From Novosphingobium decolorationis (lineage in GTDB: Bacteria > Pseudomonadota > Alphaproteobacteria > Sphingomonadales > Sphingomonadaceae): a DNA stretch of 64,000 nt. The position numbers and the translations under genes are program-made. The notes below the pieces were generated by a model. That model was not told the origin of the DNA, made no database searches, and saw only the letters and a program-made list of their open reading frames with translations. Positions within the stretch are counted from its first letter, which is position 1. The number at the start of each line of letters is the position of its first letter. Of this stretch, positions 1-64,000 are shown piece after piece. The stretch covers positions 2,759,001 through 2,823,000 of the forward strand of contig NZ_CP054856.1 of NCBI RefSeq assembly GCF_018417475.1, given 5' to 3'.

Positions 1-1
1 C

Positions 2-1696
2 CAGCAGATCGCCCATCTTGACCGCACCGGCGGCGAAATCGACACGCTTCAGGGGCGGATTGCCGCAATCCGATCCTGGGCCTATATCGCGCAGCGACCC
101 GACTGGGTGCTCGCACGCGATGAGATGGCCGCGCGGGCACGCGCGGTCGAAGCCCGGCTTTCCGATGCCCTGCACGGCAAGCTTACCGAACGTTTTATTA
201 ATCGCAGGACTGCGCTGCTCATGAAAAAACTGGGACCGGACACAGGGTTGCTCTCTGTACGGCTCGAAGACGAAGAAGTTCTGGTCGAGGGCGAGCATAT
301 CGGCTCGCTGCGAGGCTTTGCCTTCCAGATCGACCCGCAAACCCGTCTGACCGACCGCAAGCTCCTGCTTTCGGCCGCCGAAAAGCACCTGCCCGGCCTT
401 CTCGAAGCCCGTGCAGCCGAGCTGACCAAGGCGATTCACGAAGGAACGGCCACGCTCGCGCTGACGGGCACGGCGATGACCTGGGACGGCGAACCGCTGG
501 GCGCGCTCGGCGCCGGACGCGGTCTGCTGGCGCCCGTGTTCGTGCCCGACCGTCTGCTCGATGCGATCCCGGCTCCTGCGCGCAAGGACCTCGTCGCCGC
601 GCTCGAAGTCTGGCTCGAGAAGCAGCTCGAACCGCTCGCCCCGCTGGGCAAGCTGGACGAGGCGAGCCGATCGGAAGAAGCCGGCCCGGACCTTCGCGCC
701 CTTCTCATCCTTCTCGTCGAACGCGGCGGGATTCTCGCGCGCGAGCAGTCGGGCCTTGAGAAGCTCGACAAGGAACGCCGTACGATGCTGGCGCGCCTAG
801 GCGTACGTGTCGGCGCGCTCGACCTGTTCGTGCCCGCCATGCTGCGCCCGAACCCGATCAACCTGTGGCGCGAACTGGCCCGCCTCGCCGGCAAGGCCCC
901 GCGCGGCGGCGCTCCCGACGAAACGATGCCCCCGGCCCTGGCCGCCGGGAAGCGCGACCGCCTGCCCGGCTACCGCAGTCTCGGCAAGCAGCTGATCCGC
1001 ATCGACATGGCCGAAAAGCTCCTGCGCGAAGCGCACACCCAGCGCGAGGACGCCGCCAAGGCACCGACCCCGCCCGCAGCGACCACGGACGCCCCGACCG
1101 ACACGGCGGCGGTCGAGGACGAAGCGGCGGCAACGCCCGCGCAGGATCAGCCCGAAACCGCCGACGTGCAGGCCTCGGCCGACACCCCGGCCCCCGCGGG
1201 CGATGCGGCTGCGGACGCTCCGGCTGAAGTCCCCACCGAGGCACCAGCCCAGGTTGCGGCCCAGGATGCGCCCCTGGCCACCGAAGCAAAGGATGGCAAG
1301 GGTAAGGGCAAGACCAAGGGCAAAGATCGCGGCCGCGACAAGGGTCGTGGCCGGGGCCCGCGTCCCAACTTCCCGCTCGATCCCGCCCGCGCGATCTCGA
1401 TGGGCCTGACACCCGAGAGCTACGAGCGCCTGCTGCGTCTGGGCGGCTTCCAGCCGGTCGAACCGCGCGGCAAGCCCGCCAGGGAGGACAAGGCACAGGA
1501 GGCTCCCGCCGAGGGCGAGACCGCCGCGCCCGAGACGGCAACGGCCAAGACCGATGCCGCGCAGGGACCTGCTCCCACACAGCTGTGGACCTGGCGCCCT
1601 CCGCGTCGCCAGGCCCCCCAGCAGGCTCCCTCCAAGCGTCCCGCGCGCCCGCGTGAAGGCAATGCCTTTGCCGCGCTCGCGGACATGGTGCGCTAA
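2..1696 (+). CDS. C-terminal part of a Suv3/MgpS-like helicase (5' end outside window)
   Basis: The frame is open from the first bases of the window, so this is the tail of a longer gene; the GTG at 107 is only the first internal start-like codon. The visible part lacks the helicase motor motifs. It shows the region that follows the motor in this sphingomonad family (W-x-Y-I-A-x-R-P-x-W near the left edge, then L-S-D-A-L-H-x-x-L-T-x-R-F), a long Ala/Pro/Glu-rich linker, a Lys/Gly/Arg-rich stretch at about 1297-1365 that probably binds nucleic acid, and a short conserved block at 1369-1470. The role is probably RNA or DNA unwinding. The family assignment rests on remembered C-terminal sequence and on the S4-fdxA-carD context, so it is moderately sure. 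Confidence 0.7.
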   Translation, partial: QQIAHLDRTGGEIDTLQGRIAAIRSWAYIAQRPDWVLARDEMAARARAVEARLSDALHGKLTERFINRRTALLMKKLGPDTGLLSVRLEDEEVLVEGEHIGSLRGFAFQIDPQTRLTDRKLLLSAAEKHLPGLLEARAAELTKAIHEGTATLALTGTAMTWDGEPLGALGAGRGLLAPVFVPDRLLDAIPAPARKDLVAALEVWLEKQLEPLAPLGKLDEASRSEEAGPDLRALLILLVERGGILAREQSGLEKLDKERRTMLARLGVRVGALDLFVPAMLRPNPINLWRELARLAGKAPRGGAPDETMPPALAAGKRDRLPGYRSLGKQLIRIDMAEKLLREAHTQREDAAKAPTPPAATTDAPTDTAAVEDEAAATPAQDQPETADVQASADTPAPAGDAAADAPAEVPTEAPAQVAAQDAPLATEAKDGKGKGKTKGKDRGRDKGRGRGPRPNFPLDPARAISMGLTPESYERLLRLGGFQPVEPRGKPAREDKAQEAPAEGETAAPETATAKTDAAQGPAPTQLWTWRPPRRQAPQQAPSKRPARPREGNAFAALADMVR

Positions 1697-1731
1697 GCGC
1701 GATGCGCGTCAGCTGACCCGGACCGATCCCG

Positions 1732-2049
1732 GTGCGCGTCGACAAGCTGCTCTGGTTCCTACGCCTCGCCAAGACACGGGCGGTGGCGCAGGGCCTCGCG
1801 CACGACGGGCACATGCGGCTCAACGGCCGGCGCATCGAACGCGCCCATCAGAAGATCGCTCCGGGCGACATCCTGACCGTGCCGATAGGCAGAAACGTGC
1901 GGGTGATAGAAATTCTTGCCCTCCCCGAGCGCCGTGGACCGGCTCCCGAGGCCCAGGCCTGTTACAGAGTGCTTGACGTCAACCCGACTCATCCCGTAGC
2001 GGCTCCACTTTCAGCCGTAAGTCTCTCAAAAAGGATTTCGCCGTCATGA
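1732..2049 (+). CDS. S4-domain RNA-binding protein (HslR/Hsp15-like)
   Basis: A 105-residue protein starting with GTG. Residues 1-50 form an S4 domain ([10 protein letters not shown] at the start, then [10 protein letters not shown] and P-G-D-I-L), the fold of Hsp15/HslR, which binds structured rRNA on stalled 50S subunits. It begins 35 bases after the helicase stop. Its TGA overlaps the fdxA start in an ATGA, so the two are probably translationally coupled. An ATG at 1701 runs straight into a stop, which supports the GTG start. The exact RNA target is not visible. Confidence 0.85.
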
Positions 2050-2384
2050 CCTACGTCGTCACCGACGCCTGCATTGCCTGCAAGTACACGGATTGCGTCG
2101 AGGTTTGCCCGGTCGACTGCTTCTATGAAGGCGAGAACATGCTCGTCATCAATCCTTCCGAGTGCATCGACTGCGGCGTGTGCGAACCGGAATGCCCGGC
2201 CGAGGCGATCATCCCCGACACCGAAAGCGGTGTGGAACAGTGGATCGAACTCAACGCCAAGTACTCGGCCGAGTGGCCCAACCTCACCACCAAGAAGGAC
2301 GCGCCCGACAACGCGGACGAGATGAAGGACGTCCAGAACAAGCTGGAAACGCACTTCTCGCCCGAGCCCGGCGAAGGCGACTGA
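2046..2384 (+). CDS. fdxA: 7Fe ferredoxin FdxA
   Basis: A 112-residue ferredoxin with two cysteine clusters: C9, C12, C17, C21 and C25 in the first 25 residues, and [12 protein letters not shown] near residues 40-51. This is the pattern of the [3Fe-4S][4Fe-4S] ferredoxins of alphaproteobacteria, followed by the usual acidic C-terminal extension. It is a soluble electron carrier whose partner is not shown here. The ATG overlaps the S4 gene stop by four bases, so it belongs to the same transcript. The length is typical of FdxA. Confidence 0.93.
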
Positions 2385-2563
2385 TCGCGCCCAGTGCCTG
2401 AGGGCCCGCTGGACAGGAATTTCCAGGCTGAACGGGCCCCAAGGCAAATAGCGCTAAAATAAATGGGCGAGGATAGACGCCCGGAAACGCAGGCGAATCT
2501 GCCTGTCATCGTCTCGAATCGGGACCTCACAGGAGGCTAGCGCAGGAATCCTGCGGCTGCCAC

Positions 2564-2592
2564 TGGATATTTTGTCACATCGGTGCTATATA
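2564..2592 (+). promoter_or_regulatory. candidate carD promoter with extended -10
   Basis: TGGATA (2564-2569), a 17-base spacer, then TATATA (2587-2592) preceded by TG-C, an extended -10. The -35 matches the sigma70 consensus at four of six positions. Transcription would start near 2599, just before the hairpin. Confidence 0.4.
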
Positions 2593-2601
2593 ATACGGCA
2601 A

Positions 2602-2636
2602 CTGCCCGAGTCTTCCACTCGTCCGGCAGAGATTTT
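2602..2636 (+). promoter_or_regulatory. stem-loop with U-run at the predicted 5' end of the carD mRNA
   Basis: CTGCC and CGAGT (2602-2611) pair with ACTCG and GGCAG (2617-2629) around a 5-base loop with a 3-base bulge, followed by AGATTTTT. The shape is that of a short intrinsic terminator or attenuator. If the promoter at 2564-2592 is real, it would be the first thing transcribed. Confidence 0.45.
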
Positions 2637-2785
2637 TCATGACGAGGCAGGGTTCGAAAACAAGCGGTAAGAGCGTGATCTGACCGGTCGGCGAAAGGCA
2701 TTCGTGCCACAGGTCGCAGCCTACCGGGACACCGACTCTCACCGCCTGTTTGCTCGCATCCACCCTGCAGGTGAAAGGACGATAC

Positions 2786-3319
2786 ATGGCAACCAAGGCC
2801 GATGCCTTCGATGTTGGAGATTACGTCGTTTATCCCAAGCACGGCGTAGGCCGTGTGATCGAGTTGCAGAAGCAGGAAATTGCCGGGATGCAGCTCGAAC
2901 TCTACGTGCTGCGTTTCGAAAAGGAGCGCATGACGCTCCGCGTTCCGGTGAACAAGGTGGAATCGATCGGCATGCGCAAGCTGTCGTCCGACAAGACCCT
3001 GCGCGAAGCTCTCGACACGCTCAAGGGCAAGCCCAAGGTGAAGCGCACCATGTGGTCGCGCCGCGCCCAGGAGTACGAAGCCAAGATCAATTCGGGCGAT
3101 CTCGTCTCGATCGCGGAAGTCACGCGCGACCTGTTCCGCGCCGACGACCAGCCCGAGCAGAGCTACTCCGAGCGTCAGATCTTCGAGGCCGCCTCCTCGC
3201 GCCTCGCACGCGAACTGGCCGCGATGGAAAAGACCGACGAACCGGCCGCGCTCAAGAAGATCCTCGCGATCCTCAACGAGCATGCGCCCAAGTACTACGA
3301 CACGGCCGAGACCGCCTAA
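2786..3319 (+). CDS. carD: CarD-family transcription regulator
   Basis: A 177-residue protein beginning M-A-T-K-A-D-A-F-D-V-G-D-Y-V-V-Y-P-K-H-G-V-G. The Tudor-like RNA-polymerase-interaction domain fills about residues 8-65 and a helical DNA-contacting domain follows to about 165. CarD/CdnL proteins bind the RNAP beta subunit and stabilise open complexes at rRNA and growth promoters. The ATG at 2786 was chosen because it matches the family start and has an AAAGGA site eight bases upstream; an in-frame TTG at 2750 is not needed. A clear terminator follows at 3347. Confidence 0.95.
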   Translation: MATKADAFDVGDYVVYPKHGVGRVIELQKQEIAGMQLELYVLRFEKERMTLRVPVNKVESIGMRKLSSDKTLREALDTLKGKPKVKRTMWSRRAQEYEAKINSGDLVSIAEVTRDLFRADDQPEQSYSERQIFEAASSRLARELAAMEKTDEPAALKKILAILNEHAPKYYDTAETA

Positions 3320-3346
3320 GCGCGTTTCGCCGTATCCGGCAGGATG

Positions 3347-3383
3347 AAGGGCCGCTTCGCCGCAAGGTGAAGCGGCCCTTTCC
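3347..3383 (+). terminator. intrinsic terminator after carD
   Basis: AAGGGCCGCTTC (3347-3358) and GAAGCGGCCCTT (3369-3380) form a perfect 12-bp stem with a 10-base loop, followed by a pyrimidine-rich TCCCTTT run. Confidence 0.8.
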
Positions 3384-3430
3384 CTTTGCCGCTTGCGAAG
3401 GAGCTGCGGGCATGAGACCTCTTGCACGTC

Positions 3431-3763
3431 ATGTCTCCTGCTGTGCGCCCTGCCCCCCTTCTGGCCCTCGCCCTGCTTCCTGTTCTGGGCGGCTGCGTCG
3501 CCAGGACCGCGGTCGATGTGGCGACGCTGCCCGTACGCGCGGCGAGCCAGGGCGTGGACTGGGCCACAACCAGCCAGTCGGAAGCGGACGAGAAGCGTGG
3601 CCGCGCGATGCGCGAGCACGAGGAAAAGCTGCGCGACCTCCAGCGCCGCTACGAGAAGCACTTGCGCAAGTGCGACGCGGGAAGCCAGAGCGCCTGCCTG
3701 GATGCGCGCGACGATTACGCGCAGATGCAGATCCTCCAGGCCCCCCAGAACCGGCCATATTGA
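3431..3763 (+). CDS. small predicted lipoprotein
   Basis: About 110 residues. A hydrophobic N-terminal signal (P-L-L-A-L-A-L-L-P-V) ends in the lipobox L-G-G-C, so the mature protein would be acylated at that Cys and held in a membrane facing the periplasm. The mature part starts A-R-T-A-V-D-V-A-T-L-P-V-R-A and then has a charged helical stretch rich in Glu, Lys and Arg with two further cysteines. The function is unknown; the same short lipoprotein type recurs in sphingomonads. The ATG at 3431 is preferred to a TTG at 3422. The Shine-Dalgarno-like AAGGAG at 3397 is better placed for an out-of-frame ATG at 3412, so the start is uncertain. Confidence 0.75.
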   Translation: MSPAVRPAPLLALALLPVLGGCVARTAVDVATLPVRAASQGVDWATTSQSEADEKRGRAMREHEEKLRDLQRRYEKHLRKCDAGSQSACLDARDDYAQMQILQAPQNRPY

Positions 3764-3805
3764 CGCTGCGGCACGCGGGTGGAATACCCCTCCCATGGTG
3801 ACGAG

Positions 3806-5146
3806 ATGAGCTGGTACGAGAGGCGCGAATCCTGGGCCGCGCAAAGCGAGGACGCGCGCGAGGACGGCGATATCGACTACGCCCGCGTCGTCCATTCCGC
3901 CTCGTTCCGGCGGCTCCAGGGCAAGACCCAGATCCTCAACCTGGGCGACAGCGACTTCTACCGCACCCGCCTCACCCATTCGCTTGAAGTGGCGCAGATC
4001 GCAGGAGGCCTCGCCCGCCAGCTCAACAAGAGCTTCCCCGATCATCCGGCGACCGCGCACCTGCCGGACCGCAGCCTCATCCACGCCATCGGCTGCACCC
4101 ACGACTTCGGCCACCCGCCTTTCGGCCATGGCGGTGAAGTCGCGCTCAACTACTGCATGCGCCGCCACGGCGGCTTCGAGGGCAACGGCCAGACTCTGCG
4201 CATCCTGGCCCGGCTCGAGAGCTTCTCGGCCAACGCCGGGGCCAATCTCAGCCGCCGCACGATGCTGGGCGTGCTCAAATACCCGGCCGCGTTCTCGCAG
4301 GCGGCAAACCCCTATCTGGAGCCGCGTCTGCTCGACGGCCCCAGCACCCTACGCATCCTCGATTCCCGCCAGTGCAAGCCGCCCAAGGCCTATCTCGACT
4401 GCGAACAGGACGTGGTGGACTGGATTCTCGCCCCCCTCACCCATCCTGAGCGCACGGCCTTCACCGCCATCGAAGCACGTCCCGGCAAGCACGCGAAGAC
4501 CCTCCACAAGAGCCTCGACTGTTCGATCATGGATCTCGCCGACGACATCGCCTACGGCATCCACGATCTGGAGGATGCCATCTCGCTCGGCCTCGTCACC
4601 CGCGAGCGTTTCGCGAAGGCCACAGAGAGCGCCAGCGCGCCCTTCCTCGATGCGCTCAAGGAGAAATACCCCGGCGAAAGCGAGAACGACGTCTTCTCGC
4701 GCATGGTCGAGGGCCTGTTCGGCGAGGACGAAGGCACCCGCAAGCGCTACATCAGCCGCCTCGTCCACCACTTCCTGACCGGCGCCAGCTACCGGGAAGA
4801 GACCGCCTTCGACGAACCGCTGCTGCGCTGGCGTGTGTGCCTGGAAGGCCCGCGCCGGGCGTTCCTCGATGCGCTCCAGGCCTTCATCGTGAAGGACGTC
4901 ATCGCCAGCCCCGAAGTCCAGCATCTGGAGTTCAAGGGGCAGGCCATGGTCGTCGCCGTCTTCGAAGCTCTCGCCGCCGATCCGGCCCGCCTGCTCCCGA
5001 AGGCCGCTCTCGTCCGCTACGAAGCCTCCTCAGGCGATATCCGGGTCATCTGCGACCACGTGGCCGCCATGACCGACACGCACCTCCTGAAGACCTATGA
5101 GCGGCTTTTCAGCCCGCGCATGGGTTCGGTGTTCGACCGGCTTTAA
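3806..5146 (+). CDS. dgt: deoxyguanosinetriphosphate triphosphohydrolase-like protein (dGTPase)
   Basis: A 446-residue HD-domain phosphohydrolase that splits dNTPs to nucleoside and tripolyphosphate. The family N terminus is present (D-Y-A-R-V-V-H-S-A-S-F-R-R-L-Q-G-K-T-Q), then the metal ligands in R-L-T-H-S-L-E-V and in C-T-H-D-F-G-H-P-P-F-G-H-G-G-E, and a further Asp in M-D-L-A-D-D-I-A-Y. The start M-S-W-Y at 3806 gives the usual family N terminus; a GTG at 3779 would add nine residues. It is convergent with sua5, with a repeat cluster in between. Confidence 0.9.
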   Translation: MSWYERRESWAAQSEDAREDGDIDYARVVHSASFRRLQGKTQILNLGDSDFYRTRLTHSLEVAQIAGGLARQLNKSFPDHPATAHLPDRSLIHAIGCTHDFGHPPFGHGGEVALNYCMRRHGGFEGNGQTLRILARLESFSANAGANLSRRTMLGVLKYPAAFSQAANPYLEPRLLDGPSTLRILDSRQCKPPKAYLDCEQDVVDWILAPLTHPERTAFTAIEARPGKHAKTLHKSLDCSIMDLADDIAYGIHDLEDAISLGLVTRERFAKATESASAPFLDALKEKYPGESENDVFSRMVEGLFGEDEGTRKRYISRLVHHFLTGASYREETAFDEPLLRWRVCLEGPRRAFLDALQAFIVKDVIASPEVQHLEFKGQAMVVAVFEALAADPARLLPKAALVRYEASSGDIRVICDHVAAMTDTHLLKTYERLFSPRMGSVFDRL

Positions 5147-5161
5147 TCGCCACGGGAAGAA

Positions 5162-5289
5162 GGAACATCCGAGGGCCATCGCCCTCGGGCTCCCCAAACT
5201 GTCTAGCGCCTGGGTGCCTGCAACGCCGATTGTGGGCGAGAGCATCGTATCCAGATGCACCATTGAGGGGCTTTGCCCCTCCTAATTCC
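5162..5289 (-). repeat. palindromic repeat, copy A1 (diverged, reverse orientation)
   Basis: The outer hairpin CCGAGGGCCATCGCCCTCGG sits at 5169-5188, followed by GCTCCCC and AAACTGTC. The middle has diverged, and the far end has GAGGGGC-TTT-GCCCCTC (5265-5281). Measured as for the other copies it is about 128 bp. It lies between the convergent genes dgt and sua5. Confidence 0.75.
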
Positions 5290-5344
5290 TGCACACCCAC
5301 TAACGGGTGCAAAACTGCGCCATCCCGCCCCAAATGCGCTCTCC

Positions 5345-5377
5345 GATTCCGGGAGCCCGAGGGCGATGGCCCTCGGA
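5345..5377 (+). repeat. palindromic repeat, half copy A2
   Basis: GATTCC, then GGGAGCC, then the hairpin CCGAGGGCGATGGCCCTCGG (5357-5376). This is only the second outer hairpin of the family. It lies 18 bases beyond the sua5 stop codon and may serve as its transcript end. Confidence 0.7.
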
Positions 5378-5395
5378 GAAATTTCGTCCGACCTC

Positions 5396-6343
5396 CTACG
5401 CCGCCGCGCGGCGCAACCGGTCGTTGATCGCCGCCCCAATCCCGGTCTCAGGCACGGGCGCGATGGCGATGCGGGGGGGGCTGGCGGCCGCGCCCTGATG
5501 CAGGAGCGCGTAGAGACGGCTCGCCGCCTCGTTGAGGTCGCCTGTGGGCGAAAGCGAGGCGTCACCCGCAACGGGACCGAAGCCGATATGGAATTCGTCG
5601 GCCTCGGCCGCCTCGGCATCGAGACGCACGGGCTTGCCGGGCGCGTAGTGACTGGCGAGCTGGCCGGGGGCCTCGATGGCTCGTGAGGTGACCGGATCGG
5701 GATCACAGCCCAGCACCTGAGCCAGCGTGTCGGCGGCGATGGGACCCGGCCGCAGGACCTGCCAGCGTCCCCCTTCGCGAAGGCCCACGATGGTCGATTC
5801 CAGGCCTGCCTCGCACGGACCACCGTCGATCACGGCATCGACGCGCGCGCCGAGTGAGGCGACCACGTGCGCCGCGCTGGTGGGGCTCACCCCGCCGCTG
5901 GCGTTGGCCGATGGGGCGGCGAGCGGCAGCCCCGTCTCGGCAATGACCGCGCGCATGACGGGATGCGCCGGGCAGCGCAGCGCCACCGTCGGCAGGCCCG
6001 CGGTCACGGCGGCCGCCACAGGAGCGCCCGCGCGCAAGGGGAGCACCAGGGTAAGCGGTCCTGGCCAGAACACCTCGGCAAGAGCTTTTGCCCGCGCATC
6101 GAGGGTCGCGATGGCCTGCGCGGCGGCGAGGTCCGCGACATGGACGATAAGCGGGTTGAAGCTGGGCCGCCCTTTCGCCGCATAGATGGCCGCAACGGAC
6201 TCATCCCGGTCGGCTCTGGCGGCCAGGCCATAGACCGTCTCGGTGGGCACCGCGACCAGACCGCCACTGCGCAGAATCTCGCCCGCCGCGGCAAGATCGG
6301 GCGAGGATGAAGTCAGAAGGCGGGGACGACTGGCGGGATTCAT
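5396..6343 (-). CDS. L-threonylcarbamoyladenylate synthase (Sua5 type)
   Basis: A 315-residue enzyme making threonylcarbamoyl-AMP from Thr, bicarbonate and ATP for the t6A37 tRNA modification. The YrdC domain (about residues 15-195) carries P-T-E-T-V-Y-G-L, the nucleotide-binding K-G-R-P, S-A-N-A-S-G and E-S-T-I-V. The extra C-terminal Sua5 domain (about 220-315, after the A-P-G-Q-L-A-S-H-Y-A-P-G linker) separates it from the short TsaC form. The ATG at 6343 is 54 bases from the divergent DUF815 gene, so the two share a short promoter gap. Confidence 0.93.
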   Translation of the reverse strand: MNPASRPRLLTSSSPDLAAAGEILRSGGLVAVPTETVYGLAARADRDESVAAIYAAKGRPSFNPLIVHVADLAAAQAIATLDARAKALAEVFWPGPLTLVLPLRAGAPVAAAVTAGLPTVALRCPAHPVMRAVIAETGLPLAAPSANASGGVSPTSAAHVVASLGARVDAVIDGGPCEAGLESTIVGLREGGRWQVLRPGPIAADTLAQVLGCDPDPVTSRAIEAPGQLASHYAPGKPVRLDAEAAEADEFHIGFGPVAGDASLSPTGDLNEAASRLYALLHQGAAASPPRIAIAPVPETGIGAAINDRLRRAAA

Positions 6344-6397
6344 ACCCTGCCGCTATAGCGCAGCGCAGCGAAAGCCAAGGAAAAGCGCAAGGAAGCC

Positions 6398-7243
6398 ATG
6401 ACCACACCGCTGCCCGAAACGGACACGCCCGCCCTTCTCTCCCGTATTGCCGATGCGCTCGAGCGCATCGCGCCGGCCCCCGTCCCCGCGACCGACTGGC
6501 TGGCCTTCCCCGCCTATGTCTGGAACGGCACCTCGGCACGCGGCGTAGCCCAGCTGGAGGCCCCCGCGCTCGACATGCTGCGCGGGATCGATGACCAGAA
6601 GGCCAGCGTCGTCACCAACGTGCTGCGTCTGGCCGCAGGCCATGCGGCGCACGACATGCTGCTGTGGGGCTCGCGCGGAATGGGCAAGTCCGCGCTTTTG
6701 CGCGCCGCGATCCGCAAGGGCCAGGCCGAACACAACGATGCCATCGCCCTCGTCCAGGTCGGTCAGGATGCGCTTGCCGGGGTGACGGATCTCTTTGCGA
6801 CTCTGGGGAAGATCGAGCGCCGCTTCCTCGTCTTCGTCGATGATCTGGGCTTTGAGGAGAACGATGGCGCAGGTCCGCGCCTCCTGCGCTCCTGGCTTGA
6901 AGGCGGGGTCGAGGCACGCCCGGCCAACGTCCGCCTTGCCGTCACCTCCAACCGCCGCGCCATCGTCTCACGCTCGATGCACGAACAGGACGATCCCATC
7001 AATCCGCGCGACGTCGTCGATGATCGCCTTGCTCTGGCGGACCGGTTCGGTCTCTCCATCGGATTCCACGCCTGCGACCAGGACGCCTATCTCGCCATCA
7101 TCGGCGGCTACGCACAGGAATTCGGACTGGAGTGGGACCAGGGCGATGCGCTGGAGTGGTCACGCCGGCGCGGCGCGCGTTCAGGCCGTGTGGCCTGGCA
7201 GTACGTCAACGAACTGGCAGGACGCGCGGGCAAGACCATCTGA
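6398..7243 (+). CDS. DUF815-family AAA+ ATPase
   Basis: A 281-residue predicted ATPase. The Walker A motif G-S-R-G-M-G-K-S-A-L-L lies near residue 88, and a Walker B-like L-V-F-V-D-D-L lies near 150. The N-terminal 80 residues are family-specific, and the core ends with a helical lid region containing A-D-R-F-G-L. Its substrate is unknown, although the family is common in alphaproteobacteria. It is divergent from sua5 and convergent with the dehydrogenase gene 24 bases on. There is no signal peptide, so it is cytoplasmic. Confidence 0.85.
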   Translation: MTTPLPETDTPALLSRIADALERIAPAPVPATDWLAFPAYVWNGTSARGVAQLEAPALDMLRGIDDQKASVVTNVLRLAAGHAAHDMLLWGSRGMGKSALLRAAIRKGQAEHNDAIALVQVGQDALAGVTDLFATLGKIERRFLVFVDDLGFEENDGAGPRLLRSWLEGGVEARPANVRLAVTSNRRAIVSRSMHEQDDPINPRDVVDDRLALADRFGLSIGFHACDQDAYLAIIGGYAQEFGLEWDQGDALEWSRRRGARSGRVAWQYVNELAGRAGKTI

Positions 7244-7267
7244 AGCCCTGCCCGCCCCGCCTGAAGC

Positions 7268-8767
7268 TTAGTCCTTCTCGCGGTTGAGGATCCGGTCGGT
7301 CCCCCGAAAACCGGCCTGGAGACGCTTCTGCGCGGCTTCGGGCGAGTTGGGATCGACGAGGCCCGGCTTGGGCTCGAGATGGTCGGTCACGATGGGCTTG
7401 ATCTCGGGCGAGGCGTCCGCATCGGGTGCCACGACGCGCCAGATGATACCCGCGGTATCGTCGGTCACGAGAAGCGCACCAGTCCCATCGAGAGCGACCC
7501 AGGTCGGACGGCCGTGGGTGGTGCTGCCATCTTCTCCAAGGAATCCGGTCAGCACGCGCTGCGGCTTGACGTCCCGCGGGTTCCCGTTGGCATCAAAGGG
7601 AATGAAGACGACGTCGTAGCCCACCGCCGGACGGCGATTCCACGAACCATGGCGGGCGATGAAGGCACCGTTCCGGAACGCCTTGCCCAGCTTCGTGCCG
7701 CCCTTGTCGAACACCATGCCGAGCGTGCCGGTGTGCGCGCCCATCGCGTATTCGGGCTTGCGCGTGTACTCGATCATGTAGGTCTGCATGTCGTACTGGA
7801 CGCGGTCGTCGAAAATGTTCTTCCAGTAGACCCAAGGCCACCCGTACTGCGCGCCAACCGGCACGTTGGTGAAGTAGTCGGGCACAAGATCGGGCCCAAG
7901 CATGTCGCGCTCCTGCACCGTCGCCCACATCTCACCCGTCGCGGGATTCCAGTCGAGGCCGTTGGGGTTGCGCATGCCCGCCGCGAACTGGCGGCGGCGA
8001 CCTGTTTCGGTGTCGATTTCCCAGATGGCCGCGCGCCCGGCCTCTTCTTCCAGGCCATTGTCGGCAATGTTGGTGGCCGAACCGACCGCAACGTAGAGCG
8101 CCTTGCCGTCTTCGCTCAGGAGCAGGTTGCGCATCCAGTGATTGCCGCCCGGACACAAGTCCATGAGCTTCTTCGGGGTGCCCTCGATCTTCGTGTCGCC
8201 CGGAGTGAAGGCAAATTCGAGAATCGCGTCGTGGTTGGCGACGTAGAGCTTGCCGTCCCGGTAAGCCATGCCCGAGGGCGAGACGAGATCGGCCGTGCGC
8301 AGATCAAAGGTCTGATCGGCCGTGCCGTCCCCATTGGAATCGCGCAGCAGCTTGATAGTGTCGGCTGACGGGGCGCCTGCGCCCACCTTGCCCATCGCCC
8401 AGCCCATGACCATTCCGGTCAGACCGCCACTCTCGCTTGCCTTGGGTGCGCCGGTCTCGGCCACCAGCACATCGCCGTTGGGAAGCGTGAGCATCGTGCG
8501 CGGATGCCGGAGGCCTTGCGCGAAACGCGTGACGACAAGGCCCTTGGCGGGCGTCGGCGCCTCACCCTCGGCCCAACCCACCGGATCGACCAGCTTCATG
8601 CTGGGGATCGTCTGCGGGTCAGGATCGACCAGGGTCGGGTCCTTGCCCGCAGTGGCATCGCTCGGCAGGTCCGAGCTGTTGGAATACTGCGTCCAGGCAA
8701 AGAAGGCGACAAGCGCCAGGACGAGAACGATAAGGGCCGCAAGGGCCTTGAGCAGGATCGAGCGCAT
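7268..8767 (-). CDS. membrane-anchored PQQ-type sugar (sorbosone) dehydrogenase-like protein
   Basis: A 499-residue beta-propeller protein of the glucose/sorbosone dehydrogenase family. A single N-terminal membrane segment (about residues 5-25) anchors it with the propeller in the periplasm. Propeller features include R-H-P-R-T-M-L-T-L-P-N-G-D-V-L-V-A-E-T, G-R-R-R-Q-F-A-A-G-M-R-N-P-N-G-L and P-V-G-A-Q-Y-G-W-P. Related enzymes oxidise aldoses or sorbosone with PQQ, but no PQQ biosynthesis genes are in the window and the substrate cannot be told. The ATG at 8767 was preferred to an in-frame TTG at 8803 because the anchor then starts directly. Confidence 0.8.
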   Translation of the reverse strand: MRSILLKALAALIVLVLALVAFFAWTQYSNSSDLPSDATAGKDPTLVDPDPQTIPSMKLVDPVGWAEGEAPTPAKGLVVTRFAQGLRHPRTMLTLPNGDVLVAETGAPKASESGGLTGMVMGWAMGKVGAGAPSADTIKLLRDSNGDGTADQTFDLRTADLVSPSGMAYRDGKLYVANHDAILEFAFTPGDTKIEGTPKKLMDLCPGGNHWMRNLLLSEDGKALYVAVGSATNIADNGLEEEAGRAAIWEIDTETGRRRQFAAGMRNPNGLDWNPATGEMWATVQERDMLGPDLVPDYFTNVPVGAQYGWPWVYWKNIFDDRVQYDMQTYMIEYTRKPEYAMGAHTGTLGMVFDKGGTKLGKAFRNGAFIARHGSWNRRPAVGYDVVFIPFDANGNPRDVKPQRVLTGFLGEDGSTTHGRPTWVALDGTGALLVTDDTAGIIWRVVAPDADASPEIKPIVTDHLEPKPGLVDPNSPEAAQKRLQAGFRGTDRILNREKD

Positions 8768-8828
8768 GGGCACCGAGATAGATGCCCCCCGTCTATGCGG
8801 CAACCTCGAGTTGCGCTACCTGAGGGCC

Positions 8829-9314
8829 ATGTACGATTTTGCCCCCCTTACCGACGCCCCCAAGCCCGAACTCTATGAGGAACTCGCCCGCGCCGCCCAG
8901 GCTCTGGTCGAAGGCGAGCCCGATGCCGTGGCCAACATGGCGAACCTGGCCGCGCTCATCTGGCAGTTCGTGCCCGATCTCAACTGGTCGGGTTTCTACC
9001 GCATGGTCGAGGACGAACTCGTGCTCGGCCCCTTCATCGGCAAGCCCGCCTGCATCCGTATTCCGCTCAGCTCGGGCGTGTGCGGGGCGGCCGCGCGGAC
9101 CGGCGAGACCCAGCTCGTGCCCGACGTCCACGCCTTCCCCGGCCACATCGCCTGCGATGCCGACAGCCGCTCCGAGCTCGTTGTGCCTGTCGTGGTCAAT
9201 GGCAAGGTGATCGCGGTCATCGACCTCGACAGCCCCCTTCCCGACCGCTTCGACGACGAGGATGCCAAGGGTTTCGCACGCCTTGCCGAAATCACGGCCA
9301 GGGCCATCGGCTGA
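8829..9314 (+). CDS. msrC: free methionine-(R)-sulfoxide reductase (GAF domain)
   Basis: A 161-residue single GAF-domain protein. The three cysteines used by the family are present: A-C-I-R-I, G-V-C-G-A-A and H-I-A-C-D-A, matching the E. coli C84/C94/C118 pattern. W-S-G-F-Y-R and I-D-L-D-S-P are also typical. It reduces free Met-R-sulfoxide in the cytosol with thioredoxin. It is divergent from the dehydrogenase gene with a 61-base gap. The length is the usual one. Confidence 0.92.
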   Translation: MYDFAPLTDAPKPELYEELARAAQALVEGEPDAVANMANLAALIWQFVPDLNWSGFYRMVEDELVLGPFIGKPACIRIPLSSGVCGAAARTGETQLVPDVHAFPGHIACDADSRSELVVPVVVNGKVIAVIDLDSPLPDRFDDEDAKGFARLAEITARAIG

Positions 9315-9384
9315 CGCCTGCAGGCCTGCGCCGTTTCGGGACAGCCACACGCGCGCGATAGTCCGTCCCGGACCTCGGTGCTAA

Positions 9385-9432
9385 TTCGCAAGGGCAGACA
9401 TTCGGGAGGACTCCCGGCGATGCCCTTGCGAA
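9385..9432 (+). promoter_or_regulatory. nested hairpin touching the ribosome site of the 9445 gene
   Basis: TTCGCAAGGGCA (9385-9396) pairs perfectly with TGCCCTTGCGAA (9421-9432), and inside lies CGGGAG-GA-CTCCCG (9403-9416). The last two bases of the outer stem are the first two of the AAGGAG Shine-Dalgarno at 9431-9436. There is no U-run, so it is not a standard terminator. Confidence 0.55.
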
Positions 9433-9444
9433 GGAGACCCTGCG

Positions 9445-9828
9445 ATGCGCCTGTCCTGCCCTCACCTTGCCTGCACGGCACTGCTTCTGGCTCTATCCAC
9501 GCCCCCAGCCCAGGCTCGGGATACCGTACGCTATGGAGGCTTCGATCCGGTCGCCCGCGATGCCTGGCTTGTCGATTGCTACCAGAAGGTTGCACAACGC
9601 GATGCCCAGGCGGGAATCCAGCCCGCCCCCGACGCCCCGGACGAGTGCCAGACCTATCTCGATGCCTACTATGCGCGCTACACCCGCACGCGCACCACGC
9701 CCTCGCAAAGCCAGGCCGCGCCCGGTTTTGCAGCGCCTGGCTACGAGGCAAGCCGCTACGGCGCGGACTATACGGTCGCAGCGGGCCCGAACTTCACTTC
9801 TGAAGAGGTTGTTCAGAGCCTACCCTGA
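9445..9828 (+). CDS. small secreted protein of unknown function
   Basis: A 127-residue protein with a Sec signal peptide (M-R-L-S-C-P-H-L-A-C-T-A-L-L-L-A-L, cleavage after A-Q-A). The mature part starts R-D-T-V-R-Y-G-G-F-D-P, contains two cysteines about 25 residues apart that could form a disulfide, and has a Thr/Ser/Ala-rich low-complexity tail. No domain is recognised. AAGGAG lies eight bases before the ATG but abuts a large hairpin, so translation may be controlled. It is convergent with parB, with repeat copy B between them. Confidence 0.7.
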   Translation: MRLSCPHLACTALLLALSTPPAQARDTVRYGGFDPVARDAWLVDCYQKVAQRDAQAGIQPAPDAPDECQTYLDAYYARYTRTRTTPSQSQAAPGFAAPGYEASRYGADYTVAAGPNFTSEEVVQSLP

Positions 9829-9839
9829 GGCAAGGACGA

Positions 9840-9966
9840 AGTGATTCAAGGGGCCATTGCCCCTTGACCCCGGAATCGGCAACCTCACCTCCTTCAGCCT
9901 CGTGGGCGCGCGAAAGATGAGCTCGACAGGTCGGGGAGCCCGAGGGCAATGGCCCTCGGAATCACT
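9840..9966 (+). repeat. palindromic repeat, copy B (127 bp)
   Basis: The ends AGTGATTC and GAATCACT are a perfect inverted repeat. Hairpin 1 is AAGGGGCCATTGCCCCTT, the centre has ACCTCACCT and GATGAGCTCGACAG, and hairpin 2 is CCGAGGGCAATGGCCCTCGG. It ends four bases from the parB stop, between convergent genes. Confidence 0.85.
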
Positions 9967-9970
9967 TTGT

Positions 9971-10960
9971 TCAAATCGCTCCGCCGGTCAGGCGCTGGCA
10001 CACGAGATCCAGCTGGTCGAGTGTCGCATACTTGATCGTCACGGTTCCCGAACGCGGGTCCTCATCGGACTGAATCTTGACCGGAAGGCCCAGGAATTCC
10101 TCAAGGTGATCCTGCACGGCAACGATATCGGCATCCTGCGCAGGATCGCGCGCCGGACGGGCGGCACGGCGCGGCGCCGGAGCGGTCTCACCGCGCATCT
10201 TCTTGCGCACGAGCTTTTCAACGTCACGCACCGACATCTGCGCCGAGACGGCCTGCCCCGCGATATCTTCGGCATCGTCGCAGCCGATCAGCGCGCGCGC
10301 ATGGCCCATCGACAGATCGCCCTTCTCGACGAGCCTGACCACATCGTCAGGCAGCGAAAGCAGGCGCTGGAAGTTGGCCACGTGGCTGCGGCTCTTGTCG
10401 ACCAGGCGCGCGATCTCGGCCTGCGTCATCCCCTCGGATTCGGACAGGCGCTGGTAGGCCCGGGCCTCTTCGATGGGGTTGAGATCCTCACGCTGGAGGT
10501 TCTCGATCAGCGCCAGCGCCATGACCTCGCGATCGGAAAGATCGCGAACCAGCGCCGGGATCTCGTGCAGCTGGGCTTTCTGCGCGGCGCGCCAGCGACG
10601 CTCGCCCGCCACAAGCTGGAACGCGCCGGTGTCGGTTGGGCGGACGATAATGGGCTGGATAACCCCACGCTGGGCGATCGAGGCCGCGAGTTCGTCCAGC
10701 GCCTCCTCATCGAAATGACGGCGCGGCTGTAGCGGGTCGGGCTTGATCTCGGCAATCGTCAGCGAGCGCAGGCCAAGGCCGCGTACCGCGTCTGGCCCGC
10801 TCCCTGCCGATGCCGACGCCAACGCTTCCCCTCCCCCGGATGCGACCACCGGTTCCTCGCGGCGGCTCTCGCCCAACAGAGCTCCGAGGCCACGGCCCAG
10901 GCCACGGGACTTCTGCCGCGTCATCGCCGGAGTGCTACGGGGGGCGGTGTCGTCGCTCAT
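9971..10960 (-). CDS. parB: chromosome partitioning protein ParB
   Basis: A 329-residue CTP-dependent DNA clamp that loads at parS and spreads. The N-terminal tail G-L-G-R-G-L-G-A-L-L-G contacts ParA. The N-domain carries L-Q-P-R-R-H-F-D-E-E-A-L-D-E-L-A, the CTPase block G-E-R-R-W-R-A-A is present, and the helix-turn-helix region has A-R-L-V-D-K-S-R-S-H-V-A-N. The C-terminal dimerisation domain ends in C-Q-R-L-T-G-G. The start M-S-D-D-T overlaps the parA stop in an ATGA. Five parS sites lie 0.8-7.6 kb away. Confidence 0.97.
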   Translation of the reverse strand: MSDDTAPRSTPAMTRQKSRGLGRGLGALLGESRREEPVVASGGGEALASASAGSGPDAVRGLGLRSLTIAEIKPDPLQPRRHFDEEALDELAASIAQRGVIQPIIVRPTDTGAFQLVAGERRWRAAQKAQLHEIPALVRDLSDREVMALALIENLQREDLNPIEEARAYQRLSESEGMTQAEIARLVDKSRSHVANFQRLLSLPDDVVRLVEKGDLSMGHARALIGCDDAEDIAGQAVSAQMSVRDVEKLVRKKMRGETAPAPRRAARPARDPAQDADIVAVQDHLEEFLGLPVKIQSDEDPRSGTVTIKYATLDQLDLVCQRLTGGAI

Positions 10961-11733
10961 GCTGCCTTCCTCGCTTCGGGGAGCCGCGTAATCAGTTCGC
11001 GGGCCAGCGCCATATAGGCCCGACTCCCCGCGCAGGAGTGGTCGTAGATCAAGGCCGGAACTCCATGACTCGGGGCCTCGGACAGGCGGACATTGCGCGG
11101 GATGTTGGTCTCGAAGATCAGCGGGCCAAGGCAAGACCGCACATCATCCGACACCTGATCGGTCAGGCGGTTGCGGCGATCGAACATGGTGAGAACGATG
11201 CCAATGATGCCCAGATCCGGGTTAAACCGCTGCTGGACACGCTCGACAGTGGTCAGCAATTGGCTGAGCCCTTCGAGTGCGAAGAATTCGCACTGCAAGG
11301 GCACGAGCAGTTTGTCGGCTGCGGTCAGCGCGTTGAGCGTCAGGAGGCCAAGCGAGGGCGGACAGTCGATCAGGCAGACATCGTATCCGGAATCGTCGCG
11401 CAGCGCGGCGCGCAGGCGGTGCGCGCGGTCATCGGCGTTGACCAGTTCCACTTCGGCCCCCGAGAGATCGACCGTCGCAGCCAGGAGGTCAAGACCGGGG
11501 ATCGAACTGGGCACCACGCACTCGGCGAGCGGGCGCTTGTCGACAAGGACATCGTAGGACGAAAACTCGCGATCGGCGGGATAGACGCCGATGCCCGTGG
11601 AGGCGTTTCCCTGGGGATCGAGATCGACCAGCAGAGTCTTCCACCCGGTGGCCGCAAGGGCGGTCGCAACGTTGATGGCCGTGGTTGTCTTCCCGACGCC
11701 GCCCTTCTGGTTGGCGATAGCAATACGGATCAC
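10957..11733 (-). CDS. parA: chromosome partitioning ATPase ParA
   Basis: A 258-residue Walker-type ATPase that forms the nucleoid gradient pulling ParB-parS. The deviant Walker A motif K-G-G-V-G-K-T-T-T lies at residues 11-19, with D-L-D-P-Q-G-N-A-S-T-G and D-C-P-P-S-L-G-L-L-T behind it. The GTG start at 11733 gives V-I-R-I-A-I-A-N-Q, the family N terminus, with AAGGGAAAG upstream. The GTG overlaps the rsmG stop (GTGA), and the parA stop overlaps parB. It is probably co-transcribed with mnmG and rsmG. Confidence 0.97.
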   Translation of the reverse strand: MIRIAIANQKGGVGKTTTAINVATALAATGWKTLLVDLDPQGNASTGIGVYPADREFSSYDVLVDKRPLAECVVPSSIPGLDLLAATVDLSGAEVELVNADDRAHRLRAALRDDSGYDVCLIDCPPSLGLLTLNALTAADKLLVPLQCEFFALEGLSQLLTTVERVQQRFNPDLGIIGIVLTMFDRRNRLTDQVSDDVRSCLGPLIFETNIPRNVRLSEAPSHGVPALIYDHSCAGSRAYMALARELITRLPEARKAA

Positions 11734-12371
11734 GTGGTCTTTCCCTTCCTGCCGGACAGCGTTCCGACAATAATGCCTGCCTGCGGGTCCGTCAGGGACT
11801 GTTCCACGTGGAACACGTGCCGCCACTTGCGAAGGTCGTCCAATTCTTGCTGTGCCGAGCGCCCCTTGGGCAACACCCAGAGGGTGTCACTTGTGGAAAA
11901 TCGCGCGGATAACTCCAAAAGCTTCTGCAGGGGCGCAAAGGCGCGGGCCGAGATCACCGCAGCATCGCGCGATTCGACCTGTTCGAGACGTTGCCCGGCC
12001 ACGCGCGCCTTAGCCAGCCCCATCGCCTCGCGCGCGCGCTCCAGCCACTCGATTCGCCGTGCGCGCGATTCGACCATGATCACTTCACAGTCCGGCCGCA
12101 GCGCCGCAATGGCGAGACCCGGGAAGCCCGCTCCCGTACCAAGATCGAACCAGGGCCCCCGTGTTTCACGTGGAACATGGGTCAGCAACTGGGCCGAGTC
12201 GACGATATGCCGCAGCCAGACCTGCTCCAGGCTCGCGGCCGAAACCAGATTCTGGCGCTGGTTTTCCTCGGCCAGCATGGATACCAGACACTCGAGACGT
12301 TCCGCCGCCTCTGCATCGAATTCGGGCAGCGCTTCAAGCCAGGCACGCGCCTCGACTTCTGTGGTAATCAT
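11730..12371 (-). CDS. rsmG: 16S rRNA (guanine527-N7)-methyltransferase RsmG
   Basis: A 213-residue SAM methyltransferase (formerly GidB) modifying G527 of 16S rRNA. Motif I is [13 protein letters not shown], preceded by R-H-I-V-D-S-A-Q-L, with the conserved I-S-A-R-A-F-A-P-L and V-L-P-K-G later. It overlaps both mnmG (ATGA) and parA (GTGA). Two parS sites lie inside the gene, encoding H-V-P-R-E-T and H-V-F-H-V-E-Q, so the coding sequence carries centromere information as well. Confidence 0.96.
11800..11815. other. parS site 1 (inside rsmG)
   Basis: TGTTCCACGTGGAACA is a perfect 16-base palindrome close to the bacterial parS consensus TGTTTCACGTGAAACA, located near the 3' end of rsmG. Confidence 0.9.
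12162..12177. other. parS site 2 (inside rsmG)
   Basis: TGTTTCACGTGGAACA differs from the consensus at one base and lies in the middle of rsmG. Confidence 0.9.
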
Positions 12372-14230
12372 GCGGCCGATACCTCCCGACGCGCGCGAAC
12401 AAGAACAGCGGCAAGCGCCGCCGGGGTGATGCCCGGGATACGGCCCGCAGCCGCCAGTGTTGCCGGACGCGCCTTGGTCAGACGCTCGACCATTTCACGG
12501 GATAGACCAGGAATCTGGTCGTAGGGAAAATCATCGCCAAGGGGCAGTGCCTCACTCGCGCGCAGGTCCTTCAATTCGCGTTCCTGGCGTTCGAGATAAG
12601 GCGCATAGGCTGCGTCCTCGACAACTTCCTCAGCCAAGGCGGCATCGGCAAGCGGCGATGGCGCCCCATCCCTCTCCAGCCATGGCGCAAGTCGCTCCAG
12701 ATCGATTCCGTCAAACCGCAGCCATTCGCGCAAGGGCAGACGCCCCAGGTCCATGCGCACCGCCATTCCGGCCTGGGCAAGCTCACTGGCCGGAACCTGC
12801 TGATCGAGGCCCCTCTCCAGATCGGCGCGGGCCTCTTCACGCTGTGCGAACCAGGCCGCTCGCTCCCCGCCGACAGCCCCGACGCCAAGCGCCAGCGGCG
12901 TCAGACGTGTGCTGGCGTTGTTCGCGCGCAGACGCAGGCGATATTCGGCACGCGCCGTCAGCATGCGGTAGGGCTCGCTGACGCCATGCAAGGTGAGATC
13001 ATCGATCATCACCGCCATATAGCTGTTGGCCCGGTCGAGCGGGGCCGGCGCACGCTCCAGGATAGCCGCGGCGGCATGCATGCCGGCCACGAGCCCCTGG
13101 GCCGCAGCCTCTTCATAGCCCGTCGTCCCATTGATCTGGCCGGCGCAATAGAGCCCGGGCATTTCGCGCAGCTCCAAGCTCGGGCGTAGCGCGCGCGGAT
13201 CGATGTGATCGTATTCGACCGCATATCCCGGCACGACCATCTCGACGGTCTCCAGCCCTTCCATGCTGCGCATCATGGCCAGCTGGACATCGGTCGGCAG
13301 CGAGGTGCTGACACCGTTGGGATAGACCAGATGGGTCGAAAGCCCCTCCGGTTCAAGAAAGACCTGGTGCCCGTCGCGGTCGGCGAACCGGTGAATCTTG
13401 TCTTCGATGGAAGGGCAATAGCGCGGCCCCTGTGCACCAATGGCACCCGAGAACAGGGGCGAACGATCGAGGTTGGCGCGGATGATATCGTGAGTCTGCG
13501 GGTTGGTGCGCGTGATGGCGCAGAAGACCTGCGGAACCGTCCGCTGCCCCAGCGCGGACATCGTCCACGCGTCCGTATCGGAAGCCTGTTCCTCCAGACG
13601 CCCCCAGTCGATGGTTCGGCCATCGAGACGCGGCGGGGTGCCTGTCTTGAGCCGGGCCATCGGCAGGTTGGCCCCGCGCATCTGCTGCGCCAGCTTCTGC
13701 GCGGAAGCTTCCCCGATCCGGCCACCGACCAGTCGCTCCTCGCCGCGGAACAAGGTCCCGCCAAGGAAGGTGCCGGTGCACAGGATCGTGGCGGGCGCGC
13801 TCAGCAGGGTCCCATCGGCAAGGCGAATCCCGGCCACCCTTCCCTGCGCAAGGACCAGTTCGGCGGCCTCACCCGCGACCAGGGTGAGATCGCCCTGCTC
13901 CTTGAGCAGGCGATGGATCGCCGCCTTGAACAGGCGTCGGTCGGCCTGGATACGCGGCCCTTGCACCGCGCTGCCCTTCGAACGGTTGAGCATGCGGTAG
14001 TGAATCGCGGCCGCATCGGCGGCGCGTCCGATCAGGCCATCGAAGGCATCGACCTCGCGCACGAGGTGGCCTTTGCCGAGCCCCCCGATGGCCGGATTGC
14101 AACTCATCGCCCCGACCGCGTCGAGATCGAAACTGACGAGCGCCACGCGCGCGCCCATGCGCGCTGCCACGGCCGCGGCTTCACAACCGGCATGGCCGCC
14201 ACCGATCACGATGACATCAAAGGAATGCAT
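12368..14230 (-). CDS. mnmG: tRNA uridine-5-carboxymethylaminomethyl(34) synthesis enzyme MnmG
   Basis: A 620-residue FAD enzyme that works with MnmE to make cmnm5U34 in tRNAs. The FAD-binding motif [10 protein letters not shown] lies at residues 8-17, the signature [11 protein letters not shown] near 270 and the [16 protein letters not shown] block near 370. The C-terminal helical MnmE-binding region is intact. The ATG at 14230 gives [10 protein letters not shown], while an in-frame codon upstream would add 15 atypical residues. It heads the mnmG-rsmG-parA-parB run, with a parS in its leader gap. Confidence 0.96.
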
Positions 14231-14289
14231 GAGAACGCGCTTACTCCACCGCCCCTGCCCCGTCAAAGTTCCCATTGCATCACCCGTGG

Positions 14290-14305
14290 TGTTTCACGTG
14301 AAACA
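14290..14305. other. parS site 3 (between mnmG and mnmE)
   Basis: TGTTTCACGTGAAACA is an exact consensus palindrome and the only parS of the five that is intergenic. Confidence 0.95.
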
Positions 14306-14352
14306 TATGGACAAAGGCAATGAAGCGACTGAGCCCTGAAACCCTATGCCGA

Positions 14353-15657
14353 CTACTTCCCGATACAGAAGCGACCGAAAAGGGCATCAAGCATGTCCTC
14401 AGTCGTCGCACGTCCGATCAGGGAATCGAAGGCGACCCGCGCCGTACGCAGTTCCTCGGCGAGGATGAGAAGATCCGACTGCACGCCAGCTCCCCGAAGC
14501 CCGGTCAGGGCCTGCGAAAGCAACTCCCCCTGCCGCCGATTGAGCGCAAGCTCACCCGGTCGGGGAAGGCAGGAACGGCCATGTGAAACCAGATCACGGC
14601 GCAAGTCATCAAGCCCCTCCCCTGTCTTGGCAGAAATACGGTGGCGGGCGTGGGCCTTCGCGTCATGCCCTTCCCGGTCGATCTGGGCGTCAATTTCCCA
14701 GGCCAGCTCGGGCCCTTCCCCTTCTGGGCCCAGCCATAGGACGAGGTCAGCCCGTTCCAGTTCGCCACGCGCACGGTCCACGCCAATAGCCTCGATCGCA
14801 TCGTCCGTACCGTCCCGCAGGCCAGCGGTATCGATGAAGGCAAAAGGAACGCCGTCCAGCGCCACCGCTCGGATCAGGACGTCACGGGTCGTCCCCGCAA
14901 GCGGTGCCGTGATCGCGGCTTCATCCTCCACGAGCGCATTGAAGAGTGTGCTCTTGCCCGCGTTGGGTGGTCCGGCCAGAACGATGCGCAGGCCTTCGCG
15001 CAAGGCTTCGGCCCGTGGCCGGGACAGCCAGGTCTCAAGTTCCTCGGCGAGACTTGCCAGATCGGCGTAGAACGATGTGGGCAGCGCGGCCACATCGTCT
15101 TCGTCGCTGAAATCAAGAACCGCCTCCACACCGGCGGAAGCGCCCAGGACCCGATCACGCCACGCGTGGACCTGCTGGGACAAGGCGCCGCCCGCCATTG
15201 CGATGGCCGCGCGGCGCTGCAGCTCGGTCTCGGCGGAAAGGAGATCTGCAAGGCCCTCGGCTTCGGCCAGATCGATCCGGCCATTGGCAAAGGCACGACG
15301 TGTGAATTCACCGGGTTCGGCCGGACGGATGGAAAGCGCCGGCTGCCCTTCCCCCGCATGCTCCAATCCCGCAAGTGCGGCCTCCACGGCCCGGACAACA
15401 GCCCGCCCACCATGCAGATGTAGTTCGGCAAGATCTTCCCCGGTCGCCGTCGCGGGTCCCGGGAACCACAGCACCAAGGCCTGATCGAGCACTGTTTCAC
15501 GTGAAACACGCAAGGTTCGAAGGCTCGCCCGTCGCGGTTCCGGGAGCGCCCCTGCGAGTGCGCTCAGCGCCTTCCCGGCCTCCTTGCCACTGATGCGGAT
15601 GACAGCAAGCGCGGCCGGAGGTGCGCCGCTTGATAAGGCGAAGATGGTTTCGGACAT
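14353..15657 (-). CDS. mnmE: tRNA modification GTPase MnmE
   Basis: A 434-residue GTPase partner of MnmG. The N-terminal formyl-THF-binding domain (residues 1-120) starts M-S-E-T-I-F-A-L-S-S-G-A-P. The G domain (about 215-360) has G-P-P-N-A-G-K-S-T-L, the G2 block P-L-A-G-T-T-R-D and D-T-A-G-L. The C-terminal catalytic cysteine motif F-C-I-G-K closes the protein. The ATG at 15657 was chosen; the longer frame starts with TTG. One parS lies in its 5' part. Confidence 0.96.
   Translation of the reverse strand: MSETIFALSSGAPPAALAVIRISGKEAGKALSALAGALPEPRRASLRTLRVSRETVLDQALVLWFPGPATATGEDLAELHLHGGRAVVRAVEAALAGLEHAGEGQPALSIRPAEPGEFTRRAFANGRIDLAEAEGLADLLSAETELQRRAAIAMAGGALSQQVHAWRDRVLGASAGVEAVLDFSDEDDVAALPTSFYADLASLAEELETWLSRPRAEALREGLRIVLAGPPNAGKSTLFNALVEDEAAITAPLAGTTRDVLIRAVALDGVPFAFIDTAGLRDGTDDAIEAIGVDRARGELERADLVLWLGPEGEGPELAWEIDAQIDREGHDAKAHARHRISAKTGEGLDDLRRDLVSHGRSCLPRPGELALNRRQGELLSQALTGLRGAGVQSDLLILAEELRTARVAFDSLIGRATTEDMLDALFGRFCIGK
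15493..15508. other. parS site 4 (inside mnmE)
   Basis: TGTTTCACGTGAAACA, an exact consensus, lies in the 5' part of mnmE and encodes the residues V-S-R-E-T. Confidence 0.95.
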
Positions 15658-15720
15658 GGGCTCGTGTTCACTCAAGCGGAAGGCGAACAGCGTCGCCGGA
15701 CAGGAACGTGAGCGGCGCCC

Positions 15721-15996
15721 TTACTCCGATTTCGGCTTCTCGCCCATCCCCTGCGCGGCCCCGCTCATGGCCATGGACATGCCGCTTTCGAGGAACTGCT
15801 GGAAAAGCTTGAGGCCCATCTGGCCCATCGGTGCCATCTGCTTGGTCAGCTCCTGGAGCTGATCGAAACTGCCTGCCCCTTTCATCGCATTGGTCACGGC
15901 CTCGACGTAAACCTCGTTCGCACGGGTCACATCCGGGAGACCAAGAAAGCGCCGCGCCTCCTCAGGTGAACATTCGACCTCGACATTGACCTTCAT
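15721..15996 (-). CDS. DUF6489-family small protein
   Basis: A 91-residue protein starting M-K-V-N-V-E-V-E-C-S-P-E-E-A-R-R-F-L-G-L. The first 25 residues resemble a beta strand plus helix, followed by a long amphipathic helical region rich in Met and Gln (residues 45-85) that may self-associate. The family is recalled from sphingomonads without a known function. The ATG at 15996 matches the family start; the longer frame adds unrelated residues. It lies 63 bases from the mnmE start on the same strand, so it would read into mnmE. Confidence 0.75.
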   Translation of the reverse strand: MKVNVEVECSPEEARRFLGLPDVTRANEVYVEAVTNAMKGAGSFDQLQELTKQMAPMGQMGLKLFQQFLESGMSMAMSGAAQGMGEKPKSE

Positions 15997-16147
15997 GAGG
16001 CTCTCCTGATCTCGATTTTTGTCGAATGAAGGCTGACACATACGCATGGCAAAGTCCATTGCCCGTACCTACTTGCAAGGGGGACGCCGATGCGCGGCAC
16101 CCGCAGCATGACGCCATAAGGCGCCGCACACCAAGGAGACATTCCCC

Positions 16148-16846
16148 ATGGCCACCAACACCATGATTCCCACCCTGGACGGCACCGCCGCGATTCCGGC
16201 CTATGTCGCCCGTCCGGAAGGTACTCCGCGTGGGGCCATCATCGTCCAGCAGGAGATCTTCGGCGTGAACCCGGGGATCGTCCAGAAGGCCGACCAGTGG
16301 GCCGCCAAGGGCTATCTGGCCGTGGCGCCGGACAGCTTCTGGCGCCAGGAGCCGGGTGTTGAACTCGACGCCGACAAGGAGCCCGAATTCAAGAAGGCGC
16401 TCGACCTCATGGGAGGGCACGATTTCGACGCAGGCATCCGCGACATCGAAGCCGTGATTCACTGGATCCGCAACGAGGCCGGTGTCCCCAAGGTCGCCCT
16501 CGTCGGCTTCTGCATGGGGGGCAAGATCGCCTACCAGGCCGCCGCGCGCACCGATATCGATGCCTCGGTCGGGTACTATGGCGTGGGGATCGACGAGATG
16601 CTGAACGAGAAGCACGCCATCTCGAATGCCCTCCTCCTCCACATTCCGACCGCCGACGGGTTCAATCCGCCCGAAGTGCAGAAGGCCATGCACGAGGGGC
16701 TCGACGACCACCCCAAGGTGACTCTCTATGACTACGAGGGGCTCGACCACGGATTTGCCGCCGAGATGGGGTCGCGCCGTGACGAAGCCGGTGCCCAGCT
16801 TGCCGACAGCCGCACCGAAGCTTTCATCGTGGAGCACATCGGGTGA
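16148..16846 (+). CDS. dienelactone hydrolase family protein
   Basis: A 232-residue alpha/beta hydrolase. The nucleophile elbow is G-F-C-M-G-G near residue 120 (Cys in place of Ser, as in dienelactone hydrolases), the acid lies in P-T-A-D-G-F and the His in G-L-D-H-G-F-A. Dienelactone hydrolases open lactone rings in chloroaromatic breakdown, but many relatives have other substrates. There is no signal peptide. AAGGAG lies upstream of the ATG. The stop overlaps the next gene start (GTGA), so it forms an operon with the FMN protein and probably the quinone reductase. Confidence 0.85.
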   Translation: MATNTMIPTLDGTAAIPAYVARPEGTPRGAIIVQQEIFGVNPGIVQKADQWAAKGYLAVAPDSFWRQEPGVELDADKEPEFKKALDLMGGHDFDAGIRDIEAVIHWIRNEAGVPKVALVGFCMGGKIAYQAAARTDIDASVGYYGVGIDEMLNEKHAISNALLLHIPTADGFNPPEVQKAMHEGLDDHPKVTLYDYEGLDHGFAAEMGSRRDEAGAQLADSRTEAFIVEHIG

Positions 16847-18459
16847 AGGCTCTGACGGGTCCGCGCTACCTCGTCCCCCTCGCCGTCCTGGCACTGACAT
16901 TGGCCTGCGCGGCCCTCCCCTCACTGCGCTGGCTGCTTGTTATCCTCGTTCCGGTTCTGGGTGTGACGCTTCTGGATTTCTTCCAGAACCGGCACGCGCT
17001 GCGCCGCAATTACCCGCTCGTGGCCCGGGTGCGGTGGCTCTTCGAAGACCTGCGCCCGTTCCTGCGCGCCTATATCGTGGAGAACGAACGTGAGGGGCGT
17101 CCCTTCACCATCGACCAGCGCGGGCTCGTCTACGCCCGCGCCAAGGGCGAAGTTTCGACGCACCCCATGGGAACCGAACTCGACGTCTACTCGGACGAAT
17201 ACGAGTGGCTCGGCCATTCGATCACGCCCAACGAGGACGCACCGGAGAGCTGGCACGTGCGCGTCGGCGGCGAGGAATGCGCCAAGCCCTATTCGAGCGC
17301 GCTCCTCAACATCTCGGCGATGAGCTTCGGTTCGCTGTCGGCCAACGCCATCGAATCCCTCAACAAGGGCGCGGCTATCGGGGGCTTCGCCCATGACACG
17401 GGCGAAGGCTCGATCAGCCGCTACCACCGCAAGCATGGCGGCGATCTGATATGGGAACTGGGCAGCGGCTACTTCGGCTGTCGGAACAAGGACGGATCGT
17501 TCAACCCTGAACTGTTTGCCCAGCAGGCAAGCGACAACCAGGTGAAGATGGTCGAGATCAAGCTGAGCCAGGGCGCCAAGCCCGGCCATGGCGGGGTCCT
17601 GCCCGGCGCCAAGGTCACGCCCGAAATTGCCGAGGCCCGCCATGTGGAGGTCGGCGAGGACTGCATCTCTCCGGCCGCCCATCCGGCGTTCTCGACGCCG
17701 ATCGAGCTCCTGGAATTCGTCGCGCAGCTGCGCAGCCTGTCCGGGGGGAAGCCCACCGGATTCAAGCTCTGCGTGGGCCAGCCCCACGAAGTGATGGCGC
17801 TGGTCAAGGCCATGCTGGAGACCGGTATCACGCCCGACTTCATCGTCATTGACGGCGCCGAAGGCGGCACGGGCGCGGCCCCGCAGGAATTGACCGACAA
17901 TGTCGGAATGCCCCTGCGCGAAGGTCTCATGCTGATGCGCAACGCCCTTGTCGGCACCAATCTCAAAGACCGGGTTCGTCTTGCCGCCTCGGGCAAGATT
18001 CACTCCGGTGCGGGCATGGCCCGCGCCTTTGCCCTGGGAGCCGACTGGTGCAACGCCGCCCGCCCCTTCATGTTCGCTCTGGGCTGCGTGCAGTCGATGA
18101 AGTGTCACACGGGCGAATGCCCCACAGGTGTTGCCACGCAAGTCGACTGGCGCCAGCGCGGTCTCGTCGTCGACGACAAGGCCGAGCGCGTCGCCCGTTT
18201 CCAGAAGGAGACTCTGCGGTCGCTGCGCGAGATCGTGGTTGCCATGGGGTATCGCAGCCCCTGGCAGCTCAACGAGCATGACATGTACCAGCGCATCGAC
18301 AGCGCCAAGGCCGGACCACTTGACGAGGTTTACAGCTTCGTCGCCCCCGGCCAGCTTCTCGACGCTCCCGACAGCACGCACTACGCGCATGCGTGGAAGG
18401 TTTCGGCTGCGCACACGTTCCGCCGCGTCTCCAGCCTGGCGGCCTCCCTACACCCCTGA
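16843..18459 (+). CDS. membrane-anchored FMN-binding glutamate synthase family protein
   Basis: A 538-residue protein with two N-terminal hydrophobic segments (about residues 8-40) followed by a GltB-like FMN domain. Visible features are G-A-E-G-G-T-G-A-A-P in the barrel and a C-V-Q-S-M-K-C-H-T-G-E-C-P-T-G cluster with the C-x5-C-x4-C spacing of the glutamate synthase [3Fe-4S] site. The glutaminase domain of true GltB is absent, so it is probably a stand-alone oxidoreductase of unknown substrate. It starts with GTG overlapping the hydrolase stop. Confidence 0.85.
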   Translation: MKALTGPRYLVPLAVLALTLACAALPSLRWLLVILVPVLGVTLLDFFQNRHALRRNYPLVARVRWLFEDLRPFLRAYIVENEREGRPFTIDQRGLVYARAKGEVSTHPMGTELDVYSDEYEWLGHSITPNEDAPESWHVRVGGEECAKPYSSALLNISAMSFGSLSANAIESLNKGAAIGGFAHDTGEGSISRYHRKHGGDLIWELGSGYFGCRNKDGSFNPELFAQQASDNQVKMVEIKLSQGAKPGHGGVLPGAKVTPEIAEARHVEVGEDCISPAAHPAFSTPIELLEFVAQLRSLSGGKPTGFKLCVGQPHEVMALVKAMLETGITPDFIVIDGAEGGTGAAPQELTDNVGMPLREGLMLMRNALVGTNLKDRVRLAASGKIHSGAGMARAFALGADWCNAARPFMFALGCVQSMKCHTGECPTGVATQVDWRQRGLVVDDKAERVARFQKETLRSLREIVVAMGYRSPWQLNEHDMYQRIDSAKAGPLDEVYSFVAPGQLLDAPDSTHYAHAWKVSAAHTFRRVSSLAASLHP

Positions 18460-18473
18460 CCACAGGAATTGCC

Positions 18474-19454
18474 ATGACTACCGGATACCGCATGATTGTC
18501 GCCGAGCACGGTGGCCCCGAAAAGGTTTCACGTGAAACATTCGAGGTCCCCTCCCCTGGTCCGGGCGAACTGCTGATCGAAACCGAGGCTGTCGGCCTCA
18601 ATTTCATCGACACCTACTTTCGCAAGGGACTCTATCCCGATGCCCTGCCGATCGTGCTGGGATCGGAGAGCGTGGGCTCCATCGTGGCTCTGGGCGACGG
18701 TGTCGAGGGCTTCGCCCTTGGCGAGCGTGTGGGCCTGACGAGCAACGGTGGGGCCTATGCAACACACCGCATCGTGCCCGCCAACAAGGCCATCCGCGTG
18801 CCCTCCTCGATCGATCCCAAGGTCGCTGCCGCTGTCCTGCTCAAGGGTCTGACCGCCTGCTATCTGGCCGAGGACACCTTCCCCGCCAAGTCAGGCGACA
18901 TCGCCCTCGTCCATGCTGCGGCGGGCGGCGTGGGATCGCTGCTCGTGCCCTGGCTGACCGACAAGGGCGTCACCGTCATCGCGCACTGCGGCAGCGCAGA
19001 GAAGGCCGCGCAGGTCCCCGTACCGGATGGCTACTCCCTGCATGGCGATTTCGCCACGCTCGCTGATCAGGTCCGCGAGATCACGAATGGCAAGATGTGT
19101 GATGTGGTCTACGATGGCGTGGGGGCCGCAAGCTGGGAGGCCTCGCTCGCCTGCCTGCGCAGCCGCGGCCTCATGGTGAGCTTCGGCAACGCCTCAGGCG
19201 CCGTCCCGCCCGTCGCCATGCTCGACCTGATGAACGGCGGCGGGGGATCCCTCTACGCCACGCGCCCTACCCTCGCCCACTACATCGCTACGCCCGAGGC
19301 GCGTAACGCTAGCGCTGCGAAGCTGTTTGACCGTATCGCGAATGGTGTTCTCGATGTGAAGATCGGTCAGACGTTCGCGCTTGAAGATGCGGCCGATGCG
19401 CACCGGGCGCTTGAGAGTCGGGCGACGACCGGTTCGACGGTGCTTATTCCCTGA
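18474..19454 (+). CDS. NADPH:quinone oxidoreductase (zinc-free MDR family)
   Basis: A 326-residue medium-chain reductase of the Qor type. It shows the G-L-N-F-I-D-T-Y-F-R-K-G-L-Y block near residue 40, the nucleotide-binding A-A-A-G-G-V-G-S-L near 150 and no zinc-ligand cysteines. It is likely to reduce quinones or enones with NADPH in the cytosol. The ATG at 18474 follows the FMN gene by 14 bases with AGGAAT upstream. A parS variant lies inside its fifth to sixth ten-base block and encodes V-S-R-E-T. Repeat copy C follows the stop. Confidence 0.9.
   Translation: MTTGYRMIVAEHGGPEKVSRETFEVPSPGPGELLIETEAVGLNFIDTYFRKGLYPDALPIVLGSESVGSIVALGDGVEGFALGERVGLTSNGGAYATHRIVPANKAIRVPSSIDPKVAAAVLLKGLTACYLAEDTFPAKSGDIALVHAAAGGVGSLLVPWLTDKGVTVIAHCGSAEKAAQVPVPDGYSLHGDFATLADQVREITNGKMCDVVYDGVGAASWEASLACLRSRGLMVSFGNASGAVPPVAMLDLMNGGGGSLYATRPTLAHYIATPEARNASAAKLFDRIANGVLDVKIGQTFALEDAADAHRALESRATTGSTVLIP
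18524..18539. other. parS site 5 (inside the quinone reductase gene)
   Basis: GGTTTCACGTGAAACA differs from the consensus only at the first base. It is the parS nearest to oriC, about 5 kb away. Confidence 0.85.
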
Positions 19455-19465
19455 GAAGATGAAGA

Positions 19466-19566
19466 GGAAGTTCCGAGGGCCATCGCCCTCGGGCTCCCAA
19501 AACTGTCTGGCTCACCTTTCTCAGCCAAGGTAGCGCGCGGGAGGTGAGGTCGACAGTTTTGGAGCC
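19466..19566 (-). repeat. palindromic repeat, copy C (reverse, lacks one outer hairpin)
   Basis: CCGAGGGCCATCGCCCTCGG (19473-19492) is followed by CTCCCAAAACTGTC and CTCACCT. The right side mirrors this as GAGGTGAG and GACAGTTTTGGAG but stops at GCC without the second outer hairpin. It lies between the convergent quinone reductase and terC genes, next to a terminator. Confidence 0.75.
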
Positions 19567-19584
19567 TTCTTCCTTCCCACAAAC

Positions 19585-19622
19585 AAAAAGGCCCGGAAGG
19601 TTCATGCCTTCCGGGCCTTTTT
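19585..19622. terminator. bidirectional terminator between the quinone reductase and terC genes
   Basis: AAAAAGGCCCGGAAGG and CCTTCCGGGCCTTTTT form a perfect 16-bp stem with a 6-base loop, with an A-run on one side and a T-run on the other, so it can act on both strands. Confidence 0.92.
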
Positions 19623-19624
19623 GG

Positions 19625-20341
19625 TCAGACCAGCGAGACGATCCCCAACTGCGGATCGATCCAGCCTTCGTAGATCATCTTGCAAGCCACGTAGAGGATG
19701 ACTGCAAGCCCGATGTAGGCAATCCAGCGGTAGCGCTCGATGTAGCGAGCGATGAAGTTCGCAGCGACGCCCATCAGCACGACCGAGAGCAGCAGGCCGA
19801 CAATCAGGATGCCCGGATGCTCGCGCGCGGCGCCTGCCACGGCGAGCACGTTGTCGAGACTCATCGAGACGTCGGCCACCGCAACGGCCCAGGCGGCCCC
19901 TGCAAAGCTTTTCGCCGACTTCAGACCCGAATGCTGGTCGCCCTCGATTTCGGGCGAACCGGTCGACTGGCCTGCGTCCTCACGCAGTTCGCGCCAGAAC
20001 TTCCAGGCCACCCAGAGGAGCAGCAGACCGCCCGCGAAGATCAGCCCGACGACCCCCAACAGCCACGTCACCGCGAGCGCGAAGACGATACGCAGGACAA
20101 GGGCCGCGCCGATGCCGATCAGGATGACTTTCTTGCGATCCGCAGCCGGAAGCCCCGCGGCCAGCGCGCCAACGACGATTGCGTTGTCACCCGCCAGGAG
20201 GAGGTCGATCATCAGCACCTGGCCGAAGGCCGCGAGGGCCGCCGGCTCGGTGATGTTGGCGAAGTCCGCCACGATATGCTGCCAGATCTCGGCCGGCCCG
20301 CCAATCGAGCCGGACGCGACCAGGGCATCTAGGATAGTCAC
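19625..20341 (-). CDS. TerC/YjbE-family membrane protein
   Basis: A 238-residue integral membrane protein with about seven hydrophobic segments. Two repeated acidic motifs of the family are visible inside membrane segments, L-L-L-A-G-D-N-A-I-V-V-G near residue 46 and V-S-M-S-L-D-N-V-L-A-V near 160. Relatives move or sense metal ions such as manganese, or insert metals into exported proteins. A charged cytoplasmic loop joins the halves. It sits 24 bases downstream of rho on the same strand, so it is probably read through from rho. No yybP-ykoY riboswitch is seen. Confidence 0.88.
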   Translation of the reverse strand: MTILDALVASGSIGGPAEIWQHIVADFANITEPAALAAFGQVLMIDLLLAGDNAIVVGALAAGLPAADRKKVILIGIGAALVLRIVFALAVTWLLGVVGLIFAGGLLLLWVAWKFWRELREDAGQSTGSPEIEGDQHSGLKSAKSFAGAAWAVAVADVSMSLDNVLAVAGAAREHPGILIVGLLLSVVLMGVAANFIARYIERYRWIAYIGLAVILYVACKMIYEGWIDPQLGIVSLV

Positions 20342-20365
20342 GTAAGAAAGCCCCCGTTACCCGCT

Positions 20366-21622
<1,257 letters not shown>

Positions 21623-21738
21623 CTTGGTGGTTTCCGAATGGAAAGAGAGAAAGTGTCGGCCGGGCGGATCATTGGGCTTGGGGAAAGCGGATCCGGGCAG
21701 GCGAGCTGAAGGCGCCGCCCTGTGCCGGGACGGGCCTG

Positions 21739-21767
21739 CAAATAGGCTTTTGCGGGCCTGCGGTCAA
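21739..21767 (-). promoter_or_regulatory. candidate rho promoter with upstream GANTC sites
   Basis: Read on the minus strand: TTGACC (21767-21762), 17 bases, TATTTG (21744-21739). Four GANTC sites lie directly upstream at 21769, 21777, 21809 and 21823. Confidence 0.55.
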
Positions 21768-21840
21768 TGAGTCATGGACTCGCGCAGCCTTCATGCGGGT
21801 CCAGTCCGGACTCCCCTGCGGTGAATCGAAAACTGGTATG

Positions 21841-21875
21841 AAAAAAGGCCCGGGGCTTTCGCGCCGGGCCTTTTT
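21841..21875. terminator. terminator after hemJ
   Basis: AAAAAAGGCCCGG and CCGGGCCTTTTT flank a short GC-rich loop. On the minus strand it follows the hemJ stop at 21900 and ends in a U-run, upstream of the rho promoter. Confidence 0.85.
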
Positions 21876-21899
21876 CGGTGAGCGGGATCTCTCGGAGTC

Positions 21900-22343
21900 T
21901 CAGAAGGGTTTGACGACCACCAGGATCACCACGACGACCGCCACGAGGCTGGGCACCTCGTTCAGCATGCGCAGCGCCTTGCCGCTCATCCCGCGCTGTC
22001 CCTTCGCCAGCTTCTTGCCATAGCTCACCAGCCAGCCATGATAGGCCGAGAGCGCCACCACGAAGAGCAGCTTGGCGTGCAGCCAGGGCATGGACCAGTA
22101 GTGCATGGCCGTCGCCAGCGCGATCCCGAAGACCCACACGGCGATGAGTGAAGGCGTGAGGATGATCTTGCGCAGCTTGGCCTCGCGATCGATCCAGCGC
22201 GCCTCTTCGGGCGAGCCGGCTTCGGCCTCCTGATGGTAGACGAAATAGCGCGGCAGCATGAACAATCCGGCCATCCAGAAGATCACGAAGATGATGTGGC
22301 CGGCCTTCAGCCAGAGGTAGGTGGTCTGCAAGATCTGCTCCAT
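21900..22343 (-). CDS. hemJ: protoporphyrinogen oxidase HemJ
   Basis: A 147-residue membrane protein with four hydrophobic helices. The family histidine in L-K-A-G-H-I-I-F-V-I-F-W-M-A-G-L-F-M near residue 15 is present, along with P-R-Y-F-V-Y-H and the later M-H-Y-W. HemJ oxidises protoporphyrinogen IX to protoporphyrin IX in heme synthesis. It lies directly downstream of hemE (75-base gap), the usual alphaproteobacterial heme pair. The strong terminator after it separates the pair from rho. Confidence 0.92.
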   Translation of the reverse strand: MEQILQTTYLWLKAGHIIFVIFWMAGLFMLPRYFVYHQEAEAGSPEEARWIDREAKLRKIILTPSLIAVWVFGIALATAMHYWSMPWLHAKLLFVVALSAYHGWLVSYGKKLAKGQRGMSGKALRMLNEVPSLVAVVVVILVVVKPF

Positions 22344-22418
22344 GAGCCTTAATCGTCCCTCTTGAAAGCGTGTGCCCTGTTGGCGGCTATCTAGGGGCTC
22401 GACGCGTGCCTGAAAAGA

Positions 22419-23447
22419 TCAGGCGCGGCGCCAGGCCCGGACGGTGGAAAGAAGGCGCTCGACGTGCGCGATCGGGGTATGCTGGCCGATTCCATGTCCG
22501 AGATTGAAGACATGGGGACGGTCCGCGAAGGCATCGAGAACGCGCCGGGCCTCGGATTCCAGCTCGTCTCCGCCCGCCAGCACGAGGAGGGGATCGAAAT
22601 TGCCCTGCACCGGCATTCCGGCAGGCAGTTCGCGCGCGGCCCAGACCGGGTCGATGGTTTCATCCACGCCGACTGCGTCGACGCCGCTCTCGCGGGCATA
22701 GGCGGGCAGCTTCTCGCCCGCGCCCTTGGGAAAACCGATGATAGGTGTCTCGGGATGGCGGGCGCGCAGTTCCTTCACGATGCGTGCATTGGGCGCGATG
22801 ACCCAGCGTTCGAACTGCGACGGGGAAAGAGTCCCCGACCAGGAGTCGAAAAGCTGGATCGCTTCGGCTCCGGCCTCGATCTGCCCGGAGAGATAGTCGA
22901 CGGTGACCTCGGTTATACCCTCCACGATAGCCTGAAAGCCCTCGGGATCGCGATAGGCCAGCGCGCGTGTCTCTGCCTGGTCCCGACTCCCCTCACCCGC
23001 GACCATATAGGTAGCCACGGTCCAGGGAGACCCGGCGAAGCCGAGCATCGTCTTGGTAGGGTCAAGCTGGGCCCGAACCTTGCGCACGGTATCGTAGATA
23101 GGCGCCAGACGCTCAGGGACCGCTTCCAGGGCGCTCAGGGCACTATCCACAAGGCGTGGAGAAAGCCTGGGACCCTCACCTGCCACGAAGGTGAGGTCCT
23201 GTCCCATCGCAAACGGTACGATCAGAATGTCGGAAAACAGGATCGCGCCATCGAACCCGAAACGGCGGATCGGCTGCATCGTGATCTCGGCGGCGGCATC
23301 GGTGTCATAAACCAGCGCCAGGAAGCCGCCCTTTTCGGCCCGCAACTCGCGGTATTCCGGGAGATAGCGGCCGGCCTGGCGCATCAGCCAGATCGGGCGT
23401 TCCTCGGTGTTCGAGCCGCGCAGAGTGTCGAGAAGGAGACCAGGCAT
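22419..23447 (-). CDS. hemE: uroporphyrinogen decarboxylase HemE
   Basis: A 342-residue enzyme decarboxylating uroporphyrinogen III to coproporphyrinogen III. The N-terminal signature R-Q-A-G-R-Y-L-P-E-Y-R lies at residues 23-33, with the active-site aspartate region I-L-F-S-D-I-L-I-V-P near 75 and G-F-P-K-G-A-G later. The ATG at 23447 has GGAAAAG upstream; a TTG at 23471 would lie in the AT-rich origin stretch. Its promoter must lie within oriC, as in Caulobacter. A DnaA-box-like CTATCCACA lies inside the gene at 23143. Confidence 0.96.
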   Translation of the reverse strand: MPGLLLDTLRGSNTEERPIWLMRQAGRYLPEYRELRAEKGGFLALVYDTDAAAEITMQPIRRFGFDGAILFSDILIVPFAMGQDLTFVAGEGPRLSPRLVDSALSALEAVPERLAPIYDTVRKVRAQLDPTKTMLGFAGSPWTVATYMVAGEGSRDQAETRALAYRDPEGFQAIVEGITEVTVDYLSGQIEAGAEAIQLFDSWSGTLSPSQFERWVIAPNARIVKELRARHPETPIIGFPKGAGEKLPAYARESGVDAVGVDETIDPVWAARELPAGMPVQGNFDPLLVLAGGDELESEARRVLDAFADRPHVFNLGHGIGQHTPIAHVERLLSTVRAWRRA

Positions 23448-23817
23448 CGCGTTCTTTTCCGTTCCGAACAAAAAAATTTAGAATTTTTATAAAAGGTTGA
23501 TGGAGTCTGTTGGCCCTGTGGATATCGGGGATTGGCGGGCAATGCCCGAATTGTCCCCGGATGAACAGGGCGAATGAGTCCGAACGACTCTTCCTGACTC
23601 CGGAGTCAAAGATTCATTATCCGCCCTATCCACAGGGTGTGGAAGATTCCGAGAGCCTGTCCAGAAGTGGAGGAGCGAATCCGGGGCACTGGGGAGGATA
23701 AGTGCCTCGCGAGTTGTCACCGAAGCTATCCCGTGGTTTATGGCCCCTCTATCCACAGGGCTGTCCCACGGGGCCCCGGCTCCCGAAGTGCCCCGCAAAG
23801 GACCTTGCCTAGCCGTC
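23448..23817. other. oriC: predicted chromosomal replication origin (oriC)
   Basis: The 370-base gap lies between divergent hemE and ppsR, the position of oriC in Caulobacter and other alphaproteobacteria. A stretch at 23467-23494 has 26 A/T of 28 bases in a GC-rich chromosome and is a likely unwinding element. DnaA-box-like 9-mers occur at 23517-23525 (reverse ATATCCACA), 23626-23634 (CTATCCACA) and 23749-23757 (CTATCCACA), with a weaker one at 23617-23625. Eight GANTC sites (CcrM methylation) lie at 23503, 23576, 23586, 23596, 23603, 23611, 23645 and 23677. No full CtrA box (TTAA-N7-TTAA) was found. Confidence 0.85.
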
Positions 23818-24663
23818 ATGGCGCGTTTTCACCTCCATCTTCTTTCGGATTCCACGGGCGAAACGCTCGAGATGATCGCCAAGGCGGCGCTCGCGCAGTT
23901 CGACGATACCGAAGTGCTGCGGCACTTCTGGCCGATGGTCCGTTCGCAGCAGCACCTCGACCGGATCATGGGGGAGATTTCCACAAACCCCGGGCTCGTC
24001 TTCTATACCCTCGTCAACGAGAACACGCGCAGCCGCCTGGAAGAGACCTGCCAGAAGCTGGGCCTGCCCGCGATCGCCGTACTCGACGGGGTGACCGATG
24101 CGCTCGAGGCACTTCTGGGCCAGGAAGCCAAGGGCCGTCCGGGCCGCCAGCACCGCCTCGATGACGCCTACTTCGCGCGCGTGGACGCGATTCAATTCAC
24201 CATCGCGCACGACGACGGCATCGCCTGGGAGGACTGGGAGGAAGCCGACATCGTGCTCGCGGGCGTCTCGCGCACGAGCAAGACGCCGACCTCGATCTAC
24301 CTTGCCAACCGTGGCTTCAAGGTGGCGAACATTCCCATCGTGCCCGAGAGCCCTCCTCCCCCTTCTCTCTATGGCCTGAAGCGTCCGCTGGTGGTGGGCC
24401 TGACGACCGCGCCCGAGCGCCTGATCCAGGTGCGCCGCAACCGTCTTCTTTCGCTCAGCCAGTCGCCCGACACCGACTACGTCCAGAGCGAGAAGGTCGA
24501 AAGCGAAGTGAAATATGCCCGGCGTATGTTCGCGGACAATTCCTGGCCGGTGATCGATGTCACCCGCCGTTCGATCGAGGAGACGGCGGCCGCGGTCATC
24601 AACCTGCACAACGAACGCAAGGCGGCCGGTCGGACCGGCCAGGTCGGCCCGAAGCCGATCTGA
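23818..24663 (+). CDS. ppsR: pyruvate, phosphate dikinase / PEP synthase regulatory protein (DUF299)
   Basis: A 281-residue bifunctional kinase/phosphorylase that uses ADP to inactivate, and phosphate to reactivate, PPDK or PEP synthase. The N terminus F-H-L-H-L-L-S-D-S-T-G-E-T is the family signature, and the P-loop-like G-V-S-R-T-S-K-T-P lies near residue 155. The ATG at 23818 fits the family start, whereas a longer frame reaches back through oriC. It is the first plus-strand gene after the origin, the place of this gene in Caulobacter. Confidence 0.95.
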   Translation: MARFHLHLLSDSTGETLEMIAKAALAQFDDTEVLRHFWPMVRSQQHLDRIMGEISTNPGLVFYTLVNENTRSRLEETCQKLGLPAIAVLDGVTDALEALLGQEAKGRPGRQHRLDDAYFARVDAIQFTIAHDDGIAWEDWEEADIVLAGVSRTSKTPTSIYLANRGFKVANIPIVPESPPPPSLYGLKRPLVVGLTTAPERLIQVRRNRLLSLSQSPDTDYVQSEKVESEVKYARRMFADNSWPVIDVTRRSIEETAAAVINLHNERKAAGRTGQVGPKPI

Positions 24664-24706
24664 CCCTGGCGTTGCTATCCCTGACTCACTCATTGCGAAA
24701 ATACCC

Positions 24707-25291
24707 ATGATCCTGCTTGCATCCAAGAGCGCCTCGCGGCGCGCCATGCTCGAGGCGGCCGATATCGCCTTCACCGCCCAGCCCGCCGATATCGACGAGC
24801 GGGCGCTCGAAGCGTCACTTGGCGGGGCCCCTGCCCCCGAAATCGCCCTGGCCCTGGCGCGCGAGAAGGCACTTGCCGTTTCGCAGGCGAACCCGGGCGA
24901 ACTGGTGCTGGGGAGCGATTCACTCGTGGTGTGCGGCGACATGCGCTTCGACAAGCCGGCCGACCGCGAGGCCGCCGCGGCCCATCTGCGCTTCTTCTCG
25001 GGCAAGGTGATGCACCTTCACAGCGCGGCCGCGCTCGCCCGCGGGGGCGAGGTGCTCTGGTCCGAAGCTGCCGAGGCGCGTCTTCATGTCGCCCCTCTCT
25101 CCGAGGCCTTCATCGAGACCTATCTTGCGGCCGAGTGGCCCGAAGTGGCCGGGTGTGTCGGCGTGTTTCGCATCGAGGGGCGCGGCGTGCAGATCTTCGA
25201 GGAGATCGCGGGCGACTATTTCACGATCCTGGGCATGCCGCTGCTCAAGGTACAGGCGGCACTGCGCCGCATGGGAGTCCTGGAGCGATGA
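24707..25291 (+). CDS. maf: Maf-family nucleotide pyrophosphatase
   Basis: A 194-residue Maf/Ham1-fold enzyme that hydrolyses modified or canonical nucleoside triphosphates. The start M-I-L-L-A-S-K-S-A-S-R-R-A-M-L carries the S-x-S-x-R-R motif, G-S-D-S-L-V-V the metal site and F-R-I-E-G-R-G the late conserved block. ATG 24707 lies 43 bases after ppsR. The stop overlaps aroE in an ATGA. A role in slowing division is known for Bacillus Maf but cannot be read here. Confidence 0.93.
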   Translation: MILLASKSASRRAMLEAADIAFTAQPADIDERALEASLGGAPAPEIALALAREKALAVSQANPGELVLGSDSLVVCGDMRFDKPADREAAAAHLRFFSGKVMHLHSAAALARGGEVLWSEAAEARLHVAPLSEAFIETYLAAEWPEVAGCVGVFRIEGRGVQIFEEIAGDYFTILGMPLLKVQAALRRMGVLER

Positions 25292-26172
25292 GTACAAGCA
25301 TGACGAACGAGGCAGACGCGCTGCCCTATGCCGAAGTGATCGGCGATCCGATTGCCCAATCCAAGTCGCCCGTGATTCACGGCTTCTGGATCGAGAAGCT
25401 GGGGCTGTCCGCGCGCTATGACCATTGCCATGTCCGCCTTGAAGACCTGGAGGACTATCTGGCGCGTCGGAGGGGCGATCCGCTCTGGCGCGGCTGCAAC
25501 GTCACCATGCCGCACAAGCTGGCAGTCCTGCCACTGCTCGACCGACTGGAGCCGATTGCCGAGTCTATTGGCGCGGTGAACACTATCGTGCGCGAGGATG
25601 ACGGCACGCTGACGGGCACCAACACCGATGCGCCGGGCTTTCTCGAGCCGCTGCGCGCCACGCTCGACAAGACTCACCTCTTCCGCATGGCGCGCGTGCT
25701 GGGGACCGGCGGCGCGGCGCGGGCCATCGTTGCCGCACTGGCGCGCGAGCACTTCACCATCGTGTTGGCCGGACGCAATCCGGAAAAAGCGCGCGCGATG
25801 CTGGACGAGCTCGACCCCGAGGGGGAGCACCACGCCATCGCCCTCGACCATTTCGCCGATGCCACCGACTTTGCCTTTGATGACCGGCAGGGCTGTTTCG
25901 ACCTCATCGTCAACGCCAGTCCGCTGGGCATGACCGGACAGCCCCCGCTCGCCTTCGATTTCAGCCACGCACCGCCCGCCTCGGTGGTCTACGACATCGT
26001 CACCAGCCCGCTCGAGACCGATTTTCTGACAGCGGCGCAGGAGGCTGGCTTTGCCACCGTCGACGGGCTCTCGATGCTGATCGGCCAGGCGGACGTCGCC
26101 TTCGAACGCTTCTTCGGCGCCAAGCCTCCGCGCGAGGACGACGAGGAACTGCGCGCGCGGATTCTGGCCTGA
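25288..26172 (+). CDS. aroE: shikimate dehydrogenase
   Basis: A 294-residue NADPH enzyme reducing 3-dehydroshikimate. The shikimate-binding block is [10 protein letters not shown], the catalytic Lys lies in N-V-T-M-P-H-K near residue 75, N-T-D-A-P-G-F holds the Asp and the NADP site is [16 protein letters not shown] and G-L-S-M-L-I-G-Q-A complete the family pattern. The ATG overlaps the maf stop. The order maf-aroE-coaE-dnaQ after the origin is conserved in alphaproteobacteria. Confidence 0.96.
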
Positions 26173-26206
26173 CACCCTGGTGCCGCCACAAGGAGAGGAC
26201 ACCGCC

Positions 26207-26803
26207 ATGGCACGACCCCGCTTCCTGGGCCTGACCGGATCGATCGGCATGGGCAAGTCGACCGTGGCGAGCATGTTTCGCGACGAAGGCGTGCCGGTCT
26301 TCGATGCGGACGCCGAGGTCCATGCCCTGCAGGGCCCGGGCGGCGAACTGCTGGGTGCCATCGAGTCCGCTTTTCCGGGCACGACCGGGCCGGACGGAGT
26401 GGACCGCGCGGCGCTGGGCGCGGCGGTGTTCGGCGATACCGAGGCGCTCGCGCGACTCGAAGCCATCGTCCATCCCGCCGTGGCGACTCGGCGCGAGGCG
26501 TTCGTCGCGGCCAATCTCGGGTGCCCCTTCGTGGTCTTCGATATACCGCTCCTTTACGAAAAGGGCGGATACCGGGACGTGGACGCGGTTGCGGTCGTGT
26601 CCGCTCCGGCCGATATCCAGCGCGAACGCGTGCTGGCCCGGCCGGGGATGAACGAGGAAAAGTTCGAGAGGATTCTGAAACTTCAGGTGCCTGACGCGGA
26701 GAAACGCGCGCGCGCCGATCACGTGATCGATACCGGAACCAGCCTGGAGGAAACGCGCGCGCAGGTGCACGCCCTCGTCACGGCGCTCGGCGGTGCAGAA
26801 TAA
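26207..26803 (+). CDS. coaE: dephospho-CoA kinase
   Basis: A 198-residue P-loop kinase for the last step of CoA synthesis. The P-loop is [10 protein letters not shown] near residue 8, with F-D-A-D-A-E-V-H downstream and the D-I-P-L-L-Y-E-K block near 113. The ATG at 26207 has a strong AAGGAGAGG ahead; a GTG-type start at 26180 adds only a tail. It follows aroE by 34 bases. Confidence 0.95.
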
Positions 26804-26853
26804 TCGCTGTTCAGACCTTGCGCCCGGGCTCTGTGAGGCAGATATGAGATAAG

Positions 26854-27537
26854 ATGCGCGAGATTATCTTCGATACCGAGACCACCGGCTTTGACCCCAA
26901 GAACGGGGACCGTATGGTCGAGATCGGCTGTGTCGAGATGATCAACCGGGTCGAGACGGGCAATTCCTACCACGCCTATTTCAACCCCCAGCGCTCGATG
27001 CCCGCCGAGGCCGAGGCGGTCCACGGCCTGTCCGAAGCCTTCCTTGCCGACAAGCCACTCTTTGCCGAGTGCGCGCAGGAGTTTCTCGACTTCGTCCAGG
27101 ACAGCCCGATGGTCGCCCACAACGCGACCTTCGACTTCAACTTCATCAACGCCGAGCTGGCGATGGCCGGACACCGTGCGATCGACCTTGATCGCATGGT
27201 CGACACCATCGTGCTGGCCAAGGCCAAGCACCCGGGCGCGAAACTTTCGCTCGATGCGCTGTGCTCGCGCTATGGAATTGATCGAAGTCATCGCACCAAG
27301 CACGGCGCTCTCCTAGACGCCGAATTGTTGGCGCAGGTCTATGTGGAGCTGCGGGGCGGCCGCCAGATAGGTCTCGAACTGGTCGCACAAACAACTGAGA
27401 TCGTGTCGGAAACCAAGGTCCTCACACGAAAGGATCGTCCCTTCCGACAGCCGCGTCCCCACGCGGCCACCGATGAGGAACTTTCCGCGCACGCGGAGTT
27501 TCTGAAGTCGGTCGATACCCCGCTTTGGGGTGCCTGA
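26854..27537 (+). CDS. dnaQ: DNA polymerase III epsilon subunit (3'-5' proofreading exonuclease)
   Basis: A 227-residue DEDDh exonuclease. ExoI is F-D-T-E-T-T-G-F at residues 6-13, ExoII is V-A-H-N-A-T-F-D-F-N-F near 90 and ExoIII is R-T-K-H-G-A-L-L-D-A near 150. The C-terminal tail after residue 185 is the flexible part that binds the alpha subunit. ATG 26854 gives M-R-E-I-I-F-D-T-E. Its place close to oriC is the conserved one. Subunit theta is not present, as expected outside enterics. Confidence 0.96.
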   Translation: MREIIFDTETTGFDPKNGDRMVEIGCVEMINRVETGNSYHAYFNPQRSMPAEAEAVHGLSEAFLADKPLFAECAQEFLDFVQDSPMVAHNATFDFNFINAELAMAGHRAIDLDRMVDTIVLAKAKHPGAKLSLDALCSRYGIDRSHRTKHGALLDAELLAQVYVELRGGRQIGLELVAQTTEIVSETKVLTRKDRPFRQPRPHAATDEELSAHAEFLKSVDTPLWGA

Positions 27538-27565
27538 TAACGATAGAAAAGAGGAGTATTCGCCC

Positions 27566-28153
27566 ATGGATATCCGTGTCTCCGGTCATCAAGTCGAAAC
27601 CGGCGAGGCCCTGCAGATCCACGCCAACGAACGGCTGACGGCGATCATCGAAAAGTACTTCAACAGGGCCATATCGTCACAGGTGACTTTCGGGCGTGCC
27701 CCGGCCGGAGCGTTCCGCTGCGACATTGTCATGCACGCCATGCAGAATCTCGTGCTCAAGGGCACCGGCATCGCCCATGACGCGCATGTCGCGCTCGACC
27801 AGGCGGCCGAGAAGATCGACAAGCAGCTGCGCCGCTACAAGCGCCGCCTTACCGACCGTTCCGAGCAGGCCGCGCACGCGATGGCCATGGCCGATGGGTC
27901 GATCGTCGAGGAAGCGGCCTACACCATCTTCGAGGAAGCCCCGAGCGAGCAGGAAGAGGATATCGACACCGATGCCCCCGTCGTGATCGCCGAAACCCGG
28001 GTCGACATTCCCGAGGCCACGGTGTCGGATGCGGTGATGATGCTGGACTTGCGCAACACCACGGCGCTCTTTTTCAAAAACGCTGGCACGGGCCGTCATA
28101 ATATGGTTTACCGCCGCGGCGACGGCTCGATCGGGTGGGTTGAGCCGGCCTGA
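27566..28153 (+). CDS. hpf: ribosome hibernation promoting factor, long form
   Basis: A 195-residue long HPF. Residues 1-100 are the ribosome-binding beta-alpha domain, starting M-D-I-R-V-S-G-H-Q-V. An acidic linker follows, and residues 138-195 are the dimerisation domain that drives 100S ribosome formation (A-V-M-M-L-D-L-R-N-T-T-A-L-F-F near 160 and N-M-V-Y-R-R-G-D-G later). AGAGGAG precedes the ATG at 27566. It is followed by ptsN, a common pairing, but rpoN, often upstream of this pair, is absent. Confidence 0.95.
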   Translation: MDIRVSGHQVETGEALQIHANERLTAIIEKYFNRAISSQVTFGRAPAGAFRCDIVMHAMQNLVLKGTGIAHDAHVALDQAAEKIDKQLRRYKRRLTDRSEQAAHAMAMADGSIVEEAAYTIFEEAPSEQEEDIDTDAPVVIAETRVDIPEATVSDAVMMLDLRNTTALFFKNAGTGRHNMVYRRGDGSIGWVEPA

Positions 28154-28170
28154 CGCACAGCGCGAGCCCG

Positions 28171-28220
28171 CAATTTCCACTTCGCGGAAATTCGGCAGCC
28201 CCCGAGCATTCGGGGGCTGA
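28171..28220 (+). terminator. hairpin pair between hpf and ptsN
   Basis: AATTTCC and GGAAATT around 28172-28191 and a perfect CAGCCCCCGA/TCGGGGGCTG stem at 28196-28219. There is no T-run, so it may be a processing or pause site rather than a full terminator. Confidence 0.4.
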
Positions 28221-28272
28221 TCGTGCATAAACGGGACGGAAGAGTGGTCACACGACCGCGATCTTATCTGCA

Positions 28273-28734
28273 ATGACCAGTCTTTTCACTTTGCTTCCGG
28301 CCGCAGTCACGTCGATCGACGTGGAGGGCAAGGACGCCATTCTCAAGCATCTCGCCGGGCTCTTTGCCGAGGTCTATGAACTCGACGAGGCGCATGTCCT
28401 GGGCGCGCTGCTGGAACGTGAGCAGCTGGGCAGCACCGGGTTCGGGCGCCGCATCGCGATCCCGCACGCCCGCGTCGAGGGCCTCAAGCGCCCCGTTGCG
28501 GCCTTTATCCGGCTGGAATCCCCGGCCGAGTTCCAATCGGCCGATGGTCTTCCGGTCGATCTCGTCTTCGGTCTGCTTTCGCCGCTGGGCGCAGGCGCCA
28601 CGCACCTTCACGCCCTGGCCGCCATCTCGCGCATGATGCGCGATGAACGCATGCACGCCACGCTGGTCGAGGCGACCGGCCCTGAGGCCATCTACGCCCT
28701 TCTCAGCAACGTCCTTGACCGCGATGCCGCCTGA
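28273..28734 (+). CDS. ptsN: nitrogen-regulatory PTS IIA-like protein PtsN
   Basis: A 153-residue EIIA(Ntr) domain protein. The phosphorylatable His lies in R-I-A-I-P-H-A-R-V-E near residue 70, with the E-x-L-G-S-T-G-F-G block before it. It would take phosphate from NPr and control potassium or carbon and nitrogen functions. ATG 28273 sits 119 bases after hpf. The next gene starts inside its last codons (ATG 28724). Confidence 0.93.
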   Translation: MTSLFTLLPAAVTSIDVEGKDAILKHLAGLFAEVYELDEAHVLGALLEREQLGSTGFGRRIAIPHARVEGLKRPVAAFIRLESPAEFQSADGLPVDLVFGLLSPLGAGATHLHALAAISRMMRDERMHATLVEATGPEAIYALLSNVLDRDAA

Positions 28735-29221
28735 GCGTGGCCCCGAGGCCGGGGCCAGCGGCAATCCCCCGGGAGCCAATCTCCACTGGCGCGGGCTGGA
28801 AAGCCTCTACGCCTCGGCAGCGATCAACCAGACATTCGCCTCGCGTCTCGAAATTCCGGGCGAGGGCCGTGCGCGCATCCTTTTCGATGTCCGTCCCGAG
28901 GTCTTCCACGCAGGGGGCGCGGCGCATGGCACGATCTATTTCAAGATGCTCGACGATGCTGCCTTCTACGCGGCCAATACGCTCGTCTCGGACCGTTTCC
29001 TGCTGACTACCGCCTTCAACCTGCACCTGACCAAGCCGGTCACGGGCGGCCGCCTGGTGGCCGAGGGCACCTGGATCAGTGGTCGGCGCCGGGTGTTCGT
29101 GGCGGAATCGCGCCTGATCGACGAGGCGGGCGATGAGGTTGGCCGGGGCAGCGGTACCTTCATGCGCTCGCGCATCGCGCTTTCGGGCCTGCCTGGCTAC
29201 CACACCGCCAGCAAGGACTGA
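28724..29221 (+). CDS. PaaI-like hotdog thioesterase
   Basis: A 165-residue hotdog-fold protein. The family block A-A-H-G-T-I-Y-F-K-M-L-D-D-A-A-F-Y-A-A-N, with its active-site Asp/Glu region, lies near residue 65, and strands such as T-A-F-N-L-H-L-T-K-P-V and G-R-L-V-A-E-G-T-W follow. It probably hydrolyses an acyl-CoA of unknown identity. ATG 28724 overlaps the ptsN end by 11 bases, so it should be coupled to it. An N-terminal Gly/Pro-rich tail of about 20 residues is unusual. Confidence 0.88.
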   Translation: MPPERGPEAGASGNPPGANLHWRGLESLYASAAINQTFASRLEIPGEGRARILFDVRPEVFHAGGAAHGTIYFKMLDDAAFYAANTLVSDRFLLTTAFNLHLTKPVTGGRLVAEGTWISGRRRVFVAESRLIDEAGDEVGRGSGTFMRSRIALSGLPGYHTASKD

Positions 29222-29226
29222 GCCCT

Positions 29227-29556
29227 ATGGATGCGCGTCTCCCGGCCCACATGGAAGTCTCCGCCCTGATCCGGCGAATCGAGTCGGAAGGGGGCTTCGG
29301 CATGGTGCTCAACAAGGGCGAGCGCGACGCCGGAACGCTCATGGTCGTGCTTGTCGAAAGAGGCCGCGATTCAAGGGCTTACGAGCGCATGCCACAGCTT
29401 GACGGGACCCGAAAATGGACCCTGTCGCGCGAACAAGATCCTGAAAATCCTTGGGAATTTTCCGAATTTCTCGAGCGCCGCGGGGAGCAGGACCCGGACC
29501 TCTGGATCGTGGAACTGGACATCGCCGATGGGGTGCGTTTCATCGAAGCTGAGTAG
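29227..29556 (+). CDS. DUF1491-family protein
   Basis: A 109-residue protein beginning M-D-A-R-L-P-A-H-M-E-V-S-A-L-I-R-R. Conserved family features include G-G-F-G-M-V-L-N-K-G-E-R-D-A-G and a final D-L-W-I-V-E-L-D-I block. The family is a small alpha/beta protein found mostly in alphaproteobacteria with unknown function. It starts five bases after the thioesterase stop, so the ptsN-thioesterase-DUF1491 run is one operon. Confidence 0.88.
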   Translation: MDARLPAHMEVSALIRRIESEGGFGMVLNKGERDAGTLMVVLVERGRDSRAYERMPQLDGTRKWTLSREQDPENPWEFSEFLERRGEQDPDLWIVELDIADGVRFIEAE

Positions 29557-29565
29557 CTTTTTGGG

Positions 29566-29593
29566 TTGACTTGCAAGCCTTGCAAGCTAAAGG
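29566..29593 (+). promoter_or_regulatory. candidate promoter with tandem palindromes before the SleB-like gene
   Basis: TTGACT (29566-29571), 16 bases, TAAAGG (29588-29593). Two copies of CTTGCAAG (29570-29577 and 29579-29586) fill the spacer, which suits a repressor or activator binding site. The predicted leader to the ATG at 29753 is about 150 nt. Confidence 0.45.
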
Positions 29594-29752
29594 GCGCCCC
29601 GCAAAGGCGAACGCGGCCCGGTGGCATTTCGGCACATCCGGCTAGCACGCAGACGGGGAATCGTCGGCAGGTCCGAACGAAGATGTAACGGCTTTCGCAG
29701 CCACTTCGTTCCAACCTGTGTCGGACCGTTCACCGCATTAGATTTTGTCTTG

Positions 29753-30424
29753 ATGGGTACGAAGCTTGAGTGGGCGAGCGCGGTGGCGCTGGCCGCATCA
29801 GTTGTCACTGCTGTCGTAAGCACCCAGGGTTCGGGTGCAGCCGCGTCCGATCATCAGCCGGTCCCGGCACTCGATCAGAACCCCGTGGTGGAGGCTGAGG
29901 ACGCCTCTGCCCTTCCCTCTTCCGATTCCAGCGACGTCGCGTTCGTGGCCGAGCCGGTGGTCCAGACGCTCCCCGCGAGCGGCGGCACCGAGGTTTCGGG
30001 CGATGACACCGCCGAGACGCTGGCCCAGCTCGTGGCCATGCAGGATGCGCCCGCCAAGCTGAGCCGCAATATGCGCTGCTTGGCCGGTGCGATCTACTTC
30101 GAGGCGCGTGGCGAGTCGCTCGAAGGCCAGCTGGCCGTGGGGCGCGTGGTCATCAACCGCGCCAACTCCGACCGCTTCCCCGACAGCTACTGCTCGGTCG
30201 TGCTGCAGCGTTCGCAGTTCTCGTTCGTGCGCCGTGGCCGCCTGCCCCATATCCCCGAGCGTTCGGCCGCCTGGAAGCGTGCCGTTGCGGTCGCGCGCAT
30301 TGCCGCGGCGGATGGCTGGGACAATCCGGCCAAGGGCGCGCTGTTCTTCCACGCGGCCCGTATCTCGCCGCGCTGGGGTCACGCGCGCCTCGCACGCGTC
30401 GACAACCACATCTTCTACCGCTGA
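29753..30424 (+). CDS. cell wall hydrolase (SleB/hydrolase_2 domain)
   Basis: A 223-residue exported protein. An N-terminal hydrophobic segment (W-A-S-A-V-A-L-A-A-S-V-V-T-A-V-V) acts as signal or anchor, followed by an Asp/Ser/Pro-rich linker. The SleB catalytic domain (about 110-223) shows L-A-G-A-I-Y-F-E-A-R-G-E, G-Q-L-A-V-G-R-V-V-I-N-R, S-Q-F-S-F and A-L-F-F-H-A. The Glu in the F-E-A-R-G-E block is the expected catalytic residue of this lytic-transglycosylase-like family. It acts on peptidoglycan. ATG 29753 was chosen over an upstream extension without a signal. Confidence 0.88.
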   Translation: MGTKLEWASAVALAASVVTAVVSTQGSGAAASDHQPVPALDQNPVVEAEDASALPSSDSSDVAFVAEPVVQTLPASGGTEVSGDDTAETLAQLVAMQDAPAKLSRNMRCLAGAIYFEARGESLEGQLAVGRVVINRANSDRFPDSYCSVVLQRSQFSFVRRGRLPHIPERSAAWKRAVAVARIAAADGWDNPAKGALFFHAARISPRWGHARLARVDNHIFYR

Positions 30425-30443
30425 GCCCTCTAGTGGGCTGAGA

Positions 30444-30479
30444 AAGGCCGGGGAGCGCCCTTATGCGCTTCCCGGCCTT
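30444..30479. terminator. terminator between the SleB-like gene and xth
   Basis: AAGGCCGGGGAGCGC and GCGCTTCCCGGCCTT form a 15-bp stem with one G-U pair and a 6-base loop. The A/T-rich ends are short. It probably serves both convergent genes. Confidence 0.7.
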
Positions 30480-30501
30480 CGTGTGTCCGGTGCAGACGCT
30501 A

Positions 30502-31278
30502 TCAGGCGTCGCGCAGCTCCACCCAGACCGGAGCATGGTCGCTAGCCTTCTCCCGGCCACGGTGCGCCTTGTCGACGCCGCAGGCGACCAGCCGGTCGGC
30601 CAGTTCGGGCGAGAGCAGCGCGTGGTCGATGCGAAAGCCATGGTCGCGCGGCCAGGCGCCTGCCTGGTAGTCCCAGTAGGTCCATACGCCGCCTTGCGGG
30701 TTGTGCGTCGCGATCGCGTCGGTCCAGCCATCGCCGAGCAGGCGGAAGTAGGCATCGCGCGATTCCGGCTGCATCAGCGCATCGCTCGCCATTGCGGGCG
30801 GTGACCAGATGTCGCGGTCGAAGGGGATGACGTTGAAGTCGCCGGTGACGATGGCGGGCACTTCCTCGGCGCGGATCTGGGCCATGCGTTCGCGCAGGCG
30901 CTGCATCCAGCGCAGCTTGTAGTCGAACTTGGGGCCGGGAACAGGGTTGCCGTTGGGCAGGTAGATACCGGCCACGCGGATACCGAAGACGTCGGCTTCG
31001 ATATAGCGCGAATGGTCGTCCTCCGGCTCGCCCGCAAGCCCGCGCTGCACCTCGACCGGCATTTCCCCGTCGGCCAGGATGGCCACGCCATTGAAGCTCT
31101 TCTGGCCATGCCAGATGCCCTTGTAGCCCAGCTTCTCGAACTCGGCGATCGGGAAGCCTTCATCCTGCGACTTAATCTCCTGGAGGCAAGCCACGGCAGG
31201 GCGCGTCTCGGCGAGCCATTCGAGCAGGCGGGGCAGGCGTGCCTTGACGCCGTTGATGTTGAAGCTGGCGATTTTCAT
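30502..31278 (-). CDS. xth: exodeoxyribonuclease III / AP endonuclease
   Basis: A 258-residue EEP-fold nuclease for base excision repair. The start K-I-A-S-F-N-I-N-G-V-K-A-R holds the Asn, Q-E-I-K carries the metal Glu, G-D-F-N-V near residue 150 holds the Asp and Asn, and R-I-D-H and S-D-H-A-P-V close the active site. The length is normal. The function is clear: cleavage at abasic sites and 3'-end repair in the cytosol. Confidence 0.95.
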   Translation of the reverse strand: MKIASFNINGVKARLPRLLEWLAETRPAVACLQEIKSQDEGFPIAEFEKLGYKGIWHGQKSFNGVAILADGEMPVEVQRGLAGEPEDDHSRYIEADVFGIRVAGIYLPNGNPVPGPKFDYKLRWMQRLRERMAQIRAEEVPAIVTGDFNVIPFDRDIWSPPAMASDALMQPESRDAYFRLLGDGWTDAIATHNPQGGVWTYWDYQAGAWPRDHGFRIDHALLSPELADRLVACGVDKAHRGREKASDHAPVWVELRDA

Positions 31279-31410
31279 GGCCCGCCTTCTCGGCAGGAGG
31301 AGGGGCGCACGTCAAGGCCCGCGCCGTGCCTTTTGGCCTGCGCGGCGCGCTTGTCCGCCGCTATGCGCACGCGCAGGGCGCGCACATTCGTTCGAACCGG
31401 AACTTGGGGA

Positions 31411-31743
31411 TCAGATGCTGAAGCTGGAGCCGCAGCCGCAACCTGCGGCGGCCATCGGGTTCTCGACTCGGAAGGCCGCGCCGCCGAGCGATTCGACGTA
31501 GTCGACCACGCAGCCGTTGACGAGGTCGAGGCTGACCGGATCGACGACCAGACGCACCCCATCGGTCTCGACCACGCAGTCCTCGCTGTCGGGAGTCTCG
31601 GCCAGGCCGAACTTGTACTGGAAGCCCGAACAGCCCCCACCCTCGACCGACAGCCGCAGGATCGCGGGCTTGTCCTGCTTCTGCGCGATCGTGGCGACAC
31701 GGGCGGCGGCGGACGGGCTGAGAGTGATTGCGGTGTTTTCCAT
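31411..31743 (-). CDS. erpA: iron-sulfur cluster insertion protein ErpA-like (A-type carrier)
   Basis: A 110-residue A-type carrier. The three cluster cysteines lie in G-G-G-C-S-G-F-Q-Y near residue 38 and C-G-C-G near the C terminus (residues 103-106). It passes [4Fe-4S] or [2Fe-2S] clusters to apo-enzymes. The ATG at 31743 matches family length; an upstream extension is not needed. It might also be called IscA or SufA, as no isc/suf genes are adjacent to decide. Confidence 0.88.
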   Translation of the reverse strand: MENTAITLSPSAAARVATIAQKQDKPAILRLSVEGGGCSGFQYKFGLAETPDSEDCVVETDGVRLVVDPVSLDLVNGCVVDYVESLGGAAFRVENPMAAAGCGCGSSFSI

Positions 31744-31875
31744 GCCCCCAATGTAGGCCTGCGCGGCCGTGCCGACAAGTTCGCTGCGCGAGGTTGCGGG
31801 CAAGGTCCGGGAATCGCATGCGGATTCCCGGATCGTGTCAGGGCCCCTGCCCCCAGGAGCCCTGCAGAGGACGGA

Positions 31876-32301
31876 TCAGGCCATCTGGATGTAGTCGCGC
31901 AGTGCCGCAGCCTCGCCTTCGACCTTGTCGATCCGGTACTTCACGATGTCGCCGATCGAGACGAAGCCGACCATGCGCCCCCCTTCGACCACCGGCAGGT
32001 GGCGGATGCGGCGCTTGGTCATCATCGCCAGTGCGGTCATGGCTGAGGTGGTGGGATCAACCGTGACGGCGGGCGCGGTCATCACCTCGCGCACGGGCTT
32101 GTCGAGGAGTTCTGCGCCGAATTCGCGCAGGCGGTAGAGCACGTCGCGCTCGGAAAAGATGCCTGCAATGGACTCGCCGTCCATCACCGGCATCGCGCCG
32201 ATGCGGCGCTCGGCAAGAAGCCCGGCCGCCTCACGCACCGTGGCCGAGGCGGGGCAGGTTACAATGTCGTGGCGGCCTTCGAGTATCCTTTCAATCGTCA
32301 T
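31876..32301 (-). CDS. tandem CBS-domain protein
   Basis: A 141-residue protein made of two CBS domains. The first (about residues 10-65) contains G-A-M-P-V-M-D-G-E-S-I-A-G-I-F-S-E-R-D, the second (about 78-130) I-R-H-L-P-V-V-E-G-G-R-M-V-G-F-V-S. CBS pairs bind adenosyl nucleotides and regulate partners. No fused enzyme is present, so the partner is unknown. The ATG at 32301 faces a 332-base gap holding repeat copy D. Confidence 0.9.
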   Translation of the reverse strand: MTIERILEGRHDIVTCPASATVREAAGLLAERRIGAMPVMDGESIAGIFSERDVLYRLREFGAELLDKPVREVMTAPAVTVDPTTSAMTALAMMTKRRIRHLPVVEGGRMVGFVSIGDIVKYRIDKVEGEAAALRDYIQMA

Positions 32302-32453
32302 CCTGCTCTCCCTGTTCGTGAGCGACGGCGCCGGACTCGTTGGACCGGCGCAAAGAGAATACCACAGGCCGCGGCCGCCTACTACTTGCGGAGCTTTCCC
32401 GGGGTGACGCTTAGGATTGCCGGATAGAGAAGTATAAGGGGTAAAAAGGAAAT

Positions 32454-32580
32454 AGTGATTCAAGGGGTTATTACCCCTTGACCCCAGAACTGTCAGCCGC
32501 AGCGCACTTGGCCAACATGGCGTGTGTAAGGTGAGGTTGACCGTTCTGGGAGCCCGAGGGCGATGGCCTTCGGAATCATT
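32454..32580 (+). repeat. palindromic repeat, copy D (127 bp)
   Basis: The ends AGTGATTC and GAATCATT are inverted. Hairpin 1 is AAGGGGTTATTACCCCTT with a compensated change (GTTATTAC for GCCATTGC), the centre has CAGAACTGTC and TTGACCGTTCTGGG, and hairpin 2 is CCGAGGGCGATGGCCTTCGG. It lies between divergent genes; the rest of the 332-base gap (32302-32633) shows nothing else. Confidence 0.85.
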
Positions 32581-32633
32581 CTTCTGGCCTGCTTCCACTT
32601 GCAGAGGGCCCACCAAAGGCGCAGAGGTGGCCC

Positions 32634-32930
32634 ATGGTCCCCCCTTCCCCCCTCGACGATCCCGAGAAGGCCGCGCACGCCTGGGCGCGGTACCTGCGCA
32701 TCATGCGCTGGATGATGCTGGTCACGGTCGGCTTCGTCGCGGCCGCGATCTACCTGCTCTACCGTTCCAACGGCGCGGTCTCGATCCACTTCTACATCGC
32801 CGCCGCGCTGGGCGTGGGATTCACGATGTTGCTGGCCTCGGCGCTGATGGGCCTCGCGTTCCTGTCGAGCGGCACGGGGCACGACGAATCGATCGTCGAT
32901 CCCCTGGAGGATGAGCGCAACGCGCCCTGA
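32634..32930 (+). CDS. small two-helix membrane protein
   Basis: A 98-residue protein with two predicted membrane segments at about residues 24-43 (W-M-M-L-V-T-V-G-F-V-A-A-A-I-Y-L-L) and 52-78 (H-F-Y-I-A-A-A-L-G-V-G-F-T-M-L-L-A). The C-terminal tail is short and acidic. No function is known. The ATG at 32634 has a GGAGG-poor upstream (GCAGAGG), so expression may be weak. It is convergent with the ferredoxin gene nine bases on. Confidence 0.75.
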   Translation: MVPPSPLDDPEKAAHAWARYLRIMRWMMLVTVGFVAAAIYLLYRSNGAVSIHFYIAAALGVGFTMLLASALMGLAFLSSGTGHDESIVDPLEDERNAP

Positions 32931-32939
32931 GGACTGGCT

Positions 32940-33332
32940 TCAGGCCTTCTCGGGAGGGCGCAGACGGTAGCGCTCGACCGGACGGCCGGCGACGAGGTGC
33001 TCCTGGATGATCTCTTCCAGCACCTCCTCGGTGCACGAATGGTACCAGACCCCGTCGGGCCAGACGACCGCGACGGGCCCCGCAGTGCAGATGCGCAGGC
33101 AATCGGCCTTGGAACGGGCAATGCCCCCCTGCCCTTCGAGACCCAGCTGCTTCAGGCGCTTCTTGAGGTACTTCCAGGCGGCTGCGCCCTTCTCGGGCGG
33201 GCAGCACTTGGCCTTCTGGGGCTCGGCGCACAGGAAGATGTGGCGCGAGATATCCTCGCCCCCCGCCTTGGCGAGCGCGGCGCGCGCGATGCGAAGCTCG
33301 GCCTCGCTCGCGCTCACGGGCGCAGTGTCCAT
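32940..33332 (-). CDS. (2Fe-2S) thioredoxin-like ferredoxin domain protein
   Basis: A 130-residue protein of the thioredoxin-fold [2Fe-2S] ferredoxin family. Candidate cluster ligands are in [25 protein letters not shown] and S-C-T-E-E. The first and the C-L-R-I-C region match the family pattern. The electron partner is unknown. It starts inside the end of the next upstream thioesterase gene (19-base overlap), so the two are linked. Confidence 0.85.
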
Positions 33333-33736
33333 TCGTTGAGAAGTTCGGGAATGGCGACCGTCTGCCCCGAAGCGTCAACCGCTACCGTCACGCAGCGCGA
33401 GAAGACCACGGGGACCTCGTTCTGGGTGACGACGTGAATCATGGTCATGGAGGTGCGCCCGACACGTTCGACCGCGCAGGCGATGGTCACCGGGTCGGGA
33501 TAGTGCGTCTGGTTCAGATATTCGAGGTTGAGGCTGACCACCATCGTGCTGAGCCCGGTCAGGTGCTTGCGGTAGCCCGAGGCCTCGTAGAAGCGCACGC
33601 GCGCGTCCTCGATGTAGGCCGCCATGGTGACGTTGTTGATGTGCCGGTTGAGATCGAGGTCGGCAAAGCGCGGGACGATCTCGTGGTGAAAGGGGTAACG
33701 GCTGGCATCGAGCAGCGCGGGATCAGGTTTGGCCAT
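33314..33736 (-). CDS. 4HBT-type acyl-CoA thioesterase
   Basis: A 140-residue hotdog thioesterase. The active-site Asp lies in [14 protein letters not shown] near residue 25, the motif of 4-hydroxybenzoyl-CoA-type thioesterases (D-x-D-x-x-x-H-x-N-N). [12 protein letters not shown] follows. The substrate is unknown. The gene overlaps the ferredoxin-domain gene by 19 bases, an uncommon pairing that might be conserved in sphingomonads. Confidence 0.88.
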
Positions 33737-33810
33737 GGCCGATCAGGTAGGAAGTACCAAGGCCCAGGTCCAGCCCCTGAAGGCGCTCTAGCCCTGCCCT
33801 ACTGGCCTGA

Positions 33811-34275
33811 TCAGACCTTCTTGCCGACGATGCGCGCGATCTCGTCGGCGACGAGGCGCTCGACCATCGGGGGCAGGTTGCGGTCGAGCCATTCGGCGAG
33901 CGCAGGGCGCAGGAGTTCGCGCGTGAGGTCTTCGAGCGAGGTTTCGCCCGAGCGCACGATGCGCGGCTTCATGCCGGGTTCGGACATCATCGCCAGAGCG
34001 GCGAGCGAATCCTGCATCGACTTGCGGCTCTGCGGCTGGAGCAGCGACGTGTCGTCCCGGGCGGGCGGGGTCTGCGGAGCATCGTCGGCGAGCGCTTCGG
34101 CCTCGTCGAGCTCGAGCACCGATTCCTCGTAGCGGGACACAGGGGTCGGTTCGGGCGCGGCATGGGCGCGTGCGCCTTGCGCATTGGCCCCGATGCCCGA
34201 GAGCGTCTCGCGCGCGATCACCTTCTTGATCGACTGGAGAATCTCCTCGACCGAAGGTTCGCCGTTGTGACCCAT
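33811..34275 (-). CDS. popZ: PopZ-like polar organising protein (DUF2497)
   Basis: A 154-residue protein with the two conserved ends of the DUF2497/PopZ family. The N-terminal helix is P-S-V-E-E-I-L-Q-S-I-K-K-V-I-A near residue 7, and the C-terminal oligomerisation region is S-L-E-D-L-T-R-E-L-L-R-P-A-L followed by W-L-D-R-N-L-P-P-M-V-E-R-L-V. Between them is a Pro/Ala/acidic disordered linker of about 60 residues. In Caulobacter PopZ forms a polar matrix that tethers ParB-parS. Here it lies next to tolC and pcm, a common alphaproteobacterial order. The valine-tRNA ligase gene often found next is absent. Confidence 0.85.
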   Translation of the reverse strand: MGHNGEPSVEEILQSIKKVIARETLSGIGANAQGARAHAAPEPTPVSRYEESVLELDEAEALADDAPQTPPARDDTSLLQPQSRKSMQDSLAALAMMSEPGMKPRIVRSGETSLEDLTRELLRPALAEWLDRNLPPMVERLVADEIARIVGKKV

Positions 34276-34325
34276 CTCGTAAAAACCCTTAAAAAGCAGG
34301 CCCTCGAGTCGGGCGCGCGGTAGAT

Positions 34326-35780
34326 CTAGCTTTCCGGAATGTCGCCGTCCTGGACCGGCGTGTCAACGGTGCGCGTCGAACGGGCCACAGGTGCGGGGTC
34401 GCTTTCCCAATCAAAGATCTTGTCGTGGACGCGCTCGTAATTGACCTCAGGGTCGTAGAGAATGCCGCCTTCGAGGTTGAGATCGCGCGCTTCGGCGCGG
34501 CCCATCGCGGCCAGCAGAGTGAAGCCGGCCACGTAGGAATTGCGCTGTGCGGTGACGAGATCGGTCTGCGCGTTCAGGTATTCCTGCTCGGCATCAAGAA
34601 TGTCGAGGATCGTGCGGTTGCCCACCGAGTTTTCGGCGCGCACGCCCTCTAGGCTGAGTTCGCTGGCATCGACGGCGACCTGCGAGGATTCGATGAGATC
34701 GAGCGCGGCTCGGTAGGCGGTGAAGGCCGAGCGGACCTGCGCGATCACGTCGCGTTCGGCGGCGATTTCCTGTTCGAGCGCGGCCGAGGCCTGGGCCTGA
34801 GCCTGGCGGCGCTGGGCGGCGGGAAGGCCGCCCTGGAAGAGGGGAATCGAGACCTGCGCGCCGATCTGCGCCTGGCGGTCGGTCTGCGGCACGGCGCTGC
34901 TGCCCACGCCGCCCAGCGTGTCGAGGTAGTTGCTGTAGCTGCCCCGCCCGAACAGCGCGAGGGTGGGCAGGCGCCCGGCCCCGGCGACGTCGATGTCCTT
35001 TTCCGCCGCCCGGCTCGATTCCCGTGCGGAGATCAGCGCGGGGTTGTTGTCGAGCGCGACCATCACCGCCTCGCGCGCGTCGTCCGGCAGGCCGGGCAGA
35101 GGCGGAGGCGGGGCCAGCGCTTCGGGCGCCTTGCCGACAAGCTGGATGTAGGTTTCGCGCGCGGCGGCGAGCGTCGCTTCGGCGCTCAGCACGTTGCTCT
35201 GCGCCAGCGCCAGGCGCGACTGCGACTGCGCGACATCGGTGCGCGTGACATCGCCGATCTCGAAACGGTCGCGCGTGGCCTGAAGGTTGACCTCCAGCAC
35301 CGCGACGTTCTTGCGGTTGAGCCCGACCAGCGCCTCGCCCCGGATCACGTCCATGTAGGCCGCGACCACGTTGGCAAAGAGCTGGCTTTCGCTGGCGCGC
35401 AGGTCGGCCTGGCCCGCGCCCACACGGATCTTGGCGGCCTTGACGCGGTTCTTGACCGCGCCGCCCGAATAGATCGGCACCTGCACATCGCCCTGACCCT
35501 GTACGAGGCGTTCAGGCGCGGTGAACGAGGTGCGGCTGGTCACCACGAACTCGGTGTAGGTGCCCGAGACGCTGGCGCTGGGAAGGCCGGCTGCGCGGGC
35601 AATCGCCACGTTCTCGTCCACGCCGCGCTGGCCGGAACGGGCCGCTTCCAGCGTCGGGTTGGTCTGGTAGGCCTGGACGAGAGCTTCGCGCAAGGTATCG
35701 GCCCGCGCCGGAAGTACCCCGGCGAGGCTGACCAGTGCAGCGCCTGTCATCATCCCGGCACGCCGCGCGAGCCGGGACAT
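34326..35780 (-). CDS. tolC: TolC-family outer membrane efflux protein
   Basis: A 484-residue outer-membrane channel. A signal peptide ends at A-R-A-D (about residue 28). Two homologous OEP repeats follow, with the coiled-coil periplasmic parts rich in Ala, Gln and Glu, and the second includes V-S-I-P-L-F-Q-G-G. The C-terminal tail past residue 440 is Asp/Glu-rich. It would serve type I secretion or RND efflux; no inner-membrane partner is nearby. It is two bases from pcm and transcribed with it. Confidence 0.93.
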   Translation of the reverse strand: MSRLARRAGMMTGAALVSLAGVLPARADTLREALVQAYQTNPTLEAARSGQRGVDENVAIARAAGLPSASVSGTYTEFVVTSRTSFTAPERLVQGQGDVQVPIYSGGAVKNRVKAAKIRVGAGQADLRASESQLFANVVAAYMDVIRGEALVGLNRKNVAVLEVNLQATRDRFEIGDVTRTDVAQSQSRLALAQSNVLSAEATLAAARETYIQLVGKAPEALAPPPPLPGLPDDAREAVMVALDNNPALISARESSRAAEKDIDVAGAGRLPTLALFGRGSYSNYLDTLGGVGSSAVPQTDRQAQIGAQVSIPLFQGGLPAAQRRQAQAQASAALEQEIAAERDVIAQVRSAFTAYRAALDLIESSQVAVDASELSLEGVRAENSVGNRTILDILDAEQEYLNAQTDLVTAQRNSYVAGFTLLAAMGRAEARDLNLEGGILYDPEVNYERVHDKIFDWESDPAPVARSTRTVDTPVQDGDIPES

Positions 35781-35782
35781 GG

Positions 35783-36382
35783 TCAGAAGCTCCAGCGCTT
35801 GGGCGCTGCGAATTCGGGAACGGCGGGAATGCCCTGCTCGTGGACGGGCAGGAGGGCCAGGTGGCCAGCCGTCTTGACGCCCACGGCGAGACGCGAGACG
35901 CCGCGCAGGATTTCCCCGGTGACCACGCGGCCTTCATCGTCCAGGCGGGCAACGAGCGCTTCGGGCAGTTCCTCGGCGGCGCCGTCGACCAGGATCAGGT
36001 CGTAGCCGCCCTGGCCGGCTTCGAGCGCCTGTGCCGGGGTGATCGTGTCGAACTCGGCGACGAGCGTGCGCAGCAGGGCGGCGTAGTAGCCATTGGCATC
36101 GCCCACCAGCAGGATCTTCTTCGCCTGGGTCGGGTCCGCCTCGGTCAGCGCGGCGCCGTAGAACAGCGGGGCGGCCAGGAAACGGCCTTCGCCCAGCGGC
36201 ACGGCGCGGTCGATGTAGGCGGCGTCCTTCCAGTCCGCGGGCACGAAGTCTTCACGCGCGACGCTCGCCATCGCGGTCAGAACCCAGGGTTCGTTGACGC
36301 CGCTGGTGCGCAGCTGGCTGGAGATCATCGCGCGGCGGGCTTCGTTCGGCGCGGTGGCGGACCGGTCCTCGGTCAGGGTCAT
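35783..36382 (-). CDS. protein-L-isoaspartate O-methyltransferase-like protein, degenerate SAM motif
   Basis: A 199-residue PCMT-family protein. The family front end is present (M-I-S-S-Q-L-R-T-S-G-V, A-R-E-D-F-V-P). The SAM motif I, normally V-L-E-I-G-T-G-S-G-Y, reads I-L-L-V-G-D-A-N-G-Y, so the acidic residue and two glycine-loop positions are lost. Isoaspartate repair activity is therefore doubtful. It lies directly upstream of tolC and popZ and may act with them. The ATG at 36382 was chosen over a longer frame. Confidence 0.8.
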   Translation of the reverse strand: MTLTEDRSATAPNEARRAMISSQLRTSGVNEPWVLTAMASVAREDFVPADWKDAAYIDRAVPLGEGRFLAAPLFYGAALTEADPTQAKKILLVGDANGYYAALLRTLVAEFDTITPAQALEAGQGGYDLILVDGAAEELPEALVARLDDEGRVVTGEILRGVSRLAVGVKTAGHLALLPVHEQGIPAVPEFAAPKRWSF

Positions 36383-36539
36383 CTGTTCACTATCCCTCAA
36401 GCAAGCGCGGCTGTCGGGCCTGATGGTCCCAGGCAGAAGATGCGCGCGGATAAGTCGGCTTTTGCAAAGCGCCTTCTAGGCCAAGGAGGCCTTCGGGCTC
36501 AAGTGCTTTGAACGGCACTGGTCGATCCATCTTGACGCT

Positions 36540-36568
36540 TTGACGATGGGGGGCACGCGGCCTATGGG
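36540..36568 (+). promoter_or_regulatory. candidate promoter of the fumarase gene
   Basis: TTGACG (36540-36545), 17 bases, TATGGG (36563-36568), 60 bases before the ATG. The -35 matches sigma70 at five of six positions. Confidence 0.5.
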
Positions 36569-36628
36569 AACTCGCAAAAGCACAACAGGTCCCAAGTCCG
36601 GGACCGCGCAACAGGAGCGTTTGATCCC

Positions 36629-38152
36629 ATGGCCGAAATGGTGACTATCCGCGAAGACGACCTGATCGAAAGTGTCGCCGACGCTCTCCAGTACATCAGC
36701 TACTACCATCCGATGGACTACATCCGCGCGCTGGGCGAGGCCTACGAGGCCGAGCAGGGCCCCGCCGCGAAGGACGCGATCGCGCAGATTCTCACCAATT
36801 CGCGCATGTGCGCCGAAGGCCACCGCCCGATCTGCCAGGACACCGGCATCGTCAACGTCTTCATCGAGTGGGGCCAGAACTGCCGCCTCGAGAGCGACCG
36901 CTCCTTGCAGGAAGTGGTCGATGAAGGCGTGCGCCGCGCTTACGGCAACAAGGAAAACAAGCTGCGCGCCTCGGTGCTGGCGGATCCGGCCTTCACCCGC
37001 CGCAACACCAAGGACAACACGCCTTCGGTGCTCTCGGTCTCGATGGTTCCGGGCAACAAGATCACCGTCGACGTGGCGGCCAAGGGCGGCGGCTCGGAAG
37101 CCAAGTCCAAGTTCAAGATGATGAACCCCAGCGACAACATCGTCGACTGGGTGCTCGAAATGCTGCCGCAGATGGGCGCGGGCTGGTGCCCGCCGGGCAT
37201 GCTGGGCATCGGCATCGGCGGCACCGCCGAGCACTGCGTCAAGCTTGCCAAGCAGAGCCTGATGGACCCGATCGACATGGGCCAGCTCAAGGCGCGCGGC
37301 CCCCAGAACGACATCGAGGCGCTGCGCATCGAGATCTTCGACAAGGTCAACGCGATGGGCATCGGCGCGCAGGGGCTGGGCGGCCTTGCCACCATCCTCG
37401 ACGTCAAGATCCTCGACTGGCCCTGCCACGCGGCGAACAAGCCGGTCGCGATGATCCCCAACTGCGCGGCGACCCGCCACGCGCACTTCACGCTGGACGG
37501 TTCGGGCCCGAGCTACCTCGAAAAGCCCAACCTCGCCGACTGGCCGCAGGTGGAATGGAAGCCGAGCAAGGAAGCCATCCGCGTCGATCTCGACACCCTC
37601 ACCCCCGAGGATGTGAAGAGCTGGAAGCAGGGTGACCGCCTGCTGCTGAACGGCAAGATGCTGACCGGACGTGACGCGGCCCACAAGCGCATCCAGGACA
37701 TGCTCGCCAAGGGCGAGGAACTGCCTGTCGATTTCAAGGGCCGCGTGATCTACTACGTGGGCCCCGTCGACCCGGTGCGCGACGAAGTCGTCGGCCCGGC
37801 TGGCCCGACCACCGCCACGCGCATGGACAAGTTCATGGACACCATGCTCGAGCAGGGCCTCCTGGCGTGCGTCGGTAAGGCCGAGCGCGGACCCGCCGCG
37901 ACCGAATCCATCGCCAAGCACGAATCCTCCTACCTCATGGCGGTTGGCGGTGCGGCCTACCTCGTGTCCCGCGCGATCAAGGAAGCCAAGGTCGTCGGCT
38001 TCGAGGACCTGGGCATGGAAGCGATCTACGAGTTCACCGTCGAGGATATGCCGGTGACCGTGGCGGTCGATTCCGAAGGCAAGAACGTCCACCAGCTCGC
38101 CCCGCTGGTGTGGCAGGAAAAGATCGCCAAGGAGCACCTGCTCGCCGACTGA
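36629..38152 (+). CDS. class I (iron-sulfur) fumarate hydratase
   Basis: A 507-residue [4Fe-4S] fumarase interconverting fumarate and malate in the TCA cycle. The cluster cysteines lie in P-I-C-Q-D-T-G near residue 72, G-W-C-P-P-G near 188 and P-N-C-A-A-T-R-H near 280, matching the FumA/FumB pattern. The C-terminal domain with G-P-A-G-P-T-T-A-T-R-M-D is intact. It is the oxygen-sensitive class, so a class II enzyme may exist elsewhere. Repeat copy E follows the stop. Confidence 0.95.
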   Translation: MAEMVTIREDDLIESVADALQYISYYHPMDYIRALGEAYEAEQGPAAKDAIAQILTNSRMCAEGHRPICQDTGIVNVFIEWGQNCRLESDRSLQEVVDEGVRRAYGNKENKLRASVLADPAFTRRNTKDNTPSVLSVSMVPGNKITVDVAAKGGGSEAKSKFKMMNPSDNIVDWVLEMLPQMGAGWCPPGMLGIGIGGTAEHCVKLAKQSLMDPIDMGQLKARGPQNDIEALRIEIFDKVNAMGIGAQGLGGLATILDVKILDWPCHAANKPVAMIPNCAATRHAHFTLDGSGPSYLEKPNLADWPQVEWKPSKEAIRVDLDTLTPEDVKSWKQGDRLLLNGKMLTGRDAAHKRIQDMLAKGEELPVDFKGRVIYYVGPVDPVRDEVVGPAGPTTATRMDKFMDTMLEQGLLACVGKAERGPAATESIAKHESSYLMAVGGAAYLVSRAIKEAKVVGFEDLGMEAIYEFTVEDMPVTVAVDSEGKNVHQLAPLVWQEKIAKEHLLAD

Positions 38153-38224
38153 GCGGGAGAACCTTTGCGAACCTGAAGACGGGCGGGCGGCGCAAGCTGA
38201 CCCGCCCGTTTTGCTGTCAGGGGC

Positions 38225-38351
38225 AAATATTCATGGGGCCATCGCCCCTTGACCCCAAAACGGTCTACCTCACCTTTCTCACGCAACGCGGCGTGCGCAA
38301 GGTGAGGTAGACAGTTCGGGGAGCCCGAGGGCGATGGCCCTCGGAACTCTA
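38225..38351 (+). repeat. palindromic repeat, copy E (127 bp)
   Basis: Hairpin 1 is GGGGCCATCGCCCC, the central stem uses ACCTCACCTT and AAGGTGAGGT, and hairpin 2 is CCGAGGGCGATGGCCCTCGG. The terminal inverted repeat is weak in this copy. It lies in the 309-base gap between fumarase and the kinase gene. The remaining part of the gap (38352-38461) shows no other feature. Confidence 0.85.
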
Positions 38352-38461
38352 TGACTTTCCGGCTTCTGCCGGACGATCCGCACACCTCTCGACAAAAAGC
38401 CATTGCGAACCGACCGGGGAACTGGCCTGATTGCACCTGCCGGGGCTAAGGCAGGGGAACA

Positions 38462-39880
38462 ATGGCCATCGTATCTGAAAATCCACGCGTTCCTGCGCGC
38501 ATGGTGCTGCTTTCGCTGGCAGCGCTCTGGGCGTGCTATTTCATCGTCGCGACCTTGCGCGGGGCCTTCATGGGCTTCGATTTCGCCTGGCCGATCATCT
38601 CGCGAAGGCTGACGATCTGTCTGCTCTCGATGATGGTCATGGCCGCGGTCTGGCCGCTGCTCCAGATGCTCGACCGCAAGTCGAACCTGGTGCGCCTGGT
38701 GATCGTGCTGGTGGGCGCCTTGCCGCTTGCCCTGCTGCTCAGTCTCATCAACGCAATGGTCTTTGCCGACCTGGAAATGGCGATGAAGACGGCCGACAAG
38801 GAAGGTCTGACCCAGATCGATCCGGGCAAGGTCCGCGTGATGCAGGATGAGGCGGGGAACATCCTTGTTGATCTGCCCAAGTCGTCCTCGCGCGAAACGG
38901 ACCAGCAGGAGGCGCCGCCCGCCCCTCCCGTCACGAGCTCGGCCGTGCCCGATGTCGTCCCCGGCATGAGCGATGATGCAGGACCGCTGCTGGACGATAC
39001 CGGCCGGGGCCCTGCGTCGGCGGGTATCATGCCCGGCGCGGAAGGGGGGATTACCATCCGCACCAACGGCGGCGCGCGTGACACCCTGTTCGGGCGCTGG
39101 GCGGGCATGGCCGACACGACCTTCGGGCGCTACTTCCTCGTCCTGGCCTGGGCCGCACTCTATTTCGCGCTCGCCAAGGCGGAAGAGGCGCGCGCGGCCG
39201 AGCGGCGCGAGGGCGAGTACCGCCGCGCCGCCGAAGCGGCCGAGCTGCGCTCGCTGCGCTACCAGGTCAATCCGCACTTCCTGTTCAATACGCTGAACTC
39301 GCTCTCCGCGCTGGTCATGACCGGGCGCCAGGAGGCGGCCGAGACGATGATCCAGACGCTCTCGACCTTCTACCGCCGCACGCTGAACGGCGATCCCACC
39401 AACGACATGCGCCTGCTGGATGAGATCGAGATGCAGAAGCTCTACCTCTCGATCGAGGGGGTACGTTTCCCTAATCGTTTGCAGACTCACTTCACGATTG
39501 ACGAGGACGTCGCCGATGCGATGGTACCGGGCATGATCCTGCAGCCGCTGGTCGAGAACTCGGTGAAGTACGCGGTCGCGGCCACGCAGCGTCCGGTCAC
39601 GATCACGATCTCGGCCCGGCGCGGCGAAGGGGAAGACGGTGAGGCCGATCGCCTTGTGCTCACCGTGTGCGACGATGGCCCCGGCGTGCCCTTGAACAAG
39701 GCCGACGGGTGCGGCATCGGATTGACCAACGTGCGCGATCGCTTGCGCGCGCGCTACGCGAATACGGCCAGGCTGGCCTACGGTCCGCAGGAGGAGGGGG
39801 GCTTTGCGACCGTCCTCGACCTGCCGCTGGAGACCGAACAGGGAGCAGCCGGGGCGAGGGAGACGAGATTTGACGGATAG
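38462..39880 (+). CDS. LytS-like sensor histidine kinase
   Basis: A 472-residue sensor kinase of the His_kinase/HATPase pair (LytS/YehU type). Membrane segments lie near residues 14-35, 51-70, 78-102 and 222-240. A Pro/Asp-rich loop of about 110 residues between the third and fourth is the likely sensor part. The phospho-accepting His lies in Y-Q-V-N-P-H-F-L-F-N-T-L near residue 272, and the ATP site has L-V-E-N-S-V-K-Y and D-D-G-P-G-V. Its stop overlaps or abuts the response regulator start, so they are one operon. Confidence 0.9.
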   Translation: MAIVSENPRVPARMVLLSLAALWACYFIVATLRGAFMGFDFAWPIISRRLTICLLSMMVMAAVWPLLQMLDRKSNLVRLVIVLVGALPLALLLSLINAMVFADLEMAMKTADKEGLTQIDPGKVRVMQDEAGNILVDLPKSSSRETDQQEAPPAPPVTSSAVPDVVPGMSDDAGPLLDDTGRGPASAGIMPGAEGGITIRTNGGARDTLFGRWAGMADTTFGRYFLVLAWAALYFALAKAEEARAAERREGEYRRAAEAAELRSLRYQVNPHFLFNTLNSLSALVMTGRQEAAETMIQTLSTFYRRTLNGDPTNDMRLLDEIEMQKLYLSIEGVRFPNRLQTHFTIDEDVADAMVPGMILQPLVENSVKYAVAATQRPVTITISARRGEGEDGEADRLVLTVCDDGPGVPLNKADGCGIGLTNVRDRLRARYANTARLAYGPQEEGGFATVLDLPLETEQGAAGARETRFDG

Positions 39881-39887
39881 CAACGCC

Positions 39888-40640
39888 ATGCCGAATGGTG
39901 CCAACGACACCGTGACCAGTGCGCCGCTGCGCACCCTGATCGTGGACGACGAGCCGCTGGCGGTGGAGCGCATGCAGGTGATCTGCTCGCGGCTGGGTTC
40001 GGTCTCGGTGGTCGGCACGGCCAGCGATGGCGAGGCCGCGCTGCGCCTGTGCGAGGCGCTGCATCCCGATCTTCTGCTGCTCGATCTCACCATGCCCGAG
40101 ACCGATGGACTGACCGTCGCGCGGCGTCTGGCGCGCCAGGACAATGCGCCCGCGGTGATCTTCGTCACCGCGCACGACGAATTCGCGGTCGAGGCCTTCG
40201 ATCTCGACGCGGTGGACTATGTCCTCAAGCCCGTGACGCCCGAGCGGCTGGAACGCGCGATCGGGCGCGTCATTGCCCGGCGCGGCGAACGCACCGAGCC
40301 CAGGAGCGACTGGCTGGAGGAATTCTGGGTGCCGCACCGCTCCGAACTGGTGCGCGTGCCCGCCGACGATGTGCAGCGCATCGATGCCGAGCGTGACTAC
40401 GTGCGCCTCCACGTGGGCGAGCAGAGCTATCTCCTGCTCCAGACCATCACCAGCCTGCAGGAGCGGCTCGACCCGGCGCGCTTCATTCGCATCCACCGCA
40501 GCCACATCCTGCGCCGCGACCACGTGACCGGCCTCAAGCACGAGGGCCTGGGCGTGTGGTCGGTCGAAACGACGAGCGGTGACAGCCTGCGCATCGGGCG
40601 CACGTACCTGCCCGAGGTGAAGAAGATGGCGGGGCGCTGA
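39888..40640 (+). CDS. LytTR-family response regulator
   Basis: A 250-residue regulator. The receiver domain (about residues 15-130) shows L-I-V-D-D-E-P-L-A, the phospho-Asp in L-L-L-D-L-T-M-P, F-V-T-A-H-D and D-Y-V-L-K-P-V-T-P. The LytTR DNA-binding domain (about 148-248) has V-P-A-D-D-V-Q-R-I-D-A-E-R-D-Y-V and F-I-R-I-H-R-S-H-I. ATG 39888 was used. A TTG at 39870 has the better Shine-Dalgarno (AGGGAG) and would overlap the kinase stop, so the true start may be six codons earlier. Repeat copy F follows. Confidence 0.9.
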   Translation: MPNGANDTVTSAPLRTLIVDDEPLAVERMQVICSRLGSVSVVGTASDGEAALRLCEALHPDLLLLDLTMPETDGLTVARRLARQDNAPAVIFVTAHDEFAVEAFDLDAVDYVLKPVTPERLERAIGRVIARRGERTEPRSDWLEEFWVPHRSELVRVPADDVQRIDAERDYVRLHVGEQSYLLLQTITSLQERLDPARFIRIHRSHILRRDHVTGLKHEGLGVWSVETTSGDSLRIGRTYLPEVKKMAGR

Positions 40641-40661
40641 TCCTGGGCTCAGGAAGAAGGT

Positions 40662-40788
40662 ATTGATTCAACGGGCCATCGCCCCTTGACCCCAGAACGG
40701 GCGACCTCATTTCTCTCAGATACCGTCGCGTGTGTGAGGTGAGGTCGACAGTTTTGGGAGCCCGAGAGCGATGGCCCTCGGAAATCTC
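40662..40788 (+). repeat. palindromic repeat, copy F (127 bp)
   Basis: The ends are ATTGATTC and GAAATCTC. Hairpin 1 is CGGGCCATCGCCCC, with CAGAACGGGCGACCTCA on the left and GAGGTCGACAGTTTTGGG on the right of the centre. Hairpin 2 is CCGAGAGCGATGGCCCTCGG. It lies between the convergent regulator and UrcA genes. Confidence 0.85.
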
Positions 40789-40891
40789 TCTTTTCCTGTA
40801 CCCCGCACACACAAAGAGGCGGGCCGCCAGAGGCAGCCCACCAAGTCGGTATCCGGGTCATTTCTTCTTATGGGACCTCGGGGATGGGGGA

Positions 40892-41233
40892 TCAGCCGCC
40901 GTAGCGCTGGGCCTTTTCCTGGTCGCGCATGGCGGCCGCGATCTGGCCGTCGACCTTCTCGGTGGCCTTGCGGTAGCAGGCCTGCGACGAGGAGCTGGGC
41001 AGGAAGGAGTCGACCGCGCGTTCGTCCATCCGGCAAACCTTGCGGGCCGTCTTCACGAGGCGGCGCTCCAGGGTCTCCTGGCCTTCGACCGTGCTGAGGT
41101 CGAGGTCGGTGTAGTAGACGGTCGCGGTGGGGATGCTTTCCTGCGCAGCGGCGGGAGTGGCGGTAGCGGCGAGGCCGACCATGGCAGCGGGACCAACAAG
41201 GGCAGCGGCGAAAAGGGCAGTCTTCGTGAACAT
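40892..41233 (-). CDS. UrcA family secreted protein
   Basis: A 113-residue protein with a Sec signal (M-F-T-K-T-A-L-F-A-A-A-L-V-G, cleavage after A-A-A near residue 30). The mature part starts Q-E-S-I-P-T-A-T-V-Y-Y-T-D-L-D-L and has two cysteines (V-C-R-M and A-C-Y-R-K) likely to form a disulfide, the pattern of UrcA proteins in sphingomonads. The function is unknown. A very good AGGAGG lies before the ATG, which indicates strong translation. Confidence 0.85.
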   Translation of the reverse strand: MFTKTALFAAALVGPAAMVGLAATATPAAAQESIPTATVYYTDLDLSTVEGQETLERRLVKTARKVCRMDERAVDSFLPSSSSQACYRKATEKVDGQIAAAMRDQEKAQRYGG

Positions 41234-41549
41234 CGTGTTTCCTCCTATGGTGAGCAGGTCCGCGATGTGTGTGTCGGCCGGCTCGTTGAGTTTCTTCTGC
41301 ACCCATCCCGGCCCCCCTTCACGCGGGCATCTATGGTGGGTCGTCCAAGGTCGACCAAAGGCAAGGGCAGCGGACAAACGACGTTTGTAGTCGACGAACG
41401 GCATGGGCCGGAGCCCGCGCAAATGCGGGGATGCCTGCGCAAGGCGGCGACTCGCAGGACCTGATTCGCAAGGGGCGTGCAGGGCCCCGGTGCAGGCCCC
41501 CATGCAGGGGGATTGGCATCGGGGCGCAAGCCGCGTTAGGCTGCGCGAT
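41234..41549. other. 316-base gap upstream of the UrcA gene
   Basis: The stretch between the UrcA start and the next plus-strand gene contains no ORF with coding-like composition, no terminator and no copy of the 127-bp repeat. It should hold the UrcA promoter (minus strand), but no clear -35/-10 pair could be picked. Confidence 0.4.
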
Positions 41550-41822
41550 GTGACCATTGCCGTTCTCGTCGTCTTCTGTCTGGGCGTGATCAACTTCGCC
41601 GCCCACAAGGCCGTCCTGGAAAGCGGGCATCCCATGCTCGCGCAGGTCCCCTGGCTGCTGAAGTCGCTGGGCGGGCGGGCCAGTCTTATCGTCGAGTTCG
41701 TGATGCTGCTGGGCGCGCTGCTGATGGTCTCGGCCGGATCGCAGGGCTGGGCGCTGCTCTACCTTGTCTATTCGCTCGTCAACGGCGTTGCCGCCTGGCT
41801 GATTGTCACCGAGCGTCTGTAG
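41550..41822 (+). CDS. small three-helix membrane protein
   Basis: A 90-residue protein starting with GTG (V-T-I-A-V-L-V-V-F-C-L-G). Three hydrophobic stretches lie at about residues 2-18, 43-62 and 66-85. No family is recognised. The GTG is favoured because the frame upstream is Arg-rich and unlike a protein. It lies 38 bases before the lipid-kinase-like gene on the same strand, so they may be co-transcribed. Confidence in the start is low. Confidence 0.55.
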   Translation: MTIAVLVVFCLGVINFAAHKAVLESGHPMLAQVPWLLKSLGGRASLIVEFVMLLGALLMVSAGSQGWALLYLVYSLVNGVAAWLIVTERL

Positions 41823-41860
41823 GTCGGGAACCGGGGGGCGTACGGGGCTTTTCGCCAAGC

Positions 41861-42772
41861 ATGGAACAGGCATCGCAGACACCCGCCGACGTAGCGCAAC
41901 CCGACGATTCAACGCCCGGCGGCGCAAAGGCGCGGCGTCTCTGGCTGGTGTGCAATCCGGCAAGCGGCAGCAACGACGCGCAGACCCAGCGCGAGGCGAA
42001 GCAGGCTCTGGAGTCCGCGGGCTTCGATGTCGCGCGCACGTTGTACTTCCCCGATGATCCCGCGCCCAAGGCGGCGGATCTGGATGAGGAAGGGGTCGAG
42101 GTTGTCGCCACGTTCGGCGGCGATGGCACGGTCCATGCGGTCGTCACGGGCCTGTTCGGCTGGGGCGGTGCGGTCCTGGTCCTGCCGGGCGGCACGATGA
42201 ATCTCCTCGCCAAAACGCTGCACGGCCCGGCCAGCGCGGACGAGATCGCCGCGCGTCTTGAAAGCGGGGAAGGGCGCCGCGTGCGCACGCCTGTCATCGA
42301 CACCCGGCACGGAACCGCGCTGACCGGCGTGCTTGCGGGGCCGGGCACGATCTGGAACGAGGTGCGGGAGGCTTTGCGCGATGCGAACCTGATCGAGGTG
42401 GTCGCCACCGCGCGCCAGGCCATCAGCTATTCCACCAACGGGCCCAAGGTCGTGTGTGACCAGAGCGATTGCGGGCGCGAGGACGGCTATGCGGCGATCA
42501 CCGTCAATCCGGGCGAGGAGGGTCTGTCCGCCCGTGGTTACTACGCAGAATCGCTGGCCGACTATGCGGGGCAGGGGATTGCGCTGCTCAACCGCGACTT
42601 CCGCAATGGGCCGCACGATGATCTTGGCGTCCACCAGCGTATCCGTCTCGTCTGCCCGGCGGGCGAGCCGATGGGCCTGCTCATCGACGGCGAACCCTTT
42701 GATGGCGAGCCCGAGGAAATATTCGAGCTTGCACCCTGCGAGGTCGATCTTATTGCCACGCGCGAGGTATAG
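41861..42772 (+). CDS. diacylglycerol kinase-family protein
   Basis: A 303-residue DAGK-catalytic-domain protein (YegS-like lipid kinase fold). The nucleotide-binding block V-A-T-F-G-G-D-G-T-V-H-A-V lies near residue 82, and L-V-L-P-G-G-T-M-N-L-L-A-K near 108. N-P-A-S-G-S near 32 is also typical. The lipid or other substrate is unknown. There is no membrane segment. It is followed after 71 bases by a phosphoesterase gene, and the two may share an operon. Confidence 0.9.
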   Translation: MEQASQTPADVAQPDDSTPGGAKARRLWLVCNPASGSNDAQTQREAKQALESAGFDVARTLYFPDDPAPKAADLDEEGVEVVATFGGDGTVHAVVTGLFGWGGAVLVLPGGTMNLLAKTLHGPASADEIAARLESGEGRRVRTPVIDTRHGTALTGVLAGPGTIWNEVREALRDANLIEVVATARQAISYSTNGPKVVCDQSDCGREDGYAAITVNPGEEGLSARGYYAESLADYAGQGIALLNRDFRNGPHDDLGVHQRIRLVCPAGEPMGLLIDGEPFDGEPEEIFELAPCEVDLIATREV

Positions 42773-42843
42773 GGCGTGAAGGCGAGTTCCTTCGCGCCGG
42801 GGCGAAATGGCCCGAAACGCAGACTCAACGCAGGTGAAAGTGC

Positions 42844-43710
42844 ATGAATGACCGCCCGCTCAAGCTGTTTCATCTGAGCGATATCCACTTCGGGCTCGAG
42901 GACCGCAGCGCCCTCGCCTGGGTCGAGCGTTGCATCGAGCGCGAAAAGCCCGATGCCCTTGCCATCACCGGCGACCTCACCATGCGCGCGCGCCACCGCG
43001 AGTTCGATGCGGCCTGTGCGTGGATTCAGGGGCTGGACCTTCCCGTCACCGTCGAGGTGGGCAACCACGATATCCCCTACGCCAATCTCTACCAGCGCTT
43101 CTTCGATCCCTACCGCCGCTTCAACCGGATCGAGCATCTGGTCGAGGCCGAACTGGGCCTGCCGCGTCTTGCCGTGATCCCGCTCAAGACGACCACGCGC
43201 GCGCAGTGGCAGCGCTTTCCCTGGTCGAACGGCTGGGTGACGAAGAAGGCGCTGGAGGAAACGCTGGCCGCGATCGACGCGCAGCCCGAAGGCACGCGTA
43301 TCCTCATCGCCGCGCACCACCCGCTGACCGAGCGGCGCGAACATGACAACAAGCTGCTGACCATCAACGGCACCCGCACGATGGAAGCGCTGGCGGGGCG
43401 CAAGGTCGCCGCGATCCTTTCGGGCCACATCCACGATCCCTTCGACCTCGTCGCGGAGACGAAGGCAGGCCCGCTGCGGATGATCGGCGCGGGCACGCTC
43501 TCGCAGCGCATCCGTTCGACCCCGCCCAGCTTCAACGAGATCGTGATCGAGGGCGAGGACATTCGGGTCACCGCGCGCAACCTGGAAGACGTGGCAAGCC
43601 GCGACATGATGATCTGCGACGTGCCCGAGAACGCGCTGCCCCCGCGCGATCCCGAAGAGCCGGTGGCGCCCGTGGGCAGGGTGCCCGAAGTCGATCCGCC
43701 GGTAAGCTGA
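42844..43710 (+). CDS. calcineurin-like metallophosphoesterase
   Basis: A 288-residue metallophosphoesterase. All five motifs are visible: L-S-D-I-H-F-G (residue 10), T-G-D-L-T, V-G-N-H-D, A-H-H-P-L and G-H-I-H-D. It resembles Icc-type cyclic-nucleotide phosphodiesterases, but the substrate cannot be read from sequence. Cytosolic, no signal. A perfect 18-bp terminator stem follows, then repeat copy G. Confidence 0.9.
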   Translation: MNDRPLKLFHLSDIHFGLEDRSALAWVERCIEREKPDALAITGDLTMRARHREFDAACAWIQGLDLPVTVEVGNHDIPYANLYQRFFDPYRRFNRIEHLVEAELGLPRLAVIPLKTTTRAQWQRFPWSNGWVTKKALEETLAAIDAQPEGTRILIAAHHPLTERREHDNKLLTINGTRTMEALAGRKVAAILSGHIHDPFDLVAETKAGPLRMIGAGTLSQRIRSTPPSFNEIVIEGEDIRVTARNLEDVASRDMMICDVPENALPPRDPEEPVAPVGRVPEVDPPVS

Positions 43711-43717
43711 TCTGCAC

Positions 43718-43757
43718 ATACGAAAAGAGCCGCAGTTTCCTGCGGCTCTTTTCGTAT
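43718..43757. terminator. terminator after the phosphoesterase gene
   Basis: ATACGAAAAGAGCCGCAG and CTGCGGCTCTTTTCGTAT form a perfect 18-bp stem with a TTTC loop and an internal T-run. It can act on both strands. Confidence 0.92.
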
Positions 43758-43773
43758 ATAGTTGTTTAGAAAG

Positions 43774-43900
43774 AACAGATCCGAGGGCCATTGCCCTCGG
43801 GCTCCCCGAACTGTCGACCTCACCTTCTGCGCGCCACCTGGGCTGTGAAGGGTGAGGTCGCCCATTCTGGGGTCAAGGGGCAATAGCCCCTTGAGAATCC
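43774..43900 (-). repeat. palindromic repeat, copy G (127 bp, reverse)
   Basis: Read left to right on the plus strand: CCGAGGGCCATTGCCCTCGG, GCTCCCCGAACTGTCGACCT, then the mirrored GGGTGAGGTCGCCC and TCTGGGGTC, and AAGGGGCAATAGCCCCTT. It ends six bases from the stop of the DUF2807 gene, between convergent genes. Confidence 0.85.
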
Positions 43901-43906
43901 TTCATC

Positions 43907-44632
43907 TTACATGTCCGCCTTCGCGTAGTCGTGATCCACCGAGCCCAGGCCGTTGATGTTGCTGCGCAGGATCTCGGGCTTGCGCACCAGGGTCACGTGG
44001 CCCACGCCGTTGATCTCGATTTCGGCGAGGCGCTTGGGGCCCAGCGTGACATCGCCCGCGCCGTTGACCTCGACCTTGACGTCATCGCCGTAGAGCTTGG
44101 CGAGGTCGATGTTGCCCGCGCCATTGGTGGTGACGGCCATCGTGCGGACCTTGCCCTCGGCTTCGAGGTCGAGCGCGCCATTGGCCTTCAGCGTGAACTG
44201 GTCCTGGTCGAGGCCGACCAGCGTGACGTCGCCCGGCGCGTCGAGATCGAGGCCCTCGATCTCGGGCGCGGTGATGACGACCTTGAGTCCATCGCCCCAG
44301 TGGCTGCGGCGGCCGTCGAGCTTGAGGCGGCCATCTTCCCAGACCAGGCGCTCCAGCAGCTTCTGGGGCCCCTTGACGGTCATGCTGGCCGTCTCGCCGC
44401 GCGTGAAGCTGAGGTCGACGGGCACTTCCATGGCGATCTGCGATCCGCTCTCGATGGCGAACTCGCGGGTCTTGGTGGGACCCAGGTCCTCGTCCTCGTC
44501 ACCGAAGTGCCAGCCCCCTTCCTGGGCGAACTCGCGGCGGGCGTCCTCTCCCCCGACGATCCAAGCCCCGGCGAAGGCAACGAGCGAGAGGATCGCGGCG
44601 CTGGCGAAGACAATGAGCAGTTTGCGGAACAT
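43907..44632 (-). CDS. DUF2807 (GIN-domain) exported protein
   Basis: A 241-residue protein with one N-terminal membrane segment (L-L-I-V-F-A-S-A-A-I-L-S-L-V-A-F-A). The rest is a beta-helix-like GIN/DUF2807 domain with recurring strands such as L-D-L-D-A-P-G-D-V-T-L and V-E-V-N-G-A-G-D-V-T-L. It is probably an anchored periplasmic beta structure. It is the last gene of the PadR-DUF1700-DUF2807 operon, a cassette type often linked to envelope stress. Confidence 0.85.
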   Translation of the reverse strand: MFRKLLIVFASAAILSLVAFAGAWIVGGEDARREFAQEGGWHFGDEDEDLGPTKTREFAIESGSQIAMEVPVDLSFTRGETASMTVKGPQKLLERLVWEDGRLKLDGRRSHWGDGLKVVITAPEIEGLDLDAPGDVTLVGLDQDQFTLKANGALDLEAEGKVRTMAVTTNGAGNIDLAKLYGDDVKVEVNGAGDVTLGPKRLAEIEINGVGHVTLVRKPEILRSNINGLGSVDHDYAKADM

Positions 44633-44654
44633 GATGTATCTCCTGCGGGCGCGG

Positions 44655-45221
44655 TTACTTGTCGGGGTGAATGGCGGGCTCGAGCACCCGGAAGTGCAGG
44701 CGGCCGAACCACATCAGGGCGTTGATGACCCAGATGCTGACGAGGATGAGGATCGCCGCGGCCGCGACCGATCCGCTCAGGATGCCGAGACCGGCGAGAA
44801 GGGCGACGGCCCAGCCTCCCGGGAAGCCGGTAAAGGGGCCGGCGAGAAGGACAAAGCCACCGGCGATGAACACCGCGATGACGGCCACGAACAGCGCGAT
44901 GAGCACGCCCAGCACAGTCACGATGATCGGCAGCAGCAGGAGGATGTCCAGCGAGGCGAGGCCGACGAAGGCGATGATCGCGGCCCAGGCCGAGGACGGC
45001 GAGCGCGCCTCCTTCCAGTTGCGCTGGCCGAACTCGAAGCGCAGTTCGCGGGCGAGGCGCGCCGGATCGCCGAGCGCGGCGGCAATCTCCGCCTCGCTGC
45101 GGCCTTCGGCCATGCCGGCCTCGAAGTGCTCGGCGTAGTCGGAGAGGATGTCGTCGACGTCCTCGCGCGGCAGGCCCTTGAGCCCGGCTTCGAGGCGACG
45201 GATGAATTCAAGACGCGTCAT
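44655..45221 (-). CDS. DUF1700-like membrane protein
   Basis: A 188-residue protein. Residues 1-65 form an acidic helical domain (T-R-L-E-F-I-R-R-L-E-A-G-L-K-G-L-P, then D-I-L-S-D-Y-A-E-H-F) typical of the DUF1700/HAAS family. Four hydrophobic segments follow to residue 175. ATG 45221 overlaps the PadR gene end by 14 bases, so translation is coupled. Such proteins are usually partners of PadR regulators and act at the membrane. Confidence 0.85.
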   Translation of the reverse strand: MTRLEFIRRLEAGLKGLPREDVDDILSDYAEHFEAGMAEGRSEAEIAAALGDPARLARELRFEFGQRNWKEARSPSSAWAAIIAFVGLASLDILLLLPIIVTVLGVLIALFVAVIAVFIAGGFVLLAGPFTGFPGGWAVALLAGLGILSGSVAAAAILILVSIWVINALMWFGRLHFRVLEPAIHPDK

Positions 45222-45606
45222 GGCTGGATTCCCCTTCCTGCACGTTCGCGGGTTCGCTGGTGGGTTCCGGCGCAGTGGCGGCGGGCGCATCGCCCGCGAT
45301 CAGTTCATCGACCGCGGCGGTGAAACCACGCCATTCGGTGATCTGCGCGGCAAGGCGCGTCTGGCCGGCTTCGGTGATGGCGTAGTACTTGCGCGGCGGA
45401 CCGGACGGCGATTCCTCGAGATAGGTCGAGACCAGACCGTCCTTCTGCATGCGGCGCATCAGCGGGTAGATCGTCCCTTCGCCCATATCGACCGCGTCGG
45501 CCATGCGGCTGGCGATCTCGTAGGCGTAGCTGTTGCGCCGCGAAAGCAGGGCAAGCACGCAAAGGCCAAGCACCCCCTTCTTAAGCTGGACTTCGATTTC
45601 GGACAT
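45208..45606 (-). CDS. PadR-family transcriptional regulator
   Basis: A 132-residue winged-helix regulator. The PadR core (residues 8-90) shows K-K-G-V-L-G-L-C-V-L-A-L-L, G-T-I-Y-P-L-M-R-R-M-Q-K-D-G-L-V and G-P-P-R-K-Y-Y-A-I-T-E-A-G. The C-terminal tail is short and acidic. ATG 45606 follows AGGAGA. It probably represses its own operon through an inverted repeat over the -10 at 45631-45644. Confidence 0.93.
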   Translation of the reverse strand: MSEIEVQLKKGVLGLCVLALLSRRNSYAYEIASRMADAVDMGEGTIYPLMRRMQKDGLVSTYLEESPSGPPRKYYAITEAGQTRLAAQITEWRGFTAAVDELIAGDAPAATAPEPTSEPANVQEGESSHDAS

Positions 45607-45630
45607 CGAATCATCTCCTGTCGATGGAGA

Positions 45631-45660
45631 CTGTATATAGACAGCTAGTGTGTGATGCAA
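45631..45660 (-). promoter_or_regulatory. padR promoter with operator over the -10
   Basis: On the minus strand TTGCAT (45660-45655), 17 bases, TATACA (45637-45632). CTGTATATAGACAG (45631-45644), a near-palindrome matching its reverse complement at 12 of 14 bases, covers the -10, as expected for autoregulation. The rest of the 314-base gap to the sulfatase gene shows no further feature. Confidence 0.6.
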
Positions 45661-45920
45661 GGTACCTTCTTAAAAGAGGTACAGGGCCATGCTCTATACC
45701 GTGCACGGCAAGATAGGCGCCATGCGAAGGAATGTGTTTTTGTTCGCGACTTCCGTGACTTCGTCAGGGTCAGGCAGCCCTCAACCGGGGGGAAACCCTG
45801 ATATCGGCGCGATGCCGGGTCGGGCGAGAGTGGCGTCCTGAGAGGTTGGGGGCTTCCTCGCGCGAATCGTCTTCGATTGCGCCGCTGTCCTTCGGCCCGT
45901 GTTCAGAGGAGAGTTCCGCG

Positions 45921-47603
45921 ATGCACGACGACGATACGCCGCATTCCGACAGTCCCCACGCCGCACGCGAAGGTGACACGCCCAAGGGCATGTCCCGGCG
46001 CAGGATGCTTTCGGCCTCGAGCATGGCGGCGGCACTTCCCGCATTGGGATCGCTGATCGGCACGCAGAAGGCGCTGGCGCAGGCCGCGTCGGGCCGCAAG
46101 CCGAACATCCTCGTCATCTGGGGCGATGACATCGGTTGGCAGAACGTCTCCGCCTATGGCCTCGCAACCATGGGTTACCGCACCCCCAACATCGACCGCA
46201 TCGGGCGCGAGGGCATCAAGTTCACCGACCACTACGCGCAGCCCTCGTGCACGGCGGGCCGCGCGGCCTTCATCACCGGCCAGTACCCGATCCGTTCGGG
46301 CATGACGACGGTGGGCCAGCCCGGCGCCGCACTCGGGCTTCAGGCCGCCTCGCCCTGCCTGGCCGAGGTGATGAAGATGGCGGGGTACCGCACCGGCCAC
46401 TTCGGTAAGAACCACCTGGGCGATCGCAACGAGCATCTGCCCACCGCGCATGGCTTCGATGAATTCTTCGGCAACCTCTACCACCTCAACACCCAGGAAG
46501 AGGCCGAGCAGCGCGACTACCAGGCCTTCGGCAAGAAGTTCTCGGGCGATCTGGAGACGTACGAGGCGCAGTTCGGCACACGCGGCGTGATTCACAGCTT
46601 TGCCACCGACCGGGACGATACGACTTCGGACCCGCGTTTCGGCAAGGTGGGCAAGCAGACGATCCAGGACACCGGGCCGCTCACCCGCAAGCGCATGGAG
46701 AACTTCGATTCGGCCGAGATGATTCCGACCGCGCTCGACTTCATGGACAAGGCCAAGGCCGCGAACGAGCCGTTCTTCGTGTGGATGAACACCTCGCGCA
46801 TGCACGTCTACACGCACCTTGACGATGAGTGGCGCTACGCGGCCGAGAAGTACACCTCCGAGGCCGATCTTCATGGTTCGGGCATGATGCAGCACGACCG
46901 CGACGTGGGCACCGTGCTCGACTGGCTCGCGCAGCAGGGCATCCTGGATGATACGCTGATCTGGTACTCGACCGACAACGGTCCCGAGCACGATTCCTGG
47001 CCGCACGGCGCGACCACGCCCTTCCGTGGTGAGAAGATGACCACCTACGAGGGTGGTGTGCGCGTGGTCTCGATGCTGCGCTATCCGCGCATGATCCCGC
47101 AGGATCAGGTGCTAAACGGCATCCAGGCCCACCAGGACATGTTCACCAGCCTCGCTGCGATTGCCGGTGTTCCGGACGTGAACAGCCGGATGCAGAGTGC
47201 CAAGAAGCAGTACATCGATGGCGTGAACAACGTGCCTTACTGGACCGGTCAGCAGGAGAATTCCAACCGCGACCACATCTTCCACTACTACGAGAGCAAG
47301 CTGACCGCGGTGCGCATGGGGCCCTGGAAGATCCACTTCTCGACCAAGGAAAACTACTACGACAACCTGGTCCCGCGCACGGCGCCGCTCATGTTCAACA
47401 TCCGCATGGACCCCTTCGAGAGCTACGATTCGGTCGATGCCTACGGGCACCTGCTCCAGAAGGTCTCGTGGCTGATGCAGCCGATGGGCGTCTTGATGAA
47501 CAAGCACCTCAAGACCCTGGCCGAATACCCGCCGGTGCAGGGCGGGGCCTCGTTCGACATGTCCAATGTCGTGGCCGAGTTCATGGAGCAGGGCCTCCAG
47601 TAA
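45921..47603 (+). CDS. exported type I sulfatase (arylsulfatase-like)
   Basis: A 560-residue sulfatase of the formylglycine class. A twin-arginine-type signal ([10 protein letters not shown] then A-A-A-L-P-A-L) lies at residues 24-50. The catalytic domain has [10 protein letters not shown] (metal Asp residues 69-70) and the modification motif P-S-C-T-A-G-R at about 109-114, with Ala in place of the usual Pro of C-x-P-x-[10 protein letters not shown] and F-R-G-E-K later complete the metal site. It probably cleaves sulfate esters in the periplasm. Maturation needs a formylglycine-generating enzyme, which is not in the window. AGAGGAGAG precedes the ATG at 45921. Confidence 0.9.
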
Positions 47604-47616
47604 CCCCTTTGTCCCA

Positions 47617-47635
47617 CCCCCCCCCCCCCCGGGGG
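47617..47635 (+). repeat. homopolymer tract C14-G5
   Basis: Fourteen C followed by five G, 13 bases after the sulfatase stop. It is prone to slippage and to sequencing error. Confidence 0.8.
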
Positions 47636-47650
47636 CCATCCTCAAGCATG

Positions 47651-47685
47651 CCCCGGATCGGTCGCGGCCGATCCGGGGCCCTTTT
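47651..47685 (+). terminator. terminator after the sulfatase gene
   Basis: CCCCGGATCGG (47651-47661) and CCGATCCGGGG (47668-47678) form an 11-bp stem with a 6-base loop, followed by CCCTTTTG. Confidence 0.8.
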
Positions 47686-47694
47686 GTTTGGGGC

Positions 47695-48312
47695 TCAGGC
47701 CTCGATCCGGGTGATCTGGCGGTCGTGCCAGGGGGTGAGGAGGGCAAGAGCACAGATCGCGCCCACAAGGCACATGAGCATGTCCCACTGGGTGTCCCAG
47801 GGGTCGCCCTGGGTGCCCAGGAACGCCTCCGCGCCCTGACCCAGCGCCATGGCCGCGCCGAACTCGATCAGCTCGTAGGCGGCGCTCACCGCGAGGCAGC
47901 AGGCTGTGACCAGCACACTGGAAAGCCACCCGGGCGCAAGGCCGCCCCGGCGCAGCAGCAGTTCGCGCAGCACGATTGCGGGCACGAAGCCTTGCGCGAA
48001 GTGGCCGATCCGGTCGTAGGGGTTGCGCGCGAGGCCCAGCAGGTCCTGCAAGGTAAATCCCAGCGGCACGCGCGCGTAGGTATAGGCGCCCCCGAGCATG
48101 AGGATGAGGCCATGCAGGCCAATCAGCGCCAGCGCGAGGCGGGTCAGGGGCAGGCGCCTGCGGGAGACCCAGAGCACGGGCAGCGCGATCAGGACGGGGG
48201 CCACCTCCATCAGCCAGGTCGCGCGCTCGTACGGGCTCCAGCCCGAGGCCAGAAGGCCTGCCAGCCAGAGGAGGGTGAGGGCGGTCAGGTCGTGAAGGGT
48301 GGTCCGGTGCAT
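47695..48312 (-). CDS. DUF2238 (YjdF-like) membrane protein
   Basis: A 205-residue protein with about five to six hydrophobic helices. Family features include R-N-P-Y-D-R-I-G-H-F-A-Q-G-F near residue 100, Y-E-L-I-E-F near 150 and D-P-W-D-T-Q-W-D-M near 176. The function is unknown; the conserved His, Glu and Asp inside membrane segments suggest metal binding or catalysis. ATG 48312 was chosen because the upstream frame is Cys-rich and atypical. Confidence 0.85.
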   Translation of the reverse strand: MHRTTLHDLTALTLLWLAGLLASGWSPYERATWLMEVAPVLIALPVLWVSRRRLPLTRLALALIGLHGLILMLGGAYTYARVPLGFTLQDLLGLARNPYDRIGHFAQGFVPAIVLRELLLRRGGLAPGWLSSVLVTACCLAVSAAYELIEFGAAMALGQGAEAFLGTQGDPWDTQWDMLMCLVGAICALALLTPWHDRQITRIEA

Positions 48313-48388
48313 TCCCGGCAGGATTGGCCAGATACCGGGTGCATGCAAGCCCCGGCAACACAAGGCACACCTGCGCAGCGCAGGCATG

Positions 48389-48422
48389 AAAAAAGGGCCG
48401 CGGTTGCCCGCGACCCTCTTTT
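48389..48422 (-). terminator. terminator after rpsI
   Basis: AGGG-CCGCGG and CCGCG-ACCCT form a stem with a TTGC loop between A- and T-runs. On the minus strand it follows the rpsI stop at 48453. Confidence 0.75.
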
Positions 48423-48452
48423 CGTAAACCGGTGCGTCGGTCCGTTCGAAAC

Positions 48453-48983
48453 TTAGCGCTTCGAGAACTGGAACGAACGACGGGCCTTGGCGCGGCCGTA
48501 CTTCTTACGCTCGACCACGCGGCTGTCGCGGGTGAGGAAGCCGGCGGCCTTGACCGTGGCGCGCAGGACCGGCTCGTACTTCGAGAGTGCCTGCGAAATG
48601 CCGTGCTTCACAGCGCCGGCCTGACCCGAGAGACCGCCGCCCTTGACGGTGGCGATGACGTCGTACTGGTCTTCGCGCGCGGTGATCTGGAACGGCTGGG
48701 CAATGACCAGACGCAGGGTCGGACGTGCGAAGTAGACTTCCTGGTCACGGCCGTTGACGGTGATCTTGCCGGTGCCGGGCTTGATCCACACGCGGGCCAC
48801 GGCGTCCTTGCGGCGGCCGGTGGCGTAGGCGCGGCCCTGGGCGTCGAGTTCCTGCTCGCGCAGGGGAACGTTCGAGACGACGGGGGTGAAACCCTGCTCT
48901 TCAGCAGCAGCTTCTTCGGTCGCGACTTCGGTGCCGAGGTCCTTGAGGTCGGACAGGCTCTGGACGGTATCAGTGTCGGACAT
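48453..48983 (-). CDS. rpsI: 30S ribosomal protein S9
   Basis: A 176-residue S9. The core (about residues 50-176) has [27 protein letters not shown] and the basic tail [17 protein letters not shown] that reaches the P-site tRNA. An acidic N-terminal extension of about 48 residues makes it longer than E. coli S9 (130 residues). Its ATG overlaps the rplM stop by one base (TAATG). Confidence 0.97.
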
Positions 48984-49462
48984 TAGGCACCCACCTTGTT
49001 CTTACGGTTCATCGAAGCAACGTCGAGGGCTTCGGGCTGCGTACCACCGTGCGGGTGCTCGGTGCCGGCGTAGACGTGCAGGGCGCGCATCTGGTCGCGG
49101 CCCAGCGGACCACGGGGAATCATGCGTTCCACGGCCTTTTCAAGCACGCGCTCGGGGAAGCGACCGGCGAGGACCTTGTCCGCGGTGACTTCCTTGAGGC
49201 CGCCGGCGTAGCCGGTGTGCTTGTAGTAGGTCTGCTGCTTGAGCTTGTTGCCGGTGAAGCGGACCTTCTCGGCGTTGATCACGACGACGTGGTCGCCGCA
49301 ATCGACGTGCGGGGTGAAGCTCGGCTTGTGCTTGCCGCGCAGGAGGTCGGCGATGATGACAGCCAGACGGCCAACCACCAGACCTTCGGCATCGATCAGA
49401 TGCCACTTCTTTTCCACCTCGGCCGGCTTGATCGACCGGGTGACCTTTGTGAGCGCCTTCAT
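48983..49462 (-). CDS. rplM: 50S ribosomal protein L13
   Basis: A 159-residue L13 with the family blocks [25 protein letters not shown] and [13 protein letters not shown]-terminal extension of about 15 residues is added compared with E. coli. It begins the rplM-rpsI operon. A TTGACT -35 lies at 49569-49574 on the minus strand, but no clear -10 follows at the expected distance. Confidence 0.97.
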
Positions 49463-49670
49463 GGCTGGTCTATCCCTTGTGTTTCGTGCGCGCGTCCGGT
49501 GGATTGGCGCTGGCGCGAATCCGTCCCGTACGCGGGAAGTGGCGCCAATTCGTCGAAATCGGGCGCCAAGTCAAGCAGGATGCGGCTTTGCGAAGAGGTA
49601 ATATGATACCGTAATGTATCCTGCAGCGGTTTCCGGGACCGATCCGCAGGATGGATCGGTCTGGGCCGGC

Positions 49671-50573
49671 TCAGGTTTGCGCAGGTGTGAACAGGCAGGG
49701 GTCCACGGCAGGCTTGGGCATGGTCTGGGGGCCGCCGGTGCCGATTCCCCACTGGTCCATGACCTGGGGGGCAGGCGCGTGGACTTTCGCCTCGTGGGTG
49801 TCGAAGTCGACCTCGTCGAGTTCGGAGGTGTATTCGACGGCAAAGCCGCCCGGCGTCACGAAATAGCTGAAGGTGTTGTTGCCCGCGGTGTGGCGGCCCG
49901 GCCCCCAGCGCAGATCGGTGCCGCGCTTCTGCAGACGGCTGGCGCCACGCATCATGTCATCGAGGCTGAGCATGTCGTAGGCGACGTGGTTGAGACAGGG
50001 CGGGCCTGGCAGAATGGCGATGCGGTGATGGGCCGCGTTGCAGCGCAGGAAGCACATGAAATCGCCCAGCCAGTCCGAGACGCGAAAGCCCAGCACATCG
50101 GTGAAGAAGCGCACCAGCGCCTGATGGTCGGGCGAATGCAGGACTATGTGGCTGATCTTCACGGGCACACCTTCCCAGCGCTCCAGCGGGCGCTTGTCGA
50201 GGGGCGCGACCTCGGCCGAGATCTCGAAGGGCAGGCCATCGGGGGAGAAGAAGCGGAAGCCGTAGCCGCCTCCGGGCGCGTCGAGCGGGCGGGGCGCGTG
50301 GATGATGGAGCACCCTGCGTCCTGCACCGCTGTGTGGAGGGCATCGACATCGTCCCTGCCGGGAGTGGCGAGGGCGATGACCTCGACGCAGTTCGTCTCG
50401 CGGCGGTGGAGGCGCAGGACGTGGTGTTCATCGTGCCCCTGCGCCTTGAACCAGGCGGTGTCGTCCTCGGCCGCGACTTCGACAAGGCCCCAGTCCTGGG
50501 TGTAGAAGCGGCGCTCGGCGTCGAAGTCCTCGACACCATAGCCGACATAGCGAATCTCGGTCACGCGGCTCAT
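49671..50573 (-). CDS. type I extradiol (VOC) aromatic ring-cleavage dioxygenase
   Basis: A 300-residue two-domain vicinal-oxygen-chelate protein of the BphC type. The Fe(II) ligands can be read in the C-terminal domain as H142 (K-I-S-H-I-V-L), H196 (L-N-H-V-A-Y-D) and E247 (F-A-V-E-Y-T-S). Second-sphere H182 and H228 and Y249 fit the BphC active site. It probably cleaves a catechol next to the hydroxyls. ATG 50573 overlaps the Rieske stop in ATGA; the longer frame is a shadow. It is the last gene of the catabolic operon. A GACCGATCC/GGATCGGTC stem (49637-49661) follows. Confidence 0.9.
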   Translation of the reverse strand: MSRVTEIRYVGYGVEDFDAERRFYTQDWGLVEVAAEDDTAWFKAQGHDEHHVLRLHRRETNCVEVIALATPGRDDVDALHTAVQDAGCSIIHAPRPLDAPGGGYGFRFFSPDGLPFEISAEVAPLDKRPLERWEGVPVKISHIVLHSPDHQALVRFFTDVLGFRVSDWLGDFMCFLRCNAAHHRIAILPGPPCLNHVAYDMLSLDDMMRGASRLQKRGTDLRWGPGRHTAGNNTFSYFVTPGGFAVEYTSELDEVDFDTHEAKVHAPAPQVMDQWGIGTGGPQTMPKPAVDPCLFTPAQT

Positions 50574-51598
50574 AGGGCGGCCTCTTCCTTCTTGCGTTTC
50601 TCGATGATGCGGCGCGCGCGCGTGCCGCCGGTGTCGATGCCGAGCGAGAGCGGTTTGCGCTCCCAGAAGTCGGCGCCGTCGGTGTTGGCGTAGGCGGCCT
50701 CGATGATCGGCTTGTCCTCTTCGCCGAAGGCCGCTCCCATGAGACCGGCCAGCATGGCGTCGCCCTCGGGGGAGGGGGGGCCCTGCCGCGTGGTCGCCCA
50801 GAAGTAGTGGCTGGAGCCTTCCGTCTCGGGGGTGAGGATGTGCGCCTGGTGGGCGATCACGCCCTCGGCCCGGTCGCCGCCCTGGGGGCAGGCGCCGACC
50901 TGCAGGTACATGCTGGCGGGCGCCTCCCAGCGCATGTCCAGCCAGTGGTCGGTGATCATGGCCGGGTCGTAGATCCCGAAGGTGTGCGCGGGCGCGGGGA
51001 TTGCGGGCATCCACCAGTTGGAATGGAGCTGGTCGCCCTGCGCCTTGACCTCGTGGGTCCCGGCAAAGATCACGCCGCGCCCGGCAAAGGTGCCCTTGTG
51101 GACGAACTCGATGTGCGAGAGGTCCATCAGGTTGTCGGTGCCGTATTCGTAGTTCGCGGCCATCGGCATCACGCCGGTGATGGGCGCATGGCCGTCGATC
51201 ACGATGGCCGAAAAATCGGGCACCGGCGTCTCTTCGGCGCGCGCGGGATCGCCGGGCCAGAACCAGACGATGTGGTCGCGCTCGACCACGGGAAAGCTGC
51301 GCAGCTGCGCGCCTGCGGGGATCTTCTCGGAGAAGGGATTGCGCACGCACTGGCCCGCGGCATCGAAGGTGAGGCCGTGGTACGGGCACACAATGGTGTC
51401 CCCCTCGCGCTCGCCCTTGCTGAGCGGGGCGTAGCGGTGCGGGCAGCGGTCGACCAGCGCCGCCGCGGTGCCGTCCTGTCGGCGCATGAGCAGTATCGGC
51501 TCGCCGAGCAGGCGGCGGCGGAGCATGTCCTCGCCCACTTCATGGCTCCAGGCGGCCATGTACCAGGCGTTCTCGAGGAAGGGTTTCGTCTCGGTCAT
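50570..51598 (-). CDS. Rieske non-heme iron oxygenase (VanA/DdmC-like O-demethylase or hydroxylase)
   Basis: A 342-residue oxygenase alpha subunit. The Rieske [2Fe-2S] ligands are C52-x-H54 (R-C-P-H-R) and C71-x2-H74 (C-P-Y-H-G-L). The mononuclear iron site is D-L-M-D-L-S-H-I-E-F-V-H, giving D159, H162 and H167. H-I-L-T-P-E-T-E near residue 245 and the overall length match the dicamba/vanillate demethylase group rather than multi-subunit ring dioxygenases. A reductase and ferredoxin must come from elsewhere. It overlaps the extradiol gene and lies 24 bases after the hydrolase gene. Confidence 0.9.
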   Translation of the reverse strand: MTETKPFLENAWYMAAWSHEVGEDMLRRRLLGEPILLMRRQDGTAAALVDRCPHRYAPLSKGEREGDTIVCPYHGLTFDAAGQCVRNPFSEKIPAGAQLRSFPVVERDHIVWFWPGDPARAEETPVPDFSAIVIDGHAPITGVMPMAANYEYGTDNLMDLSHIEFVHKGTFAGRGVIFAGTHEVKAQGDQLHSNWWMPAIPAPAHTFGIYDPAMITDHWLDMRWEAPASMYLQVGACPQGGDRAEGVIAHQAHILTPETEGSSHYFWATTRQGPPSPEGDAMLAGLMGAAFGEEDKPIIEAAYANTDGADFWERKPLSLGIDTGGTRARRIIEKRKKEEAAL

Positions 51599-51622
51599 GT
51601 CGAAAGTCCTGTGCTTGGACGC

Positions 51623-52618
51623 TCAGTAGGCGTCCATGTCGTCGGCGATCTCGAAGGGGCCCGGGTAGGCGGCGGAGAGGGTGGTGAGGTAGGCGAAGTG
51701 CTCGGGGCTGCGCGGGTCCCAGCCCGAGAAGTGCGTGACGACCAGTCCGCCCACGTCCGCGCGCGCGGCGAGCGCGCCAAGGTCGGCGGGCGAGAGATGG
51801 TGGTGCGCCAGGTGCGTCTGCATGGCCTGCAACTGCCCCTCGGGAATACCGGGGTTGGCCGCGATCAGGCGCGCGATGGTGAGCGGAATGTCCATCATCT
51901 CGGCAACCATCAGGTCCGCGCCCTTCGCCAGCTCCTCGAGCCGCGCGCTGGGGCCGGTGTCGCCGGTGTAGACGATCGCGCGGCCCGGCAGATCGAAGCG
52001 CAGCGAGAGCGACTGGAAGCGCTGCGCCATCGCGCTGCCCTCGGGGAAGCTGTAGTGGGTGTTGCGCGCCACCGTGACGGTCATGCCGTCCACTTCGATC
52101 CGGTCGCCATCGCGCAGTTCGCGCACCGTGATGCCCGCGCGGTGATCGACGGGCGGCGCGCCTTCCACGCCATAGTTCGCGGTGACCCCCGGGACCATCG
52201 AGGCGAGGAGGCCCTCGACCAGTTCGCGCGTTCCGGGCGGTCCGTAGATGGTCAGCGGATCGCGCGCGCTGGTCTGGAAGCGCAGGCCGAGGACGGCCGC
52301 CAGGCCGCCGGTGTGGTCGAAGTGCAGGTGGCTGAGGAAGATCGCGTCCACCGCGCGCGATTGCACCCCGGCCTGCTCCATCCGCCCCGCCGCGCCATCG
52401 CCCACGTCGACCAGGTAGTCCTTTCCGGCAAAGCGCAGCAGGTTTGCAGGCTGTGAGCGCTCGGGCACGACCACGGGCCCCGCATTGGTGCCCAGCGTGA
52501 TCCAGGTCCCCAGACCTTTCCTGTCCGGTGCCGGCTCCTGCGCCGCGGCGGGCGTACCGGCCGCCGTGAGCAGGAGTAGGGGGAGGACGCGGCAGGCGAA
52601 CGTGCGAAGAGGACGCAT
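51623..52618 (-). CDS. exported metallo-beta-lactamase-fold hydrolase
   Basis: A 331-residue protein with a Sec signal (R-V-L-P-L-L-L-L-T-A-A-G, cleavage after A-A-A near residue 26). The metal motif is H-L-H-F-D-H at residues 97-102. Y-G-P-P-G-T, N-T-H-Y, Y-T-G-D-T-G and V-V-T-H-F supply further ligands, which resembles the tRNase Z-like and AtsA arylsulfatase branch. It works in the periplasm on an ester, sulfate or lactone that is not known. Its ATG overlaps the TonB receptor stop by one base. Confidence 0.85.
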   Translation of the reverse strand: MRPLRTFACRVLPLLLLTAAGTPAAAQEPAPDRKGLGTWITLGTNAGPVVVPERSQPANLLRFAGKDYLVDVGDGAAGRMEQAGVQSRAVDAIFLSHLHFDHTGGLAAVLGLRFQTSARDPLTIYGPPGTRELVEGLLASMVPGVTANYGVEGAPPVDHRAGITVRELRDGDRIEVDGMTVTVARNTHYSFPEGSAMAQRFQSLSLRFDLPGRAIVYTGDTGPSARLEELAKGADLMVAEMMDIPLTIARLIAANPGIPEGQLQAMQTHLAHHHLSPADLGALAARADVGGLVVTHFSGWDPRSPEHFAYLTTLSAAYPGPFEIADDMDAY

Positions 52619-55119
52619 CAGAACGTGTACCCGACCCTGAGGCCGTAAGTGCGCGGGGGTTCATAGGCGGAACTGGCGACGTTGCCCGCGCCCAGCTGGT
52701 AGGTCGACTGCACCGCCTGGTCGGTCAGGTTGCGCACGAAGAGCATGACCGTGACGGGAATCTCGGTCGGCTCGAAGCGGATCGAGGCGTCCATCTTGAA
52801 GTCCGCGCCGCTGTCGCCGGTGGGCAGGTAGGCAAAGCCGATCACGCGGTTGGCGCGGTAGCGGCCATCGAGCGCGAAGGTGATGTCGAGCGGATCGAGT
52901 TCAAGCTTCTGCTGGACGCCCAGGTTGAAGCTCCACTTGGGCGCGTAGAGGGCAGGCTTGCCCGAGCAGTCGATGTCGAACGAGCGGACGGGCTCGGAAA
53001 CCTGGGTGTAGCCGCAGCCCGTGATCGGGGTGAGGAAGTAGGGCGGGTCGCCTTCGTCGGACAGGTCGATCTGGTTGTACTGGAAGCTGTCGTAGGTGGC
53101 ATCGAGGTACTGCGCGCCGCCATGGACGAGCGTGGTGGGGCCCGCCAGCCACTGGAAGTCCATCTCCACGCCCTTGACCGAGGACTTGCCCACGTTGCGC
53201 GTGTAGAAGGCGTTGTTGCCGTTGTCGTCGAGCCCCAGCGCGGCCAGCTGCTGGCCCCGGTACTTCCAGTAGAAGGCCTCCAGGTTCAGCTGCAGGCTGT
53301 TGTTGAAGAAGCTGTTCTTCGAACCCAGCGTCCAGGCGTCGATGAACTCGGGGGCGTATTCCTCCTGCCCGAAGGTGATGTTGAAGCCACCGGCGCGAAA
53401 GCCGGTCTCGAAGCTGGCGTAGACAAGGTTGTCGGGGCTTGCGTCGAATTCGACCGCGGCGCGCCAGGTCACTTCGCGGTCGCTCGCCGCGCGGTCGATC
53501 ACGGTCGGGGTAATCGCAAGAAGCGCGGTGGGGCCCATGGGACCGAACGGGCCGAAGGGGAAGGCGCCGTAGGGGGCAGGCGCATCGAGCGGGCTTCCTG
53601 CCGGGAACAGCCCCGGGGCGTACTGGGCAAGCGAATCGCGCAAGGTCAGCCCCACCGGCACGGTCGGCAGGTTCGGGCAACTGGGCTGGCCGGAGGGCAG
53701 CTCGGTCAGGCAGATCGCGGCCAGCGAATCGGCCTGGGCCACGATGTCGCGCTTCTCGTCGGAATAGCGAAGGCCGCCCACGAGCCGCAGCGTATCGGTG
53801 AGGCTCCAGGTGACGCGCCCGAAGGCGGCCAGCGAGCGGGTGTGCGTGTCGAAGCTGTTGAAGGTGGTCGTCGAGAACTGGTTGAACGAATTGACGCCCT
53901 TGACCGTCTCGTCGAACCAGTACCCGCCCAGCAGCCACTCGACAGGGCCGCTCGTGCCCGAAAGGCGCGCTTCGAGGCTGTACTGCTCGGCGGTGTCGGA
54001 GTTGATCGCGGCCTTGAAGGGGGGGCCGTTGAACTGGTTGTCCAGCTTGGAGTGGCGATAGGCGGGGATCACGACGAGATCGACCCCGCCCAGATCGACG
54101 TTCACTTCGGCGTTGAGGCCCCAGTATTCATCGTCGCGGCGCGGATATGCATAGCCGGTCAGCGGCGCGAAGAGCGGGGCCGCGGTGGCCGTGTTCTCGA
54201 TGAAGTCCAGGGCTTCCGGCGTGAACAGGCCGGTGTAGGGCGCGCGCACATTGTCCGGAGCCTCGACGTGGAGCCAGTTGCGGACCGTCGCGCCGGGATT
54301 GAAGGGGGTGAAGGTGTAGACGCCCTCGACGTTGAGACCGGGCCCTGTGCCCTTCTGAGTCGAGTAGTCGGCCGAGACGCGCAGGTTGATCGCGGGGCTG
54401 AGTTCGGCATAGATCTGTCCGCGCAGGGCCAGATCCTTGGCCGAGCCGGTGCCGTCCGAGAAGTAACCGTCGCGCTCGTTCACCGTCCCGGCAAGGCGCA
54501 GGGCGACATCGTTGCCGAGCGGCGCGTTCACCATGCCCGTCAGCTCATAGGCATCGTAGTTGCCGTATTGCGCGCTGACCGAGCCTTCCGAAACGCCCAG
54601 CTGCGGCGCGTTCGGGATCACGTTGATCGCGCCGCCCGTGGCGTTGCGTCCATAGAGCGTGCCCTGGGGGCCCTTCAGCACTTCCACGCGGTTGACGTCG
54701 AGGAAGGAGGCGACGGTCGAGGAGGGGCGCCCGATGTAGACGCCGTCGATGTTGAAGGCGACGGCCGGGCTGGTGTAGCCGTTGTTCGCGAAGTTGCCGA
54801 CGCCGCGAATGAAGTAGCCGGTGTTCGCGCCGCCGCCCGCCGCGACATAGAGCGCGGGCGCCACGGTGTTGAGCTGGGTCGCGTCGGCGACGCCGTTCTG
54901 GACCAGCTGGTCGCCGCTGGCCGCGTTGATCGCGATGGCCGCATCCTGCAGGGTTTCGGCGCGGCGCTGTGCGGTGACGATGATGGCGTTGAGCCCGAAG
55001 GTCTCGCCTGTCTCGGAGGTCTGTGTCTGAGTGGCCTGAGTCTCAGTGGTCTGGCCCAGGGCGGGCTGCGCCAACAGGGCAAGGGTCATCGCCGTGCCGG
55101 CGACCAGGGGCGTACGCAT
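52618..55119 (-). CDS. TonB-dependent outer-membrane receptor
   Basis: An 833-residue receptor. A signal peptide ends at A-L-G-Q (about residue 23), followed by a Thr/Gln-rich stretch and the TonB box-like I-I-V-T-A-Q-R-R. The plug domain (about 55-165) has G-Y-F-I-R-G-V-G, V-L-K-G-P-Q-G-T-L-Y-G-R-N-A-T-G-G and the beta barrel ends in T-Y-G-L-R-V-G-Y-T-F with the terminal Phe needed for assembly. It is the first gene of the operon and the likely importer of the aromatic substrate. It is divergent from the LysR gene. Confidence 0.93.
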   Translation of the reverse strand: MRTPLVAGTAMTLALLAQPALGQTTETQATQTQTSETGETFGLNAIIVTAQRRAETLQDAAIAINAASGDQLVQNGVADATQLNTVAPALYVAAGGGANTGYFIRGVGNFANNGYTSPAVAFNIDGVYIGRPSSTVASFLDVNRVEVLKGPQGTLYGRNATGGAINVIPNAPQLGVSEGSVSAQYGNYDAYELTGMVNAPLGNDVALRLAGTVNERDGYFSDGTGSAKDLALRGQIYAELSPAINLRVSADYSTQKGTGPGLNVEGVYTFTPFNPGATVRNWLHVEAPDNVRAPYTGLFTPEALDFIENTATAAPLFAPLTGYAYPRRDDEYWGLNAEVNVDLGGVDLVVIPAYRHSKLDNQFNGPPFKAAINSDTAEQYSLEARLSGTSGPVEWLLGGYWFDETVKGVNSFNQFSTTTFNSFDTHTRSLAAFGRVTWSLTDTLRLVGGLRYSDEKRDIVAQADSLAAICLTELPSGQPSCPNLPTVPVGLTLRDSLAQYAPGLFPAGSPLDAPAPYGAFPFGPFGPMGPTALLAITPTVIDRAASDREVTWRAAVEFDASPDNLVYASFETGFRAGGFNITFGQEEYAPEFIDAWTLGSKNSFFNNSLQLNLEAFYWKYRGQQLAALGLDDNGNNAFYTRNVGKSSVKGVEMDFQWLAGPTTLVHGGAQYLDATYDSFQYNQIDLSDEGDPPYFLTPITGCGYTQVSEPVRSFDIDCSGKPALYAPKWSFNLGVQQKLELDPLDITFALDGRYRANRVIGFAYLPTGDSGADFKMDASIRFEPTEIPVTVMLFVRNLTDQAVQSTYQLGAGNVASSAYEPPRTYGLRVGYTF

Positions 55120-55240
55120 CGCTTTCTCTCTCCCTAACGGCAGCTGTTTATCGCTGCACTTGCCATGCGTTCTTTCACTGCGCAGACTATCGGTCCAATT
55201 TTTTGTTTTTCTCGATAACTACAAATGGAATGAATGCATC

Positions 55241-56173
55241 ATGCGGATGGATCATTTCGACCTTAACTTGTTGGTTGCATTCGAAGCTTTGCTTCAGGAG
55301 CGCAGCGTGACCCGCGCGGCGAAGCGGCTGAACGTGACGCAATCGGCGATGAGCGCCTCGCTCAAGCGCCTGCGCGAGAGCTTTCACGACGACCTTCTGG
55401 TGCTTCACGGCAAGAAGATGATTCCCACCCAGCACGCGCTGGCGATCGCGCCCGAAGTCAGCGATGCGCTGATACGTCTCAAGGGGCTGATCGCGATGAG
55501 CACGCGGTTCGATCCGGCGGCGTCCCGGCGCCTGTTCTTCGTGAATGCCTCGGACTACATCACCACGGTGCTGCTGGTTCCCCTGGTCGAGGTTCTCCAG
55601 CGCGAAGCGCCGGGCATTCGCCTCAACCTGTCGCTCCCCGACATGGACAGCGCGGACAAGCTGGAGGCGGGCGAGGTGGACCTGATCCTCACGCCCGAGG
55701 AATTCATGGATTGCGACCATCCGCGCGAACTCCTCTTCGAGGAGCGCTTCGTTGCCGTGGGCGCGCGTGACAACCCCCTGCTGGATAGCGAACTGACGCG
55801 CGAGGGCTTCCTTGCCGCAGGGCACGTGGCGGTGCGTATCGGCAATCAGGATACCTTTGTCGAAGGCGTGCTGAACACGCTCGTTCCCGAGCGCCGGATC
55901 GAGGTCTGCGCGCAGTCGTTCATCCAGGTGCCCTGGTTGTTGCGCGGCACCAACCGCCTGTCCGTCATGCATGAGCGGCTGGCTCAGACCGCGGCGCCCG
56001 TGCACGAGCTCGCCATCGCCGAGCTTCCCTTCCATGTCCCCAACATGCGCGAGATGATGCAGTACCATGTCGCGCGCACGCACGATGCCGGGCTGACCTG
56101 GCTGCGCGAACGCATCATTCGCTTCGCCCGCCAGCTTGCGCCTCAGCCCGGCCTGAGCGTGCCGGCAGATTGA
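55241..56173 (+). CDS. LysR-family transcriptional regulator
   Basis: A 310-residue regulator of NodD/NahR-like type. The helix-turn-helix (residues 4-62) has M-D-H-F-D-L-N-L-L-V-A-F-E-A-L-L and R-A-A-K-R-L-N-V-T-Q-S-A-M-S-A-S-L-K-R-L. The inducer-binding domain spans about 92-300. ATG 55241 or 55247 fits the family; the longer frame from 55046 is Cys-rich and rejected. It lies 121 bases from the divergent operon and probably controls it. No clear T-N11-A site could be fixed in the gap. Confidence 0.92.
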   Translation: MRMDHFDLNLLVAFEALLQERSVTRAAKRLNVTQSAMSASLKRLRESFHDDLLVLHGKKMIPTQHALAIAPEVSDALIRLKGLIAMSTRFDPAASRRLFFVNASDYITTVLLVPLVEVLQREAPGIRLNLSLPDMDSADKLEAGEVDLILTPEEFMDCDHPRELLFEERFVAVGARDNPLLDSELTREGFLAAGHVAVRIGNQDTFVEGVLNTLVPERRIEVCAQSFIQVPWLLRGTNRLSVMHERLAQTAAPVHELAIAELPFHVPNMREMMQYHVARTHDAGLTWLRERIIRFARQLAPQPGLSVPAD

Positions 56174-56210
56174 CCTGTGCGCCCGTCAGGCGGGCCTGCG
56201 CGCCGGGGTG

Positions 56211-56549
56211 TCAGAGCTCGCCCAGCCAGCCCAGTGTGGCCGGGGCGCCTGTGTCGCAGACCCAGCCCAGCACGGCGGGTGTGTCGTAGGGGTGGATCTC
56301 GCCAAGGCGCGCGACGGCGGCTTCGAGGAGGTCCGCGCGGGTCTTGAGGAGCAGGCCGACTTCGCGGGCGGTGTCGATCCGGCCCTCCCATTCGAACACG
56401 CTGGTGACCCCCGGGATCACGTTGCCGCAACCGGCGAGCTTCTCTTCGACGAGGGTTCGCGCGACCGCGAGTGCGGCGGCTTCATCGGGGCAGGGACACC
56501 AGACAAGTGCTCCTGAAAGGGGCGCGCCGGAAAGGGGCCCGTCCGCCAT
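56211..56549 (-). CDS. cutA: divalent cation tolerance protein CutA
   Basis: A 112-residue CutA1. It has the core C-P-D-E-A-A-A-L-A-V-A-R-T-L-V-E-E-K-L-A-G-C-G-N-V near residue 20, then S-V-F-E-W-E-G and H-P-Y-D-T-P near 90. CutA forms stable trimers; a copper-tolerance role is debated. It starts one base after the ctaA stop, so it is on the same transcript. The N-terminal G-P-L-S-G-A-P-L-S-G-A repeat is an oddity. Confidence 0.92.
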   Translation of the reverse strand: MADGPLSGAPLSGALVWCPCPDEAAALAVARTLVEEKLAGCGNVIPGVTSVFEWEGRIDTAREVGLLLKTRADLLEAAVARLGEIHPYDTPAVLGWVCDTGAPATLGWLGEL

Positions 56550-56550
56550 C

Positions 56551-57645
56551 TCAGGCCGCGCTCAGCAGGTTGACCGGATCGCGGCGGCCCAGCGCATGGG
56601 CGCCCCAGACCACGCTCATCACCAGCAGCGCGGCGCAGACCTGGTGGGCGACTGCCAGCCACAGGTTCACGCCCGACCAGATTGTCGCAACGCCGAGCAG
56701 GATCTGCAGGCCGAAGGCCATGTGGATCGCCACCGAGGCCGGGCGCTGGCGAATCGCGCGCAGGCGCCGCCCCATGACGACGAGGATCGCCACGACCACC
56801 CAGGCCCACCAGCGGTGAAGAAAGTGGACGAGGAAGGGATCGTTGAAGAGCGCATGGAAGAGTCCGCCCGAGGCATCGACACCCTCGGGGAAGAGATGGC
56901 CCTGCATCAGCGGCCAGGCGTCGAGGTGGAACCAGCCGGCTCCCGCGACGTAGCCCGCGCGCATGCCCGCGACGAGCGCCCCGTAGAACAGCTGGAGCGT
57001 CAGCGCGGCCATCGCCACGAAGGTGAAGCGCCCGAGCGAGGAGCGCGGCGTGCCCTGTTCGAGCTGCTTCAGGTCGAGCGCGGTCCACACGAGGCCGCCC
57101 AGCGTGAGGAGCGCGGTCAGGAGGTGCGCGGCAAGCCGGAAGTGGCTCACTCGGTCGAGCGCGTCGGGGGAGAGCCCGGAAGAGACCATCCACCAGCCCA
57201 CCGCGCCCTGCAGGCCGCCCAGCGCGAGGAGGGCGAGCAGACGCGGCTTGTAGCCCAGCGGGATCGTGCGGCGCACCCAGAACCAGATCAGCGGCAGCGC
57301 AAAGACCAGCCCGATGATGCGCGCGATCAGCCGGTGTGCCCATTCCCAGAAATAGATGAACTTGTAATCGGCAAGCGTCATGCCCGCCGGGCCGTTGACA
57401 TCAAGGTACTGCGGGATCTGGCGGTACTCGGCGAACTCGGCCTGCCACTGCGCGTCGGTCAGGGGGGGCAGGGCGCCGGTCACCGGCTTCCACTGCGTGA
57501 TCGAGAGGCCGGATTCGGTGAGGCGCGTGATCCCGCCGATAGCCACGATGAGCACGACCAGCACGGCGACGGTGAACAGCCAGCGCACCATCGCGCCGAT
57601 GTCGTCGTGGGTTCCGATGAGAGGGCGACCGTCCATGTTCTTCAT
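56551..57645 (-). CDS. ctaA: heme A synthase
   Basis: A 364-residue membrane enzyme oxidising heme O to heme A for cytochrome oxidase. Eight membrane helices are expected. I-G-G-I-T-R-L-T-E-S-G-L-S near residue 35, W-E-W-A-H-R near 115, H-F-R-L-A-A-H near 175 and H-R-W-W-A-W-V near 285 hold the conserved histidines. The start M-K-N-M-D-G-R-P at 57645 was chosen; the longer frame is Cys/Gly-rich and atypical. CtaB and CtaC genes are not nearby. Confidence 0.93.
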   Translation of the reverse strand: MKNMDGRPLIGTHDDIGAMVRWLFTVAVLVVLIVAIGGITRLTESGLSITQWKPVTGALPPLTDAQWQAEFAEYRQIPQYLDVNGPAGMTLADYKFIYFWEWAHRLIARIIGLVFALPLIWFWVRRTIPLGYKPRLLALLALGGLQGAVGWWMVSSGLSPDALDRVSHFRLAAHLLTALLTLGGLVWTALDLKQLEQGTPRSSLGRFTFVAMAALTLQLFYGALVAGMRAGYVAGAGWFHLDAWPLMQGHLFPEGVDASGGLFHALFNDPFLVHFLHRWWAWVVVAILVVMGRRLRAIRQRPASVAIHMAFGLQILLGVATIWSGVNLWLAVAHQVCAALLVMSVVWGAHALGRRDPVNLLSAA

Positions 57646-57748
57646 GGGGACTCTTCCTGAGCCCTTGCCGCAGGTTACGCAAGTGCCCGCAGCCTCCGGG
57701 CGCGGTAAGGGCTCGGTTCGCGGCAAATTTCGGCCCCGCTCTTGATTA

Positions 57749-57765
57749 ATGTTACAACGTTACAT
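57749..57765 (+). promoter_or_regulatory. possible operator before the MerC-like gene
   Basis: ATGTTACAACGTTACAT matches its reverse complement at 12 of 17 bases and has the direct repeat GTTAC-AAC-GTTAC. It lies 13 bases before the ATG and in general form recalls alphaproteobacterial Zur sites. Confidence 0.35.
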
Positions 57766-57777
57766 ATTTGCCGAACG

Positions 57778-58155
57778 ATGCGCAGCAACCCTTCCTCGAT
57801 TCGTGGACGGCTCGACCGGGCCGGAATCCTGCTCAGCGGGCTTTGCGCGGTGCACTGCGTGGCAGGCATCGTGCTGGTCGGCGTGCTGGGGCTGGGCGGG
57901 GAACTGCTGCTTTCCCCCGCGATTCACGAAGTCGGGCTGGCCCTTGCCGTCGTGTTCGGCGCGGTCTCGCTCGGATTTGGCGTTCTGCGCCATGGCCGGA
58001 TGACCCCGCTGGTGACCGGCGGGGCGGGCATCGTGCTGATGGCGCTCGCGCTGTTTGTCGGCCATGGCCTGCCCGAGGCGCTGCTCACCATCTGCGGCGT
58101 GGGCCTTGTCGCGGGCGCGCATCTCTTCAACCTGCGCGGCCACGCGGCCCACTGA
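57778..58155 (+). CDS. MerC-domain membrane protein
   Basis: A 125-residue protein with four hydrophobic helices and the MerC signature G-L-C-A-V-H-C-V-A-G near residue 20 (C-x3-C pair). MerC proteins carry mercury or other soft metals into the cell. There is no other mer gene nearby. ATG 57778 was chosen because the longer frame adds unrelated residues. It is divergent from ctaA, and an inverted motif in the gap may bind a metal regulator. Confidence 0.85.
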   Translation: MRSNPSSIRGRLDRAGILLSGLCAVHCVAGIVLVGVLGLGGELLLSPAIHEVGLALAVVFGAVSLGFGVLRHGRMTPLVTGGAGIVLMALALFVGHGLPEALLTICGVGLVAGAHLFNLRGHAAH

Positions 58156-58275
58156 TCCCTGCGTTTGGGACGCGCAGGCGATGACCCTGCCGCTCCTCGC
58201 GAAAAGCGCCGCTCACGTAGCGGCTCGGCGGCGGGAAACCTTGCGCTCGGCGCAGGGCGCGCTATCTGCACCCAC

Positions 58276-58506
58276 ATGGCCCAGAACGACACGCCGAACG
58301 CCCTTATCTCGCTCACCGTCAACGGGGAGCCGCACCGGATCGCGGCTGGCTCGACGATTGCCGACCTTGTCGCGCACATCGGCCTTGATCCCACCAAGGT
58401 CGCGGTCGAGCACAACGCCGAGATCGCGCCGCGCTCGACTCTGGCCGACGTGACCCTGGGCGAGGGCGACATCCTCGAGATCGTCCATTTCGTGGGCGGT
58501 GGCTGA
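58276..58506 (+). CDS. thiS: sulfur carrier protein ThiS
   Basis: A 76-residue ubiquitin-like carrier. The core I-S-L-T-V-N-G-E-P near residue 12 and the C terminus V-H-F-V-G-G-G, with the G-G pair that is thiocarboxylated (one extra Gly after it), are visible. It gives sulfur to ThiG for the thiazole of thiamine. It has an N-terminal tail of ten residues and is followed by thiG. A GCCGCT/AGCGGC hairpin (58208-58224) lies upstream; no TPP riboswitch was seen. Confidence 0.9.
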
Positions 58507-58585
58507 CGCGCCTCCAGCTCCGTCCCCCGTTCCTGTTTCTCCTGTGATTTTCGCGCGCCTCGACGCCGCTGAAAGGATGCGACCC

Positions 58586-59395
58586 GTGACCGATACCGCC
58601 ACCAACCCTGCCGCCGCCACCAACGAGGCCGACACCTGGACCGTTGCCGGGCGCACCTTCACCTCGCGCCTGATCGTGGGCACGGGCAAGTACAAGGACT
58701 TCGAGCAGAACGCGGCTGCGGTCGAGGCTTCGGGCGCCGAGATCGTCACGGTCGCGGTGCGCCGCGTCAACGTGTCGGACCCCAAGGCGCCGATGCTGAC
58801 CGACTACATCGACCCGAAGAAGATCACCTACCTGCCCAACACGGCGGGCTGCTTCACGGCCGAGGATGCGATCCGCACGCTGCGCCTGGCGCGCGAGGCG
58901 GGCGGCTGGGACCTCGTCAAGCTGGAGGTGCTGGGCGAGGCGCGCACTCTCTATCCCGACATGCGCGAGACGCTGAAGGCCACCGAGATCCTCGCCAAGG
59001 AAGGTTTCCTGCCGATGGTCTACTGCGTCGATGATCCGATCGCGGCCAAGCAGCTTGAAGAGGCGGGCGCGGTGGCGGTCATGCCGCTGGGCGCGCCGAT
59101 CGGTTCGGGCCTTGGCATCCAGAACCAGGTCACCGTGCGCCTCATCGTCGAGGGCGCCAAGGTGCCCGTGCTGGTCGATGCGGGCGTGGGCACCGCGTCG
59201 GAAGCGGCGGTCGCGATGGAACTGGGCTGTGACGGCGTGCTCATGAACACGGCCATTGCCGAGGCGAAGAATCCGGTAAGGATGGCGAAGGCAATGCGCC
59301 TCGCGGTGGAGGCCGGACGCCACGCATATCTTAGCGGGCGCATGCAGAAGCGCCGCTATGCAGACCCCTCGAGCCCGCTTTCCGGCATGATCTGA
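58586..59395 (+). CDS. thiG: thiazole synthase ThiG
   Basis: A 269-residue TIM-barrel enzyme that builds the thiazole phosphate from DXP, dehydroglycine and Thi[15 protein letters not shown] near residue 28, the Schiff-base Lys in D-L-V-K-L-E-V-L-G near 110, and [11 protein letters not shown] near 175 are visible. The GTG at 58586 has AAAGGA at good distance; ATG 58577 would add three residues but has no spacing, so either is possible. The thiS-thiG pair is an operon. Confidence 0.95.
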
Positions 59396-59455
59396 TGGTT
59401 AATGATTTTATTGCCTAATACTTTCGGTCAGTGAGGTGTTCAAACGATTGCATGT

Positions 59456-59470
59456 TTAACGCGCGGGTAA
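59456..59470 (+). promoter_or_regulatory. CtrA-box-like site upstream of the 59551 gene
   Basis: TTAA, seven bases, GTAA: seven of eight matches to the CtrA consensus TTAA-N7-TTAA, 81 bases before the ATG. A short GCGCGGG/TAAGCGC hairpin overlaps it. Confidence 0.35.
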
Positions 59471-59550
59471 GCGCGTGGGGCTTAAAGTGTGTCCATCACG
59501 GGAAAGGCGAAAGCTGAACAACGACACATAACAAGCAACGGACACAGCAC

Positions 59551-60078
59551 ATGGAATACGCAGGCACGGCAAGTCTCACGATCAGCGAGCTTCGGGAATT
59601 CGCAAGCTTCACCCCTTCGGAACAGCGCTATATCCGGCGCAGTCTCGATGTTGGCCTGGGGCGCCAGGACGCTTTCAAGCTCTGGGGCCGCGATGCCGGG
59701 GAAATGGCCTCGATCCGGGGCCAGTACGAGAGCTACCGTGACCTGCCGGCCCTGCGCGGTCAGCGCCCGGACGAGTATGGCTTTGCCGATCTCGATCCGT
59801 TCATGGGCAAGCTGGTGCGCATGGCCGCCTACGATCTGGCGCAGGGCGGGCTGGACAGCTTCTCCGCCTTCCGCTTCCTCTACGAACGCCTGCTGGGCGC
59901 CTGGGCCCGGCCCTGGCTCCCCGGGGCCTTCTGCGGCGCGGCCGCGCTCCCGCAGATCCGCCCCGACCGGCGCAAGACCCTGCTGCACTCGATCAGCGAG
60001 GCTGCCGCGACGGCGCCGGGCTGGTCGGCGCGCGAACCCGGCTTCTATCCCGAGTGGATCGAGCTCGAAGCCGCCTGA
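59551..60078 (+). CDS. protein of unknown function, 175 residues
   Basis: It starts M-E-Y-A-G-T-A-S-L-T-I-S-E-L-R-E-F-A-S-F. It is a soluble, mostly helical protein with no signal peptide. Conserved-looking stretches are S-E-Q-R-Y-I-R-R-S-L-D-V-G-L-G-R-Q-D-A-F and L-V-R-M-A-A-Y-D-L-A-Q-G-G-L-D. The helix-turn-helix-like first half could bind DNA, but no family is recognised. A possible CtrA-type site lies upstream. It is not clearly linked to thiG. Confidence 0.7.
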   Translation: MEYAGTASLTISELREFASFTPSEQRYIRRSLDVGLGRQDAFKLWGRDAGEMASIRGQYESYRDLPALRGQRPDEYGFADLDPFMGKLVRMAAYDLAQGGLDSFSAFRFLYERLLGAWARPWLPGAFCGAAALPQIRPDRRKTLLHSISEAAATAPGWSAREPGFYPEWIELEAA

Positions 60079-60132
60079 GACACCTTTTTCCTTTACCGCA
60101 GGGCCCTCGGGTCGCACCGCTTTCCCTGCACC

Positions 60133-60198
60133 GGGCCGCTCTAGAACGTAGCGTGAGGCCCAAACCGCAACCTGCGACCGGAAAACCCGGCGCAGGTT
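60133..60198 (+). promoter_or_regulatory. two stem-loops in the gap before the coiled-coil gene
   Basis: GGGCC/GGCCC (60133-60161) encloses a 19-base loop. AACCTGCG/CGCAGGTT (60169-60198) encloses an inner CCGG/CCGG stem. There is no T-run. The 235-base gap holds no other feature. Confidence 0.35.
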
Positions 60199-60313
60199 GT
60201 CGCCGTTCGGACAAATCGAAGGCGGCCCTGCACCCGAAGAGCGTTATGGCATCTTGTACTCCCGAGAGATCCGGTCTCTGTCGCAGCCGGAACGGAAGCA
60301 AGAGGTGTAACGC

Positions 60314-60643
60314 GTGACCAACAAGCCGCAGATGGCCAAACCCCAGACCGCCGGTCGCCGGGACATGCCCGGCCTGGACGAAGGCGATGACCAGACCTTC
60401 GCGATGATCACCGCGCTGGCCAGCGAACTGGCCATGGCGCGCGAGCGTATCGACACGCTCGAGCGCCTGCTGGCCCAGGCTGGCACGCTCGACGCAGGCG
60501 CGGTCGAGGCCTATGTTCCCGACGAGGACGCCGCCAAGGCGCGCGGCGCGCTGCGCCAGCGCCTGATCGGCAAGGTATTCCGCCCGATCAGCGAGGCGGC
60601 CATGCGCCGCGCGGCCAAGACCACTTCGAACCAGGGAGCCTGA
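60314..60643 (+). CDS. small coiled-coil protein
   Basis: A 109-residue acidic and helical protein starting with GTG (AAGAGGTG upstream). Residues 28-56 (T-F-A-M-I-T-A-L-A-S-E-L-A-M-A-R-E-R) form a heptad-like coiled coil, and the tail is basic (R-Q-R-L-I-G-K-V-F-R-P-I-S-E-A-A-M-R-R). No domain is known. It lies three bases before the methyltransferase gene, so the two probably act together. Confidence 0.7.
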   Translation: MTNKPQMAKPQTAGRRDMPGLDEGDDQTFAMITALASELAMARERIDTLERLLAQAGTLDAGAVEAYVPDEDAAKARGALRQRLIGKVFRPISEAAMRRAAKTTSNQGA

Positions 60644-60646
60644 ACC

Positions 60647-61759
60647 ATGTCGCATCCGATGCTTGCCAGCGCCAACCACGACGAGACCACCGAACAGCTC
60701 TTCGTGCGCGACCTGCAGTACTGGCTCTACACCGAGGTCGAACCGCACGAGCGCCAGATCGCCGAGGAACTGGACCCGGGCCTCAGCCACAACGCACGCG
60801 CCGAAGAGGTCTTCGACAAGCTGCACAAGGAGCCCGCGTTCCTGGGCTGGTCGAACATGCGCCGCACCACGCAGGAACTCCTTTGGGATTCGGTGTGGAA
60901 CTGCGTCGATCGCCAGGCCGGTGAGCTGGACGCCAAGGCTTCCGAGGCGGCCGAGATCGGCTCGCTGACGCTGGCCGAGGACTTCCAGGTCCCCGATTAC
61001 CTGGAAGACGCCCACGTCCATCTCATGCCCGGCGGCTACGGTTCGGACACCGACGGCGTGCGCCAGGGCGCGCTGATGGACCGCGGCGGTGCGGTCTACA
61101 TGCTGGGCCGCAACGGCGGTTTCCTCAACGACGGGCGCGGCAAGGCCGTCGCGGCGCACCTCGCCTCGTGCTACCCCGATTTCCAGCCCGAGAAGCTGGT
61201 CGAACTGGGCTGCGGCGTGGGCTCGAGCGTCATTCCCGTCGCCGAAGCATACCCCAAGGCGGAGGCCTACGCGGTCGACGTCGGCGCCTCGGTGCTGCGC
61301 TACGCGCATGCGCGCGCCGCGCACTTGGGAGCAGCCATTCACTTCGTGCAGGACGATGCCGAGAAGACCCGCTTTGCAGATGAGAGCTTCGATCTCGTCT
61401 TCACCGCGGCGGTCATGCACGAGACCTCGCCCGAGGCGATCCAGAACATCCTCACGGAAAGCCATCGCCTGCTGCGTAAGGGCGGCATCGCGGTCCACCT
61501 CGAAGTGCCCGTCAAGTACGAGACGCTCGACCTGTGGAGCCAGGTGATCGCGGGCATGGAACGCGACTACAACAACGAGCCCGCCTGGCAGGAAGCCACC
61601 TCGGCCGACTACGGCGCGCTGATGACGGCGGCCGGGTTCGAGGACGTGAAGGTCGGTTTCCAGGATGCGGTCCTGGGGCCGGACATGTCGGCGAGCAAGT
61701 TCGGCGAGGAATCGAAGGGCGTCTTCCTGTCCTGGTTCGTGACCTCGGGCCGCAAGTAA
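60647..61759 (+). CDS. class I SAM-dependent methyltransferase with a helical N-terminal domain
   Basis: A 370-residue protein. Residues 1-170 are a family-specific helical domain with no known function. A Rossmann methyltransferase domain follows: motif I is L-V-E-L-G-C-G-V-G-S-S near residue 187, motif II A-Y-A-V-D-V-G, and F-D-L-V-F-T-A-A-V-M-H-E-T-S near 255. The substrate is unknown. The upstream coiled-coil protein may deliver it. GGGAGCC lies before the ATG. Confidence 0.85.
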   Translation: MSHPMLASANHDETTEQLFVRDLQYWLYTEVEPHERQIAEELDPGLSHNARAEEVFDKLHKEPAFLGWSNMRRTTQELLWDSVWNCVDRQAGELDAKASEAAEIGSLTLAEDFQVPDYLEDAHVHLMPGGYGSDTDGVRQGALMDRGGAVYMLGRNGGFLNDGRGKAVAAHLASCYPDFQPEKLVELGCGVGSSVIPVAEAYPKAEAYAVDVGASVLRYAHARAAHLGAAIHFVQDDAEKTRFADESFDLVFTAAVMHETSPEAIQNILTESHRLLRKGGIAVHLEVPVKYETLDLWSQVIAGMERDYNNEPAWQEATSADYGALMTAAGFEDVKVGFQDAVLGPDMSASKFGEESKGVFLSWFVTSGRK

Positions 61760-61787
61760 GCCCGGGCCCGGAAGGGCCTGAACCGAA

Positions 61788-61822
61788 AAGGGGCGCTCTT
61801 CCACATAGGGAGAGCGCCCCTT
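61788..61822. terminator. terminator between the methyltransferase and channel genes
   Basis: AAGGGGCGCTCT and AGAGCGCCCCTT form a perfect 12-bp stem with an 11-base loop, followed by TTGTT. Confidence 0.8.
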
Positions 61823-61847
61823 GTTCGTGGCCGGCGTCCGCCGCGCG

Positions 61848-62951
61848 CTACTTCACCTTGCCCAGCACCCGGGTGAGGTCATTGCGCCATTTCGACCCTT
61901 CGACGATCTGGAGCAGGGAGATGTCGACCGGCTCGCGCAGGGCGCTGTCGGGGCCGGTGGCGATGGCATAGTCCTGCCGCCCGAACGTGCCGGGAAGGAC
62001 GCGCAGGGTATTCGTGGTGTCCTTGCGCACGCGGTAGCGCAGCAGCGGCTCGTCGTAGACGAAAGCCTCGATCCGGCCCTCGCGCAGGGCCGCAAGGCCG
62101 CTCTCGATGTCGGGATAGCCGGTAAAGGCGATGCCCTCGCTGGAGAGCCATTCATCGCTTGCAGACGCGCGGATCGAGCCGACCGAGGCCACGGCGAGGT
62201 CCTCCGGCCCGCCGATCGCGCCGGTCAGTCGCCCGCTCGTCAGCGAGGAGGCGATCATGCCGGTGAAGGTCGAAATGATCAGGATTGCCGCGAACATCCA
62301 GACCAGCGCGATGGCCTTGCCCGCCGCCGTCCTGGGCGCCTTGTCGCCATAGCCCACCGTGGTCATCGTCACCGCGGAGAACCAGAATCCGGCAAACAGG
62401 CCGCGCGGGCCGGGCGCAAATTCCTCGGCGTTGTGGCGCCGCTCGACCAGCCAGAACAGGAGCCCCACCACCAGCAGCAGCGCGCATAGCGCCAGAATCG
62501 CCTGAAGGAACTGGAGCGTGAAGAAGTTGCGCAGGAGCGAAAGCCAGGCCGGCGGCGCCTTGGGCACGGCGATGCCGAAGCCGGTGGCGTAGAAGGGGTG
62601 GGTGAAGTCGACCTGCTCCTCGCGCGCGGCCGTCACCGTGAGCGCACCCACGCTGGCGTCATAGCGCCCGTCGGCCACCCCATCGACCAGACCGGCCAGG
62701 TCGCTCTCGACGAACGTGTACTCGTAGCCCCGCTGCTCGGCGATTTCACGCCACATGTCGATGGCAAGGCCCGACCAGGTACCATCGCCGTCCTTCATCA
62801 CGAAGGGCGGGGCTACGCGCGTCGCGACGGTCAGGCTCTGCCCGGTCTCCTGCGCCCGGGCAGGCAGGGCCGAGAGGCAGGAGGCGAGTGCCAGGAAGAC
62901 CGCGAGAAGGGAAAGCAGGGCAGGCGGTGTCTTCACTGGCAGGCGGGGCAT
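61848..62951 (-). CDS. GluR0-like ligand-gated potassium channel
   Basis: A 367-residue protein. A signal peptide ends at A-R-A-Q (about residue 33). The first half of a periplasmic solute-binding domain follows (S1: V-A-T-R-V-A-P-P-F, D-F-T-H-P-F-Y), then a membrane helix, a pore loop with the potassium filter T-T-V-G-Y-G-D at 197-203, a second helix and the remaining binding half (S2: G-S-I-R-A-S-A-S-D-E, F-V-Y-D-E-P-L). This is the architecture of the prokaryotic glutamate receptor GluR0. The ligand is unknown. ATG 62951 has GGAG five bases upstream. Confidence 0.9.
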   Translation of the reverse strand: MPRLPVKTPPALLSLLAVFLALASCLSALPARAQETGQSLTVATRVAPPFVMKDGDGTWSGLAIDMWREIAEQRGYEYTFVESDLAGLVDGVADGRYDASVGALTVTAAREEQVDFTHPFYATGFGIAVPKAPPAWLSLLRNFFTLQFLQAILALCALLLVVGLLFWLVERRHNAEEFAPGPRGLFAGFWFSAVTMTTVGYGDKAPRTAAGKAIALVWMFAAILIISTFTGMIASSLTSGRLTGAIGGPEDLAVASVGSIRASASDEWLSSEGIAFTGYPDIESGLAALREGRIEAFVYDEPLLRYRVRKDTTNTLRVLPGTFGRQDYAIATGPDSALREPVDISLLQIVEGSKWRNDLTRVLGKVK

Positions 62952-62998
62952 GTGCACTCCGTGATGGGCCGCGACTGCGGCCGGGAGCGCCCATCCTG

Positions 62999-64000
62999 TC
63001 AGCTGCGGTAAAGGGCGTCCAGACGCGCGCCGTAGCGTTCCTTGAGCTTGTGGCGGCGGATCTTGAGGCTGGGGGTCAGTTCCTCGTTCTCGATCGCGAA
63101 GGGCTCGTCGGCAAAGGCGAACTGGCGCACTTTCTCGATCACCGACATCTCGCGGTTGACCCGGTCGATGGCCTCGCGAATGGCCGCGCGGAAGGCGGGC
63201 AGGGCCTGGAGGGTGGCCAGATCGCCCTCCTCACCGTTCTCCTGCGCCCATTCGCGCGCCCAGTCCGCATCGGGCACGATCAGGCCCACGACGTAGGGAC
63301 GACGGTCGCCCGCGACCATGGCCTGCGCGATCTCGTTCTGGAGCGTGAGCATCGATTCGATCCGCTGGGGCGAGACGTTGTCGCCCTTGTCGTTGACGAT
63401 CATGTCCTTCTTGCGGTCGGTGATGCAGATGCGGCCCTTCTCGTCGATGTGGCCGATGTCGCCGGTGTGGAGCCAGCCGTTCTGGAGCGCGGCCTCGCTC
63501 GCGGCCGCGTTCTGCCAGTAGCCGTGCATGACCAGCTCGCCGCGCACGAGGATCTCGCCATCCTCGGCAATCTGCACTTCGGCGCCGCGCATCGGCGGGC
63601 CGACAGTGTCCATCTTGATCCCGGCGCGCGGGCGGTTGACCGAGATGACGGGGCCGCTCTCGGTCTGGCCGTAGCCCTGCAGGAGCGTGAGGCCCATCGC
63701 CTCGAAGAAGATGCCGATCTCGGGGTTGAGCGGCGCGCCGCCCGACACGAGCGCCTTCATCCGCCCGCCGAACTTGGCGCGGATCTTGGGGCGCAGCGTA
63801 CGCTCGAGCAGTGCGTCGAGCGGGTAGTCGGTCAGGCGCCGTTTGCCGGCGGCCTTGCGCATGGCGACCGCGATGGCCTGGTCCATCATCCACTTGGCCG
63901 CGCCGCCCTGCTTCTCGATCTGTTTCATGATCTTGGTGCGCAGAACCTCGAACAGGCGCGGCACGACGACCATGATCGTGGGGCCGACCTCCTCGATGTT
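62999..64000 (-). CDS. long-chain fatty-acid-CoA ligase (AMP-binding), 5' end outside window
   Basis: The 3' part of an AMP-dependent synthetase; the frame stays open to the right edge, so the N-terminal half is missing. Visible are V-V-P-R-L-F-E-V-L, the A5 motif G-Y-G-Q-T-E-S-G-P, H-T-G-D-I-G-H-I-D-E and the hinge D-R-K-K-D-M-I-V-N-D-K-G-D-N-V-S-P, which match FAA1/FadD15-type ligases. It activates fatty acids as acyl-AMP and then acyl-CoA. Its ATG lies outside; the internal ATG at 63973 is not the real start. Confidence 0.9.
   Translation of the reverse strand, partial: NIEEVGPTIMVVVPRLFEVLRTKIMKQIEKQGGAAKWMMDQAIAVAMRKAAGKRRLTDYPLDALLERTLRPKIRAKFGGRMKALVSGGAPLNPEIGIFFEAMGLTLLQGYGQTESGPVISVNRPRAGIKMDTVGPPMRGAEVQIAEDGEILVRGELVMHGYWQNAAASEAALQNGWLHTGDIGHIDEKGRICITDRKKDMIVNDKGDNVSPQRIESMLTLQNEIAQAMVAGDRRPYVVGLIVPDADWAREWAQENGEEGDLATLQALPAFRAAIREAIDRVNREMSVIEKVRQFAFADEPFAIENEELTPSLKIRRHKLKERYGARLDALYRS

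What the first reader, a model, noticed from the sequence alone, without database searches (positions are those of the whole stretch)
5162..43900. A family of 127-bp palindromic intergenic elements with fixed length and variable middle
Copies at 9840-9966, 32454-32580, 38225-38351, 40662-40788 and 43774-43900 all measure 127 bp when cut at the same hairpin-relative borders, although their middles differ. Diverged or partial copies lie at 5162-5289, 5345-5377 and 19466-19566. Each has an outer hairpin AAGGGGC-n-GCCCCTT, a long central inverted repeat (CAGAACTGTCGACCTCACCTT and its mirror), and an outer hairpin CCGAGGGC-n-GCCCTCGG; two copies close with the inverted ends AGTGATTC/GAATCAYT. Compensated changes (copy D, GTTATTAC for GCCATTGC) suggest that structure is kept. 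They look like a non-autonomous mobile palindrome (MITE or REP-like) that I cannot name.
Basis: seen in the sequence. Interest (0 to 1): 0.8.

Follow-up and report, generated by a model that had tools for sequence, protein, structure and literature searches.

The report
Frozen paired-palindrome repeats in Novosphingobium
Over a hundred DNA repeats of almost one length, each made of two small palindromes facing each other, sit just past gene ends in a Novosphingobium bacterium; they belong to a known kind of repeat (REP pairs), but here they seem to have stopped moving while their two ends are preserved in place, which suggests that the cell uses them.

Summary
In detail: five equal-length copies, one diverged copy, one truncated copy and one lone unit lie in the window, and the matches are not chance. 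Each copy is two 20-nt GC hairpins in inverted orientation with an interior of nearly fixed length: of 268 full copies in three species 204 have a 114-nt core, 254 lie within 113-115.

They are REP dimers, a known kind. No PF01797 (RAYT) hit in five carrier genomes.

The new part is how they evolve. All 44 full own copies in 447 kb are occupied in EaN21-2, and all 26 with syntenic flanks in BW1. At these sites hairpins differ by 2.6%, the interior by 16.6%, the flanks by 16.0%, four-fold sites by 14.4% (own/EaN21-2), and interior indels are eight-fold rarer than flank indels. Hairpins and spacing thus seem kept by selection without movement. Copies hug gene 3' ends. Function (RNA 3'-end boundary, or paired DNA site) is inferred. 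The central palindrome shows little or no compensatory evolution.

The parts
9847..9960 (+). full copy, 114-nt core (left hairpin 9847-9866, right hairpin 9940-9959)
   Evidence: model match 9837-9970, 123.9 bits
32461..32574 (+). full copy with the GGGGTTATTACCCC left hairpin; in a divergent gap by my gene calls; at its site F72 has a diverged copy and N. organovorum a left hairpin (both read by eye)
   Evidence: 123.7 bits
38232..38345 (+). full copy, downstream of a canonical terminator (by eye) that follows a fumarase-type gene
   Evidence: (146.3 bits)
40669..40782 (+). full copy between convergent genes; 25 nt on each side identical to EaN21-2 but 22 of 114 core bases differ
   Evidence: 133.9 bits
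43780..43893 (-). full copy in reverse orientation between convergent genes, beside a canonical terminator at 43718-43757
   Evidence: 141.9 bits
5162..5289 (-). diverged copy, reverse orientation (right hairpin 5169-5188, degenerate left hairpin 5265-5281 by eye)
5353..5376 (+). lone right-hand unit (tag plus hairpin) in the same convergent gap
19466..19566 (-). truncated copy: right hairpin and interior, left hairpin missing; canonical terminator alongside (by eye)
9830..9846 (+). example of the purine-rich left flank (the pyrimidine-rich right flank begins at 9961)

Best explanation
A clade-specific family of REP dimers: two related GC hairpins (read outward, a GGTC-tagged left unit and a GGAGC-tagged right unit) in inverted orientation at a nearly fixed distance. 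Shown: nearly all copies examined were in place before this genome, EaN21-2 and BW1 split and have stayed at the same sites; the two hairpins, and the distance between them, are kept in place while the interior drifts at about the neutral rate. Inferred: the transposase that spread them has been lost or was supplied in trans, and the host now keeps the dimer because it works at the 3' end of transcription units. Most likely the transcript folds into two strong hairpins just after the stop codon, followed by a pyrimidine-rich stretch, and so sets or protects the mRNA 3' end from either side of convergent gene pairs.
For: At least 150 model matches, full copies nearly all of one length. Orthologous occupancy: 42 full plus 2 partial of 44 own full copies in EaN21-2; 21 full plus 5 partial of the 26 with syntenic flanks in BW1 (18 without); 24 of 24 BW1 full copies in own. 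Own/EaN21-2, 41 pairs: hairpins 43/1638 substitutions, interior 502/3031, 15-nt flanks 193/1208; indel events 8 in 3031 interior and 25 in 1208 flank positions; four-fold sites 9334/64690. BW1, 21 pairs: 66/821, 347/1532, 142/615. Left-hairpin T-A variants are inherited at their sites. Context, own genome, n=126 full copies: 68 convergent, 46 tandem, 7 divergent, 5 at a region edge, 0 inside genes; own plus EaN21-2: median 23 nt from stops in convergent gaps, and in tandem gaps 27 nt from the upstream stop against 155 from the next start. In the 447-kb region 24 full copies fall in the 37 convergent gaps of 120 nt or more and 20 in the 159 others (Fisher p 3e-10). Left-hairpin covariation.
Against: In tandem contexts the hairpin at the downstream end is not better kept (19/454 changes) than that at the upstream end (11/459), and the purine/pyrimidine tracts are on both sides whatever the gene orientation; a plain terminator predicts asymmetry. 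Three window copies sit beside a canonical terminator (by eye; one also). My crude scan scores a terminator elsewhere in 28 of 121 element-bearing gaps, about its background (14 of 61 element-free divergent gaps), and scores the element itself in only 56 of 121; convergent gaps without an element score 6 of 13 against 18 of 68 with one (p 0.19). In BW1 hairpin indels (8 in 821) are no rarer than interior indels (13 in 1532). The first base of the right loop (G/A) is not inherited by site (7 of 9 variable own/EaN21-2 sites discordant). No expression data were available.
Confidence: 0.5

Rival explanations
1. The dimer works as DNA: a protein binds the two 20-bp palindromes, about 93-94 bp apart centre to centre (roughly nine helical turns), as gyrase or IHF do at E. 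coli BIMEs (recalled).
For: Both hairpins about equally constrained whatever the gene orientation; the sequence, not only the pairing, is kept (right hairpin pairing 98-99% with no covariation); distance kept; copies are concentrated near parB (52 of 150 within 0.29 Mb, 18.75 expected).
Against: Only 12 of 236 full copies (own plus EaN21-2; 14 of the 236 unclassified at region edges) are in divergent gaps, which a pure DNA site would not need to avoid; no binding protein identified; density near parB may only reflect old core genome.
Confidence: 0.28
2. A neutral relic: former mobile repeats without present function, tolerated because 3' intergenic DNA is free.
For: Preference for 3' ends is expected from tolerance alone; the central palindrome shows little or no compensation; 50 partial hits beside 126 full ones in own; in F72 and N. 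organovorum 12 of 16 and 4 of 8 syntenic sites show no copy or relic.
Against: At the same sites hairpins change six times (EaN21-2) or nearly three times (BW1) less than the interior (p 4e-55, 2e-20), which drift alone does not give.
Confidence: 0.12
3. Still an active REPIN or MITE, moved at low rate by a transposase not recognised here.
For: Anatomy is that of a REPIN: conserved ends, interior conserved mainly in length (PMC3116915, passages). One orthologous pair of 42 is flipped in orientation. Two EaN21-2 full copies and one shorter hit (104 bits) have no element at the own site.
Against: No own full copy lacks its counterpart where flanks are syntenic; the two EaN21-2 copies look like a deletion in own; the nearest own paralogue differs at 8 or more of 114 bases in all 34 copies tested; no PF01797 hit in five carriers.
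Confidence: 0.08
4. Copies exchange sequence by gene conversion, which helps to keep the hairpins alike.
For: Summed donor-tract statistic 140 against 131.8 (sd 4.5) in simulations, with 1 of 34 pairs clearly above. The orthologue is the nearest copy in only 23 of 42 (EaN21-2) and 6 of 21 (BW1) cases. One orthologous pair differs in loop direction, and the EaN21-2 copy's loop matches that of another copy about 3.5 kb away at 24 of 26 bases by eye. Right-loop base not inherited by site.
Against: 33 of 34 pairs do not exceed the simulation clearly; no left-hairpin T-A site in own is C-G in EaN21-2 or the reverse (41 pairs); the interior rate is close to flank and four-fold rates, so no import is needed.
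Confidence: 0.07

Closest known systems
REP dimers of the CGTC superfamily in alpha-Proteobacteria (Di Nocera et al. 2013, PMC3733652; passages and sections 14 and 15 read; author name recalled)
   Same: 8-9 bp stems, 4-5 nt loops, mostly head-to-head dimers, in some families mainly heterodimers, spacers often conserved in sequence or length; no dedicated transposase; mostly in convergent and unidirectional gaps, convergent ones mostly <20 bp from both 3' ends in Sphingomonas wittichii. The paper names families in N. aromaticivorans and S. wittichii.
   Different: Tags here are GGTC and GGAGC, not CGTC; the right unit does not start with A-T pairs; the tail is not CCA. The paper's consensus sequences are in a figure that is not held, so identity with its families could not be checked.
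REPINs with RAYT transposases (Bertels and Rainey 2011, PMC3116915; outline and passages read)
   Same: Inverted REP doublets, ends most conserved, interior kept mainly in length.
   Different: No PF01797 hit in the carriers; two unlike ends; little or no compensation in the interior, whereas that paper calls it common; positions shared across species, whereas it reports very dissimilar REP complements in two related strains.
BIMEs of Escherichia coli (recalled)
   Same: Two unlike palindromic units in inverted orientation, extragenic, at gene 3' ends.
   Different: No sequence comparison was made.
ERIC / RU-1, 127-bp enterobacterial intergenic repeat (PMC2759123; search listing and abstract start only)
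   Same: Length of 127 bp, intergenic; that RU-1 is ERIC and palindromic is recalled.
   Different: Other bacteria; no sequence comparison made; the equal length is probably coincidence, since the conserved core here is 114.

Membership tests
REP dimer (general) | short GC palindromes in many extragenic copies, paired in inverted orientation | tested here: met
REP dimer (general) | located mainly in convergent or unidirectional gaps, near 3' ends | tested here: met
   (own: 68 and 46 of 126; 7 divergent, 5 at an edge)
CGTC REP superfamily | CGTC tag (or TGTC, CCTC) at the head | tested here: not met
   left unit GGTC, right unit GGAGC
CGTC REP superfamily | 8-9 bp stem, 4-5 nt loop, first two stem pairs A-T | tested here: inconclusive
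   stem 8 and loop 4 in both units; an A-T start only in the left unit, and only if its stem is counted as seven pairs from AAGGGGC
CGTC REP superfamily | no associated transposase gene | tested here: met
   0 of 5 carriers with PF01797 at E 0.001; 20 RAYT-like loci of other Novosphingobium: no right-hand unit by model R2 up to E=1
REPIN | cognate RAYT in the same genome | tested here: not met
   the control rang in 5 of 14 genomes
REPIN | inverted doublet, ends conserved, interior conserved in length | tested here: met
MITE | terminal inverted repeats with target-site duplication and an autonomous relative | tested here: inconclusive
   ends only imperfectly inverted; relatives without a copy are too diverged to show a duplication; autonomous relative not found
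Intrinsic terminator | GC hairpin directly followed by a T-run | tested here: inconclusive
   56 of 121 element regions scored on at least one strand; 2 of 8 hairpin ends of the four full copies in 30000-46000 pass the simple scan
Intrinsic terminator | polarity follows the gene | tested here: not met
   tracts on both sides irrespective of gene orientation; downstream hairpin not better kept
Rfam RNA family | match above gathering score | tested here: not met
   0 matches in the window; 7 matches in 38100-44000, all below gathering, best STnc40 33.8 bits against 45
ERIC | sequence similarity to the ERIC consensus | not tested
   consensus not compared in any call

The most novel reading that the evidence does not exclude
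A former mobile REP dimer has been taken over by its host as a standard part: after transposition stopped, purifying selection at more than a hundred fixed sites keeps two palindromes and the distance between them (about nine helical turns) while the DNA in between is free to drift. This would be a genome-wide paired-site system placed at gene 3' ends, maintained by the cell and not by the element's own replication.
Probability: 0.45. Interest if true: 0.6.

Novelty: new member of a known kind. Interest (0 to 1): 0.42.

Why it matters
Whether REP repeats are selfish passengers or cell parts is an old question. Conservation among copies within one genome can come from replication of good copies. 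Here three species share the same sites, so conservation in place can be measured directly and separated from movement: hairpins and spacing are kept, the rest drifts. That makes the question testable in one group of bacteria without the confusion of ongoing transposition.

Tried and rejected
Loop inversion as the general cause of the variable middle: rejected, but it is not absent. Among 92 copies from the syntenic stretches none had a flipped loop; among all 204 copies with a 114-nt core 10 score better inverted, 8 of them clearly and 2 doubtfully, and one orthologous pair differs in loop direction (11 of 26 direct, 21 of 26 inverted), by inversion in place or by conversion from a near copy. 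Because of this I raised the odds of the gene-conversion rival from 0.05 to 0.07; no other odds changed. Hypermutation of the centre: not needed, since the interior rate equals that of the flanks and is close to that of four-fold sites. Another comparison made other intergenic DNA look slower (6.4%) and the middle 24 nt faster (22%), but that intergenic class mixes promoters and missed genes and covers only what BLAST aligned. Gene conversion: weak at most. RAYT partner: 62 of 195 Novosphingobium genomes have a PF01797 hit; many of the strongest look like IS200/IS605 by their length (my reading); 20 loci with longer frames were fetched as RAYT-like and none carries the element (profile, E up to 0.001) or its right-hand unit. 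Target duplications: relatives too diverged. Rfam: nothing above gathering. Phage collection: no match; plasmid collection: one record.

Weak points: gene calls are from my own simple finder; the 'full copy' criterion favours full-length hits, so the length statistic is partly circular, which is why the orthologue indel comparison carries the argument; purine tracts in the flanks may be indel-prone; counts for other genomes can include one palindrome hit on both strands and are capped; one search keeps one copy per identical sequence.
Full report
What is there. The window lies at C1:2759001-2823000 of a 4.75-Mb, two-contig Novosphingobium genome. BLAST with the 38225 copy lists 43 distinct places, with only 40 of 234 candidates scored. 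A covariance model R1 built from 31 copies finds 150 matches, the list limit, all on C1. Genes are 94.9% identical to EaN21-2 and 93.1% to BW1; F72 and N. organovorum align at about 72-84% over an 18-kb stretch. EaN21-2 and BW1 also reach the limit of 150 matches; F72 has 35 and N. organovorum 89, one palindrome sometimes counted on both strands. In other genera of the order 0 of 16 genomes match (stricter filters). Across 195 genomes of the genus 76 have at least one match; most of those listed outside this clade are weak, many spanning 170-200 nt, so related dimers of other lengths probably exist.

Anatomy. Outward from the centre the ends read alike: GGGGTC-AAGGGGC-GATG-GCCCCTT-GA and GGGGAGC-CCGAGGGC-GATG-GCCCTCGG-A. 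Between them lies an imperfect palindrome (GACCTCACC...GGTGAGGTC) with a 26-nt variable loop. Single copies fold into either three hairpins or one long one. Of 268 full copies read in own, EaN21-2 and BW1, 204 have a 114-nt core and 254 lie within 113-115. Outside the hairpins is a purine-rich tract on the left and a pyrimidine-rich tract on the right.

Structure. Left-hairpin pairing exceeds all 500 shuffles in own and in EaN21-2 because its closing pair switches from C-G (140) to T-A (32 of 186). The right hairpin hardly varies. Central-stem pairing is no better than shuffles in own (183/500) and only marginally in EaN21-2 (46/500). In the first alignment (31 copies, whole structure) paired cells were not clearly above shuffles (50/500), two-sided changes were (9 cells against a mean of 4.4, 6/500).

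No clear movement within the clade. In 447 kb of own against EaN21-2 contig 6 and BW1 contig 79, all 44 full own copies are occupied in EaN21-2 (42 full, 2 partial), and all 26 with syntenic flanks in BW1 are occupied (21 full, 5 partial; 18 had no syntenic match in the stretch held). In reverse, 45 of 48 EaN21-2 full copies are occupied in own, one had no syntenic match, and two form a pair missing in own; all 24 BW1 full copies are occupied in own. Among hits not classed as full, one EaN21-2 hit (104 bits) lacks an element in own, and two weak own hits and one weak EaN21-2 hit lack one in BW1. The missing pair looks like a deletion between two right hairpins: own keeps a single hairpin at the junction. 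One pair of orthologues is in flipped orientation.

Older history. Of 16 full own copies with syntenic flanks in F72, 2 sites give a profile hit, 2 more show a relic by eye and 12 show nothing; of 8 in N. organovorum, 2, 2 and 4 (some of these alignments are rough). Gain in this clade and loss in the others cannot be told apart site by site, but the contrast with full sharing inside the clade suggests amplification followed by arrest.

Constraint in place. For 41 own/EaN21-2 pairs substitutions are 25/819 (left hairpin), 18/819 (right), 502/3031 (interior), 95/603 and 98/605 (flanks); indel events are 2, 2, 8, and 25 in both flanks. For 21 BW1 pairs: 33/418, 33/403, 347/1532, 62/312, 80/303; indels 3, 5, 13, and 24. 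Hairpin against interior p=4e-55 and 2e-20; interior against flank indels p=2e-8 and 8e-6. Four-fold sites differ by 14.4% and 19.2%. So the interior is about neutral in substitutions, the hairpins are six times (EaN21-2) or nearly three times (BW1) slower, and the distance is kept better than in the flanks (eight-fold and about five-fold fewer indels per base). Per kb, interior indels (2.6, own/EaN21-2) are about half those of other intergenic DNA (5.0), so the larger contrast depends partly on indel-prone purine tracts. The left-hairpin T-A variants are inherited by site (4 T-A in both species, 2 near-variants, no switch to or from C-G in 41 pairs), but the first base of the right loop is not (7 of 9 variable sites discordant).

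Context. A simple gene finder gives, for 126 full own copies, 68 convergent, 46 tandem, 7 divergent, 5 at a region edge and 0 inside genes. In the contiguous region 24 fall in the 37 convergent gaps of 120 nt or more and 20 in the 159 others (p 3e-10). In convergent gaps stops lie a median of 23 nt from the core. The tracts do not follow gene orientation (tandem: downstream side T 0.47, upstream side 0.44), and in tandem contexts downstream and upstream hairpins are similarly kept (19/454, 11/459). By eye, canonical terminators stand beside the copies at 19466, 38225 and 43774 in this genome, and terminators stand at the same places in F72. A crude scan scores one elsewhere in 28 of 121 element-bearing gaps, close to its background of 14 of 61 element-free divergent gaps; element-free convergent gaps score 6 of 13 against 18 of 68 with an element (p 0.19). 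So the elements are not simply the terminators, although at many sites no other was seen and they may act as weak ones.

What it is. Anatomy, location and lack of a transposase match the REP dimers described for alpha-Proteobacteria in PMC3733652 (passages and sections 14 and 15 read), which places most convergent REPs within 20 bp of both 3' ends in S. wittichii and reports that CGTC REPs lack a transposase. The tags differ, so I do not file the family under CGTC. That the interior of REPINs is kept mainly in length was noted in PMC3116915 (passages read), from copies within one genome. The rows listed by searches name no paper on this Novosphingobium family in title or abstract start; only open-licence papers were searched and only part of each result was listed. 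PMC12306157 and PMC8049555 were looked at in passages only.

Mechanism. I favour an RNA boundary at mRNA 3' ends (strong hairpins just after the stop, covariation in one hairpin, scarcity in divergent gaps), with a DNA-level paired-site model as the main rival (symmetric constraint, kept distance, sequence kept beyond pairing). Neither is shown; what is shown is constraint in place without clear movement.

Noticed in passing
window 9971-10960 and 11800-18539: A parB gene (ParB_N, HTH_ParB, ParB_C) lies beside five parS-like sites (two exact, three with 1-2 mismatches; 0 in shuffles), so the window is probably close to the replication origin.
   Followed up: partly
own genome C1 (positions): The 150 listed copies are unevenly spread: 52 lie within 0.29 Mb of parB (18.75 expected), few on the far side, with a second cluster at 1.25-1.75 Mb.
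   Followed up: partly
L004 1494-2134 (C1:1417085-1417725): Four copies in direct tandem with a 169-bp period; EaN21-2 has two copies with the same spacing at its orthologous place (L036).
   Followed up: no
EaN21-2 contig 6, 151567-152094: Two facing copies with about 270 bp between them are missing in this genome, where one 20-bp hairpin remains: looks like a deletion between palindromic ends.
   Followed up: partly
L062 1961-2091 (EaN21-2) against L258 1504-1632 (own): Orthologous copies whose 26-nt loops run in opposite directions; 8 of 204 copies clearly carry the loop inverted relative to their hairpins.
   Followed up: partly
G000:C1:1616046-1618103: Three weaker matches (62-68 bits) spaced 968-969 bp apart, perhaps a larger tandem repeat that contains a diverged element.
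   Followed up: no
L355 (plasmid AP026900.1 of Novosphingobium sp. MBES04): A copy on a 256-kb plasmid next to a gene annotated as nuclease SbcCD subunit D; the only plasmid record with a match.
   Followed up: no
L183, L184, L185: Other Novosphingobium species carry a related unit, GGGAGCGCGAGGG-n-CCCTCGCAT, followed by pyrimidine-rich DNA; model R2 counts 1 to 27 units in six genomes besides this one and N. organovorum, of 40 searched.
   Followed up: partly
window 43718-43757: Strong canonical terminator (18-pair stem) directly beside the 43774 copy.
   Followed up: yes
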